From Tribonema minus (lineage: Eukaryota; Sar; Xanthophyceae; Tribonematales; Tribonemataceae): a stretch of 64,000 nt of DNA. Under the pieces are notes generated by a model that saw only the letters and a list, made by a program, of their open reading frames with translations, was not told the DNA's origin and did not search any database. Where the stretch lies: NCBI GenBank assembly GCA_017506865.1, contig JAFCMP010000042.1, positions 310,001 through 374,000 on the forward strand, written 5' to 3'. Of this stretch, positions 1-64,000 are shown one piece after another; positions within the stretch are counted from its first letter, which is position 1; every line of letters starts with the position of its first letter. A program made the translations under genes and the position numbers.

Positions 1-996
1 TGAGCCTGTACTCGTGTCGCTCCTGTATGATTTGGCAATTGGTGATCGCCTGTGGTGGCATGGTTTGCCATGTAGACGCACTCAGGACACGCCGACAGTT
101 ACGCAAGACGAAACCGCCAGGCTCGTGTGCAGAAGCAGAGGGGGAGGGTTCGACGGTCGCACGGTATTGGCAATGCCACGGCCCATGTCTAGAGTACAGT
201 ACCTGTGCCATGATGCAATGCTGGTGTCAAGCGACACCTGTAAAGGTGCGCGCGTGCCCTCACACGCGCGCACTCAGGGTTATTGTCACGCCCGTGTGTA
301 CTGGCTGCTGCGCCGCCAGTGCGCAGGCGGCGCGCGTGCAGATGGACGCTGACGCGGCATTGCGCATGGTTATTACGGCAGCAGTTTTGTCTCTTCTTAT
401 CGCAGGGCCAATCATTTGCTGTTTCGCTGCTACTCAACAGTTGAGGTGACAACAGTTGCAACACATGATGTAGTAAAATCTCAACTGGAATCAAAATGAG
501 AACATTCGCAACAAGATGAAACAGGCGCTGCGGCATAGATGAAGAACGCGTACGTCGAAAGCGCGAAGGCGTTAGAGGTGCCTGATGAGCGCGCGCCGCC
601 ACATCGCAGAGCTCCGTTCATCAGCGCGCAAGTAGAGAGTTAGGGTTTGGGCTAGTGACAGGTGTAGGGTTAGGGCTGGGCGGACCGTGCGCACCGTGCT
701 GCTGAGCGCTGACGCGGCGCACGCACCGCCCTCCCCGCTCGGCTGCGATGCCGCTGCCTGCCCCCTAGCGCGCACGAACCTCAGTCAGCACCGATGCAGT
801 GTCGCACGCGACGAGCACGGCTTGAAGTTGAGCGCTGACGCTGACGCAGCGACGGGCGCAATTCAGTCACTGAGCGCTGACGCAGCGCTGCATGATGAGC
901 GCTGATGCAGCAACACGACTTCAAGTTGAGCGCTGACACTGCATGCAATAAGACTGAGCGCTGACGCAGCAGTGTCGCGCGCGGTGCCCCCCGCAG

Positions 997-3900
997 ATCC
1001 GGCTGCGAAAGTGGCAGGAGGAACGCGAGAAGCGCGAGAAACGCAAAGGTACGCCGATGCTCTCAGTGCTCCGCGGCATACAAATGACAATTGCTTGTAC
1101 TTCGAAGTATCAAGTATGTGCCGAAACAGGCATCACCTCATTATGCGTTGATGTGTGACAGTGATGAGTTGCTTGTCGATGGTGATCCTGATAAGTGATA
1201 CTTCGAAGTATGCGTGAAAGGCGCAAGGAACGCAAAGGTGTGCCGATGCTCTTCGCCCCAGTGCTCCGCAGCATTATCTCGAGCATTGCTTTCAGTGATA
1301 TATGTATTTGTATGTCGGAACAAACGACGCTTCATGAGACGCTGACATTTGACAGTGATGGGGTGCTTGTCCCATCATGTTCCTGGTAAGTGATATGCGT
1401 GAGAAGCACGAGAGACGCAGAGCTGCGCCGATGCTCTTCGCCCTAGTGCTCCGCAGCATTCTCACGAGTACTGATTTATCAAACATCTGTCAGAGCAAAG
1501 ATCATTTGTTGAGACGTTGACGTTTGACAGTGATGAGGTGGTTGTCCCATGCTCCTGATATGTGGTATGCCAGTGTGCTGTATGGATTTAAAGTGTGCCA
1601 TCAAACTTCATATTTTTGAAGTTTTCAACTGTGTGAAGTGTTTGTTGAAGTCTGACTCCTCCCCTTGGTTTCCACGGTACCTCGCACCACTACCACAATC
1701 GCAACGCGAGACAGGCGAAGAAAGGTTGCTGTCAATGCAAAGGCGACGCCCACGCCTCACTGCAGCCGTTGTTGTTCTGCCTGATCTGTGTGCTGATCGC
1801 CGCCACATGTGGCGTTGCAATTGCGGTGATGCTCAGTTCTCACCACCTTAAATGGCCGCTTCTCGCTTGTAGCCAAGCGCTGTTTCCACGCGTGTCCTGC
1901 CCCCTGCCCACCTTTTGGATAAACATGGTGACGCTCATCTGACCCCGTCGCGGCTGGCTGGCGGTTTCGCCCGCAGGCACCGAGGAGGAGGAGGACGAAG
2001 CTCCCGAGCAGACGCCGTCCGGCATCGAGAACTGGCATCTGGGGGTCCCCAGCTGGGCTGAGGTGAGCAATGAGAACAGCGTAATACTCAATAACTGAGA
2101 CATGGTGTCATCACTACTTGACAGTTACGCCTTTGCCCATACCATTGACCAGTACAGAGTCTGCGATTGAGGTGAGCCACGAGAACGTGCCTGTGCAGAC
2201 GTGCGTCACAGCCTACCCCTGCCCCTATCCCTATTATTGATCGTCACTCTTACCCTCACCCTACCTCAAAACGGCCTGGCGGACAGGGTCGTGTGACGAG
2301 TACTCTTTGCATCAGCGCATTTCGTTGCCATCATGGTGGGGAGCTGCCGCTGCTGTGACGCCTCGAACGCGCGCTGAGCACTGACGCATCGCGCCAAACG
2401 CTGCGCACGCCAACATCACTCCATCGGCGCCTCGTCATACTGCATTTCCTGCGCTGGTGCCACCGTCCCGGCCTTCCGCGCTTGTTGTCCAATGCTGCCG
2501 TCGCCCCGTGGCGCTGCGCGTGCCACTGCGGCCCCCCGTGCATCTGCACGACATATACATACCGGTGCCGTTCTCACTTCAGAGAGTCGGGGCTGTCTGC
2601 GATGACCTCGAGGCACGCCCCGGCGGCGGCGGCGGCGGCTGCTTGTAACTTCAATGTTTTAACTTCAATGCTGGGACGCACATAACTTCAACTCTGACTC
2701 CAGTTCGACGCGGCCAGCTCACAAATGCGCGCCCCTGTCGTTGTGTGTGATCTGCTGCCGCGTTCACCGCATCCGTTTTCGCATACTTAGGGCTAGGGTT
2801 GAAATTGGGGTGAGTGTTAGGACTAGGGTCCAGGCTGCCCCTCAGACGCCACTTGGTTGTTTTGCGAGACAGGCTGCTGATGTGCTTTCGTGTGTTCTCT
2901 TGCCGGCGCCGGTCCTGGCAGGGTCTTAACAAGCAGGGCAAGCAGGCGCAGAGCTACCTCAAGCCGCGTAGAAAGGTGAGGTGCCTGCCGCATTGCGCCG
3001 AGCGCTTGCTTTGTCCGTACAAGTCGCTGGCGCTGCTCGCAGGTTCAGAATGGAGCTCATTGCCGTGGCAGTTGCTGCATGTGCTGAAAGCACTGCACTG
3101 GTGCACAAACACAGGCGGGAAACTGGAGACAGAAAGGTGATGCATCTTGACAGATCTTGCGCCCATCAGTGAGCGGGTGGTATTCTGGTAGTGCTGTGCC
3201 GCGAATTACGTTCGCAGTAGCCACACTTGCGCAGCAGCAGCGTCGCTGGCGATGCATGCGCATCAAGGGGTAAGTAAAAAAACAAAGACGACTGACCACC
3301 AGCCGCGGTATCGTTTTGTGCGTAGCTGCTGACGCGGTCACAAAGGGGGTTAGGGTTAGGGTTAGAGTTGCTATTTGGGTTAGCCGTCCATTTCTCGCAG
3401 TCAAGCGCCCGCAGTTCGACTTGCTTCGCCAGCGTTGTGCCCTCCCCCTCCCCTCCACGCACAGCCTCACTCATTGACTCACTCATTGACTCACTCACTC
3501 ATTCACTCATCGTACCATCATGTCCATGTCTGTGTGGGGTCAGTACGGAAGGCCCCCCAGCATGCACGACTTCACTCACTGACTCACTCACTCACTGACG
3601 CGCTGGTCTCTCCGCGTGCTTTTGCAGACACGCGTGTGCAAGCAGTGGCTGGAGGCACGCGCGCAACGTCCCGCGCCGGACGGCGCGCCAGCATGGTGAG
3701 TGAGTGAGTAAGTGAGTGACTCTATTTGCAGACACACGTGTGCAAGCAGTGGCTGGAGGCGCGCGCACAGCGGCCCGCGCCGGACGGCGCGCCAGCATGG
3801 TGAGTGAGTGAGTGAGTGAGTGAGTTAGCGACTCTATTTGCTTGTGAGAGCAGTGACTGGAGGGGCGCGCGTCGAACGGCGCTGCAGCATGGTGAGTGAG

Positions 3901-6900
3901 TGAGTGAGTGGGTGAGTGAATGTGTGCCTCTATTTGCGCTGTGAGCAGCGGCTGGAGGCGCGCGCAGCGGCCCTCGTGCCGGCCGCGTGCTGGCTTCGTG
4001 AGTGAGTAAGTGAGTCAGTCAATGCAGAGTCATGCAGAGGCCACTCACATTGTTGCGGCCACGGCTGCGACTTGCGCCGAAATCTATCACAAATTTCCAA
4101 GCGATCCAACCTCAACGCTAGTCGTGGCTTCAACACCAACTTCCGCCCACCGTCACCAGGTGGGGGTGCCTGCGCGCACGCGGCTGCTTTTGCCGAAACC
4201 TAACGCGAATTGTTTGCCAATCCAACCTCAACCCTTGTCCTGACTTCAACTCTAACTTCAGCTCGCCAGGTGGGGGGTGCCCGCACGGCTGCGGCTGTGA
4301 CTTTTGCCAAAAGCTATCAGTGATGTCCAGCTGCGTGCGAAATCCAACCTCCACCTCGCTCCTGAGTTCAACCCTTAGGTAGTACCTTCACGCACATTGC
4401 AGGTGGGGGGGCCCGCGCGGCCGCAGCTGCGACTTTGCGCACGGCGATGTGCCCGCGCGGCCGCGGCTGCTTTTGCCCAAACCTAACACTACAACTCCAA
4501 CCTCAACCCCAGTCCCACTAACTTCAACTCTCAGTTCTGCTCGCCAGCCAGTCCTAGTAACTGCAACTCTAACTTCACCCACATCGCCAGTGGGGGTGCC
4601 CGCGCGGGCGCGGCTGCGACTTTGCGTACGGCGAAGACGAGCTCAACTCATAGCTACCTCCCATCTCAACCCCTGCCCTTCAAGCTATCGTGATGTCCAA
4701 CTGCGTGGCCAACTCGATCTCCACCCCAGTCCTAAGTTCAAACCTCACTTTAACTCTACCTTCACACACACTGCAGGTGGGGGTGCCCGCGCGGCCGCGG
4801 TTGCGACTTTGCGCACGGCGACGACGAGCTCAAGGGCGAGGCCGCCAAGGAGGTCAAGAAGCGCAAGGCGCTGGCCACTAAGGAGGAGGTGCGAGCGCAG
4901 TTGCAGCTAGCACAACTGCTTACGCAATCCGTAGCTCCGACCTGAGGAAGTGCCTCGATACAAACCTAGCCCTTGACTCAAAGATATGGTAGCCCTCAAC
5001 GCTGACAAACGCATTAATTAGCGCAGGCAACCGTTCTCAGAACACAGTCAGGAATCGTGAACGCAAGGCGCTGGCCACAAAGGAGGAGGTGCGGGCGCAG
5101 TGGCAGCTAGCAAAACGGTAGCCCTGACCTACGCCGTGTTTCACCGCTGCACGACGTTGCAAGACAGCAGGAATGATTGTTGTGAGGGCGAAACGGGGTT
5201 GCCGATCACTGCAGCGTGCAACATTGGCTTGTCTAAGTTGTCAGGTGTCTTGCCGAAGTTTTCATGCGGCTTGTGGAAGTTATCATACAGTGTTGAGGAT
5301 GTCCATCGGCCCGTGTTGAAGTTGTCAACAGCTTGTTGAAGTTTTCCATCGCCCTGTGACCACACTGCGCCTATTCCATGTGCAGGCTGCCAAGGAGCTG
5401 GACCGTTATCTTGCGGCCTCCATGGAGCAAGACCTAGGCCACGACATGGCCGACGCGGTGAGTGTTTGTACTTGAACTGCATACATTCGACATGCGATGC
5501 GTCGCATTGCATAGAGCTGTATGCGATGCGTAGACCTACATGTGCTGCTGCTCATTGAATACTCAGCAGCGCTCAGTCACGTGTCAAGACCTCACTGTCA
5601 ACAGCGCTCCGCTGGAACAGCTACGCGCCTGCAGGCGCTTGTTGTGTCCATCGCCTGCAGTACACTTGGTTGTGTAGGCGAAGACTTGAAGTTCACTTTA
5701 CCGCACCCATCGCTCCGCTGGGCCGCCATGCGCCTGTTGGATCGCGTGCAAGCCTCCGTGACCGTGGACTCAACCCTTACCCCAAGTGTTGCACTCTGTG
5801 CAGTTTGTTGTGCAGCCTGTTCAATGCAAGTGTGGCCCTTTTGCGACCCCGAGCCCATCGTATTCGGAGTTGAAGCCAGTCAAATCCAGAGTATTGTCGC
5901 TCAAAGCAACCGTTTCACGTTTTGTAACCGTCGCAGGTGCAGCAGGGGCTGGTCGCCGCGCAGCAGGCGAAGAAGCAGAAGACAGCTCTCAAGGTACATT
6001 TTTTTGTTTGTTCAGATGTGTGGACATAGCGCGGCATGCCTCATGCATGCATTGCGCCTGCGCGCACGTCGCACGGGTACGCATGCTGTCGCGTATACCG
6101 CATGCATGGCATCGGCGCTGCGCGCGCGGGCTGCACACACTGCGGACTCGCGACAGCGCCGCTAGCTGTCAGCGAAGAATAGCGCATTTCGTCGCGCAAC
6201 TCGTCGCCATTACAGTGAGTTTAGAGTGACGGCGCCAGTGCGCATCAGCAATTGATTGGCATTAGCAATTGATTGGCGGGGCGTTGCGTTGCGCACCAAT
6301 CACTGGGCTTGCAGCGGTATGAGCGCTGCTGCTGCTTGCCCCCCCGGAACCTGCTGCCGCTCCTGTCCGCAGATGTTCGGCTCAACTTGGTCACTGCACG
6401 CAGCGCGCAGCAGAACCGCTCCTGCCATATGGAAGGGGGGGGGGGCACCGCTCAGCACACAGGGCTGGGCACTGGCACCTCGCTTGCTTCCCCAGCCGGC
6501 GGCTCGTATTGCAGCAAAACGTTTGCACTCAGGGCGCTGCCACGCCGACGATGCTGCGGCGCGAGCCGCGAGCGCTACCGCCGCTGCCTGCGCAGGTCAT
6601 GCACCAGCACGTGTATCAGCTGTGTGACTTTGGAAGCACGTTGAGACCAAATAATTTTCTCTTCAATACAGAATACCAATCAGCTACTACTGTATGTATC
6701 GGTCGCTTGCGCAGGCCGCGGAAGCTCGAGCGCTGCTGCCCCTGCCCTCTGGCGCCCGGCGTACAATCAAATCAAACAAATCTCTCCCAACACAGAAAAT
6801 CAATCAGCTACTACTTTATGTATCGGTTGCTGCGCAGGCCGCGGAAGCTCGAGCGCTGCTGCCCCTGGCCGCAGCGCCCGCAGCGCAGGCGCCAGAGGGC

Positions 6901-9900
6901 AAGGCAGGGGACGCTGTTGACCTGGCGGCGGCCACAGAATGCAGGTGTGGCTTATTAGGGTTGGTTGTAGGGTTTGCATTAGTTCTAGGGTTAGGCTAGG
7001 GCAAGCGGCAAGGTTAGAGCTAGAAGTAGCGGCTCACGATGGTTTGGGCTAGGGGTAGGGGTTGGCTAGGGTGGGGGGTAGGGTCGGGCAAGGCGGGGGA
7101 CGGGTTGACCTGGCGGCGGCCACAGAATGCAGGTACGGCTTATTAGGGTTAAACATAGGGTTTGGGTTAGGGCTAGGATTAGGGTGAGGGTTGGTGTTGG
7201 CGGCTGGCTCACTAGGGTCGAGCAAAAGGTTCGGTTAGGGCTAGGGATTGGCTAGGGTCGGGGGTAGGATTGGACAAGACAAGGTGCGGTGTTGACCTGG
7301 CGGCGGCCACAGAATGCAGGTGCAGCTTATCAGGGTTGGGGTCAGGTTTTAGGGTTACATCTGGGGTTAGGGCCTAGGCTTGAGAGGCAAAGTTGGTTCA
7401 GCGTCGCACTACGTCGCTGGCCTCTCGAAGGTAGGTGTGCTTGGGTCAGGGCTAAGGTTCGGGTGCAGCTCATTAGGGTTCAAAATGGGGTTAGGGTTAG
7501 GGCTAGGGTTAGGCTAGGGTCAGGAGCAGGGTTGGTCCGGCATTGCACTACATCATGGTCCCCTGGAAGGTATGCTGGAGCCAGGATTGGAATTGTGTTT
7601 ATTTAGGTCCACAATCAGATCAGGGTTTGGGTAAGTGTCAGGATTGGTTTGGCGGCATACTTCATAGCTGGCTGCTGGAACAGACGATCGAAAAGCCTAC
7701 AGGACGCACTTCAGCAGCATCATGCGGCAGTGTTGAGGTCAGGGTCAGGGTTGGGGCTAGGGCAAGGCATTGCTGGCCGCTGGAACGGATGATCGAGAAG
7801 CCCACAGGACGCACTTCAGACGCATCGCGCCGCAGGATAAGGATTAGAGTTAGGGTTAGGGTTAGGGCTCGTAAAAATGGTTGTTTGATTGTTGGGACCC
7901 GTTTGCGCCCCTAGCGACAGTCAGTGAAACTACTTGAAAACAGGCTGGCGTGACACTTGTACGGCACTGGTGCGTGTGCTGTTGTGGGGTCAGGATTAGG
8001 GTTGAATGCCCCCTGCGTGCTCACGCTGGCACCGCCTGTTCGGATGCCTTTGCTCTGCCGCAGAGGCTACATGACATGAGCTTTAATTTGCTACAATCTT
8101 CAATTTGCTGGTTCAGACGCCCCGCGCACCGCACTGCGATGGATGGCACCGACGGCGTCGCAACACCCCCAACACTTGCATGAAACCTTGCCCGACTTCA
8201 GCCTTGATGCATCTGCGCTGCCTCCTTTGCATCTAAACCCCTAACGCTACCGCTCTATTCTCTGCGTTCGTGCAGTTGGCTGGGAACGCTCGCGGGAGAG
8301 CTGCGCATGGACGAGACGGGTCAGGTGAGCGCTGCTGCATAGCCCTAGCCCCAGCTCTAATTCTAACCCTTGAGATGGGACAGGGAGTGCTGTCTAGCCC
8401 TAACCCTAACCCTAGCCCCTGTTCCAGCCCCAGCTCTTGAGATGGACAGGTGAGCGCTGCTGACCAGCCCTAGTGCTAGGCGCTCAGCACCTCTGACTCA
8501 AGCAGCGCTCAGCAGCCTGGGCAGCGCTCAGCAGCCACCTCAGCGCTCAGCGGCCGCCTCAGCGCCTTACAGCCCCCTCACCGCTGGCAGCCACCTCAGC
8601 GCTCAGCAGCCATCTCAACGCTCAGCGGCTGAGTTTGACTACGGCCAGCGCTCAGTAGCCGCCTCAGCGCTCAGCAGCGCTTTTCGAGCGCTCAGCGGCT
8701 GATTCTCACTGGGGCAGTGCTCAGCAAACACCTGAGCGCACAACTCCTTGCCTCTGGCCCTTTCTCAAGACCCCTTAACCAGTTGACCCCTACGTACTTG
8801 CAATTGGCGTTGAGCACCAACAACTACATACCATGTGTGGGGTGTACGCCAAGCGCCCGCTCCCCCTCGCATCAATGGCGCTAGCAAGTTTGCCAGCGCA
8901 TCCGTGCGGGCACGCAGCGCGCCACCTCTACTGCCACTTGCATCATACCTGAGTATTTCAAGGACTTGAACTTGCATTTGGCAATGAGCACTGACACGCC
9001 ATTTGGTGCCTGACGCCCGCCCTCAGCGGCGCGACTGCGAGCATGTTTGTGAGGGGCGTGCGCCTGCGCGCGGGGCGCTATCAGCTGCCTGCATTATACC
9101 TGAGTACTTCAAGTACTTGAACTTGCACTGACGAACCATATCACACGCCTGGCGCCGGCCCTCAGGTCAGCGGCGCGAGCGAGTTTGCGAGCGCGTTTGT
9201 GAGGGGCGTGCGCCTGTGCAGTGCACTGGGCGCTGTATAAACCTCACGTACTTGAACTTGCATTTAATGATGAGCACTGACGAGCCACTTTGCGCCTGGC
9301 GCCCGTTGTCACTGACACGTCAGGTCAGCGGCGCGAGCGAATTTGCGAGTGCGTTTGTGAGGGGCGTTCGACTGCGCACTGGGCGCTGGTACTACGAGGT
9401 TTCTCTCGCCAGCGACGGCCTCGTGCAGCTGGGCTGGGCAGATCATCTCTTCAAGGTGAGCATACATGAGAGCGCTTTCTTCGCTTTGAGTATAGTACTT
9501 TTGGGTATCATGGGTTACGCTTGGGGTATGAAACATGCGACGATGGCCTTTCACAGCTTGGCTAACCGTTATGTTGCCCTAACCCTAACCCTACATAACA
9601 GCGGACCACCACTTCAAACGCGAGCACAGTTCCAACATGCATCATACCTCCTGTGACTGCGCCGCGTATGGCATGGTGCCTCATTTCAGGTTAACGACAT
9701 TGGTGACAGCACCCACTGCTACCAAACCTTGTGCTTTGAAGCAGTAGACGCAACTTTCTTGGAAGGTTTGATTCATCGAAAGCTCCATCAGCCCCGCACG
9801 TCATGCGCCTGCGCCGCGTGTGGCGGGGTGGCGTTTGTGAGGGCAGCGGCATAGGCGACGACACCCACACGCGTACCAATACTTGGCGTGTGAGGTTCAA

Positions 9901-12900
9901 CATGTGACGTACCTTTTCGATGACAGTTGCTACTACTTTGTCTTGAAGCACAGAGTTCACTGCGCATTGTACCCTGCGCCGCATGCGTCAGGGCGACTCG
10001 TTCGAGGGCAACGGCATCGGCGATGACCCCCACTTGTGCCCGTACTCGATGTGTGAAGTTCAACAAGCGACGTGCCGTTACGACAAACAATAGCTCATAC
10101 CTTGTCTTGAAGCAGTGACTGCGCTGCGTGCGTCCGGGCAACTCATTTGAGGGCAACAGCGTTGGCGACCTCACCCACTCATACCAATCCTCGACATGTA
10201 AAGTTCAATACTTCAAGTATGTGACTTGCCTGTACGATGACACCCGCTCGTACTCGTTTTGAAGCACTGAGTTCACCACGCATTATACCCTCGTGTGACT
10301 ACGCAGGGTGACTCAGTTGAGGACAACAGTCAGATGCACTTGAAGCGCGAATTTTCATACTTGAAGTACCAAGTTCATTGTACCCTTGTGTGACTGCGCT
10401 GCGTTCGTCAGGGTGACCCTTTTGAGGGCAATGGTATTGGCGACGACACCCACTCGTACCAATACTCGACATGTGAAGTTCAATACTTCAAGTATGTGAC
10501 TTGCCTGTACGACGACACCCGCTCGTGCTCGTTTTGAAGCGCCGAGTTCACGGCGCATTATACCCTCGTGTGACTACGCAGGGTGACTCGTTTGAGGGCA
10601 ACGGCATCGGCGACGACACCCACTCGTGGGCGTACGACGGCCTGAGGCAGAAGCGCTGGAACGGCGAGGAGGACGAGGCATCCGCTCCCGACTATGGCAC
10701 TGCATGGAAGGTATGCCAGTAGGTGTGAAGAAACAAACTTTCAAGACAAGGCATGTGTCTAGTGGCAGGGGGGTATGTAATCATGCGCTTTCAGTGGGTA
10801 TGAGGTTTGTGGGCGTGAGCACTGGAATGGCGAGGAGGACGCGGCTGTGGCACTGCATGGAAGGTATGTGTATCCCTCTGGGGGGTAAGGGTGAGCGGCT
10901 AGGGTCAGGGGCAATGCGAGGGTTCGGGTATGGGTTCTCAGGGTAAGGCATGTAGGCATGAGCGCTTGAATAAAGCGAGGACGACGAAGCATCCGCGCCC
11001 GACCATGGCACTGCGTGGAAGGTACGCAATCATGGGGGGCACGGGGGTGGGGGTGGGTGGATATGTTGGTATGGGCTCTCTAAGTGAGGCTTGTAGGTGT
11101 CATGGGGGGTATGTAGGTATGGGCTCTGAGGGTAAGTCATGTAGGTACAGTATGAGTGCTGGAATGGCGAGGAGGACGAGGCCTTGGCGCCTGACAATGC
11201 CACTGCGTGGAAGGTACGCAATCATGCAGGGGGGGGGGAGTTGTGTACTTTTTGGAGTACATATTTCACTCTCAGGTTAAGGTATGTAGGCAGAAGCGAT
11301 GGAATGGCAAGGAGGATGAGGCCTCCGCGCCCGATTATGGTACCGCATGGAAGGTACGTAATCATGCGAGGAGGGGGGGCATATACAAAAGTAGATTTGG
11401 ACTCTCAGGGGAAGCATGTAGGCATGGGTGCTAACCATGTAGAATGGCGAGAAGGACGAAGCATCCGGACTATGGCACTGCATGGAAGGTACGTGAGGCT
11501 GCTTAGGTATTGGAGACTGTAGGTATGGCCTTATAAATGGCGAAGAGGGCAAGGCATCCGCGCCTGACTATGGCACTGCATGGAAGGTGCGCAATCATGG
11601 GGGGTTGGGGGGGGGGGGGGGGGGGCATGTAGGTATAGACCCTGAGGATAAGGTATATGTAGAGATGTACGGGGTATCCAGGCATACGCACTGGACTGGC
11701 GAGGAGGACAGGGCGGCTGCGCCTGACTACGGTAGCGCGTGGAATGTTTGTACCTGTGTAGGGGGTATGTGTGTATGTTCACATGCACGCGTGGGCGCTT
11801 ACGGCTGTGCGCCCCAGGTGCTGTTGATATAGCACATACCGACTTCAAAGTTGAAGTGATTTTGCGGCGCTGCTGCCCCCCGTCGTCAGGCCGGGGGACG
11901 TCATGGGGAGATTCTCAAACATGGGGTAATGTTAAAGTTTGCTGATCTCCACATGCAACAATGTTGATGTTTGATGGGCGCTGCTGCCTGTCAAAGGGCC
12001 AGGGGACGCCGTGGGGTGATTGCTGGACGCCGAAGCTGGCACGCTGAGCTTCAAAACTTGAAGTAACATTTGAAGTTTGCTGATCGCTGTTGCCGTTTTC
12101 AGGTCGGGGACGTCGTGGGCTGCCTGCTTGATGCCGACGCCGGCACGCTGAGCTTCACCCACAATGGGCAGGACCTGGGCGTCGCGTTTGGCGAGCTGCC
12201 GCGCTACGCGGACCGCACAGGTAACCCGCCAGGCCTACTGCATGTGGTGACGTGCCGCTGACGTCTGCGTTTCTGTGTTGGCGAGCTGCCGCCATGGCGA
12301 CCGCAACTCAGGTAACCGCCAGGCCAACTGCATGTGGTGACGTGCCGGTGACGACTGCATTTCTGTGTGTTGGCGAGCTGCCGTGCTAAGGCGACAGCAG
12401 CTCAGTTACTGCCAGGCCTACTTACTGCATGCGGTGACGCACCATCGTATGCATGCATTATAGTGCGGCGGAGGCTCCTAGATGCGGACCAGATGCTGCA
12501 TCGCTCATGCGGATTCGTTGCTCAGGCACGCCGAGGGTTAGGATTAGGGGTAGGGGTAGGAGCCCGTCCACTTGTGCCGCAAAGTTGCAGACACTGTGTA
12601 CATCTTCCCTGTGTACCGATGCAATCGCCATGCGTGCATGCACGCGTGCTGCGATGAAATGCAGTCTCTGCATGCGTGCAAGCTGCTTTCATGCCCCAGA
12701 GTTTCAGGCTAGGGTCAGATTTTTCTAACCCTAACCCTGACCTCACCCTAATACAGACCTGATTGTAATCAGAAACAAAACCCTCCCATCATTGTGGTAT
12801 CAGTTCGGCGCCTCAGAACGTGCAACAGGCTCCGCACGCTGCTCAGGCCGGCACGCCAGGCGTGTCATGTCCCCGTTCTTTGACCGGCAGCATGCTACAA

Positions 12901-15900
12901 GGATGTTATGTGAATGGATTAAAATGAATGATTGAATGACGGGACAGCGCACGCTTACAGCTTCCCGTTGCCGCGCATGGTGCCAACAGCTCAGTCGCCC
13001 GCTGCCGGCGCGCTTTGTCCTGTCTCCACTCGAGAAGCAGGGCAGCACTAACCCTAAACCTTACCCTAACCCTAACCGTGGGGAGTATGCTGTGTGCCTC
13101 GAGCGCCCCTCGCCTCAATGCACCATGCTAGGGTTGATGTCGTAACCAGGGTTAGCCTTTGCAGCTGGCTCTGTCATTGCGTAGCGCACCGCGCCGCAAA
13201 GCGCTCAGGGTAACCCTAACCCTAACCCTGACCCTCGTTGCGGAACGCCGCGCATGGTGCTACTGGCCCGCTGCCAGTGCGATTCGTCTGGCTCCACTCG
13301 ATAAGCAAAGCTGCACTAACCCTAACCCAAACCTTAACCGCAGAGAGTACGCAAAGTGCCTCTGGCGTCCCTCTCATCCTTCCTAGGTTTAGGCCCGCAA
13401 TCAGGGTTAGGCATCCCCGCTTGCGCTCACTCTCATTGTGGAGTGCATTCGTGCTGCGTGCTTGCGCAGGCGGCAGCGGCAATCCGGGCAGCGCAAATCC
13501 CGGCAACCCGGCGAAACGGCGCAAGATTGTGGATGCCGGGTACTTCCCTGCATTCTCTCTCGAGTTCGGGGAACAGGTCGTCGTGAACGCAGGTACGCGT
13601 CACCGCGGTTTGAAGTCGTGCATAATGGCATCACTTCAACTTGAATTAAATTGGAGTTCGGGGAACAGGTCGTCGTGCACGCAGGTGTGCGTCACCTCAA
13701 TGTGAAGTAATGCATAATGCCTCACTCCAAATTGAAGTAAAATTGAGTTTGTAGACTGTTTTCACTGACGCAAGTATGCTTCACTTCAAACCTGATGCAA
13801 TAATTGACGGCCTCACTTCAAGATGAAGTAAATTTGACGGTACGGCCACGGCGCCCCTCATTGTGCCAGTGCGCCACCAATCGCTGCCTCCTGATTCTGG
13901 CCCGTTGCATGATTCAACACCTCTGTCAGCCCCTCTGTAGCCCAAGTGTTTTTGCAAGTGCTGAGTGAGGCAGCCAGGCACGGTGTGCTGTGTATGTAGA
14001 TGCTATGACCCAGAGCCAGAATATAGTGGATACGAAATCAGAGCTCAGCACAGGGTGCCACTGTGAACGCGCAGCGGCTGTCAACTTGAGGGCGCCGCCG
14101 CACGTTCGTTCAGATTATAATTAGGGTTAGGGTTAGGGTAGCAGCGCTCGGCGACCATGCTCACTCGGCCATGACGCATTCCAGTACTGTCATTGCGAGC
14201 GAGCGTGGTCTTGTTCGGGTTTAGGGTTAGATTTAGGGTTAGGATCAGCGCGCATGTGTTCCTCGCTTCACGGTTCCCGCGTTCACCACAGCAGTACACT
14301 CACAACTCTGACCATGGTCGCCACCGGCTCGCCAATGTGAAACGCTGTCTCAATGCGGTGCTTACGGTTAGGGGTAGTGTTCAGAGCGCAGCAACTCGGC
14401 CTCAGAACGCGCTGCTCGCTCATCCTGATCACCAAGCTAGACAAAGGCGTTTCTTAGGGCTAGGGTTCAGAGTACAGCAGCAGCTCAGTCGTCTAACGCG
14501 CGCTGCTTGTTTGTGCGCAAGCGTTGTTCGTCCTGACAACCATGCTAGATGAAGGCGTGTTTTAGGGCTTGGACATGGGGGACAAAAAGAAGAAGCGCAG
14601 CAGTCAAACGCGCGTCGCTTGTTCGTTTCGTGCTCGCGCGTGCAGGCGCCATTCCCTTCCGACACCCCCCGCCCGAGGGCTACTGCGCGGTGTGCGACGC
14701 CATGGCGGCGGATGCTCAGCCGTCGTCGAGTGCTGACGCGGCCGCGGAGGCAGCGCCGGTAAGCCTTTGCATGTGCAGCATTGCTCAGCGTTGCGGGTTA
14801 TGAGATCCCATCGTGATCTGGGGCAGACGGATACTCTTTGCGCTGACGCACAATGTACCACTTACATGAGGCCAACGGCTTCGATGCAGCGTTGCGACTT
14901 TTATGCTCGGCGATATCAGTCGTGCGCTCTGCGGTGCGATCCGAGTGGTGCTGTTTGTTGCGCGACAGCAGTGCACGTGCGTTGTGAGCATTACCAACCG
15001 GCGCATGGCCACGAGGGCCGACGCGGCGGCGACTGTGCAAACATCACCACACTTATGGCCATGTTAGTTTACTTCAAGATGCAATACATTGGCCTTGTGC
15101 GCAGCAACTGAGACGTGCAGAATTCGGTGAACGGGCTTAGCAACCCCGATGGGCCTTGTGCGCTGGAGCCAAGGCCGCGTTTTAGTTTGAATTTGAAGCA
15201 GTCACAGCTGCGCGCGCCTGCGCCGCATAGTCATCAACGCGTTTTGCACGTGGCCCGGGCCTGGCTGCAGCACCAAAAGCAGCAGACGAGGCACTCGACT
15301 TTGCATGAGCTCAGGAGGTCGTTGTGACTCGATGTTTTTACTATGGCGCGCCCAGTAGCCCAGTGACCCGTCATGCTGCCTCTGCAGATCGTACGTCAAG
15401 TACTTGAAGAAACTGCACACACACACTCTTGCTGAGCGATGCGCACGTTCTTTCAACCCCAACACGTGCGGGCCAACGCCATATTGTTGTTGAAATGCAC
15501 ATATACTTCAACATGCCCGGTCCCCCCCCCCCCCCCCCCCCCCTCAACACGTGCTTCTCGGATGGTACCCCAAGCAGCTGCGCGCGCACATGTTTTCACT
15601 TCACATGAATTCACGCATGTTTTCACTTTACATGCGTTCACGCGCGTCTTTCACTTCACATGAATTCATGCTGAGCGCTGCGCATGACACACGGCGGCGC
15701 GCAGGCCAATGTTCTCACTTCACTTGAATTCACACACGCGGTTTCACTTCACATGAATTAACATGCTGAGCACTGCGCATCACACACGGCGGCGCGCAGG
15801 CCCACGTCCTTCAGGACGGCACCAACATGCCCGCTGCCAAGAACAGGGCGCCCGCCGCCGCCGCCGCCGCAGAATCAGCAGCGGCGGCGCGCGCCGCGGC

Positions 15901-17501
15901 GGCAGCGGCGGCAGCAAGTGCGGAAGCGGCTGCGGCGGCGCCGGCGCCGGCGCCGGCGGCAGCCGTGGCAACGCTCCGCGTGCCGCCGCCGGGACCGATC
16001 GACCTGTCGTTGTACGAGACGGCGTCCGAGCTGCACATGTTTGGCCTGGACCGGTGAGACCTAGGTCTAGGGCTTGAAGTTTGTGCACTGTCGAGGGGGT
16101 AGGGCTTAGCGTTGTGCACTGTCTCTGCGCCGCCCCACCATCGCAAATGCGCAGCTTAGTGTCAGGGCTAGAGTTCACGCAACGCGCACAGTTTCTGCGG
16201 GGGCGGAACCAGTTGCGCCTGCCGGCGCGGCTGCGCATCGAGCGGTCGCATTTCCCCGCTCTGCAGCACGAGTCGAGACCCTTGTAGCATCGCGCGTTTG
16301 CTGTCGTGCGCTGGCGTGCAGTCGCTATGTCAGCGCGGCAGCGTCGCAAGCGCGTGTGTCATGTGCTTGCACTGCGGTTCCCCAACGCCAATGCCGCAGG
16401 CTGCGGGAGGAACACAAGGCTGGGTGCGCAACGCGTGCGATGGCATGCTTCGGTATACCGCGCTCGCCGCAATGAGACCTGCGCAGCGTGCTTCGCGCAG
16501 GTAGGGCTTAGCGTTGTGCACTGTCTCTGCGCCGCCCCACCATCGCAAATGCGCAGCTTAGTGTCAGGGCTAGAGTTCACGCAACGCGCACAGTTTCTGC
16601 GGGGGCGGAACCAGTTGCGCCTGCCGGCGCGGCTGCGCATCGAGCGGTCGCATTTCCCCGCTCTGCAGCACGAGTCGAGACCCTTGTAGCATCGCGCGTT
16701 TGCTGTCGTGCGCTGGCGTGCAGTCGCTATGTCAGCGCGGCAGCGTCGCAAGCGCGTGTGTCATGTGGTTGCACTGCGGTTCCCCAACGCCAATGCCGCA
16801 GGCTGCGGGAGGAACACAAGGCTGGGTGCGCAACGCGTGCGATGGCATGCTTCGGTATACCGCGCTCGCCGCAATGAGACCTGCGCAGCGTGCTTCGCGC
16901 AGTGGGCAGTGACTCTGTGAGCAAGCATCTGACTGAGGCCTACAATTGACCACTGATCACGGTCCTGAACTCACATGCATTCCCATAACTGCCGCATGCT
17001 CAAGGAGGATCTCATGAGCCGCGGGTGTCAGGTGCGGCGCCACGCTGCACAATGCCGCTTTCGCCACAGAAACTCTTGCCATTCACCTCGACAAGCGCAA
17101 TCAGCGGAACACTCAAATGAGTCCCGAGCATAGGCTGACATCGCCGTCCTATTTTCCGCATCTCGGACAGGCTCAAGGAGGAGCTCATGAGCCGCGGCGT
17201 CAAGTGCGGCGGCACGCTGCACAGTGCCGCTTTCGCCGCAGCGGATCTTGCCGTTTACTTCAACCAGTGTGATCCGCACATAACTCGAATGAGTCTTGAG
17301 CATAGCCTGATATTGCTGTCCTGCCCCGCGCATATCTATCACTGCCGCAGGCTCAAGGAGGAGCTCATGAGCCGGGGCGTCAAGTGCGGCGGCACGCTGC
17401 ACGACCGCGCAGCGCGGCTGCTTGAGCTCAAGGGCCTCGCGCGCGCCGACTACCCGCCGTCGCTGCTCGCCGCGGCGCCCAAGCCGCGCAAGAAGGCTTG
17501 A
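997..17501 (+). CDS. SDE2: SDE2-like protein with CCCH finger and SPRY domain (5' partial)
   Basis: Exons: 997-1048, 1977-2062, 2922-2975, 3628-3695 (or 3732-3799), 4777-4888, 5386-5457, 5937-5993, 6838-6944, 8276-8324, 9324-9455, 10582-10710, 12103-12220, 13470-13592, 14646-14758, 15800-16053, 17351-17501 (stop TGA 17499-17501). Every junction is GT-AG and the phases join without a break into 558 codons. Residues 1-17 ([17 protein letters not shown]) and the later HDMADAVQQGL resemble the Sde2 N-terminal region after its ubiquitin fold. Residues about 68-100 form a CCCH-like finger, 220-400 a SPRY domain, and 490-558 the SDE2 C-terminal module ([20 protein letters not shown]). SDE2 family proteins act in pre-mRNA splicing, genome stability and replication-stress response. 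The ubiquitin-like start and its GGKGG processing site are not seen here. The CCCH and SPRY insertions are unusual for SDE2 as I know it. Two adjacent genes are possible, but the unbroken phase argues for one. Confidence 0.78.
1201..1475 (+). repeat. Two donor-side copies of exon 997-1048
   Basis: Segments starting near 1209 and 1399 repeat the exon end (CGCAAGG...ACGCAAAG), the donor and the following intron words (GCCGATGCTC, AGTGCTCCGC). Spacing is about 190 bp. Confidence 0.7.
3628..3799 (+). other. Two complete, phase-incompatible copies of the first CCCH exon
   Basis: Copies at 3628-3695 and 3732-3799 are both 68 bp, both have a TTTGCAG acceptor and a GTGAGTGAG donor, and both read (T/H)[15 protein letters not shown]-type peptide. 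Both start in phase 0 and end in phase 2, so only one can be used per transcript without a frameshift. Of five base differences, four are synonymous third positions and one changes Arg to His. The exon supplies the first Cys of the finger; the next exon (4777-4888) supplies C-x5-C-x3-H in [17 protein letters not shown]. Confidence 0.75.
3845..4000 (+). repeat. Two decayed downstream copies of the CCCH exon
   Basis: Segments near 3848-3892 and 3945-3998 match the 68-bp CCCH exon and its donor but carry deletions, so they no longer encode the exon. They are separated by (GTGA)n microsatellite grown from the donor sequence. They extend the pair at 3628-3799 into a four-rung series. Confidence 0.7.
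4155..4660 (+). repeat. Acceptor-side copies of the second CCCH exon
   Basis: Four upstream copies, near 4158, 4267, 4402 and 4585, repeat the pyrimidine-rich intron end, the CAG acceptor and the first 40 to 60 bp of exon 4777-4888. The first three are disturbed in frame. The fourth reads [19 protein letters not shown], in which the zinc-binding His is Tyr, and then stops. Confidence 0.75.
5056..5115 (+). repeat. Donor-side copy of exon 4777-4888
   Basis: The last part of the exon (CGCAAGGCGCTGGCCAC onward), its GTGCG donor and about 20 bp of intron are repeated once downstream with few changes. Confidence 0.75.
6677..6742 (+). repeat. Acceptor-side copy of exon 6838-6944
   Basis: About 65 bp covering the intron end, GCAG acceptor and first 30 bp of the exon (GCCGCGGAAGCTCGAGCG) appear once upstream, offset by about 125 bp and nearly identical. 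Confidence 0.75.
7090..7335 (+). repeat. Two donor-side copies of exon 6838-6944
   Basis: The exon end GACCTGGCGGCGGCCACAGA plus TGCAGGT donor recurs near 7108 and 7295. Each copy is followed by TTAGGG-like intron sequence, as in the parent intron. Confidence 0.8.
7395..7845 (+). repeat. Degenerate tandem units, possible exon relics
   Basis: Two related cassettes lie at about 7668-7735 and 7773-7840 (TGGCCGCTGGAACGG...ACGCACTTCAG). Two shorter ones lie near 7400 and 7540 (GCACTACRTC...GAAGGTA). The first pair stays open in one frame, with several synonymous differences. I cannot place either in the spliced protein, so they may be relics or an optional exon. Confidence 0.4.
8848..9240 (+). 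repeat. Three acceptor-side copies of SPRY exon 9324-9455
   Basis: Units near 8858, 9020 and 9165 repeat the intron end and the first 40 to 70 bp of the exon (GTCAGCGGCGCGAGCGA...). Spacing is about 150 bp. Decay increases with distance from the exon. The nearest copy differs over the first 17 codons only by GAA/GAG, AGT/AGC, GTT/GTG and CGA/CGC, all synonymous. Confidence 0.8.
9688..10480 (+). repeat. Six acceptor-side copies of SPRY exon 10582-10710
   Basis: Copies of the exon 5' half (GGTGACTCGTTTGAGGGCAA...GACGACACCCACTCG) lie near 9690, 9825, 10005, 10137, 10308 and 10407. Several also share the following TACTCGACATGTGAAGTTCA stretch. The copy at 10407 is the best preserved. Confidence 0.8.
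10819..11752 (+). repeat. Seven donor-side copies of SPRY exon 10582-10710
   Basis: Copies of the exon 3' half (TGGAATGGCGAGGAGGACGA...GCATGGAAG) plus a GTAYGY-like donor lie near 10819, 10962, 11158, 11290, 11440, 11533 and 11690. Each sits in a unit of about 90 to 190 bp with ATGTAGGCA before it and often a G run after it. The copy at 11290-11355 keeps 21 codons open; eight of its nine differences from the exon are synonymous. Confidence 0.85.
11862..12065 (+). repeat. Two acceptor-side copies of SPRY exon 12103-12220
   Basis: Copies near 11885 and 11983 repeat the CAGG acceptor and GGGGACGTCRTGGGG start. The second also carries GCTGGCACGCTGAGCTTCA from the exon middle. Confidence 0.7.
12245..12440 (+). 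repeat. Two donor-side copies of SPRY exon 12103-12220
   Basis: TTGGCGAGCTGCCG...CGACCGCA, a GTAAC or similar donor and the following GCCAGGC...CTGCATG intron words recur near 12277 and 12370, about 90 bp apart. Confidence 0.75.
13652..13800 (+). repeat. Two donor-side copies of SPRY exon 13470-13592
   Basis: GAGTTCGGGGAACAGGTCGT...ACGCAGGT and its following intron recur near 13654. A more decayed copy lies near 13744. Confidence 0.75.
16099..16902 (+). repeat. 402-bp tandem duplication inside the last SDE2-like intron
   Basis: 16099-16500 and 16501-16902 are identical except for one base (C near 16365 versus G near 16767). Each unit starts GTAGGGCTTAGC and ends CGCGCAG, so each is itself bounded by intron-like GT...AG. 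The near identity means the duplication is very recent or maintained by conversion, or an assembly artefact. Confidence 0.92.
16990..17350 (+). repeat. Two acceptor-side copies of the final SDE2-like exon
   Basis: Units starting near 17000 and 17171 repeat the first about 50 bp of exon 17351-17501 (CTCAAGGAGGAGCTCATGAG...TGCAC) followed by TGCCGCTTTCGCC and about 110 bp of shared intron. Period is about 180 bp. The nearer copy is almost perfect in its exon part. Confidence 0.85.
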
Positions 17502-20027
17502 AGTTGAAGTTGAAGTGGACGCACCGCGAGCGCGCGCGCGCACGCGTGGCGCTGTCGGTACCTGTACGACGGACGCCTGCGCGATGCCCGCATAAAACAG
17601 GTTCCCAGATGCGTCGGTCATGCATCGGCATCGACATGCGTTGGTGTCGGCAGCACCCAGGCGCGCAGCCCCTCGCCCCCGCGCGTGCTGCGCAGCCGTT
17701 TGAGCGCTGACACGACTCCTCACACGAGCGCTGCTGCACCAACAGCTCGTGTCGTCTGCGGCGTTGTGTTTGCGGTGCCACGACGATGTGCGTACATGCG
17801 GCGGCGGCGGCGGCGGCAGTGCGGCAGTGGCTTCATGAGTGGTACTCACCCAAATGTGTGGCTGTTCTGGCGTGCATGCGCACGCCGGTTGTGATGGCAT
17901 GAACCGGCAGCTGTCTCGAGAAAGAGGTGCTGTCTACAAACGATGGCATCACGCGGCGACGGCACATTGAAGGTGAAGTTGAACTTGTGTATGGCGCGGC
18001 AGCAGGCGCAGAGGCGGCGGAGCAGCGCTCTGCGCGTGTGCGCCCTGAGGTGCGAAAGTGGCCCGGGGCACGTATAACATGCAGCAATCGTAATGCGTTG
18101 ATCATCCACAGTGCTGAGCGCAGCGCTGCGTGTTTTTCTTGGGCTGCCCGCTTGCTTGCATGCCTTAATGCAATGACCATGTACCCCGGCATTTTGCAGC
18201 AATTTTTGCGCATGAAGGCCGCAACAATGCCATGTGAACATTTGCAATACTGGGGGGATTTTTGCTGAGTCACAGTGAAAACCGAAGCACGTGTACGCCA
18301 AATGTATTTTTTTGGTGCGCGTGTTTTGCATGCATGCGTATGTACGATGCAAGTTGCAGCCGACAATGATGTGCCCACTCATGAGCCCATGCGCACCTGA
18401 ACAAGCACAACGTTGCAGTACAAGTCTGCACCAAACGGGTCTGGCCATGGCTGTTGAAGCGTGCCATCACAGCACGTCTCAGCAAGTGGCACGGCATACA
18501 AGCACAATTTCATGCGTACACGCACATGTCAGTGCGACACACATGCAGCAGGCAGCGTACGCGTCTATGCTCACGCCAGGCAGTCATGCAACACCGCCCG
18601 AACAGACACACACCAGTCAAATGCCATGCACGTGCGGCAGGGGGAGCGGAAGCAAGCATCATGTGAGCGTTCTCACACTTGCACTCATGTGATTATTAGT
18701 CGGCGGAGATGCTGATCGTGTGCAGGGCATCGCCACTTCACTGAAGCTCAAAGACGGGGCGCTCTGGTGCGGTGCGGTGATTCGTGGTCACGTAGGCACG
18801 GGCTAGTGCACACGCAGTGGCAATACCTACATGCCCCCGGCATCGGAGAGAGCAGAGACGCATGCAGCACGGTCCGGTAAGCGGCAAAGGGAGGAGAAAG
18901 GACGGGCGTGAAAAAACAACGCAAAAGAAAAACATGCAAGGCAAGGAGGGAAATGAAAGGCGGCGCACGCAGCCGCCGCCGCTGCCGCCGCCGCTGCCGC
19001 CGCCGCATTGCGCGCGGGGGGATGCCGAGACGCAGGAGTGTGCGCCGAACAACTGGGGCAGCTCTTTCTTTGCTAATTGACCTTGCATGCTACCATGTAG
19101 GCACAGAGTTGAAAGACGTAGCCTCCCCATCGATTGATCGGCGCAGCGCGGAGCCCAGCTGTGCTGGGCAATGCGCCGTCTATCATTTCAGCCGAGCGCC
19201 GCTGCTTCTGCATGCGGGCGCTGCAGTCCAGCTGTGCGGAGTATACATTGGCTGAATATAGATGAAGTGTAGCTGCGATCTGGTGCAATAGATCCCCCCC
19301 CCCCCTCTCCCCCCTCCCCGGCCCTTGTGGCACCAGGAAGCGCCAGACGATCAAACGCGGGGGGGGGCGAGCAGGCGGGAGAGGGGGGGGGGGGGGGGGG
19401 GGCTAGCGGGTAGCGTTGGCCTTACAGCCCGCCCATGGCCCTTTGTTGACCGCACTCGCCCCCCCCCCCCCCCCTTCTTACACACACACTGTGACGAGGG
19501 CCAGCGGCAGTGCCTGCGTCAGCTAAGGATTCTAGCCACACCTGCATGCGCGCCGGCCCCCTCACCCCTTGTCGGGTCATAATTACGACCTTTTTTGTAG
19601 AGCGCTGTGGCATTGCAACGTGGCGCGCTCACGGTTTCTAAAAGCGGCGCATGTCGCGCGGGCTCTGGCACGTGTCGCCATCAGCAACCGTTGTTGCAAT
19701 AGCCCTCTCTCTGATTGATCGCAAACTTTGCCGCTTGTGCCCCCCCCCCCCCCCCCTTTGCATTCCGCTTAGAAGGGGGCGCTCGGAGGGAGGGGGGGGG
19801 GGGGGCACTGCTCATCGTCCATGCTGGAAGAACGACGCAGCAGCGCTGCGTTGCTCAGCAATGCGGTACGTTGACGGAGCATCACCGCAGTGCAGCGCGC
19901 GCATGGAGTCGTGGATCCCCCTAATGTGGACCCCCCCCCAGACCCCCGCCCGTCAGGTGCGGTGCACCGCCGGAAAAAGCGCAGGCTGAAGGTGGGGATG
20001 GGGCGGCATTGACCCCAATCCGTCAGG
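17502..20027. other. Convergent spacer, no recognised gene
   Basis: This lies between the 3' end of the SDE2-like gene (+) and the 3' end of the Zn2Cys6 gene (-). It holds low-complexity CGC/GCA sequence and several long G or C runs (near 19292, 19385, 19461, 19741 and 19790). A short splice-flanked stretch at about 18726-18769 (GIATSLKLKDGALWC) could be a stray exon; I could not link it to anything. Confidence 0.4.
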
Positions 20028-23000
20028 TCACGCCCTGCCGTCGCCCCCATCGTCGTCCTCCTCCTCGCGCCACCGCTTGCCGCTGCCCCGCTGCTGCTGC
20101 CGCAGCTGCTGCTGCTGCTGGTGATGCTCAAACAGCTCCGCCCCCTTGTGCTCCGCGCCGCCGTCACCGTCGCTGCTGCCGCCGCGCTCCTGATAGTGCA
20201 GCTGCACGCTCACCCGATGGTGGTGCCACTCCTCGTCCGAGCCGTCCCCCCCCTGCGACCCCCCGCTGCTGCCAGCCTCCATGCCGCTGCCGTCGCCGCC
20301 GCCGACGCCGCCGCCGCCGCTGCTGCCGCCGGAGACCTCCGCCGTGCTGTGCAGCGGCGGCGCGTGTGCGCGCGCGGGTTGCGGCACTTCGCCCTTGGCG
20401 ACCGCGGCGCCGTGCAGCAGCATGTCGATGCCGGGCAGGCCACGCGCGGCGGCGGTGGCAGCGCCAGTGCTCGGCGACGGCGGCGGCGGCGGCGCATGCT
20501 GCGGCGGCGGCGGCGCGCCGTAGCCCGCGGCGTCGTACTGGCTGCGGCGCTGCTGTGCCGCCGCCGCCTGCTGCCGCTGCTGCTGCTGCGCGGCCGACGG
20601 CGGCAGCGGCGGCGGCGGCGGCCGCGCGACCAGGCGCGGCGAGCGCTGCGGCCACGGGCCGTAGACGCCCTGCGGCGGCGGCTGGTGGTACTGCCGGTAC
20701 TCGCCTGGCAGCGCCTGCTGCGCCGCCATGCGCGGCGGACCCGCAGCAGCGGCGGCGGCGGCGGCGTGCATCGGCGGCGAGGGCAGCGCCACCGGCGGCG
20801 GCGGCGGCGCCGCCAGCAGCTCGTCGTCAAACGCGCCGCCGCCGCTGCCGCTGAGGCCGCGGCGGCGGCGGTACTCTGGCGGCTGCTGCTGCTGCGGCTG
20901 CAGCAGCGGGCTCGGCGGCGCCTTCACGGTGACGTAGGCAGGCGCGAAGCCCGGCGGTGGCGGCGGCGCGCCGGGAGGCCATGCCGCCGCTGCTGCGAGG
21001 CCCGGCAGCTGATCCAGCACGTAGCTGATGCCGGGCAGCTGCTGCGGCGCCGCCGCCGCCGCCGCCGCTGCCTCCGCTGCGCGCGCCGGGCTCCGCAAGG
21101 GCATCGCGTGCTGCTGCAGCTGGTGGTGGTGGGGGTGGCGTTGATGGAGCTGCGCCGCCGCCGCCGCCGCTGCCGCCGCTGCTGCGTCCGTACCGGCCAG
21201 CAGCGCATCTAACGGCGGGTCGGTGATACGCGGCCCGCGCTGCCGCCGCACCTTGACCTTGGACGCGCTGCTGCCCGCCGCCGCCGACGCGCCGCCGCTG
21301 CTGCCGCCGCCGCTGCTGCCGCCGCCGCCGCTGCTGCCGCCGCCGCCGCTGCTGCCGCCGCCGCCGCTGCTGCCACCGCTGCGCGGAGGCTTATTGGCGG
21401 CGGCAGTGGCGGCGCCGCTTGTGCTCATCTGCTGCTCCAGATAGCCAAAGCCGCGGCACTTGGGCCCGGGTCGTCCCTTGAGGCTGCGGCGGTTGAGATC
21501 AGGGGATAGTTGAGGTAACTGCACATCGGCTTTACGTACATGCATACTTCAAGCGCTGTCTTGGGGTCCTGCTGCAGCAGGCACGCCGAGCACGCGACGC
21601 AGCGCGCCCTCAGCCCCCCGTCTGCGCTAGCGGCCACTGGCAGGCGGTGGAGAAAATGGCGATTGAGGCAGTGAGTGCAATTGCAATTGCACATTGTGGT
21701 CATGTTTGCACACTGCGAGTATTGTTTTGGGTTCTTGCTGCGCTGCGGCAGGCATGCGAGACAGACATGCTTGTAACAATCACAACCCAGCACCTCTGTC
21801 GGGGCGGCCCCGTGTAAGCTGAAGCCCGCACGTGCTTGCGAGCGCTGAGTGAGGGGGCCACGCATAGGGCTATGTATGTACTGCAGATGCTAACATCCAA
21901 CGGAACCGGCATCAGTGCTCAGCAGGGCCTGACCAAGCAGCCTTCACTTCAACTTGTCAAGGTCCTCAGGCAGCTGCAGAGGGCTGGAGCCGCTGAGCGC
22001 TGAAGAGTGCGTTTGGTTGCGATGGCCGCAGCTGCGTCGCAGTGGGGTGGGCTGCGCGCGTCCTTAAAGTTGAAGTTCCTGAACCCCCCCCCCGAAGCCC
22101 CCATATGAATTTTCTAAACACCCCAAAGCCCCCATATGACCCTAAACAGGATTTGCACACAGAGTCAATGCATGGCATGGCAAAGCATGCGATCAACGGC
22201 CACAGCAGCTGCGGGACACGCTTCGTGGTGCGGAGCGCGCGCTTGCACTGTTGAGGTTCGCATGGCGCGGCGACTCTCCTTGCAGTTGAAGTTGGCGGAC
22301 TCTATTCCAACAGGTTTAAGATGTGCCATGGCTCAACAGACGGCGGCTTGCCTCACTGGCAGTACACATGTGTTGCGTGTTGCGTGCCGCTGAGCTCGCT
22401 GCGGTGAGTCGCAGGTTGCTGAGGGTGCCATATCTTGCAAGTTGAACAGCGCTCAGCTGGAGACCGAAGTGTAACATGAAGTTACAGTACTTCACAAAGT
22501 CCTACATATCATCAGTATATGAGTTGTGCAAAATGCCACCATTATGAGAAACCTTGCCCGCACTGCAATATCATGATGATGCTTGTTCTGGCTCACAGAC
22601 TGGACAGCTGCAGCAGTTACTGCAGCTCACTGCCGCAGTGACCTGCCTGCCTTCTGTGAGCCTCAGACACAGGAAGCATCATGATCATGAGGTAGCGAAT
22701 TTATGTGAAACAATGAGACCACTGTGCACAAACAGGCAATTTGAAAGTGGTGAGTTGAAGTTATTGTCACCTCACCTGTACTTGCATCGGGAGGGAATGC
22801 CCTTCGCGACGCACTTGGTGCAAGGCGGTCCTGTTCCAGAGCACTTGAGCTTCTTGATCTGCACAGTGCAAAGGATCGCACAGAACTCATTACGAACATA
22901 CTGGTAGGCTAGCAGTACCTGTTGCACCCCAACCATGACAGTGAGCCTACTTCAGCCCAAGAGTGGACGACTTGACGGTCTGTTCCAGACTGTGTCTCAG

Positions 23001-25272
23001 ACTCCGTCACGGTGGGTCAGTGCAGTTATTATACTAATAGTATGTCTCGACTCATACATTATGTTAAACTGTGTGACACTGATTGAGCTGTTTGAGATTG
23101 GCCCAGTGGTTCAGAGTGGCATTCAGACTGGCACCGCATGCCATGATGGTATTACTCACTACGACTTTGAAATTACTCAATGGTCAGCTTCAAATTGAAG
23201 TAGGCAGAAAGCCTTAGGGTGGCATGCCACTGGGCCTACACCATCATGACATGATGGCAACCGTTGTAACAGTTCCAAACACGCATGCAACCATCCGACG
23301 ACATCAATGACATATGTGCATTGAATGTCACAACGATCATCATGGAGCAGATTGAGACTCGAGAATCCAAGATGTTATGTGGTGACTGTCACAGTTGCAG
23401 ACTGTCAGTCGCTGTGACCTTCGACGCTGAGATTTTTGGTGTGCAAGAGACTCCGAGTCAGTATAACTATTATAGTTGCGCAATGATGATCATGGTGAAT
23501 TCATACAATGTCATGATGACCATGGAAGCCGACGCCTCACTGACAGGCTGGCCTTGCAGACTTAGTGCTAGTGGTATCGTCAAGTTGAAGTTGATCACTG
23601 CCAGCCTGAGTCGCTGTCACAGAGTCTCGGGCTGGCGGACCCTCAGGCTGACCCTGTCTCAAAGGCTTGACAAATTATCAATGAATGTGTCAGTGACTCA
23701 CTGACGGACTGAGGGCCGCTGTGGCAGCAGCGGCCCGGCTGCGGCTGAAAGCCTTAGTAATACGTCACCTTTCATCAGCTTGAGAGCCTAGTAGCCTAAG
23801 GCTCACTCACTGACAGACTGAGTCTGACAGCTGGACCTAGGCTGCCACCGGTCCGGGAGCTGCAATGATCACATGCACCTCTGAGTCATATTGTTCTCAC
23901 TGACAAGTTGAACGATTTTTGATTGGAAAGCAATGAGGAAACTTCGATTGTTGCCATCCGCGATAACAATCACTGCCATGATGATCAACGATGACATGTC
24001 GCTGATTATGACGCCGCCGCGCAGACTCACCGTGCAGAAGTCGCATGTTTTTCTGAGCTCCTGTGAGACCGCCGGCACCATGATGCCCGCCGGCGCCGCA
24101 CCGCTCGCTGGCAGTTGCTGTGGGCTGTGAGGCTGCTGCCGCTGTGCGTACGCGCTGCCAGCAGCCTGAGGCTCGAAGCCAGGCCCACTGTCAGCAGCAG
24201 ATAACGCCGCCGCCGCCGAACGCGCCGCGGTTGCCAGCATCATACCGCCTTGCGGTACCGGTGCCCATCGAGCGTCTACGTCTAATAAAGAGTCGTCGAG
24301 CTGACGATCGAGCGGAATTCCAGCTGCTGCAGCGTCGCGGTGAGGAGGCTTCCAGGGATTCCGACTTGCCGACTCATCATTATCGATGACATGATAGCCG
24401 CTGCTGCGGCGCCCCGGGGCCTCGCCGACAGGCTGGCTCGTCGGCGACCGACTCGGAGGTGGATCCGAAGCCTCAGGGTCGCGGTGACCCGTCACGAAAA
24501 GCTGCTGCTCCGGCAGCGGCCTGCGGACCGCACGCGCTCTGTCCAGCGACTGCTGCCACGGCACTGTCAAGATGCCAGCCGGAGGAGAGAGAATCTGATG
24601 TTGGCGCGCCGGGGAAAGCGTCTGATGATGGCTGCCTTGAAGTTGTTGAGCAGGCTGTTGCGCGAGCTGGCCGCTGTGAAGCCATTCCGTCGCTCCATGC
24701 AGACCGAGCGCGCTGCCAGGTTCTTGCGCCCGGGCCCTCGCAAATGCGCCACCGCCGCCATCATGGTGTCCGGCAGGAAATTGTGTCGGCACAAACCCAG
24801 AGGCCCTGGGCCTGGCGTGAGGGCCGGGGAGGGGCTGCGTCTGCTGCCAGCGTTGGGCCCTCGCGGTCTCGGCTGAATGCTCCAGCACTCGTGGCTTCAC
24901 CGCTGCTGGCATGGCGCCAGTGTCGGTCACTGACGCTCTGGGTGCTTGAACACGGCGTTGGGCCAGAACAGGTCCAAGAGTAAAGGCGAAAGCCCCTGAT
25001 GGTGATGGTCTGACTGGCTCTGAGGAAGGCAGCGGCCTGGTTGTGCCTGCAGGTGGCCTTGCAAAGCCTAAGTACGGCTCAGGGGCTGCGCGAGGAGCGT
25101 CGCCAGTGCCGGCATGAGCTCCACCTGCGCCATCGAGAGTGATTTGCCAATCACCCTCACCGATGAGATTGGATTGACGCTGTGAAAGCTCGCTGTGCTC
25201 CGCCTGGCGCTGCTGAGGAGGCAGGGGTGCGCTTTCAAAGTGGCGATCACCCCTCTCGCCGCCTGGCTGCAT
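20028..25272 (-). CDS. Zn(2)-Cys(6) fungal-type transcription factor
   Basis: Three exons on the minus strand: 25272-24031 (ATG 25272-25270), 22858-22776 and 21483-20028 (stop 20030-20028), 926 residues, with phases 0 and 2 joining exactly. The cluster spans the exons: CDFC at residues 410-413 ends exon 1, LKCSGTGPPCTKC and RCKY form exon 2, and SLKGRPGPKCRGFGYLEQQ opens exon 3. The spacing C-x2-C-x6-C-x6-C-x2-C-x8-C is the classic binuclear zinc cluster, followed by the usual basic Gly/Pro linker. Such domains bind DNA in the nucleus. The rest is disordered: 400 Pro/Gln/Ser-rich residues before the cluster and Ala, Gln, Gly, His and Pro tracts after it, with a repeated LPGI(S/D)xxL element. 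No fungal middle homology domain is visible. An upstream 5' exon is possible. Confidence 0.82.
22859..24030 (-). other. First intron of the Zn2Cys6 gene
   Basis: It opens GTGAGTCTG at 24030 and ends TGTGCAG at 22859. Its base composition is AT-richer and CpG-poor compared with the exons, like the island that continues to about 29.4 kb. It is full of short CAGTGAC, ACTGGCAG and CATCATGATG words. No open frame in it looks coding. Confidence 0.6.
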
Positions 25273-26560
25273 ATAGAGCCCAGTGGCACCGCCTACACAC
25301 AAGACACAAAAATGAGTTACAGCTCCTTTTTTTTTTTTTTAAACAGGTGCCAGGTAGGGTTAGGTTAGGGTTCAGAACTTTTTTTTTTTTCAATAGGTTT
25401 CATTCAGCTGGGACAGCAGCGTTGTCACGCTTCTTCCTGCACGCACACATCTCTATCCACCCCGCGCCCTGCCTGCCCTGCCCTGTTGAGATCGCCCTTC
25501 GCTAGACTCTGCCTCATCGCTTTTAGGACCGATAGGGGTCCACCCGAAAGGCGACACAGGCAAGTGACCGCGCGTACACACATGCACAGTGCACATGTGG
25601 CCGAGATGTTTACGCACGTTCATGGTGGTCAATTTTTCGTCTGTCCCTGCGCTTGCCTCACGCGATATCACATGCTGGCTCACGCGGTGACTGACTGTCA
25701 GTGGACATATTACCCATTCTCGCCGGCGGCGGGGGATTTGGTGCCGTCACCTTTTGCCAACCTCACTAGCGCACACACGTGATGCAACTGGGACGCGGTA
25801 CATGGAAGCCTGTCAGACAGACATTGCGCAGCTGTACTGTACATTATGGAGGTACCGCGGTATACCGCAGATTAACGACGGAACTTCAAACATGCTGATA
25901 CTACATTTTTTTTCAAATATAATATAATTACTGAATCAGATCCAGAAGCCTTAGGCTAGACTCAATATTTATCTATACTTTTGGTCAGCCAGCTCTACGT
26001 CCATATTTCTATACTACATTCATGTTCGCCACATCCCAACTCTACGTCTAGGACACATTGTCATGAGGAAATGCATTAAATTTTGGAGGCTAAGTCACTG
26101 TGGTGTTGCAAAAATGAACTGTAACAGTTACAGTAATACTCAGTATGAAATTAATGAAATGTCCAAATCAGTCAAAAAGCATTTTGAACCATTTGAGAAA
26201 TGTCGCTGATGTTTATGATACAAATGCATCAGAAATATTTTGTCAAAGAACCTGACAAAGTACAGCAAAATGGATTAGAAATGCACTGTGACAGTAAAAG
26301 CATTTGCTTCTTAATTGCCAAAAGCATTGCTAAATGATTGAAAGTTTTTCTCAACTTCATTTGCTGACGTAGTACCTATAGAACTATAGAAGTACTTAGT
26401 AAGGTTGAGAACAAGATGATTTTGCCATCGGATTTCAGCCTGAGGGTTGACCATGCCCGGCCAGTGATCGTGAAGTCTCACTAAGAATCTGAGTCAGACA
26501 GATGTAAGCTTATAAGAAACTAGAATCATGATACCTACTAGTCTAGTCTAGTAGGCTAGT
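25273..26560. other. AT-rich, gene-free stretch upstream of the Zn2Cys6 gene
   Basis: Two poly-T tracts near 25327 and 25380 flank a TTAGGG-like word. From about 25880 to 26560 the sequence is clearly AT-richer than the rest of the window and has no convincing open frame. It could include the 5' leader and promoter of the minus-strand gene, but no core promoter element is clear. Confidence 0.45.
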
Positions 26561-26561
26561 A

Positions 26562-27115
26562 GTACTTTTATTTATTCTCGCTCAGGGCGCGAAAAAGCCC
26601 AGATGATTGGCATCTAGCTGTAAGGAATCTACATGTCGTATGACAGTCTGAAAGTGTCGCAACGACAACCACTCAAACGCCGCCGCCGCCAAATGGCATC
26701 TCGGGGTCCTCCCCTACGTCCTCCTCCATGTGCCCCCCCCCCCTGGATTCTGCCATGTGTGTTATGACACGGCCAGAGTACGCCATGTGGAGCGCTGCCG
26801 ACAGTGCCGAGCGTAAGCGCGCCAGGGCGATGCCCTTGAGAGCTTTAGGGCGCGCTCCTCCGGGCACTGACATCCTGCTGGCATACTCCGTCGCCACAGC
26901 CTCCAGCAGCTTCCGCCCCTGCTCCCCGATGCTGCCAAATGACCCTATTGCCAATGTGGCAAGTTTGTAGCAATTCTGATCATAATGACCAGAATAGTGG
27001 GTAGTCTTGGCGTACTTTTTATTAATTCTCGCTCAGGGCGCGAAAAAGCCCAGATGATTGGCATCTAGCTGTAAGGAATCTACATGTCGTATGACAGTCT
27101 AAAAAGCCAAGATGA
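26562..27115 (+). repeat. Two copies of a dispersed ~110-bp repeat
   Basis: Copies start near 26562 and 27011 with GTACTTTT...ATTCTCGCTCAGGGCGCG, then a GGGCGCGAAAAAGCCC hairpin and GATGATTGGCATCTAGCT, and run to ATGTCGTATGACAGTCT. The first copy continues to GTCGCAACGACAACCACT. A partial relative lies near 28230-28310. Confidence 0.75.
26673..26954 (-). mobile_element. Retroelement-like coding remnant
   Basis: A 93-codon minus-strand frame (GSFGSIGEQGRKLLEAVATE ... SALSAALHMAYSGRV) resembles the carboxy end of polyproteins from algal retroelements; family not resolved. It lies between two same-orientation copies of a dispersed repeat (near 26574 and 27029). Related fragments with HMA...HMAES wording lie at 45775-45900 and 46195-46320. 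It looks like an old fragment. Confidence 0.4.
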
Positions 27116-27503
27116 TTGGCATCTAGCTCAATCAGACAGGCTGTACGGAATCTACTAGCAGTACATGTCATATACGTACAACGCTCGTTAACGCCGAGAG
27201 GCGTGGCAGCGAATGCGGCTGGTGTGGTGGGTGGGCTGGGCTGCAGGGCTTGCAGGAGCTAGCACCAGCGGCCCTCAGGTGATGCCAGCGTGCGTAGCCC
27301 CTTCGAGAACACTTCAAACGTGTGGTGGTGTCTCGGAAGCCCTGGCTGGCGTGCGGAGGAGGGACAGGCAGCGGGTTGGCGTGCTTGGAGAGCAAGCGGA
27401 GTTGGCTGCACGCCACGGCACCAACCACAAGTTACTCGCAGCGGTAAATGGCAATATCTTGTCAGGCTTGCAGCCTGCGGTGAGCCGTGACCTCGCTCAT
27501 CAA

Positions 27504-28163
27504 GGAGGCGATGCTTCACTTAGTTATATAGCCTTTCTCTCTAGCGTCAGCGCCTGGCGCCCAGTGACTCCCTCTGCTTATCTCTATGATGTCGGGGTTC
27601 ACGAAGATAGCCACAATCTCCAGTTCAGGGCCCATTATGGTGACCTTGGCCTGCATGAAAACTTTGAGATGGAGTCTGCGTGGAGCTGGGTGGCCCTAAG
27701 ACGGGTCTGCCTGTGGGGAGAGAGTCTTGCAGCTTTGTTTGGTATCCCTGCTAGTGTGTGGGGACAGTCGCTTGCGGATGCTTTGTTGGGGGTGATATGG
27801 GGGGCCCGGTGAACCACCGTCTCGCCCATCATCGGAGGCAATGCTTTGCTTAGTTATATAGCCTTTCTTTCTAGCGTCAGCGCCTGGCGCCCAGTGACTC
27901 CCTCTGCTTATCTTTATGATATCGGGGTTCACGTAGATAGCCACAATCTCCAGTTCAGGGCCCATTATGGTGATCTTGGCCTGCATGAAAACTTTGAGAT
28001 GGAGTCTGCGTGGAGCTGGGTGGCCCTAAGACGGGTCTGTCTGTGGGGGGAGAGTCTTGTAGCTTTGTTCAGAATCCCTGCTAGTATGTGGGGGACAGTC
28101 GCTTGCGGGTGCTTTGTTGGGGGTGATGTGGGGGGCGGGGTGCGGCGTGCAAGCTTTGCATGC
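27504..28163. repeat. Tandem duplication, about 330 bp per unit
   Basis: 27504-27833 and 27834-28163 repeat each other with scattered differences until near the end. The plus strand reads SYIAFLSSVSAWRPVTPSAY in both. The minus strand reads AK(V/I)TIMGPELEIVAI. I do not recognise either peptide and cannot say which strand, if any, is coding. Confidence 0.7.
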
Positions 28164-29784
28164 TACACCCAAGAGTGAAAACAAGGCGACACACCTACAA
28201 CATGGCATTTCCACAGCCACAAGTGGAATATAATAAAAGTACATGTCGTATGACAGACTGTCACAGTGACTGACTCGGACTCCGAGTCTGGAAGTGTCGT
28301 AACGACAACCAAAACCAAACCCCCCCGAGTGACTTACTAGCCTACTGCTAGGTGTATATATTATGCCTCAGGCTGTCGCAGATACTATCAGGAAATACAT
28401 CATGGCCGCCTGTCAGAAAACATGTCAAATAATATAATAATTATTGTCAATCTGGTCCACTGGTCCAGGACCAGCCCGCGATGGATGAGGTGCATTCATG
28501 ACTTTGTCCATGATGATGAGTCACTCGGAGTCAGACTGCTGTCAGCCTGAATGAGGAAAACTGAAAGACTTTTTGAAAGTTTGTAAACATTTGAAATTAC
28601 TGACTGGACTGCCAGTGCCACTGGCAGTGGACTGCAGTGGACTAGGCAGCTGAAAGTTCGACCCCTACGACTAGCTAGCCTCAGGGCTCAGCTAGGCTAT
28701 TACAGTAACTACAGTAACTCTCACTACGGTTGTAGTGCACTCAGCCTGAGGCTGGCGGGATTACCAAGTTGAACGACATATGATCATCTCCATCATGATA
28801 CGCAGACTCAGTCTGGCCCACTGGCAGCCTGATGACCTCTGCCAGTGAGTCGGGCTTAGCTGCACCAGGTGCGCCGGCGGCATCGCCGCAGTGCGCTTAC
28901 TGCCTCAGGCTCAGCAGGCTGGCCCACTGGCATACTATTACTAATACTATTAGGAACGGTTACCACTGGTATCATGTCACATTGTCGTGAACTGCTGGCT
29001 GAGGATGATAAGCTACTAGGCCCGGCCACTGGCAGGCTGAGCCCAAAGGCCGTCAGACTCTGCTGCAGCGTGCCGATACAACAACTTGAATCATCATGAT
29101 TGATGCCATCAGTGATGGTCATGACCTTGTTTGAGCCCGCAGGAGCTACATGCCATTGGCTGCCGCAGATGTCATTGATTGATGCAACCTCGCTAGCAGA
29201 CTCTGAGCCCTGCCAGTGGGTCTCAGACGGTCTTTCAAATTGCCAGTACTACACCTAAGTTAAACATGCATCATCATGATGTCAAGACGCCTGTTCGCAT
29301 TGCCATGCGGCCTGCAGCGGCCGCGGGTGGCACTGCAATGTCAGTGACAATGAAACGAACAATCAGTATTGGCACTGTCACAGTGGCAGAGCTGTCACAG
29401 TGAATTATTCTGCAGCGCGCTTCGGCTAGCTGCAGCACTCACTGACGGCAGGCTAGGCAGCAGCGCATTTAAAACTGGAAGCTTGACGCATCCCCTCTCA
29501 GTGAGCGTTGCTTTTTTATAATGTTGCATTCAAGCGGGACCTCTGACTCAGAGTGTAAGGCTCGCGCGCACTTTGAAGGGGCGCGGAGGGCGACTGACGC
29601 CGCGCGGCCACTGCGCAACTTCAAGTTGAAATACTGAGGCAAGTGTGGCACGCGCGTGCAAACTTCAAGGTATGCCGCAGCTGTCTCCAGCACCGTTGAC
29701 ACCCAGCTGCTCAGCGGCAGTCAGTTTGTCTGCGCTTTCAGTTACGCCGCATTAGCGCTCAGCCCGGCAGCTTGCGTGCAGCGC
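28164..29784. other. CpG-poor intergenic island, no gene seen
   Basis: This lies between the tandem duplication and the 3' end of RABL2. It is rich in CAGTGAC, CATGATGATG and GACTCGGACTCCGAGTC-type words, like 22.5-24.0 kb. No exon-like segment with splice sites was found. Confidence 0.4.
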
Positions 29785-32700
29785 TCAGCTGTCTAGCAGC
29801 GTCAGCGCATCTTCCACAAAGTCGCCGCCGCTCCGTTTGTGCTCTATCGCCAGGCGTATTGCCTCCTCGAAGACCTGCGAGACCGCGTGGCGCGGAGGAG
29901 AGAAGCAGCTTTCAGGTTGGCCCGCCAATGTGCGGCGCCATAATGGTCCCAGCGCATGTTTCCTCCGCCATCAATGCACATGTGCGAGGCTTTGAGGCAC
30001 GTGCATCCAATTTGTTTCAGCCACAAGAACAAGAAGAGGGTTCATACACTAGACAGGATATCAGACGCATGGCTCGATTCGGTGAGCACATGCCGTACAT
30101 AGCACTGTCATGAGATCCCCCCGCCCCCGGGCCCACTGTCTGGCATTCCAGATTGGTGATGGCAAGGTGAGGCCGACGCAGAGCGCTGCTGAACTCAGAT
30201 TGAAGGCTCGCAGCGCTTTGATGCGCGGCCCCCGGGCTGCCATCATGATGATCGAGACAGTACTAGTAGGCATATGCCACGCGCACTGCACAGCACGCCG
30301 TCGGTGAGCGGCGCCGCGCAGTCACTTCGCTTCGATGCTGCCGCGTGCAGGCGCTATGGGGGGTACGTAGAGGGGGGTGCCAGGGGACAAGCGCTCAGCA
30401 GTGCATGCGCGCGGCGTCTGCCCGTGACTTTGCCTGTGCAGGCGCCGCACGATCACTCGACATTCATACCATTGTCTGACGACGTGCATGCGCTTTGCCT
30501 GCAGATACAGTACAGTTGTACGTCTGCCTGCGCAGCGTACAGAAACGAGGTGCGGCCGACCATGATCAAGGGCACTGCATTGGAGCTGAGAGCACTCTGA
30601 GCGCGATGTGGCGACGCCTGTCAGTTACATGACGTAATCGCTGCGAAACAATCGGTGGCCTCACCTGCACCACATTGGCGCCATCCGCCGCGGACACAAA
30701 GAAGAATGGCAGGTTGTGCTGAGTCGCAAACTTGAAGCACTTTTTTGTGACCTGACGAGGGGGCGGCCAGCGGTACGGAGCGCAGAGGACGGGCAGTGAG
30801 AGCCTGAGAGTGTGCGTGTCTATGAATAAACATACAGTATACTTCTGGTATACTTCCATATGTGTATGTACTTCCACATACTAGTAGTATTACACTACAA
30901 GCGCAGTATGAGTGCAACATGCCGTCGAAGTGCTTGGCACCAAATCTGCAAAACGCGCGCCGCCGACATTCAAGTTGCTTGAAGCTGCTGAGCACCAGGC
31001 ACCAGACGGTAACTGGGGTCACAAACTCAAAAGCAGCGCCGAATACCCAATGCTGGGGGACCGCGTGCATCTGCTGATACAAATGGCGTTGCTTTTGGCC
31101 ACGTACTCTCAACCAGAACCGACATGAGGCGCAGAGCTGTGTGCATTGCATGCTTTCGCGAAGCGCGCCCTGCACGACAGCGCTCCGCAATGGGGCTCAA
31201 CCTCGAGCGAGGCAGGCGGCAGGGCGAGGCAGAAGAGGTTTGAGAAGGGGGCGCAGCAGCGACAGCGCCACCAGCAGTGGAGATGCTGGGGTTCCCCCAG
31301 GTGGTGCTGCTGTCAGCGGCTTCGACTCCCTTCCCCCCCATACCAGCGCAATGGCCGATTCACATTGTAGTTCACACGAGCTGTGTGCACTGCATGCTTT
31401 CGCGAACAGCGGCAGCGCAAGATGACGCTCCGCAGCGACTCAGACTCACATTGTAGTCCACGTCGATCTTGTTGGCCACGAGTATGCACGGGATGCTCTC
31501 GCAGAACTGCCGCAGCTCGCCGTACCACTGCACGAGGTTTTTGTACGTGGCCTTGCGCGTGACGTCGAAGACCATGATGCACGCGTGAGCCCTGGGGGGG
31601 GGAGGTGAGGGGCACAGGGGTTAGGTATGTAAAGGTATGCAGATACAGAGCATACGAACTGGTGCCTGCCTTGCCAGCGTTGCACGTCACATCGAGCAGC
31701 ATGTCGCGCGTGTGAGCCTCAGGCAGCGCACGCAGTGAGGAATGCATGGGTAGTATATATTCGGTATCATACGGCATACCAGCCCTGCGCGTCACGTCAC
31801 AGACCATGATGCCCTGCCCCCTCCCCTAGCCCCCTGTTCAGCCTCCGCGCGAAGCACGCCACCGCTGAGCGCGCCGCGCATTCTGAGGCGCCAGGTGCCG
31901 CAGCGTGTCAATGTGATTGCATGTACCGCATCTGAGCCACTGCTCAGTGTACTGTGCCGGGGTCCGGCGTCAGCGCTCCACGCTCGTGTGTACCGCGCAG
32001 CACAGGGGGCGCACGCTGTTGCGTGCTGATGGCGGCTCTGCTCGCATAAGAGGGGGGGGGGGGGGGGGGGGACGCGCGCCAGCGCTCCGCAGGTGAACTG
32101 GAAGAGAGACCGTCGCTATTAGACCGGCGCTATAGGACGCATGCTCTCGCGAGTCAGCGCTGCGGCAGTGCGACAACGGCTGAGAGACTGCTCACGTATG
32201 ACAAAGTACAACAAGAGCTGCATGTTTAGTGCCCCATGTTCAGTGCCGCTCAGGCGCAGTGCCCCCGCCCTCGCGTACGACACAGTACTACACGAGCTAC
32301 ACTAATGTGTGTTTTTCAACTACTCGCGATGCGCTGCCTGCGCACCTGTAGTAGTACGACGGGTGCATGCTGGTGAAGCGCTCCTGCCCCGCCGTATCCC
32401 AGAAGTCCACCGTCGTGCGCGTGCCATCTGCGCGGCACAGCGGCAGGCAGCGTGTGATGTTCACCTGACCTGAGCTTAGTTCGAGCAGAATATTTTGATG
32501 TTTGGCAATTTTGACCATCAGCGCAGCGCCGGTAGCGCAGCAACATGTGGAGTTGAGCGTTCGAAGCGCAGCGTTTGCATGCACGGCGCGGCAGCAGATC
32601 CCGGCCGCGGCAGCGCGCTGCACTTGCACGTATGGCGCGGCAGCAGCACGCGTGCGTGCAGCGTTCTCGACGAGGCATGCTCCCATGCTAAGTCGTATGA

Positions 32701-34548
32701 TTGGATATCTACCCCAAACAGCCAAATAAACACAACATCGCATGTGTGCCGTCTGCGCAGCGGGCGGCGGCCACCGCTGTTCTGCAGATCGGGCGTGCGG
32801 CCAGAGTGTTAGGGCTAGGGTTAGCAACTAAACCTAGCCCAGCTGTCGTGCGTGGGCATCGGCAGAGCAGAGTGGAGCAGAGCAGAGCAGAGCGACAGCG
32901 CGCAGTGCCTGGTTTAGTTCTCTCGACACGGCACGCATGTGCGTCGACCGGTACTGTGAGAAAAGCGTCTGGAAAGCGCTCGTCACGCGCAGGCCATCGG
33001 CAAAGCACAGCGGCAGCGCTCAATCGTGGCAGCGCTCAGCTTCCGTCTACACGGCGGCAGGCAGGCGGGCTGGAGTGGATGCTGTATGCGTTGATCTAGG
33101 CGCTGAATACATACGTGCCCTCAGCCGGCAGCGGTGCGCGCATGCAAATGATTCTCGTGACGTGAAACGGCTTTGCGTGCAAGAGGCAAAAGCAACAGCA
33201 GCACGCCTGAGTAATACCCCTCTGTTGACTGAGCACGGCTCCGCTGCGTTCACGATCGGCACGATCAGTGCGGAGCGTCATCGTGTATCATGACTTCAAC
33301 TTCAATGGTGACGCACACGGTCACTGTGCAGGTTGGGCGTGGGCGCGTCAGAGTCGCTCGCCTGCGGTGCCTCTTCAATGCTCGTTGAAGACCTAACACC
33401 AACATGCGTCATTGCACGCGAACTGAGGCCGCCTGCGACTCACCTTCCAGCACGGCGTTCTTGCGGAAGAGCGTGAGGGCGAACGTCGAGAGCTGCCGCG
33501 GGCTGTACTCGTCCATGAGATACCTGCGCGCGCCGCGCAGAGCAATCAACATTTATGGTTACACGACAGTTACAGCGGTGGCAGTTACGGCGCAGCGGCA
33601 GGCGCCGCTCACAGTGCCGTGAGAAGATTTCGTGGGCATCTCGCACCGCAGTCGCTGGGAGCCAAAACGCGAAGCGATAAGCGAAGCAGCGCTCAGCATG
33701 GATGCCAGTGAAGGAAGGCCGAGCGGTCCTCGGCTCTGCGGCGCCCGCACACAGCTGCCGCTTGCGAGCGCCGTCGCCGCGCAGGCGCGCCGGATTGGCG
33801 CTCGCTCCATGCCGCAGCGCTCAGCACACGCGCTCACGGCGCTTCGCCATCGTCGCCGAGGGGCAAGCGCAGGCGCCGGTGCAGCGCTCGCACTGGCCGC
33901 CGCCGCCATAACCCTAACGCTAACCCTAAGTCGCTCGCGCCTCTGGAGCACTCGCAGTGTCGACGACGGCTTGGGGTCGGGTAATCTAACCCCAACGCTG
34001 GCCCTAACCCTAACCCTAACCCCAACACCTAATCCTATTGCGCGCTCAGCGGGGCGCGGCACGTTGAGGGTATGCAGGTACACTCGGGCAGTATGAGCGC
34101 GCTACCTCTAAAACCCAACGCTACCGCTAATCCTGATTCGAGCATGAGCGCGGTCACCTTCCTGCAGCTGCCGTTGAGATAAAGCGTCGCGCTTCAACAG
34201 CAAGTTGATATTAGCATGGCAGTGCTCATTGTGACTCACGGGGCTCGCGCGTCTCAGACGTCCGCGGTTAGGGTTAGATAACCTGACTGTACGCCTATCT
34301 TGTGCTCCGCGGCGAGCAGCCCGTCGAGGATATGCAGGTATACTCTGGCACCATGAGCGCGATACCTGTAAACCTTACCCCATCCCTAATTCTGATTTGG
34401 GCATGAGCGCCGTCACCCTCCTACAGTTGCCGTTGAGATGAAGCGTCGCGCTTCAGCAGCAAATTGAAGTTAGTGCGGCACTGCTCCGCGTGACTCACCT
34501 CTCCACGAGCTTCGACTTGCCCACCGCGGAGTCCCCCAGCAGTATGAC
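29785..34548 (-). CDS. RABL2: RABL2, Rab-like small GTPase (5' exon missing)
   Basis: Six minus-strand exons join in phase: 34548-34499, 33523-33444, 32427-32346, 31591-31450, 30751-30665 and 29874-29785 (stop 29787-29785), 176 residues plus stop. Motifs in order: G1 VILLGDSAVGKSKLVER, then YLMDEYSPRQLSTFALTLF, G3 VDFWDTAGQERF, HACIMVFDVTRKATYKNL, G4 VANKID, G5 FVSAADGANVV, and a C-terminal EEAIRLAIEHKRS helix ending LTLLDS. The wording matches animal RABL2 closely, including the lack of C-terminal prenylation cysteines. RABL2 binds GTP, is recruited to the ciliary base and helps start intraflagellar transport. The first exon (about 20 residues before VILL) was not found. It is the clearest gene here. 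Confidence 0.95.
31655..31820 (-). repeat. Two acceptor-side copies of RABL2 exon 4
   Basis: In the gene's orientation, copies of the exon start (GGCTCACGCGTGCATCATGG...TTCGACGTCACGC) lie at about 31715-31668 and 31815-31780, upstream of exon 31591-31450. The minus-strand gene thus shows the same ladder geometry as the plus-strand genes. Confidence 0.7.
34040..34500 (-). repeat. Donor-side copy of the RABL2 P-loop exon intron
   Basis: About 205 bp just 3' of exon 34548-34499 in gene orientation, including the donor (GTGACTCAC on the plus strand), recurs at an offset of about 260 bp. Shared words are TATGCAGGTA, ATGAGCGC and AAGCGTCGCGCTTCA. Confidence 0.7.
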
Positions 34549-36000
34549 CTGTGGGACGGGGGTCACCCATGCATCGCAGTGAGTGTACAGCGAATGGTCC
34601 ATCACAACGGCAGATGTGCAATGCGCCTTTGAAGGTCGTCAAGTGCTGCCATCACAACATGATGATACATGATGATATCATGATGCAGTGAAGGTACGAT
34701 TCCTGGTCCATCACGACGGCAGATGCGTCGCGCGTCTTAGATGTGGACAGCCGCGGCCATTGCATCACGATGATATGTCATAATGCAATATGAGTTGTAT
34801 GATGAACGGTCCAGTACGGCGGCAGCTGCGTAATGCGCCTTGGATGTGGCCATCGCATCACGACGCTAACATGATGTCAATATGATGGACCTTGCCATCA
34901 TCAGAATCGTTGCCGCAACATCGTTGCCACGATGGAAGTGCGTGACATGTTCTTTACCCCTAGCCGAAGGGCTTCGTGCGCGGATGTCAACACACGCCAT
35001 GGAGGACTGCGCCTGCACACGCACAGCTGCTGTACCACGACTTCAACCTGAGGTTCAAGGTATGGCAACCCCACACCGCGGCACGACGGCTGCCGCTCAC
35101 AGCTCCGAAGCAGCGCTCCGCATCACACGCAACCATGTCCGCAGCACCGCTCAACCCTCTGCGATGCTGATGCTCAGCATTCTCTAACTCGCGCCCGTGC
35201 GGATGTTGTGCGGAGTCAATCTACAACCGGTGCTGACGCTTGCGTCGCGTTCGCATGCAGCACATTGGGGCTCCTAGGTGCTGGTGCTCAGTTTATTTGA
35301 ATCCTGCGTGTGTGCGGACATGGTGTTCATATAATTCATCTACAACCGACGCCGGTGGGTGTTTGTGTTTGTGTGCCGCGCATGGGATGTTCCGACAACT
35401 GCTCGAACGTTTGGGCCCAGGTGGCGTCATTACAACGACGCTCGGGACCTGGTATCGTACATGTAGTGTTGTACAGTACAGCGCAGTACATGTAGTATAC
35501 TACGGTGCACGTGGTGCCGTGCAGATAGTACAGGTACTGCGCTGCGTCGATGACACCTGGGCGCACAGACGTGATTTTGCTGCTGCCGTGCGGTGCTGGC
35601 AGCAGCGCTCAGGTACGGGATCATATGGCGCGGCGGCATCAGCCGCTGCTGCGCATGGCAGCAGCAGCAGCCGCCGCTGCAGCCGCACACACGCAGTGAC
35701 ACAGTGCCAAACTCCACATTTGCTGCGTGTGACGCCAATGGCAATCGCAACGCGTGCCTGAATTGCGCTGTTGCTGCCGAGAACCTCCCTACCCACAGAA
35801 TCGATTTGACTTATACGAAAGTGTTCGCCGCACGCTGCGGAGATGAGCGCTGCTGCTGAGCAATGGGGCAGCACTCCCGCAGGTCAACGCGTCGTGCACT
35901 TGAGCGTTTTGGGCACCTAAAGCACCCCCTGCGCAGCCCAGGCCGCAAGGGCGATGTTAGATTTCAGAATCGCTCTGCTGATCTCGGCGCTAGAGACATC
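34549..36000. other. Upstream of RABL2: possible plus-strand exons
   Basis: Splice-flanked open stretches occur at about 35026-35058 (LLYHDFNLRFK, then GTATGG) and 35535-35609 (VLRCVDDTWAHRRDF..., then GTACGG). They look exon-like but match nothing I know. Between 34590 and 34860 a GGTCCATCACRACGGCAG unit repeats three times. Confidence 0.3.
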
Positions 36001-36300
36001 ATGCCACACTGCTCAGTAGACCCTGGTTGATTCTGAGCCCGGCATTACTTTCGATGCCTACGTGATGCAGGTTCGTGGCCACGGCAGGAGTCAATGACCA
36101 CTGCGCCGGCGCTTTCACCTTCTGACCTTCTGACGCTCACCCTAACGCGCAAAACATTGCTCAGTAGACCTTGGGTCTAAGCCTGGCGTTACTTGCAATG
36201 CCTACGTGACGCAAGTTTCTGCGCAGTGCAGGAGTCACTGACCACTGCGCCGGCGCTGTCACTCTCTGACAAGGCTGAGCGCGACGGCCTGCAGGTCACA
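36000..36300 (+). repeat. Tandem copies around a candidate exon
   Basis: Sequence at about 36005-36115 recurs at about 36160-36270 (CTCAGTAGACC..., CAGGAGTCA(A/C)TGACCACTGC). The second copy continues into an open stretch, 36232-36294 (ESLTTAPALSLSDKAERDGLQ read without its last residue), flanked by GCAG and GTCACA. This is the acceptor-side ladder pattern, which supports a real exon of an unknown gene. Confidence 0.45.
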
Positions 36301-36473
36301 ATGAGGGTTAGGGTTAGGGACCCCCGCAGCGCCTTCGCTGCAGTTTGTCCCCTATCATGTGAAAAAAAACCAGCACGGTTGGCGCAAAAATCTTCACTTC
36401 TTTGATGCCTCCCATTGATGCCGCTCAAGCCGGTGGGTAGGTATGCCAGCTACGCGCATTCCGCTTGTCTCAG

Positions 36474-36770
36474 CGCGTTGTCAGTCCGGGACACACGAGC
36501 AATGCTACCTGGGCTCGCTACCCTTCTGGACGTGACATCCTTGAGGCGCCTGGTATGTATGTATGCGCCTGGTATGTGGGTATGCGGTGCAGCTGAAGAA
36601 GCATCCTCGTATTGTGTTGTGTCGCGTGCGCTGCAGCACTTGCATCGTGTTGTTGTGCACCACAGAGCCTTCCCGCACCTTCACGTTGTGCACGCATAGA
36701 TTGGCGACAGACAACTTCCAGGCCGGTGGCATAAATGGCATGCACGCCCCTGCAGGTCTGGTTGAGCAAC
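36474..36770 (+). CDS. Candidate exons of an unknown gene
   Basis: About 36475-36550 reads ALSVRDTRAMLPGLATLLDV and ends CTG before GTATGT. The donor CCTGGTATGT is itself repeated 20 bp later, as at confirmed exons here. From 36596 a Cys-rich open stretch (LKKHPRIVLCRVRCSTC...) follows a GCAG acceptor. I do not recognise either; linkage is unproven. Confidence 0.3.
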
Positions 36771-36828
36771 CGTGGTGAAGAGTAGTGCAGTTGTCACACC
36801 ACGATGCCGGCTGGCTGTACTGTAGTGT

Positions 36829-36960
36829 ACTTCTTGATTATTCTTCCTTAGGGCGCGAAAAAGCCCAGAGGGTAAAAGTTCAGCTTGCTACCAGAATCTG
36901 CATGTGTCCTGTGAAACTTGCAAGTGTCTCAATGCGCAACGACGATCACTTCTACATGAC
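36829..36960 (+). repeat. Copy of the dispersed ~110-bp repeat
   Basis: It starts GTACTTCTTG...TTAGGGCGCGAAAAAGCC and ends near CAACGACGATCACTT. Other copies lie near 26562, 27011, 54229 and 56028. Confidence 0.7.
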
Positions 36961-38480
36961 GTCGATAATTGACTCCCCCCCCCCCCTGCGCACTCTAGTC
37001 TGAGATGTTGATTGGATCTCTGGCAACTCCGGAGTCTCCTTTTGCGGGCTTAACCTGCATAATAAACTGTGTTACTTTTCACATGTTTCCCTTCAATGCT
37101 TCAGCGATGGCAGCTGGCGAGGCCGCATGTACGCCAGAGGAACTCGTACAGAATATCGTTTTCTGGATGTATGTTGCGAAGTACTGGTGCGTAGTCTTGC
37201 TACTTCTGCCTGCTTCGATGCACACCTTCAGATCAGGGTCGCCCAAGTCATCTGTGTCAGCGCTCGATCCCCGGCTGACCTCCGCCATGGCAACCTCTTT
37301 TCCTCGGCACGCCTGGCTGTCCAATGCCTGCAGTCAAGTGTCCACTCCACTGCGTGCAGTCTCAATGAATTAACTGCTTCAGGTACTGCTGCAGCCCGTA
37401 TGCTTGCGCCCTGCCACCACCAATGCACTGTGTGCCACTGTGTTACTGCAGCAGCTCTCCTGCACAGGCCTTCTGTGTACGAACCGACACCTGGCACGCC
37501 AGCACTCACTGGCGGCGTTGGCGGCTGAGTCTACTCCACAGTGGATGAACGTGGAAAGCAGCAGGCCTCTCCCAGCAGAAATGGCGTATGCGTTTGTCCT
37601 GGCAGAGAGAAACGAAGAAGCTGGGTTGGGAGGCGGTTACTGATGAGGTTTTGCTTCAACTTTGACTTGAACTTGTGAAAATTGGTAACGAAGGAGAGGC
37701 GGTGTGTGCTGGCGAGAAAATCTGATGCTGCTCGATGTGGTCTGAGCACCGCTGCTGGCGACAACACCGTCCTGATCAAGGTACTCGTATGTGATGTGTG
37801 TGCAACTTTTTTCCAAAAGATATTGCAGATCTTGCAGATCTTGCCGAAGTACACGTACAGGGTGACTCATCATGGAGGTGCAGGTGTAGCAGAGCTAGTG
37901 GATGTGTCACTTTGCGGATATTTAGATTTCAGTTCTGCTTGGATTGGCGCCTTAATTCCGCGCACCTCAATCATGTCTTCATAGACGACGACACAGCCAG
38001 CCTCGCATGGTATGAACTTGTTTCGTGGTAGTTGAAGCCTAAATGTGGTCTACATTGGAGGACCTATGGTCGTTGTTTCGACGTGGACACAAATAATACC
38101 ATGAATCCAGACACGGCATCACCTCTATTGTTCCACCAGGCCTGTCAGCAGCGACCTTTGGCCAGTGGTTCAAGGCAGCCCACATGGCGAAGCACGAATG
38201 CTCTGTCTCCAAAAGCGACCTCGACACTGTCGCTGCCGGTGGCAAGCACGAAACTGGTGTGCTGGCGGGTCGCTTGAACAGTTCCAAGCGCACACCCACA
38301 AACTGGGAATACGTCAGGCGGCGCCGCTCCCTTCGAACGCTTCTTTCGCAGCACATGCGCAGCGCGGCAGCGCTCATCACAGTAAGCCCGCTGTCTGCAC
38401 CATCAATGCATGCGCAATGACACTTGCGCTGCCCCCTCCTCATGTGTGTTTTCAACTCGCATGCTTACGTCACATCGGCG
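36961..38480. other. No recognised gene
   Basis: Several open frames of 80 to 130 codons exist on both strands, for example 37404-37643 (+), ending NEEAGLGGGY, and 37873-37637 (-). None shows a known motif or matching splice sites. The stretch follows a dispersed repeat copy and may be element-derived. Confidence 0.3.
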
Positions 38481-38493
38481 CAACGCTGCAGCG

Positions 38494-41400
38494 CCATGAT
38501 GGCGCACGGCTGCGGCACTAGTCCAGACCAAAACGCGCAGCGGCAGCAACAGCAGCAGCAGCAGCAACAGCATCAGCAGTGCTCAGAAGAAGAGCAGGAT
38601 GCGCGCGGCGGCGGCAGCGGCGACGGCGGCGACAGCGCGCTGCCGTCCCGCAGAGGCAGCGCGGACAGCGGCATGGACGGCAGCAGCGCTAATGGCGAGG
38701 CCAGCGTGAGCGCTGCTGATGACGCCAGCGATGGCGCAGCGATTAGTGGATCCACTGCGGCGTCAGGTGAGGCAGCGCTCAACTGCGGTGTAGCGGGGCG
38801 GCGGGGGTGGGGTGGGGGTTGACGCCAGCGCTGCAGCCGCGTCGACCGTGTGTGTGTGCTTCGTCCGCAGGCTTTTGCCTGTCAAGCAAGACAAAAGAGA
38901 GATGGCATCTCAACGTTGTCGGGTGTGTATGACTGCGGTTCGCAGCAATGCACCGCATTGTCAGCATCGCAGGGAGCTGTGATGCTATACCTACCTTGTA
39001 GCATACCATGTGTCAGCACCACCATCAGCACTCGCAAAGGCCTAGTTGTGTGTGATGATGGCACAGGGAGCGGTGCGCGTGCCACTCTCGTACACTCCGC
39101 TGCTCGCGCCGTTACATCAAGCTGCCCCCAGCATGGTACACGCAGTGCAATGGTGCATGAGAGACTTCCAACGCCTATTGCTGTGCGTTGTGCGCACCGT
39201 GTCTTGGCATCTCAGAGAGGTTGAATGCCGTGTGCCATCTTGTGGACCTATGTGATATGAGCATTGCCATCGATAGTTTGCAAAGGCTTTGATGTATTTC
39301 ATGAATCTCAGAGACCTTGAACGGCGTGTGTCACCTTGCTCATCTACAGTGCTTCGCGAGCATTGCCATCGGCACTTGCGGAGGCCTAGTGTACCCCGCG
39401 ATCGGGCCCCTTGACGCCTGGTGCTGAGCATTATGGCACCGTGTATGTGGCATCTTTGATGCCACATCTGCTGCCTTGCTAAATCTTTGATGCCAGAAAT
39501 CTTTGATGCCACATTTGCTGCCTTTCTGAATCTAACCCCTTGCCGCCTGCTGCTTTGCTAACTCTAACCCCTTGCCCTAGCCCCAACCCTCGCCTCACCA
39601 CACGCATCAGCGTCGCCGCTAGCAAGGCGGAGGCACGATGGTGCCATGGCTCCTGACGCTCTCATGCCCACGCCTTGGGGGGTTAGGGTTATGGTTAGGC
39701 CGCTGTGTCAGCGCTCCGGCATACGCAGCATAGCTACCTCTAATTCCTAACCCCCCGACCCTAACACCCCACCCTAAGCCTAACCTTAGCCTCACCACAC
39801 TTATCAGCGTCACCATTAGAGTGGCCTGACCCTAATAAGCCCAACCTTAGCCTCACCACACTCATCAGCGTCACCATTAAAAATGGCGGACTAAGACGCG
39901 CGATGTGCCCAATGACAGCGCACGCGTGGTGCCATGGCTCCCGACGCTCTCACGCTCGCGTCGGTGACATCAAGTCGTGTCATGCCCGCCGCGCTGCGAC
40001 TCGGAGAAATACGGCAGTAGGGGGAGAGGGGGGGGGGGCGGCGCGGTGCGGAAGAAAATGTAGGGTTAGGGTTAGGGCTAGGGTTGGGCTAATCCTAAAC
40101 TTAAGGTGGTGGTTTAGCGTTAGAATGAGGGTCAGATCAACCCTACCCCTGACTCCAAGGTGGTGGTGTGTGCGCGCGCGCCCTCAGCCGCCGTATGCCG
40201 GCTGTGCATTAAGCTGTGTCAGTGCTCAGGCATAAGCAGCATCGCTCAGCGTCGCTGCCCCCCGCCCCCCGCGCGCGCGGCAGCCGCCACCGGTACGAGC
40301 GACGAGGAGCAGGCGCGGCGCAAGCGGCGGCGCGTGCGGAGTGCCGACGCGGCGATTGCGGTGAGCACAGCACCATTATCATGGAAACGAATCAAAAGAT
40401 CGTAGAGCTCTAGGTGATCATATGTTGTGTAGGTGTGTATGCGTGTACACACTCGATGCGTGCCTTGCCGCGATGGCGACTGCGAACACCTCGCGCGGGC
40501 AGAGTAAACAGGCGAACACGACATAGGCGTGAGTGGTGGTGCGTGCGCAGCGCTGACGCAGCAGTTGCGGATGAGCACTGCGTCATAAGCATACATAGTG
40601 TAGGTGTTTGTGCGTGTACGTACAGGTCGCACGCCTTGCCACAACTTTGGTGACTGCGAGCACCTCGCGCGGGCAGACTTTTTCAACATGACATTGATGC
40701 GCGAGCGCAACAGCTTTTCGGTCCATGGCTCTCGGGGCGGTGAGCGCATCATTTTCATACGTGGTGCAGGTGTATATGCATACACCTGCAGAATTTATGA
40801 CGGAGTTCTGTCGTATTCACACTGCATGAAGCGCTTCGCAATCGCGTCTTCGATGTATTTTGCTTCGCACCTGCCAAACAGAAACTCGTTGAGCCAATGT
40901 AGATCCCGGACACAGTAGCGAGTTGAAACAAAACTCCCACATAAGCAAAGTGACACAAAATGTTGAACCTGCACCAAATTGGTCACTACTCTGGACGAAA
41001 GCCGAGAAACACTAGCCCTTGAACACAGGCGTAGACGGCATGTGCGTGGTCACAGGAACGCTTTGTGGTATGCATGTATACCTACCAACCCTGTGTACCA
41101 CACACTGCCATCGCAAACAGAGGGCCATGTCTGAGCTCGCCATGCCTCCCATTACGTGAGCTCGCTTGTCGTCGGAGCGATGCCATTGATGCCTGTGTGC
41201 ATACAGTATCTATGCGTCATGCGCCTTATGTACAAACAACGCATGCATGCGTACCCCTGTTGCTCGCCCTGTTGCTCCACACCGGCAGAGGCAAATATCA
41301 AGTGACCAATGCAACAGAGGATCGACGCCAGTCGTGTGCTGCTAGAAGTTATTGTATTATATTGTGGTCTACGTACTCAGGGCTGACCCTAACCCTGGTA

Positions 41401-42111
41401 ATGAACATGTAACTGCCATATGCATGCACTGCATGTGTGTACCTGCATCACACCCAGGCACCTGCCCTGCCGCTCATCGGGACAACAGACGGTCTGTTGA
41501 GTAGGTCCTTTGAGTGCCGTTGTGGCGTGACCGTTGGTTGCGCTGTGGCGCGCGCTCACTGGTGTGTGTGCAGCTGTCGCTGGCGGCGTGCGAGGTGCGA
41601 ACGCCCCGGCAAGGGTATCACTATTTGTATAATGCATGTGTACATACCTACATACCTCACGTAGCGCAGATGCGAAGCGCGCCAGTCCGTGCTTGAGTGC
41701 TGGTGGTCCCTACTGCATGTGCGCCTGCTTGTGTGTGCTACTGTACATGAGCTGATGCGCTGGTCACTGTCGCGCACACACGCACACGCACACACGCACG
41801 CAAGCGCACAGGCACATGCACATGCACACACGCGCGCGCGTGCGTCGATCACGCGCTGATCACTGCTGCATGCGCGCAGGCGCCGCGGAGAAGCGCGAGC
41901 GTCCTTTGCAGCGTCAAATACCCTTACAGTGGCTTCGATGCGAAGCACGCCCGTCCGTGCTCAATGCTGGTCACTGCTGCATGCGCGCTGGTGTGTGTGC
42001 TACTGTACGTGTGCTGACGCGCTGAGCGCTGCCGCATGTGCGCGCAGGCGCCGTCCGAGAACTGCGAGGGGGGCACCGGCGCATCCACCGCCTCCGCCGG
42101 CGCCAGAACCG
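38494..42111 (+). CDS. Candidate low-complexity exons, possible start of the QW-motif gene
   Basis: Candidate exons: about 38494-38766 (poly-Gln, then Ser/Gly/Asp-rich, donor GTGAGG), 40284-40360 (TSDEEQARRKRRRVRSADAA, a nuclear-localisation-like basic stretch, donor GTGAGC), 41574-41614 (LSLAACEVRTPRQ) and 42048-42111. The first three junctions agree in phase. Near 41860-42047 the acceptor region of the last exon is repeated (GCATGCGCGCAGGCGCCG). The coding frame of the fourth exon and its link to the exon at 43496 are uncertain, so this may be a separate gene. Confidence 0.4.
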
Positions 42112-43229
42112 GTGAGCAGTACGTGTAGTCCTAATGTGTGCAGCAGGCACACTGCTGCGGTTGGCATTGACAATGCGCTACGCAGAGCTGATCGAGGCGT
42201 TCGCGCCGTGGCTTCATAAGCAGTGTGCGTAACCTGCAGCACGACACTAAGGCGGGTACGTATTGGATGCTTCAAGGTATGCTTCACATATGTGGTCACC
42301 GTAGTCGTCTTTTCGAAAATATGACATCAAATCTCCCACGGCGTGACTGCACGAGCGACAGCGGTACAGTGCAGCAGGCTCAGCGCGGTGGTATTGGTGA
42401 TATGCTTCGCAGGATTTGGCCACGGTGTTCGCGGCTTGACTTCGTGCACAGTGCTCTGCATCGCTCGCGCACGGGCACCTTCCCCACATCCAATCACGGT
42501 GCTCACAGCGCGACCTGATGCAGGCGTGCACTCCAAACTGCAGGGGGGGGGGGGGGGGGGCAGCCTAACCCCAACCCTATTTAAGTGAACACATAGGCAT
42601 CGTCTCTAATGCCGCAATGTGCGATGAGATATGGCCGTGCCCTGCTGCGTGCTTGCTCCTGACAGGTGCAAATGGGTTCAGGTTAGGGTAGGGCTAGGGT
42701 GAGGGTTAAGGTTAGGGGTTAGGTTTATGGGGAGCATCGTCCGCGACGTCTCTCGATCTCCGCAAACTCCACACAGGTTATCAGCGAACCGCTGAACGCG
42801 ACCTCTCTCGCCTCTACATGAACTTCAACTTGCACTGCCCGTGTGGAAGCCTCAGGGTCCATCCCAGCTCTGCGCCATCGCGCAGCCGCGGCTGCGCGCG
42901 CTCTTCCCCTTGACGAACAGCTGCGCCCCGCCAACCCTAACCCCTGCCCCTAACCCTAACCCTAGCCCTAACCTTCTCGCAAAGTCGCCCACCTGTGACG
43001 AGGTGCTTGCCTCCAACCTTAACCCTAACGAGCACGTTGCTACAGTCAAACATGCACTATTAATTTAATTAGAATGACATCATCCCAGGACCCCGTTCAG
43101 TACATGAGCTAAGCCCGTGCTCATGCTCGAGTTGCAGCGCCAGTCATGCCAGTTAAACACATGGCTTTCCGACAAATCTCCCCTCACGAATAGGCTGACC
43201 GTGATGTTGGTGATGTGTCCAATGCCAAA

Positions 43230-43440
43230 ATTCAATGTGTACCGCCACCTACTGCAGCGGAGTCCATTCCGACGCCCGCTGCTTGTGCCAGTCTGACATG
43301 CATACGGCATTGTGACAAAGTTTTCCATATGGGAATGCCAACCGGGACATTGTGATGTTCCCAACGTCCACTTCAACTTGTACCGCCACCTTTTGCTGCG
43401 GAGTCCATTCCCACGCCTGCCGGCCGCCCCGTGATCTAAT
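43230..43440 (+). repeat. Acceptor-side copies of exon 43496-43590
   Basis: GCAGCGGAGTCCATTCCGAC-type segments lie near 43254 and 43396, before the copy at 43492 that opens the candidate exon. All follow CCGCCACCT(A/T)-type intron ends. Confidence 0.65.
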
Positions 43441-43495
43441 GACAACTTCAACTTGTGCTGCCACCTATTGCAACTTGTGCCGGCGCTTATTGCAG

Positions 43496-43590
43496 CGGAG
43501 TCCACTCCGACGCCCGCCGGCAGCTCGGGGTTCCGCCCGCAGAGTCCGCACCTCCCTGGGCCTGGGGGGGGCCTCAGCCTTGGCATGAGG
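43496..43590 (+). CDS. Probable exon preceding the QW-motif gene body
   Basis: It is flanked by TTGCAG and GTGGCA. In the frame that joins the next exon (44615) it reads GVHSDARRQLGVPPAES...PWHE and passes phase 1 onward, giving a Trp-rich junction PWHEGQWAGGW. Acceptor-side copies upstream and donor-side copies downstream support its edges. No family was recognised for this part. Confidence 0.5.
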
Positions 43591-43779
43591 GTGGCAACTC
43601 ACACGGCACACGGTGCGCAGCACAATGTATTTGGTGTAACACTCAAATAAAGATTTATCAGTTTCGTGTTGGTGTGACAATGGATGTTCTTGAATACCAA
43701 GAAAGCTCCCGCAGAACACATGACCCCCCTGAGCTGCAGGACATTTCCTACTTTGAAGTATTTCATGCTTCAATGTATG

Positions 43780-44260
43780 TCAGCCACGGCACGAGGGGTG
43801 GCGGCGCCCACTGCGCGCGGTACGCACCGCAGTGTTTCAGCGTCAGGCGTGCTTCACGTTTCTTCAGGCAAGTACATGCACTTTCTATGCACCAACAGAT
43901 GCCAATGGTCAACGCAGCACTCACAGAATGTAGACCGACCACAAGTGGGTATGATACCACTTTGAAGTACATGTTGAAGTATCAGATTCTTCCCTGGCAT
44001 GAGGGCGGCGGCGCACGCGGCACACGGTGCACGGCACACTGTACTAGCTGTACACTCTAAGAATTCTAGAGATCTGGCTTTTGTGTGACGACGGATGTCA
44101 AGTTCAAGACAGCTTCCACAGAGCACAGCGGCATGCCTGGGCGTGATACTCACCCTGTACAAGCACGTGCATGAAAATGTACATTCATAAGGCGTCAGCG
44201 TTGGCAGAGGGGCGGTGGCGACGCGCACGTCACACGGTGCGCAGCTCAGTGTCAATCACA
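43780..44260 (+). repeat. Three donor-side copies of exon 43496-43590
   Basis: The exon end plus donor (GGCATGAGGGYGGC...CACACGGTGC) recurs near 43788, 43996 and 44200, with a regular spacing of about 205 bp. Confidence 0.65.
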
Positions 44261-44424
44261 GGGGTGCTCTGCAAGACGTGTATGCTTTGAATGCGGCAAC
44301 AGACGCTCAGGGTCCAGGCAGCTCCTACAGCAAACGACGCCGGCCCTAGCCATTGTTGCTGGCCAAACACATGTGAAGGATGCACCTCAGCTGCTTCTTG
44401 CCGATGGCCGATGAACACTGCTCG

Positions 44425-44490
44425 CAAAACGCACAGGGCAGTGGGCCGGCGGGTGGCGCACGCTGTTCCCGCACTTTGTACACAGGCACA
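44425..44490 (+). repeat. Acceptor-side copy of exon 44615-44722
   Basis: GCAAAACGCACAGGGCAGTG...GGTGGCGCACGCTG at about 44422-44465 repeats the acceptor and first 30 bp of the exon. The preceding intron word GATGGCCGRTGAA is shared as well. Confidence 0.75.
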
Positions 44491-44614
44491 CGAGCGTACC
44501 TGAATATGCACAGGTCACCTTGGGCACCGCCGAGAGTGCAGAAATGGCCCGGTGTTCCTTGACTCCCAGTCTGATTGTCTGATGGCCGGTGAATACCGTC
44601 CGCAAAACGCGCAG

Positions 44615-47600
44615 GGCAGTGGGCCGGCGGCTGGCGCACGCTGGCGCGCAAGAAGGCAGTGCTCCGCGGCCTGGACAAAATCTTCAGCATGGCGCAGAGC
44701 GAGGACAACTTCACGCTCTTCGGTGAGGCGAAGCGCGCAACTTCAACTTGTACTTCAACGTGTCTGCATGTGACAGTGGATGCTCGTGCTGCATGGCAAA
44801 ACAAAGAAGCACTGAAGCAGCTCTTCTGATAAAAATACGAAGCACTGAAGCCGTGCTTCAGCATGGAGCAATGGGAGGGCAACTTCACGCTCTTCGGCGA
44901 GGCGAAGCGTGCACTTCAACATTTCTGCATGTGACAGTGGACGCTCGTGCCGCGTGGCAAGCAGTGCTTCAACATGGCGCAGAGCGAAGGCAACTTCACG
45001 CTCTGCGGTGCGGCGAGCGCGCTCGCAGCGTGCGCTCGAACGCGCCCGCATGTGACATTGTATAGAAGTCACGAGCTGCCGCCGCGGTTCGCGCTGCCTG
45101 TGCTGAGCACTGCTGGGCACACCCCGGTGACGTGCTCACCCCCTGCGACCAACAGTTGCAATAGTCTTCTGATGCCAGTTGGCAACACACGCAGCAGGAG
45201 CGCGGCACGCATGCCGATGTGCGGAGATGCGCAAGGTAGTCAACTTGCAGTACGAGGCCTGACCCTGATGCATGCTGCGCATCAACAGGGCAGCCACATG
45301 CATGCAATTCGCTCTGAGAGTCAGCACTAGGAGTGCAACACGCCACTGCCGTCCGTCATTGTTGCCGTCGCGGCGGCGCTCGCAGCCGTGTATGCTCCCA
45401 GGAGCAGGAAAGGCGCGCACAAGCGCAGCAGGGGCGTATGTGTTGCATGCGACATGGTGCAGCTTGTGCTGCATGGCAGTACTCTTGTGGTGGCTGCTGG
45501 TCGAGGCACATGCAATCATGTACACGACACGTGGTGCTTGCCTGAGCAGTGTGATGCCACGCGCGTATGGGCGCTCTGACATCATGCTACTCCACAGCGG
45601 TTGTGGCAGCGCAGCGCATGGAGGGGAGGAGGTGGCCCGTGAATCTCAATCATCTCAGTGTGTCGTCTGAAAGGCGCAGACTTGTGCTGAGCACTGCTGC
45701 TGTCGCTGTTGCACGCCGCCGCTGATGTGTGTGTCACGCAGAGCTACTATGTACACCTAATGGTGGAATGTACTCTACTCATCAGAGCGATCGATGACAC
45801 CACCGCCGTCCATTGTTGATTCCGCCATGTGAATCATCATACGCAGAGAGTGCGACGCCATGTGGAGCACTGCCGATGGAGCTGAGCGTTGCGGCACTTT
45901 GACCATGAGCATTGCGTTGCCAAACATTGCGCGTTGCTGAGCACTGCTGAAGCAGCAGCTGCTGCTGCGTGCCACGGCAGACAACGACATCATCCAGTGC
46001 TTCTACGACGTAGTTTGGGCACAGTCAACAGTGCAGAAACAATTCAGCGTTCCTCAAATCCCAGTGCGCGTCATCTGAAATGCGCAGGCTTGTGCTGAGC
46101 ACTGCTGCTGCTGCTGCGCGCCGCTGCAGGCAACGATCAGTATGCGTGTCACGCAGCACTTCTACACAAACCTATTGCTGGGATATACCTACTCATAGTT
46201 GCGATCGATGGCACGACCGCCGTCCATTGTTGATTCCGCCATGTGTGACATCACATGCACAGAGTACTACGCGTGTGACATCACATGCAGAGAGTACTAC
46301 GCCATGTGGAGCACTGCCAATACTCGTAGTGGAGCTGAGCGTAGCAGGACTTGCGACCATGATCACTGCGCGTTGCCGAGCGTTGCACGTTGCTGAGCAC
46401 TGCTGCTGCTGCTGCGCGCCACAGGCAACGACATCATCCAGTGCTTCTACGACGTGGCCAGCGCCACGGGGGAGCCCGTGCGCGCGCGCGCGCTCATGTA
46501 CGTGGAGCAGCTGGCACAGGTATGTAGGTACTTCAACTTGAAGTACTTAGTTTAGAGGTAGCGTGTGGCAAGGCCGCGTTTGTTGTGTCTCCTAATCGAA
46601 CGGAAGCGTGCATTTGTCATTGACGAGGTCTGCACACGCCTTAAGTGGTCACGGGGCATCGAAGAGGTGTCGAGAGTTGCTTACACGGTGTCTTGCGCGC
46701 GGGTGTGCACGCAGAGGTTTCTCATGTATGTGGAGCAGCTGGCACATGTATGTAGGTACTTGAACTTGAAGTATGTAGACTAGTAGAGGTAGCATGCGTC
46801 AAGGGCCGCGGTTCATTGTGTCCCCTGTTGAGCGGTGGTTACACGTGCCAGAAGAGGGCTTTGATATTGACGGGTTGTCGAGTTGTGCACGTGCCAGAAG
46901 AGGTTGTTTGTCCTTGACAAGGTGGTGTGAGGAGTGGCGTTCACTGTGCCTCGTTCGCGCACGAATGCAGGTAGAGGCGTCTTGTCTCGAGGCCCGCGTT
47001 CATCGTGTCTCGTATCAAGCGATAGTTGCGCAGACCAGAGCACACAGCTTCTGGAGTTTGCATGCATTACTGCGAAGTCTCACATTGGCAATGATTGCAG
47101 CGGTCAGCAGAGCATTTTCCCCTGAAGAATTGCACCTTCCATTAGCACCGGTTGTATGATCCAGCATGTACTTTGAAGTATTCTCTTCTCCTCACTCAAA
47201 GATTTGATATCAATTGTTTCCTCTGTCACCGTTGGCTGGTACGTAAACAACCATTCCTCCTCTGCATGATGCATCCCAGACATATCCCATCAGACATGAC
47301 AATGGCAGCGCTGCAGAGGCACATTTTAAGTGCCAATAAAGCAGCGTCGCGATGCTCAAGCTCAACAGCGCGGTCCTTGCGCGCAGCGGCAACTCCTTTA
47401 ACTGGCCTTTGGAAATGCACACCTTGCCTCTACGCCGAGCCGCGTGCACTGCGCTGAGTTAACCCCGACCCTAACCCTAATCATACCCGTAACAAAAGGC
47501 ATCCGCTGTGTGTTAAGATTCTTCGCCCGCCCGCCTGCCGCTGCCAATTTACTTGACTTCAACCCTAACACTTACGACAGACATGCGCTAGCAGCACTCT

Positions 47601-50600
47601 GATCTGCCTGCCGCCACCGTACTTCTGCATGTGCCCCACGCAGCGGTGGAAGACAACGGTGCGGCACGCGGGCTGGCGCCAGGTGCGCACGCTGAGCGCT
47701 GCTGCCCCCGCCACATACGTACCTACCCCGCACACCATGTCATCTCCATTGCCGAGCAGTCGCCGCGCAGCGCTTCGCACTCTGTCGCGGCCGCGCGCGA
47801 GCCCTGCTGCACGACGCGCGTGGAGGTTGAGCGCTGCTGCAGCTCATGCGGTCGTCCGTCGCTGCCGCGAGCGTCCCTGAAGTGCATGGCAGCAGAGTCG
47901 ATGTCAATCGCATTGTTGAAGTGCTGTGATAGCGCTGAGTTGCCAGCTGCGGGCGGTCCCGCAGCAGACCGACAGTCGCTTACAGGGGTAGCGTTCGGTC
48001 TCTCGGGGGTTCAACGCATCGCGTTGCCTCGCAGATGGCAACGCTCAGACGTCCCGCGTAACTGCCTGTGCGCTCCGCGTGCTCACAACAAACGTGTGGC
48101 GACCGTGCCTGAAGGTGAGCCGTGTGCCGCTGCATCCTGCGTGATGGCATTGCTCAGCGTAACCGCCTGCTCTGCGCTCCTGCGCGCGCGCGCAGGGGGA
48201 CGCGGCGACCGCGCCTGAAGCTGAGCCGTGCTGTTGATGGCATTGCTCAGTGTAACCGCCTGCTCTGCGCTCCCGCGCGCGCGTGCAGGGCGACACGGCG
48301 ACCGCGCCCGAGATCATCGACGCGATAGTGGCCATGTACTGCTTGGAGCGCGTAGGCATACACGACGACGTCAAGGTCAGCGTCGTCGGCGGCGGCGGTT
48401 GAGCTGTGCGGAGGAGCTGTGACGCTTCAGCATGAAGTCAATTGCATGCAAATGGTACTTCAAGTGCGTCGTGGGTGTGCACCAGCACACGCCTCGTTGT
48501 TGAAATGAGTAGAGATCTGGCTGACCGCTGTGCATCCAGCGCGATGCCTTTGTGCCACGGCTCCGTCGTGAGCAGCGATACGTGCTTGGAGCGTGGCATG
48601 TACCGCCAGCGCAAGTTCCTCAACTCGCAACTATCGATGCTGACATGCTTAGAGGTGGTCAGCATCTTTCCCAGGAGCATCTGACGACGTGACTGCAGAC
48701 GTAATGTGGCGGCACCTCCCACGCCTATCACAGACCTCTTGCTGTGCGCGATGTTCTTCACTCGCGCCATTATCGTCACGGAAGTGCTGCAGCGACGTCA
48801 TGCCAAAATAGTCAGCGTGCCATGATTTGCTGATTCCAAGCACAGGTCAGTTCCCAAGCCACAGACGCACTGCATCAGCAATCTCCTCGGCGCCGCTGCA
48901 GCGCAGAACCCGCAGTCATGCCGTATGTATCCCGATCGAGGAGCACCCACGCGACCCGAGCACTAACTTGACTCACTCAATGACTCAATGTCGTGCGCTT
49001 CATGCAGCAGACATTTCATTCAATTTTTACGCAATGCCGCTGCTCCGCTGCACGCTGTCGCGCCCGTGCCTCGTGCAGGTTGAAGTTGAAGCCGCGCTCG
49101 ACGCGTACACCGCCAAGGTGAGGCTCGCGGCGCGCGCCTGGTCAGCCTACTCGAGTACTCGAGTACTCGCATGACTCATTGCTGCACAGTGCCGCCACAC
49201 AGCTCTGTTGTGTGAGCAGCAGCATACTCATGTGTTGAGAGAATTATTATATCAGTTTGATCATATGTTACTTGTATCACGCGCTTGGTCGGCGTACTCG
49301 ACTCGAGTACTCGCGCAACTCATGGCTGCTGAGCGCCGCCACACAGCTCTGTCGCACGAGCAGCAGCGTGCCAGCATGTTCGCCCAAACAAGCGCCAAAC
49401 TTCAGCACCCGTGTTGAGCTGCGATCGCAGTGCAATACACCAAGTCAGGAGCGCCTGTGACGCTCGTCGCCTGCTGGTCGCGCTGCACCATTCCCAACAA
49501 GGTGCTGACTGTCCGAGGCCAAACGGCGCGCGCTTGTCGCCTCGCTGTCTGTCTAGCAGAAAGGGGGGGGGGGGGGGGTCACCTTAGTGGGAGGAGGGGA
49601 AGAGGGGGGCAACGAGGCAATGGTGCAGAAGTGTTGTGGTCGTTGGACAGGAGTAGCCATCACCCCCAGACCGTGTTCTTACAAGGTCTGCACTCCGCTG
49701 CGCTGCGATGCCAAGGCACACAGACACAACCAGAGCTTTGCCATGCATGAATACGGCGCATGCCGTGCGTCTCAGGCGTGCGAGATGCGCTCACAACAGT
49801 CCACTCACCCCTTACTCCCACCCTCGTGATGGCCCGTTCCAGCTTCAATGTGTCAGTAATGCTCCACCTAGTGATTGTCATAGCCGCTGAAGAGCGGTTC
49901 GGCGGTCCGAAGTGCCGATCTGAAAACAGCGCTTCTTGCGATCAAGTTCAAGTTGCTGTAGTATGAGATGCGCAAGAAGAAATAATTCCATGTACCAGCT
50001 CGTTCAGCGTTCTGATTCCTGAAACCCCCCTTCCCCTCTTCCCCGCTCTCCCAGGACTGCTGTCGCCTAGAGTCCCACGACTAGGCTCAAGTGGTCGAAG
50101 CACGTTGAATTTCTTCATCGAATCACATGGCTTTGCATCCATCGTGTTCACAGCGATTTTTTGACGCTCCCCCTCCCCCCCTGTGTCTCGCTCCCCCAGG
50201 ACTACCTCGGCTGGAACCCGCTTGCGGGACCGCCGCCGGAACGAGTGCTGGTGAGCCATTTCTGCATTCTATGACACCAGTGATAGTACGCCGCCGCAAC
50301 GTGCGCGCTGCTTGTGCATCTGCAGCGAGCTGTGTCGACACTGCTTGGTACTGAAAGCGAAGGCAGTGAATGCAGAGGGGAGGGTGATAGTCGGTGTGGG
50401 GGGGAGGGAGAGGGGTGAGTGCTGATGAGCGGTTTCGTCATTCTGTGACGCCAGCATCAGTACCTTGCTTCAATGTGCGCACTGCGTGAGCATAAGACTA
50501 CAATGCAGGGGAATGGTAGTGGTGGGGGGGACCTTAGCCACGAATGGATGCCCTGTGCCGGACACTGTATCTTGGGTTACCTAACCCTAACCCAAAGACG

Positions 50601-53600
50601 TGCGGGCGCATCATCTTCCGACGGTTGCTGACATGTCGCGGGGCATTGGCGAGGTACTTCCCCTTGGAACAAAAATGACATCTTGCTTGCACGACATGTG
50701 CTCAAGCACGTGCCAATCACTCCTCGGCGCGTTGGGGCAGCACTTAGGGTTAGGGCTAAGGTCCTGAGTGGGGACTCTTGACGTTCTACAGCACGCGCCA
50801 GCCATCAGGAACAAAGAGTACTGTGTGACTTGTCCGAGCTGCTGCAATGGATTGCAATTTGCGACTCCCACTCGTTGCTCGTAGAACCTGTACACTTAGG
50901 TTTAGGGTTGGGGGTGAGCAGAACCTGTACTGGGACGCCAATCATAGCTGAGACTGACTTGTAAAGCATCAAGGCCCCTTGCCAGAGAATGTCGAGGGGC
51001 GCTGCAGGCAAACACCCCCCCTGGCCCTTCCCACGTCAGCACAAGCGCGGGAGTCGTTTCAGCTGGCTTGTGAATGCCGCATGCATCGCTTGCAGGATGT
51101 GCACAAAGGCGCAGTGCGCCTTGGTTGCTTGCGGAATAAGCATGAAGACGCAGTCCATATTTGCAGACGCTGAATGCGTCACTTACAGGCCGCGCACACG
51201 GCACTGAACGAATTGCCAGTTACGTGCCCATCACGGCGTGGCGCGCCTTGTCTAACGCAACCATTGCTGAATGATTGATTTGTTGAGTGGACAAATGAAT
51301 GAACGCGCCGAGCGCAGGATTTGTTTATGGATGTGTATATGGGCGATCACGCCGTGGCGCGCCATGACCCCCGCTGACACAATGTTTGATTTAAAAAGTG
51401 AATGAATGAATGAAGTGAATGAATACCACGCATGCAGGACGTGTACACAAACGCGCCCATCACGCCGTGGCGCGCCATGTCCAACCTGATCAACGCTGAA
51501 TGAATATTTGTGACTGAATGAATGAATGGTTGGGTGAATGATCATGTTGTGCGCAGGACGTGTACTCGGGCGCGCCCATCACGTCGTGGCGCGCCATGTC
51601 CAACATCACCGCGCATGAATGAATGAACAAATGAATGAATGAATGAATGAACACGTTTGGGCGCAGGACGTGTACACGGGCGCGCCCATCACGCTGTGGC
51701 GCGCCATGTCCAACATGACTAGGGATGTGCGCAGCGTATATCGTATATATAACGTATAGATATGTATAGCGTATATATAACGTTATAATGCGAAAAGCCT
51801 ATACGCTCTATACGTTTCGCTAAAACGTCATTATTTCGGCTTTTCAGGGTTCTGTTGACCTGCCACATCATCGGAAGGCCACTCTATGACCTCTGACATC
51901 GCGTCTCTTGGCCACGTCGCTAAGGTTACCGGCTGTAGCTGCTGCTGTTGCTGCTGCAGCGTACAGAGGTAGAGGGCAAAGTCGTGCTTGCTTCCAACAG
52001 TAAGCGTCAGAACTGGTGGGCCATGAGAGGTGCCCTGTCGTTTCCTCACATGGCCAAGGTGGCGGTCAAGATGTTGTCGTTTCATGTGACCAGTTGTGCC
52101 ACTGAGCGCAACTGGTCTTTGTGGGGGGATATTTTTGTCAAGGGCCGCAACAGACTTGCACTACAGCGCGCTGAGAAGCTGGTGATGATCAGGGGGAATG
52201 CAAAGAACATTGAGCACCGCAGGTCAGAGGAGGAGGTCGTGCTGTCTCTGCTGGCTGAGAAGTAGAGTGCTCATGTAGGTTGAGAACACACAGATGCCAC
52301 GTGGCAGGCCTGCATTTGTAATCACTACAGCGTTTTTGCTTTGATCTGGATCTCGCTTCTGGTGCCTGTTCTGCAACGCCTGCGATTGATGCTACAATGC
52401 ATAAAGAAAAATTAATTGAAACGGAGTTGAAGTTCAGGTTTTGCCATTAAATATACGTTTGTATACGTGGTATAACATTATAAGGGGTTATAATATACGT
52501 TATACATAGTATAATTTTTGAAATTATACGCTCGTGCACATCCCTAAACATGACCAATGCTGAATGAATAACTGTGACTGAATGGATTAATCAATGAACA
52601 CGTAGGGGCGCAGGACGTGTACACGGGCGTGCACATCACGCGGTGGCGCGCCATGTCCAACATGACCAATGCTGCACACTTGTACATATTTTGACTAAAT
52701 GAATGAATGGATCAATAAATGAACACACTGGGGCGCAGGACGTGTACACGGGCGCGCCCATCACGCAGTGGCGCGCCATGACCAACCTGACCATGAATGA
52801 ATGAATTGACAAATGAATGAATGCACGCGTTGGGCGCAGGACGTGTACACGGGCGCGCCCATCACGCCGTGGCGCGCCATGTCCAACAGCCTCATCTCCA
52901 CGTTCTACGCGCACCGCGTCGGCGTTCGCCTGGGCTGCGGCTACGAGGACGTGTTCCGCTGGCTGCGCGCGCTGCGCCCGTACCGCGGCCCGCGCGAGCT
53001 CAAGTGGCAGGAGTACATGGACCAGGTGCGTGTACGGCGAGAGTACATGCCTGGTACAGTGAACTATATGAAGTATTCCGCTAGCTGCGCGCGCTGCGCC
53101 CGTACCGCGGCCCGCGCGAGCTCAAGTGGCAGGAGTACATGGACCAGGTGCGTGAACTGCGTGAGAGTTCATGCTCGGTACAGTGAATTGTGCAACTTCA
53201 TGCGTGATACGGTGAACTATGCAATGGTTTGCGAGGATGTGCTACGCTGGCTGCGCGCTGCGCCCGTACCGCGGCCCGCGCGAGCTCAAGTGGCAGGAGT
53301 ACATGGATCAGGTGCGTGAATTGTGAGAGTACATGCTCAGTGAACTCTGCAAGGTCATGCCTGATACAATGATGTGTGCGATGGTTTGTAAAGGATGTGC
53401 TCTGCTGGCTGCGCGCGCTGCGCCCGTACCGCGGCCCGCGCGAGCTCAGGTGGCAGGAGTACATGGACCAGGTGCGTGAACTGCGAGAGTACATGCCTGG
53501 TACAGTGAACTTGGCAAGTTCATGCCTGATGCAGAGATGTGGGCAATGCTTTGCAAAGGACGTGCTCCGCTGGCTGCGCCGCTGCGCCCGTACCGCGACC

Positions 53601-56600
53601 TGCGCGAACTCAAGTGGCAGGAGTACATGCACCACGTGCATGACTTGCGAGAGTACATGCCTGGTACAGCGAACCTACGGCAACAGCGAACTCTGCTGCG
53701 GCTACGAGGACGCTTGCTGGTGGCTGCGCGTGCCGCGCTCGTATTGCGGCCGTCGCGCGCTCGTGAGCTGAGGGTGGAAGTAGTATATAGACAACGAGTT
53801 TGCAACGAGTTTGCATGCTGGCTGCAAGCGTACAAGTGTACGCATTCAAGTTGTCAAGCGTTCAGGTTGTTGAGCAGCATTACACATGCCATGCAATGAT
53901 GTGCCATTGAACCGGCTTCTTGCTGCTGCTGTGCGGCCTTGTGCCGGCAGCACCCAGTCTGTTCAACTGTCACTGGTAACTGAACGCTGCGCGCGAAACA
54001 GGAAGTGAACATTGTTTCCACACGTTTTGCTGTGGCGCAGTGCTACCTGGTGGCCCATGTCATCCTGACGCTCAACAGCTGGGGCGAGCTGCGGCTGGAG
54101 CCGGAGTTGCTGCCGCACGAGTACCTATTTGTCAGAGAGGTGAGAGCAGGTGGACACAACATCTTCAACTCTTATGGGCAGCGCAGAGCTGCAAAGGTAG
54201 TCTGCACTGCATGCAATTTGCAGCATTCATGTACTTTTCATCAACGCTCAGGGCGCCGAAAAGCCCAGATGGTGGATGTCCAGCTTGCAACCAGAATCCA
54301 CATGTCTTTGTGAACACCTTAAAAGTGCCTCAATACGCATTGCCGATCACGTCTTTCTACTCAAGCCCATGGTGGTGAGAGCAATGCAAATCAATTGAGT
54401 TTCACTTGCATCTCCGCTTGAGAACGGCAGCTTCAAATATGGGTGTAGATCAGGCCAGTCACGGCTAGTCAAATCACGCTGGGCGATTCTGCTGACACTG
54501 ACTAAGCTGCGACATTTCCACGGTCCTGAAAGCGAGTAGGAGGGACGGCCTTGCTGCTTGCAATGCGACATTGTCATGAATGCACTTTGGTGTGGCGGAC
54601 CGGGCTCCGCTCTTGCCGCAGTTGCGACATTATGACCTTTCTTTTTGCGGATTGATAGTGGCAGCATGATTGCTCAGATGGAGCACGCAAATCACACTTA
54701 ATAAAAGTGGCAACCCACCCACCATGCAGCTGAGGGGGGTACATTAGGCAAGGCTCCATTCACATGTATAGCTTGAGCCTTGCCATGTGCAACTCGTATT
54801 CCACATTCCTTGAATGTTGTGGCCATGACAACGCACTGCACGTGCAGCTTCTGCTGCTGGTCCGATCATGGCATGCAGCAGTGCCAAACCCTGTTGTATG
54901 TGTTGTGGACCGTAGAATGGTGCAGGTATCACTCTGCCATATCGGCTGATCGACATGGCAGTTGTGCTCCATAAACTACGACGCCGCGGAAGCCTTGCGG
55001 CAGCGGCCGACACACATTTGCGTCATCTCCAACGACATGGAGTGCAGCGCAAACGGCTTCATCGGCCTACCTGCCTGCACATGTTGCAAGCCGATAATCG
55101 TTATGTTTCGCCAAGGATCTGTGAACCAGAGGAATGTGAAAGTCTTCCGCTCTTCCTCCGTCGTTCCTCCACCGCCGCAGCACTTGGCAGTGCAAATAAC
55201 GCAGCGGGATGTGCACCTGGTGGGGCAGTTCATCGAGGTCAGCGTTGTCGCATCGTCTGATCATTGGTTTGCCTGAAGTCACGCGAGTAGTTGGGGCTAA
55301 GCATCGGGGCATGACATCAGATGGCTCGAATTTGCCCTTATTGTATCATGGGGTTATGGTGTAGTGGTTATCACGAATCGTTTGCAACGATTAGGTCGTG
55401 GGTTCGAGCCCCACTAACTCCTGTTTTTTTCCTTTCTTGCTTCACCGTTCTTCACCTCAATTTTTGCATGTGTCATCTGAGTGTGTTGTAGTACGAAGGG
55501 GGGTGCGAAGTTAAAGTAGGAGGGTGTATACAGTCTGCCAATGTTTGGTCTGCACCCAAATGATGAACCCACTGCGCCATTGCGGAGCCTGCGCCTGCAA
55601 TGAGATCATGAAATTGCAGCATAAAACGGGACTTTTCAAAGCCTCCTAAAACTCTCATATCAGCTCCCACACAATGCGCTACACACCAGACAAGGGACCA
55701 TTGCCAGGACATTCACTGTGCGATGGTGACAGGATTCTCGCTGCGCGCTGCCCTCATTGGCTGCATCGTTGCCTGGCAGGTGCTGCGCGTCTTTGGCGCC
55801 GCCGACTCCGACCCCCTCATACAGGTGAGGCGCACCGATGGCAGCGCTCAAAACGCACACATCGCGGCGCTTGCATCCAGCGCTTGTGCTTGAGCAGTCA
55901 GCAGCAGTACCGCACTAGCTTCTATACTAGTCAGTGCGTGTACTGAAACGTGTGTCACGCGACAAGGCTCTCGCGCTGCGCTTGTGCATGAGAGGCATGA
56001 GAGCAGCCACCAATATCCATCTGCATTGTACTTCCTATTAATTCTCGCTCAGGGCGCAAAAATCCCAGATGATTGATATCAAAGCTTAGACATAGTACAG
56101 AATCCACGTGCCGTGTGGCAGTCTGAAAGTGTCTCGATGACAATCACTTCAGTGTACTAATGCGCGCGCGCGCTATCGACGTCTCTCGTTGTTGTTGGGA
56201 CCAGGCCGGCATCACCTTCCTTCTGCAGGCGCAGGAGGAAGACGGGTCCTGGGACAGGGGTGAAGACAGGGTAAGAGTTCTACTTGGTACTTGCTTTCGG
56301 CGCTGTTCCAGTTGCTGCCTGTTGGCCAACTGTGTATGTTGTGCACATGTCAGGAGGGTGATCACGTTGCGCCAGAGAAGGCGGCGGCGCGCGCCTGCGT
56401 GTACTCTGCAGGAAGGCGCTTTACTGTAGACTGTGTGCAATCAGGGTACGCGCCGAAACCCACCCATGTTTCCCCGAAACTAGTTTTGGCGATATGTCGG
56501 GGTCGGATCCATTGGAACTTGTTGGAATGGCCGGGATGCATTTGAGGGCGAAGGGACTCCGTCAGGGTGTTTGATACTGTTCTGTGCATAGCACAAGTGT

Positions 56601-59600
56601 AGGGTTGCAAAAAAGCGTATTTCCCCACACAAATACGCCTTATTCAAATACGCCGTATTTCCAGTACGTATTTGATGTATTTGGCGAATCTGGGCATATG
56701 CTGGCACACGCAGTGTAGCTACAGCACACACAGCTCTCTGGTGTGCAACCTCAACCTCAAGTTGAGGTTTGACGCACTGTATGCCTCGTCTACTAGAAGG
56801 CGCTCAGGGTTAAGGGCAGGGTTAGAATGAGGGTCAGGGTTAGGTGTAGGAGCTGGAGCAGCCACGACGACGACGAGGGTGGCATTTACGTGCACAAATC
56901 GTGAGGTGGCGATGGCAGACACCTTGGGCCTCTGATGATGGCGGTAGCGGTGCTGGCGAGGCTGCTGTACCTGCAACAATTCCTGTCGAGCGAGCATTGC
57001 TGCCTGTGCAGCCATCCATCGGCTGTGTGGCCATCCATCGGTGTCGAAGGAAAACGCGGCCACACAGAATAAACGATCATGTTGAAGTTCGGCTTCATCG
57101 AAGGAGAAGAAGAAGGCGAAGGCAGGCAAGGGGGAAGGATGCGGCGTTGCCCACACTGCCTTGTCAAGCACTCCGTGGGCATTTGCAAAGGGGTCAGGCG
57201 TGAGGTCGCTCAAAAAGCACGTCCCAGTTCCTGGTGCTGCTGTCTCGCTGCTGATGTCAGCGTCAGCAAAGGAGCGCAGTTAACAGGCCTACGACAACAC
57301 CGTATTTGCGGCGTATTTGCTCACACAAATACGTATTTAAATACGTATATACGCCCCCGTACTTAAGTACGCATACGAAGTTTTGCAACCCTACACAAGT
57401 GTGTTTGCACACACCACGCTTCAAACTGGTATGACAGCGGTTTGGTCATTACTGTCAGCAGTTGTTGCGCCTCATCTCAACCCTCCCCCCGCCCATTCCC
57501 TAACCCTAACCTGTCGGAACTAAAGATCGGAACCTGAGGCAACGAGGCCTCGAGGTTTCGACGTTCACCCTGTATGTACGTACAGAATTGGCCTTGTAAT
57601 CGAGGCAGTCGCTATCCTGGTTAGGAAGAACCGATTCTGGTATTTTTATCCGTTTTGAGGTGAGCTCTTCAGCCCGCATGGATACATAGTTTGTGGTTTT
57701 GACTTTTTACGGATGCACGCACACACAATCTCTTCTTGTGAAATGGATGCTATGTGTGTGTTCTTACCCTAACCCTAACCCTAACCCTAAACCTAACCCT
57801 AACCCTAAGTGTCACTATTGTGTATGTGTGGGTGTGTTCTGTCAGAAACTTTTCAACAGGTACTGTTTGATCATGTGTTTATCCGTTTCTAGGCAACACG
57901 GGTCCAGCTTTGATAGAATGTATACGCTGGCACCTGCATGCGCACAGCTAGTAAAGCTGAACAAGACCATCATCAATAATCGAAAACAGTACGATAATTA
58001 TCGAAAAACTTCAATTTCGATCGGATTTTTTCCTATTCCGATGATTGTATTGGAACCTGGATTGAAACTGCTCAAAAAGCTTATCTTGAGCGATGCTCAA
58101 AAATGCTCATCTTGAGCAAAGAGGGTGGATTGAAACCCCTCTCCAGCACGGCTCTGCGCACCGTTGTTGCTCAAGATAAGCCTTTTTGAGCATCGACTGT
58201 GAAGCACGACAGAGGGGTGAATCACGTAGTTCAACTTGCCACACGTCAGTGCTTCATTGTGAGCCAGGAACGCGGTACTGCACTGTTCAGCACGCGCGGA
58301 CGCCCGAAGGAGCAGGTGGACCGATACGCACAAAATTCATTTGCGGCGCCAAATTCCTGTGAGCCTCGCCGCTGTCGGACCGGCATTATTATGTAATGTC
58401 AGCAAAGTATACTTATCAGTGCCTTTGCCACTGCCCGCTCTCGGTTCCCCGAATTTGCGCGGTGGGACCGAAGATTGAAAATTCGGCATGCGGAACTGAC
58501 CTGTCTTGGGCATGTCGGCTGTTGTTCATGAACCAACTTCAACACTGGCTGCTTCATAAACCAACTTCAACATGTGAACATGTGCTGAGCCGTGCGTTGT
58601 CAGTTTCAGATTTATCCATTATGATGCATTGCACTGCGATCGCTGACCTGGGTCTCATGGGCCGCTCTCTCGCTCGACTGCCGCTGCTGCCGCTGCCCGC
58701 CGTTGCAGGACGACTATACGACCTACCATGCTACCATGGTCGGCATACAGGTGCGCCAGCATGATTCAAAGCAGTACATTGTGAGTACACCACCGATGAA
58801 TGTGAAGAATTATTTCCGATTTGTCGTGCCCCCAATGAGAACTGATACTTTGTCCAAGGAGTACACTCACGCATATGTGCGTCTTCGCATCCGAATTGGA
58901 AATGATCAGAGTACACCGGTGCACTGCCGCTGATGTCGATCTTGTTGCCAGCCAAGCGGGCCACACGCGGTGAGTTGGTGTCTGGTGGGTCGATGGAAGG
59001 CCGAGCGAAGGCCATCCGAGAGAGATGGATAAGCTTAGACGCGCTGATGCGACGCCGGGTGCTGGCCTTGCGCAGCGCTCAGCGCTCAGCAGGCACGAAA
59101 AGGTTGTGGTTATCATGGAAAGTATACTTCTCCGGAGTACTTTCCCATACATTTCATCATCATTTACACATATCAGAAATCCCAGTGACTTTGGCGCATA
59201 TTGGCGAAAATTTCGGTTGAGGTAGTTGACACACAAGTACAATGATCTGTGGCACACACAGAAGTGAATATCATACCTACGTACGCTAAGCCAGCGCTGC
59301 CAAGTTGAGGGTACCACCTGAAGAAACGCGCCTGGTGTCGCTGCTCGGGGTTTCCTGTCCAAGGCGCGCGACGCGCGCGACGGCAAAGGGTCACGATTAG
59401 GGTTTGGGTTAGGGGTAGGGTCAGGGTTCGTGGCCTTGCGCGATGCTCTGCATTCGGGGGGGACCCTAAGGCACGGGACACTGTAAGGCGGCGAACGCCA
59501 CGTGGACATTATAGGCATTTTCGATGGATCAGGGTCTCTAGCGCGGGGACCCCCTGTCCGAGGCGCGGGACGCGCGCGACGGCAAAAGGTCATAGTTAGG

Positions 59601-60934
59601 GTTGGGGGTTGGGTCAGGGTTCGTGGCCTTGCGCGACGCGCTGCAATTGGGGAACCCTAGGGCGCGCGACTCTGTAAGGCGGCAAACACCGCGTGGATGT
59701 TTGAGGCACGCGGATGTCGAGGCATTTTTGATTGATGAGCGTCTGTAGTGCGGGAACCCCCTGTCCGAGGCGCGAAATGTACGCGACGACAAAGGGTTAG
59801 GGTTAGTCTCCGAATTTGTGGGGGTGCGCGACGTGCAGCGTCTGCTGTGCGGCGCAGTTTGCGGAGCGCTGCTACGAGGCTGTCGCTGCTGAAGCTGATG
59901 GCTGTGATCGACAAAGTTTGTCAGCGGTGCGGGCCGCAGAGCGCTGCCTTTGAAGCCTTCGCTGCTGGCGCTGATGGCTCTGGTCAACAGAGTCCCTTTT
60001 TGTCAAAATTTCTCTTTGACTCCTAGTCGGCTAGCGTCTGCTGCGCGCGCTGTGAGAGAAGGAATCGGCGGATTCCGAAGCGGGTGCGAGCGCGATGTGA
60101 ACGAGTGAATGTGTACATACCAGTGGTGCATGTTGCGTGGCACTACATTTTGTCGCGCGCGCTTGTTCCGCGGCAGTGTTCCAGCACGCAAACTCCACAG
60201 GGCAACGTGCGATCACATGAGTTTACTCGAGAATGCTGTATGGTATGTGCGCCCAGGCGGTCAATGCAACGCATTTCGACCTGTACGATTGTCATTTCGA
60301 CCTGTACGATAGTCGTACAGGTCGAAATGCGTTGCATTGACCACCTGGGCGACAATCGTACAGGTCGAAATGTGCTGCATTGACCACCTGTCTGCAAGCA
60401 CGCAGGCAGGGTATGCGCGCTTCTCCCACCATACCCAGGCATGCACGATGCTCACCCCGTGCCCCGCACCCGCCTGCCTGCTCACAGGCGCTGCTGGTCC
60501 ACGTCTACAGGGGGAGCGGACCGGGCATCACCAGGTACGCATTTCAGCAGCGCCCAGCGACGGCATGAGTGTGCTCCGTGCCCACGAGCTCCTCAGCAGT
60601 GCTCAAAACCAACCGGGTTCCGTCGCTTGCCCCGCATGCCCCCCCCCCCGCCCCCTCGCCGGCGCCCCTTCTCCTGCGCGCACCCCCCCCCCTTGTGATC
60701 CTCCACGAGAGCCACTCTACTCCTTTGATGCCTACATCCCTTATACCAAGCTCATATCATCGCTGTTACCCCCCCCCCCCCCCCCCCCCGCCCTCCCCGT
60801 GTGCGACCGCCCTGCAAACCCCCCTGCGAAGCCTGGCGCCGCTGCTCGAGGAGTGGTACGCGGAGGAGATGTGCCGCGAGTCCAAGCCCCTGTCGAGCAC
60901 TGCCGCCGTCGACGAGGCCAACGATACGAGGTGA
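44615..60934 (+). CDS. Uncharacterised QW-motif protein, terpenoid-cyclase-fold-like
   Basis: Exons joining in phase: 44615-44722, 46425-46519, 47644-47682, 48289-48375, 49079-49117, 50200-50250, 52840-53025, 54002-54139, 55181-55237, 55780-55824, 56205-56270, 58709-58750, 60488-60534, 60832-60930, about 366 residues. The exon at 56205 encodes AGITFLLQAQEEDGSWD, which fits the QW repeat (G-x2-F-L-x3-Q-x3-G-x-W) of squalene-cyclase-like alpha-alpha barrels. DDYTTYHATMVGIQALL follows it. Other landmarks: LFGNDIIQCFYD, RVGVRLGCGYEDVFRWL, HVILTLNSWGELRLEPELLP and VHLVGQFIEVLRVFGA. No cyclase DxDD or DCTAE motif is seen, so a catalytic role is not supported. If the last donor is ignored, TGA at 60932-60934 ends the protein; otherwise it splices to 61982. 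The 5' exons are unsettled. Confidence 0.78.
44850..45020 (+). repeat. Two donor-side copies of exon 44615-44722
   Basis: The exon end (AGCATGGMGCA...GGCAACTTCACGCTC) recurs near 44856 and 44962, each followed by GGCGAGCG-like intron. The two following introns also share the phrase CTGCATGTGACAGTGGA. Confidence 0.75.
45690..46165 (+). repeat. Acceptor-side copies of exon 46425-46519
   Basis: Units near 45680, 45940 and 46082 repeat CTTGTGCTGAGCACTGCTGC, and in the second case ACAACGACATCATCCAGTGC from the exon itself. The first and second units are separated by a retroelement-like fragment. Confidence 0.65.
45775..46330 (-). mobile_element. Fragments related to the 26.7-kb retroelement-like remnant
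   Basis: Two pieces, about 45775-45900 and 46195-46330, share minus-strand wording (SAVLHMASHSLRM, HMAES) and bases (GTCCATTGTTGATTCCGCCA) with each other, and protein-level wording with 26673-26954. Both look old and partial and lie inside an intron. Confidence 0.35.
46700..46780 (+). repeat. Donor-side copy of exon 46425-46519
   Basis: TCATGTATGTGGAGCAGCTG plus GCACATGTATGTAGGTACTT repeats the exon end, donor and 30 bp of intron about 230 bp downstream. Confidence 0.8.
48050..48288 (+). repeat. Acceptor-side copies of exon 48289-48375
   Basis: Units of about 90 bp starting near 48060 and 48150 repeat the intron end (TAACCGCCTGCTCTGCGCTC), the GCAG acceptor and GCGACCGCGCCYGA from the exon. 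Confidence 0.75.
49125..49375 (+). repeat. Tandem intron duplication after exon 49079-49117
   Basis: About 95 bp (GCGCCTGGTCAGCCTACTCG...CCGCCACACAGCTCTG) recurs at an offset of about 150 bp. Both copies include CTCGAGTACTCG palindromes. Confidence 0.65.
50243..50490 (+). repeat. Donor-side copy of exon 50200-50250
   Basis: GAGTGCTGGTGAGC and the next 60 bp recur near 50416 (GAGTGCTGATGAGCGG...), including TTCTRTGACRCCAG and CGCAACGTGCGC-like words. Confidence 0.65.
51215..52795 (+). repeat. At least seven acceptor-side copies of exon 52840-53025
   Basis: Copies of the GCGCAG acceptor and first 50 to 60 bp of the exon (GACGTGTACACGGGCGCGCC...) lie near 51218, 51318, 51437, 51557, 51665, 52614 and 52738, with a weaker one near 51085. 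They are joined by (GAAT)n microsatellite. An hAT element splits the series at 51720. Confidence 0.85.
51720..52546 (+). mobile_element. hAT DNA transposon, 827 bp, with 8-bp target duplication
   Basis: The ends TAGGGATGTGC...GCACATCCCTA are inverted. The flanking direct repeat AACATGAC (51712-51719 and 52547-52554) is perfect and matches the uninterrupted sequence in a neighbouring exon copy near 52661. Inside, 51948-52265 encodes the carboxy end of an hAT transposase (FPHMAKVAVKMLSFH, CATERNWSLWGDIF, then RNRLALQRAEKLVMIRGN), the dimerisation region. The catalytic part is absent, so the copy is non-autonomous. The subterminal sequence is rich in TATACGTATA-like words. Confidence 0.92.
53083..53775 (+). 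repeat. Five donor-side copies of exon 52840-53025
   Basis: Copies of the exon end (CTGCGCCCGTACCGCGGCCC...GAGTACATGGACCAG) plus a GTGCGTGA donor lie near 53085, 53235, 53390, 53556 and 53697. The first copy is identical to the exon for over 60 bp; the last is much altered. They repeat every 140 to 165 bp. Confidence 0.88.
54229..54350 (+). repeat. Copy of the dispersed ~110-bp repeat
   Basis: It starts GTACTTTTCATCAACGCTCA and carries GGGCGCCGAAAAGCCC and AGAATCCACATGTC. It ends near GCCGATCACG. Confidence 0.65.
55350..55421 (+). tRNA. tRNA-Ala (UGC)
   Basis: This is a complete 72-nt cloverleaf: acceptor GGGGTTA/TAACTCC, D arm with box A TGGTGTAGTGG, anticodon arm AATCG-TTTGCAA-CGATT (anticodon TGC), and T arm GTGGG-TTCGAGC-CCCAC with box B GGTTCGAGCCC. 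Acceptor pair 3-70 is G-T, the alanine identity element. A TTTTTTT pol III terminator begins at 55424. No intron. The next base, where A73 is expected, is T, which is unusual. The gene lies on the same strand inside an intron of the QW-motif gene. Confidence 0.95.
56028..56150 (+). repeat. Copy of the dispersed ~110-bp repeat
   Basis: It starts GTACTTCCTATTAATTCTCG and carries CAGGGCGCAAAAATCCCAGA. It ends near TGACAATCACTTCAGTG. Confidence 0.7.
56600..57393. mobile_element. Second hAT-type element, 794 bp, with 8-bp target duplication
   Basis: The inverted ends are TAGGGTTGCAAAA and TTTTGCAACCCTA, and the flanking direct repeat CACAAGTG (56592-56599, 57394-57401) is perfect. Subterminal regions are rich in CAAATACG/CGTATTTG words that make extended hairpins. 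Internal open frames show no transposase motif, so this is a non-autonomous copy. End sequence and 8-bp duplication place it in the hAT superfamily, in a different family from the element at 51720. Confidence 0.88.
57755..57810 (+). repeat. Longest telomere-like (CCCTAA)n tract
   Basis: Seven to eight CCCTAAC units with one variant run at about 57766-57808, inside the intron between exons 56270 and 58709. Shorter tracts of two to four units occur near 3349, 7490, 7850, 8398, 13050, 13207, 14120, 33985, 36303, 40065 and 42945, in both orientations and all outside exons. Confidence 0.9.
58065..58195. repeat. Inverted repeat with ~23-bp arms
   Basis: TGCTCAAAAAGCTTATCTTG at about 58068 is the reverse complement, with one extra G, of the segment at about 58168-58192. 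The loop is about 80 bp and also contains a shorter TGCTCATCTTGAGCA palindrome. Confidence 0.75.
59354..59825 (+). repeat. Tandem repeat, about 200 bp, three units
   Basis: Units begin CCTGTCC(A/G)AGGCGCG near 59354, 59553 and 59760. They share GACGGCAAA(A)GGTCA, a TTAGGG-like patch, TTCGTGGCCTTGCGCGA and CTGTAAGGCGGC. No coding sense is apparent. Confidence 0.7.
59865..60000 (+). repeat. Short tandem duplication
   Basis: GCTGTCGCTGCTGAAGCTGA-TGGCTGTGATCGACAAAG near 59878 recurs as TTCGCTGCTGGCGCTGATGG-CTCTGGTCAACAGAG near 59957. Nothing is recognised in it. Confidence 0.4.
60250..60351. repeat. Near-perfect inverted repeat, 39-bp arms
   Basis: 60250-60288 and 60313-60351 are reverse complements with one mismatch; the inner 30 bp are perfect (GGTCAATGCAACGCATTTCG...). 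The 24-bp loop contains a second copy of CATTTCGACCTGTACGAT, so two alternative hairpins are possible. A further direct copy of the right arm follows at about 60353-60390. Confidence 0.9.
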
Positions 60935-61689
60935 GCGCTGCCACCATCTTCAATGCTTCAACAACTTCAAGGCTGACGTCACTTCCGTTTGCAGGCTACG
61001 GTGACGGGGTGCACGCGGCTTGCCAAGCCCCAGAAATGTGCCATTTCGCATCCATGTAGAGTGCACTTCACTTTCTGTTGTAGGGCGCCGCGAGGGGGTC
61101 CAAGGCTCACCGAGCCCCAGATATTAGCAGGTCCTGCGCATCCGGTCTGAGGGCATTCAGCAGCGCGTGTGCTGTGTGAGCACGCTGCAGCTGGTGTCGC
61201 CAATCGCGCACCAACTGCTGGCCAATGCGTCAGAGGACATGATCTCAGTGCTGTCATGGTTTCAAACAGTGCCCAGTCATGGCACCTATGGCTATGCCAG
61301 CATGAATCCTGCACATTGGCGGAGCTGCACGCCAACTTTGCGAAGCGGAGGCAATCACGATGGAAACAAAAGAGGTCACAGCGTTCAAGGCTTGGCAACA
61401 GCAAAGCGCAAGTGCCAGTGGTGACGCTCCCGCGAGCGCACAGCTCAGCGCGCGCTGGCGCGCAGCACATCACATTCATGCTGTCCTCGCAGCCGCACAA
61501 GCGACGTGTGCTGTCTGCGCACAGGGCTCCGCCCAGTCGCGCCGCTCCCGCCATGCGATGCTGGCATCACTGCCTGAGCGTTGCTATGCAGTGGTGACGC
61601 GCCCGCTCAACCCTCTGACGTCATTGTTGCAGCCACACACACATTGTGCACTTGCATGCAGAGGTCGAAACAGTGACCAGCCGCTCAGC

Positions 61690-61981
61690 TGTGACTGAGC
61701 AACACTGCAACCGCTTGCCGAGCGTGGCTGCGCAGCCCTGCTGAGCAGCTCTGTGAGCTGAGCGCCGCTCGGCAAACGTGACTCAGCCTCACTATGACCG
61801 CTAGCTGAGCATGCTGCGTAGCCCGGACTGAGCACCACTTGTTGAGCGTGGCTGTGCAGCCCTGACTTGTTGAGCATGGCTGTGCAGCCGTGACTGAACG
61901 TTATTGCGACCGCGTGATGAGAGCCGCTGTGCAGTCCTTGCTGAGCATCACTGTGACCGCTTGCTGAAACTTGCTGCGCAG
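61690..61981 (+). repeat. Acceptor-side repeat series before exon 61982-62054
   Basis: Five to six short units with TTGCTGAGCRTSRCTGYG and GCTGYGCAG-type acceptors lead up to the exon. This is intron-only repetition with no clear exon portion. Confidence 0.55.
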
Positions 61982-63144
61982 TCCCACGTCGTCGGACTCC
62001 GAGTCCCGCAGCCCGCGCAAGCGCGCCCTCTGCAAGGAGCAGAAGGCCATCAAGGTGAGGGGACTTCACACGTTGCACTTCAAGTGCGTCGACCGCACCC
62101 ATGGCAAGTGCGTCGGCCGCAGCCATGGCGGTTTCAGCCAGTACCAGCCGGAAACTCCACTGTGAACACGCTCCGAGCTTCCATGATGGTTGCTTCAGCC
62201 AATGCTGCGCAGGCGGCGGACCTCACACATCTCAGACAGGCATAACCCCTGCGTACCGCTGACCGCTCTCATGTCAGCGTTCAACGGCGTTAGGCCGCCT
62301 TCAAAAGTGCACGACATCCGCAACACTATTGCTGCAGTGCTGCGTGGCCCTAGAAGTGTAAGTTTTTTTGTGGAGATGGTTGCGCAGATTGCCGCTCTGA
62401 TGACCCCTGCTGTGCATATGCTTTAGCACCCAGTAAACAGAGGGAAAGTGTGACTTTAGAGCAGGCTCCAGAATGATGCTTCACCTGGGTTACTTGATGC
62501 GTATTAACATCGTGTGCACACATTGCTGAATCATCAGAGCGCACCTCGAGGAATCCCGATGACAATTGGTGCAGAGTTTCAGTGCCCGCACTCATCGCCT
62601 TATCCCCGCACCCGCCCTGACATGTCGCTACACGCGCGTGCCGTGCGCAGCACAGACTCGTGTGAATTTCTGTGCGCATTTCCACGCGCGCCGCTATGTC
62701 TGTCGCCATTCGCTCTACGAAGAGTGCTGTCCGTCACCATTTGCCGTGCATGCAGTACTTCGACAGAGAATGCGCGTGCAATTGGTGTAATTTAGCGACG
62801 CGCATGCTCTTGAACACCACACTGCGCCACGCGTCTGTTTGAGCTCGTAGCGGTGTTGCCGTCTTGCCCAATTCGCTTTGAACGAAGGCTGTGCATGGTT
62901 TGACGCATGCGCATCGACGGCAATTCCACATCATCAGTGTGCACAAAAATGGTACACGTCTGCAGTGCAAGGCCGTTCAAGAATCTCGTGGCAGCACGTG
63001 TTCACCTGAGCTGCCAGTGGCACCATCAATCTTCTCCATCTTCTCACCACTTTCTATCGCTGCCTGTGCCATCCGTCACGTGCGCAGGCGGTTCGCAGCA
63101 TGGCTCAGGACATCGGCAGGCGCGCCAAGATGCAGGACTGGCAG
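61982..63144 (+). CDS. Two further exons, possible C-terminus of the QW-motif gene
   Basis: 61982-62054 reads PTSSDSESRSPRKRALCKEQ then KAIK (acceptor TGCGCAG, donor GTGAGG). 63088-63144 reads AVRSMAQDIGRRAKMQDWQ (acceptor TGCGCAG, donor GTATGT). The first needs two incoming bases, exactly what the exon ending at 60930 supplies, and the second follows in phase 0. The protein would gain a Ser-rich linker and a basic helix. It could instead be a separate downstream gene. The gene would then continue past the window. Confidence 0.5.
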
Positions 63145-63689
63145 GTATGTATGTATGGGCAGGCATGTAACAGGCGTACAGATTTTGCACGACGCAATGC
63201 ATTGCGTTTGCGCCGCGTGTGACTGCACACCAAGACCATCGCCTCCCCCTCCTCGTGCCCCCTGCTGGTTCCTGGTTTTTGCCTTCTTTTTGTGCCAAAA
63301 GTTGCCAAAACTCTGAGCCCGAGGAGCAGGCTTATAATTACCACTGCTGTGTGGAGTCAGTGGACTGCGAGGTGCTGCAGCACTTGGATTGTGCTGGAGG
63401 TAGTGCGCAAGTGTCGCGGGGTGCATGCTAACAATACATACACAGCGCTTACATGGGAGTCCCAGGAACACTGCCAATGACGGCAGCACTCAGTTTGGCT
63501 GCTGTTGATGAAAGGGTATCGAGACGCTGCAGCTTCAGTTGCTCTTCGAATCTGTTCATTGGCTGCACCGATCCACTTCAGGCAGTACATAGAAAGCACG
63601 CCAAAAGTGTCGGAATCCTTGGCTTGCCCCCCCCCCCCCCCCCCCCCCCCTCCCCCCGCCTTCTGACACGCCGCTCATCAACATGGGGT

Positions 63690-64000
63690 TCTGATGCGGC
63701 AACACATCTGCAGCGGCAGCGAAAGCGCTCGCTAACTGTTAATCGTCAGCGGCTTTGTCAACAACTGCAAACCGTCACCCTGCAGACCACCCGTCAACAC
63801 ACACGCTGCATTTGGCCCTGTTGCTGACAGGGTGTCGAGGCGCTGGTGCTGGTTTTCGCCTGTAGTCCTTCCGGCATTCGAGGCGCCGCCCGTAAATATG
63901 GTTGTGATGGGGCGACTCACTTGCGACGAAAGCACTCGCCTAATTTCCGTTGATGACAGCTTTGTCAACAGTGCGAACCGTCACCTTGAACGAACCAGCT
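63690..64000 (+). repeat. Tandem repeat, about 210 bp, at the window edge
   Basis: Sequence at about 63690-63830 recurs from about 63897 (GCGAAAGCRCTCGC, CAGCKGCTTTGTCAACA, CGAACCGTCACCTTG). The second copy runs off the window. Confidence 0.6.

Follow-up and report, generated by a model that had tools for sequence, protein, structure and literature searches.

The closest described counterparts of the introns reported here are the 'mirages' of amphioxus, found in Adh3, TnC, the globin genes BflGb6 and BflGb9, and PGBD5 (PMC3087553, PMC3902484). A mirage unit of 10-160 bp holds either the 3' end of an intron with the 5' part of the exon or an exon 3' boundary. Both boundaries are affected, many copies keep the AG or GT, regular splicing is reported to be undisturbed and copy number differs between haplotypes; the papers describe the mechanism as unclear. 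Tandem duplication has also been linked to intron gain (Rogers 1989, as represented in citing passages), and a potato RdRp gene is described in which a new intron formed from a duplicated upstream intron-exon structure with a cryptic donor (PMC4974935). Searches of open PMC papers gave no record of dense mirages in a host other than amphioxus. The initial annotation of the present locus described series of partial exon copies in introns and regarded this kind of ladder as undescribed, a claim that does not survive the amphioxus Adh, TnC, globin and PGBD5 genes.

The window, i.e. the whole stretch of DNA analysed, comprises 64 kb without gaps and has a GC content of 57%. Its exons are short and GC3-rich and its introns are long and of the GT-AG type, a make-up that marks it as eukaryotic. 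Genes were modelled with a small HMM trained on the window itself, which returned 89 + 56 segments (145). From these, 32 exons were hand-picked for coding continuity and completeness, with some edges adjusted; many of the segments left out are the decoy copies themselves. Domain matches cover eight of the 32 exons: three SPRY exons (Pfam, E=4.7e-22), exon 17351-17498 with an SDE2_2C domain (Pfam, 4.2e-14) and four exons of a Ras-family GTPase (Pfam, 2e-33), the SPRY and Ras-family matches being obtained with the exons joined in frame. The GTPase gene lies on the minus strand; we take it to be RABL2, and exon 29818-29874 presumably belongs to it as well. For the gene at 44.6-48.4 kb, there is a hint of CFAP54 only (E=0.22), and a PDB search gave it no support. 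GT is present at the modelled edges of 30/32 exons and AG at those of 29/32. The exceptions are 17351-17498 (stop-codon end), 54963-55066 (no modelled sites), 2921 (start apparently off by one) and 34570 (first exon). Modelled working acceptors carry G at -4 in ∼79% of cases (GCAG), with only a weak pyrimidine tract. The window also contains one tRNA gene (Rfam, ARAGORN) and, on the minus strand at 20028-21548, a GC-rich open frame of 506 aa from stop to stop with Ala, Gly, Pro and Gln runs. The search for relatives gave 20 loci in a pattern scan of viral contigs, taken as chance, three weak matches in a protein scan and one genome-contig match, 40% identical, in a bacterial MAG; none is counted as a relative.

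Edge-spanning copies, sought within ±2 kb of each modelled exon at E≤1e-3, occur at 15 of the 32 exons. All 28 copies of 5' edges lie upstream and all 20 copies of 3' edges lie downstream, as the initial annotation had it when it described strict polarity. At E≤1e-6, the numbers are 22/22 and 20/20 at 13/32 exons, with none in reverse, and the nine homology-backed exons agree (12/12 and 6/6, at 5/9 exons). Ten further copies contain little or no intron sequence; nine are on the predicted side, and the tenth, at exon 15800-16053, reflects a GC-repeat match. Ladders, i.e. series of such copies or 'rungs', flank both sides of 7/32 exons. Around exons, 61 copies are direct and two inverted, and among non-coding matches 92 are direct and five inverted, with 0-1 direct in five shuffles. 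A target reversed without complementing gave 10 matches at 4/32 exons. Polarity is absent from 768 random intron intervals, where the four classes (5' upstream, 5' downstream, 3' upstream, 3' downstream) number 170/131/130/167, or 38/41/30/44 once ladder territory is removed. The start of SPRY exon 1 was taken at 9352 in the counts of polarity, identity, AG/GT and two-sided ladders, and at 9324 in those of decay and exon share and in later ones.

The SPRY/SDE2-like gene, on the plus strand, holds nine of the 15 exons. Rungs flank both sides of the HMM-predicted working exon 4777-4888, which follows exon 3732-3799 in frame according to its phases. Four upstream rungs (4128-4187, 4239-4304, 4311-4447 and 4560-4646) join the intron 3' end to exon nt 1-28, 1-34, 1-45 and 1-57, respectively, with identities of 74, 78, 82 and 86%, climbing towards the exon; one downstream rung (5062-5116) carries the last 27 exon nt and 28 intron nt at 93%. 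SPRY exon 1 (9324-9455, corrected start) has two upstream rungs (9023-9079 and 9162-9235). SPRY exon 2 (10582-10710; HMM, Pfam) is preceded by six 5'-edge copies between 9639 and 10457, two of them classed as exon-only, and followed by seven 3'-edge copies between 10818 and 11750, three of them exon-only. SPRY exon 3 (12103-12220; HMM, Pfam) has one rung upstream (11964-12053) and two downstream (12278-12439). Exon 6838-6944 (HMM) is flanked by one upstream rung with exon nt 1-43 (6648-6758) and two downstream with exon nt 60-107 (7086-7394). The terminal SDE2_2C exon 17351-17498 has two upstream rungs with exon nt 1-52 (16977-17222); another two, of greater age, sit near 16389 and 16791, spaced 402 nt. 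A very recent 402-bp tandem duplication (99%) within the intron, at 16098-16902, doubles an old weak copy of this exon edge. The remaining rungs of the gene lie downstream of exons 997-1048 (two, 1213-1537) and 13470-13592 (one, 13654-13789), and upstream of exon 15800-16053 (one, 15617-15715).

Three further exons, in the gene at 44.6-48.4 kb (plus strand), have rungs: one upstream and two downstream of exon 44615-44722 (44403-45063), on both sides of exon 46425-46519 (45861-46826) and one upstream of exon 48289-48397 with exon nt 1-23 (48066-48218). Two more, one of them weak, belong to the gene at 50.2-56.3 kb. Here the working exon 52840-53025 (plus strand, HMM; DVYTGAPITPW...YMDQ) has six upstream 5'-edge copies (51223-52786), each ending at exon nt 45-49, and five downstream 3'-edge copies (53070-53818) that begin at exon nt 95-109. 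The last of the 15 exons is a weak case in the RABL2-like gene. The initial annotation counted at least 14 exons in three genes on both strands: the number of exons holds, with the spread over genes just given, and the minus strand is represented thinly, by the RABL2-like gene alone, where exon 32346 has one 36-nt copy and the 5' part of exon 31450-31591 has two exon-only copies upstream (31677-31718 and 31782-31812). A duplicated intron stretch without exon sequence, beginning at the donor, is also found in this gene at 34034-34498.

Strict polarity is not a sign of a directed process. By simple logic, when a segment that straddles the border of intron and exon is duplicated in tandem, the exon stays complete and its partial copy comes to lie on the intron side. 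Since any edge-crossing tandem duplication yields this arrangement, polarity needs no special mechanism; together, outward polarity and direct orientation therefore indicate a tandem origin.

Whether edges are preferred is a separate question. In early controls, masked duplication coverage up to 100 nt from edges (25-41%) resembled that farther away (25-36%), 20/64 edges were touched compared with 37% of random intron points, and 33% of random intron intervals had an edge copy. The conclusion that edges are not preferred was rejected because the random points, intervals and matches included the ladders' own rungs; ladder territory amounts to 27% of the 37.4 kb of genic non-coding DNA. Outside it, 14% of random intervals (110/768) have an edge copy, a rate similar to the reversed-target background (4/32 exons), versus 15 of 32 real exons. 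A masked census, in which exons were hidden and intron was compared with intron only, so that exon conservation had no influence, gave 67 genic matches: 26 edge-touching (at 19/64 edges), 36 rung-to-rung and five intron-only. Simulations of uniform duplication that produced 15-25 ladders (22 observed) gave 88-274 intron-only matches in 16 runs (88-122 without a half-exon rule and 202-274 with it, eight runs each). Their ratio of intron-only to edge-touching matches was 3.1-11.4 versus 0.19 observed, and duplications covered 67-91% of non-coding DNA versus 33%. With 5-, 10- and 30-fold edge preference (eight runs each), the ratio fell to 1.4-2.4, 0.9-1.8 and 0.4-0.8, and intron-only matches to 31-42, 17-27 and 10-18; another set of runs gave similar values, with 7-10 in three runs at 60-fold, so that the observed five is below all. 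The simulation assumptions are simple, with a single divergence value and with unit lengths for which the ladders were the main source. Part of the 36 rung-to-rung matches may represent duplications within arrays that involve intron only; if all 36 are counted as intron-only, the ratio becomes 1.6 and the preference only ∼5-fold. Thus, duplications are concentrated at exon edges, through mutation or retention, and a preference of at least 5-fold, probably at least 30-fold, is needed.

Duplication is not confined to edges, given 25 further local matches of the census between gene models (a single GC-rich open frame contains seven), unless exons went unmodelled there. Local tandem duplications outside gene models lie at 26528-28142, 36006-36270, 39561-44330 and 59337-59806, and some may flank such exons.

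The second regularity, spotted after the fact, concerns the exon share of the copies. Its median within a ladder ranges from 0.04 to 0.49 and is below half in all 22 ladders, compared with 9.8/22 expected above half when each ladder's own shift and exon length are simulated. A maximum share as low as that observed arose in none of 20 000 runs, and the low mean share has P=0.0009. At virtual intervals, which are not independent, 52% of 267 ladders exceed half an exon. The limit is soft for individual copies, with 57/112, 72/129 and, in one weak case, 141/148 exceeding half. Whole-exon copies number three, all at exon 3732-3799. One of them (3621-3719, plus strand) has both splice sites intact and forms with the exon a tandem pair at 3621-3823, i.e. 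two intact 68-nt copies, 94% identical, separated by a 36-nt intron. Inclusion of both would shift the frame, since the exon has 68 nt, and the intron may be too short for splicing. The layout resembles that of mutually exclusive exons, and two further decayed whole copies lie downstream.

Copies are 63-95% identical to their exons. The claim that they usually decay with distance stands as a tendency: of 26 pairs of neighbouring rungs, 18 have the more similar copy nearer to the exon, six show the reverse and two are tied (p=0.011 with ties excluded; p=0.004 by pooled permutation), and exceptions occur in the ladders of exons 10582, 17351 and 52840. Mismatches fall almost equally on the three codon positions (94/919, 104/916 and 149/917), and the exon part of copies differs less (13.2%) than the intron part (20.1%), which fits copies drifting while the exon is kept. 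The pooled changes (127 synonymous, 214 non-synonymous) are near neutral, with no sign of purifying selection on the copies, and several copies show gaps, frameshifts or lost splice sites. Decoy AG is intact in 21/28 copies and GT in 16/20, versus ∼64% predicted from flanking divergence. Intact decoy donors score 9.05 and their own working donors 9.07 (16/19 scored); intact decoy acceptors score 6.7 and their own working acceptors 6.6 (23/27 scored), the median of all working acceptors being 8.7. Neither retention nor scores reveal selection destroying decoy sites. As decoys are as strong as their own working sites, the cell must distinguish them by something else, for which exon definition is a candidate.

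Collectively, direct tandem orientation, polarity as a matter of geometry, edge concentration, near-neutral decay, intact decoys and shares below half are observed features of these ladders. On balance, they are probably best explained by tandem duplication that prefers edges, followed by outward growth and near-neutral decay. Exon edges would be the favoured sites of short tandem duplication, the duplicated segment stretching from the intron into the near half of the exon, so that every event preserves the complete exon and adds a partial copy beyond it. As events recur and arrays expand, older copies would be driven outward, where they would decay almost neutrally and lengthen the intron; splicing would ignore the decoys because each offers a single splice site together with under half of an exon. 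The proposal of the initial annotation that tandem duplication across the junction, outside the working exon, lengthens introns is supported, and the edge concentration is real by both census and simulation. The concentration would then mean that the splice junction, or the exon boundary, is a mutational hotspot. A stronger version, advanced tentatively, holds that a process tied to the junction, such as splicing, transcription or exon chromatin, repeatedly copies less than half of the exon, so that introns grow outward from exon edges; the rule of under half an exon per copy, with hardly any copies of a whole exon, would also keep splicing safe. Avoidance of mid-exon breakage alone would be insufficient because both exon halves hold breakpoints (3' copies begin in the right half). 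A junction-centred hotspot would account for edge concentration and short exon reach alike.

The main rival is selective retention, in which duplications occur anywhere and are kept where the added splice sites or edge sequence, for example, strengthen exon recognition. Selection by splicing accounts for the exon reach capped at half, and perhaps for edge concentration too if copies aid exon recognition; the excess of intact decoy AG and GT over expectation and the match in strength between decoys and their own working sites also point this way. However, the copies drift near neutrally, and several are gapped or have lost their sites. The hotspot is preferred because of this neutral decay, and retention is rather unlikely. 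A uniform rain of tandem duplications, in which exon conservation simply makes the edge-crossing ones more visible, would agree with the flat coverage near and far from edges, the 33% of random intervals with an edge copy and the similar median shifts (285.5 versus 289.5, or 285.5 versus 287 after ladder removal). Yet the coverage and interval controls counted ladder rungs, the interval rate is 14% once these are removed, and the masked census found five intron-only matches instead of 88-274; this reading is disfavoured and highly improbable. That the copies are functional parts of alternative or mutually exclusive exons is suggested by one copy of exon 10582 with eight synonymous changes and one non-synonymous, and by the intact whole copy at exon 3732, but the near-neutral pooled changes, the gaps and frameshifts in several copies and the extent of partial copies, which stop short of the opposite exon edge, leave it very little probability. 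Assembly artefact, to which the 99% identity of the 402-bp tandem pair might point, hardly deserves credence given edge copies with 63-95% identity and differing indels.

These conclusions concern one window, with hand-picked exon models and a simple simulation, and are drawn from DNA sequence alone. In this frame, boundary duplications of the amphioxus kind appear dense enough to shape many introns of one gene, probably in another lineage. A first estimate is obtained of the edge excess, at least 5-fold and probably 30-fold above chance, whether in the arising or the surviving of copies. Intron growth and the tolerance of splicing for strong decoys become testable within one genome. Edge copies also supply raw material for intron birth, of which the potato gene is an example (PMC4974935).

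Compared with known systems, the ladders share with amphioxus mirages the tandem, direct, boundary-spanning copies (here 48/48 outward; 61 direct versus two inverted), the duplication of both 5' and 3' boundaries (both sides at 7/32 exons) and the frequent retention of AG/GT (AG in 21/28 copies and GT in 16/20). Amphioxus DNA has a GC content of ∼41%. Here it is 57%, with GC3-rich exons, which suggests that the window probably comes from another lineage; moreover, many exons are affected within 64 kb, the edge excess is measured by simulation and the exon share is capped at half. Introners likewise add intron sequence, but the edge copies here, which were sought locally, match the neighbouring exon, not a shared element. 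Self-comparison of the window gave a small number of dispersed matches; a dispersed repeat of ∼110 nt occurs at four or more places (26557-26672, 36823-36943, 54231-54333 and 56028-56148). In the AGGT model, a new intron consists of duplicated exon sequence: its beginning repeats the start of the downstream exon and its end repeats the end of the upstream exon. In the window, introns already present become longer, and all 48 edge copies surveyed show the other arrangement. Tandem duplication of intron-exon structure is shared with the potato RdRp case and the Rogers model. Thus, what is known is the amphioxus kind of duplication; what is new is the host, the density and the measured edge preference, with the half-exon limit as a possible further novelty.
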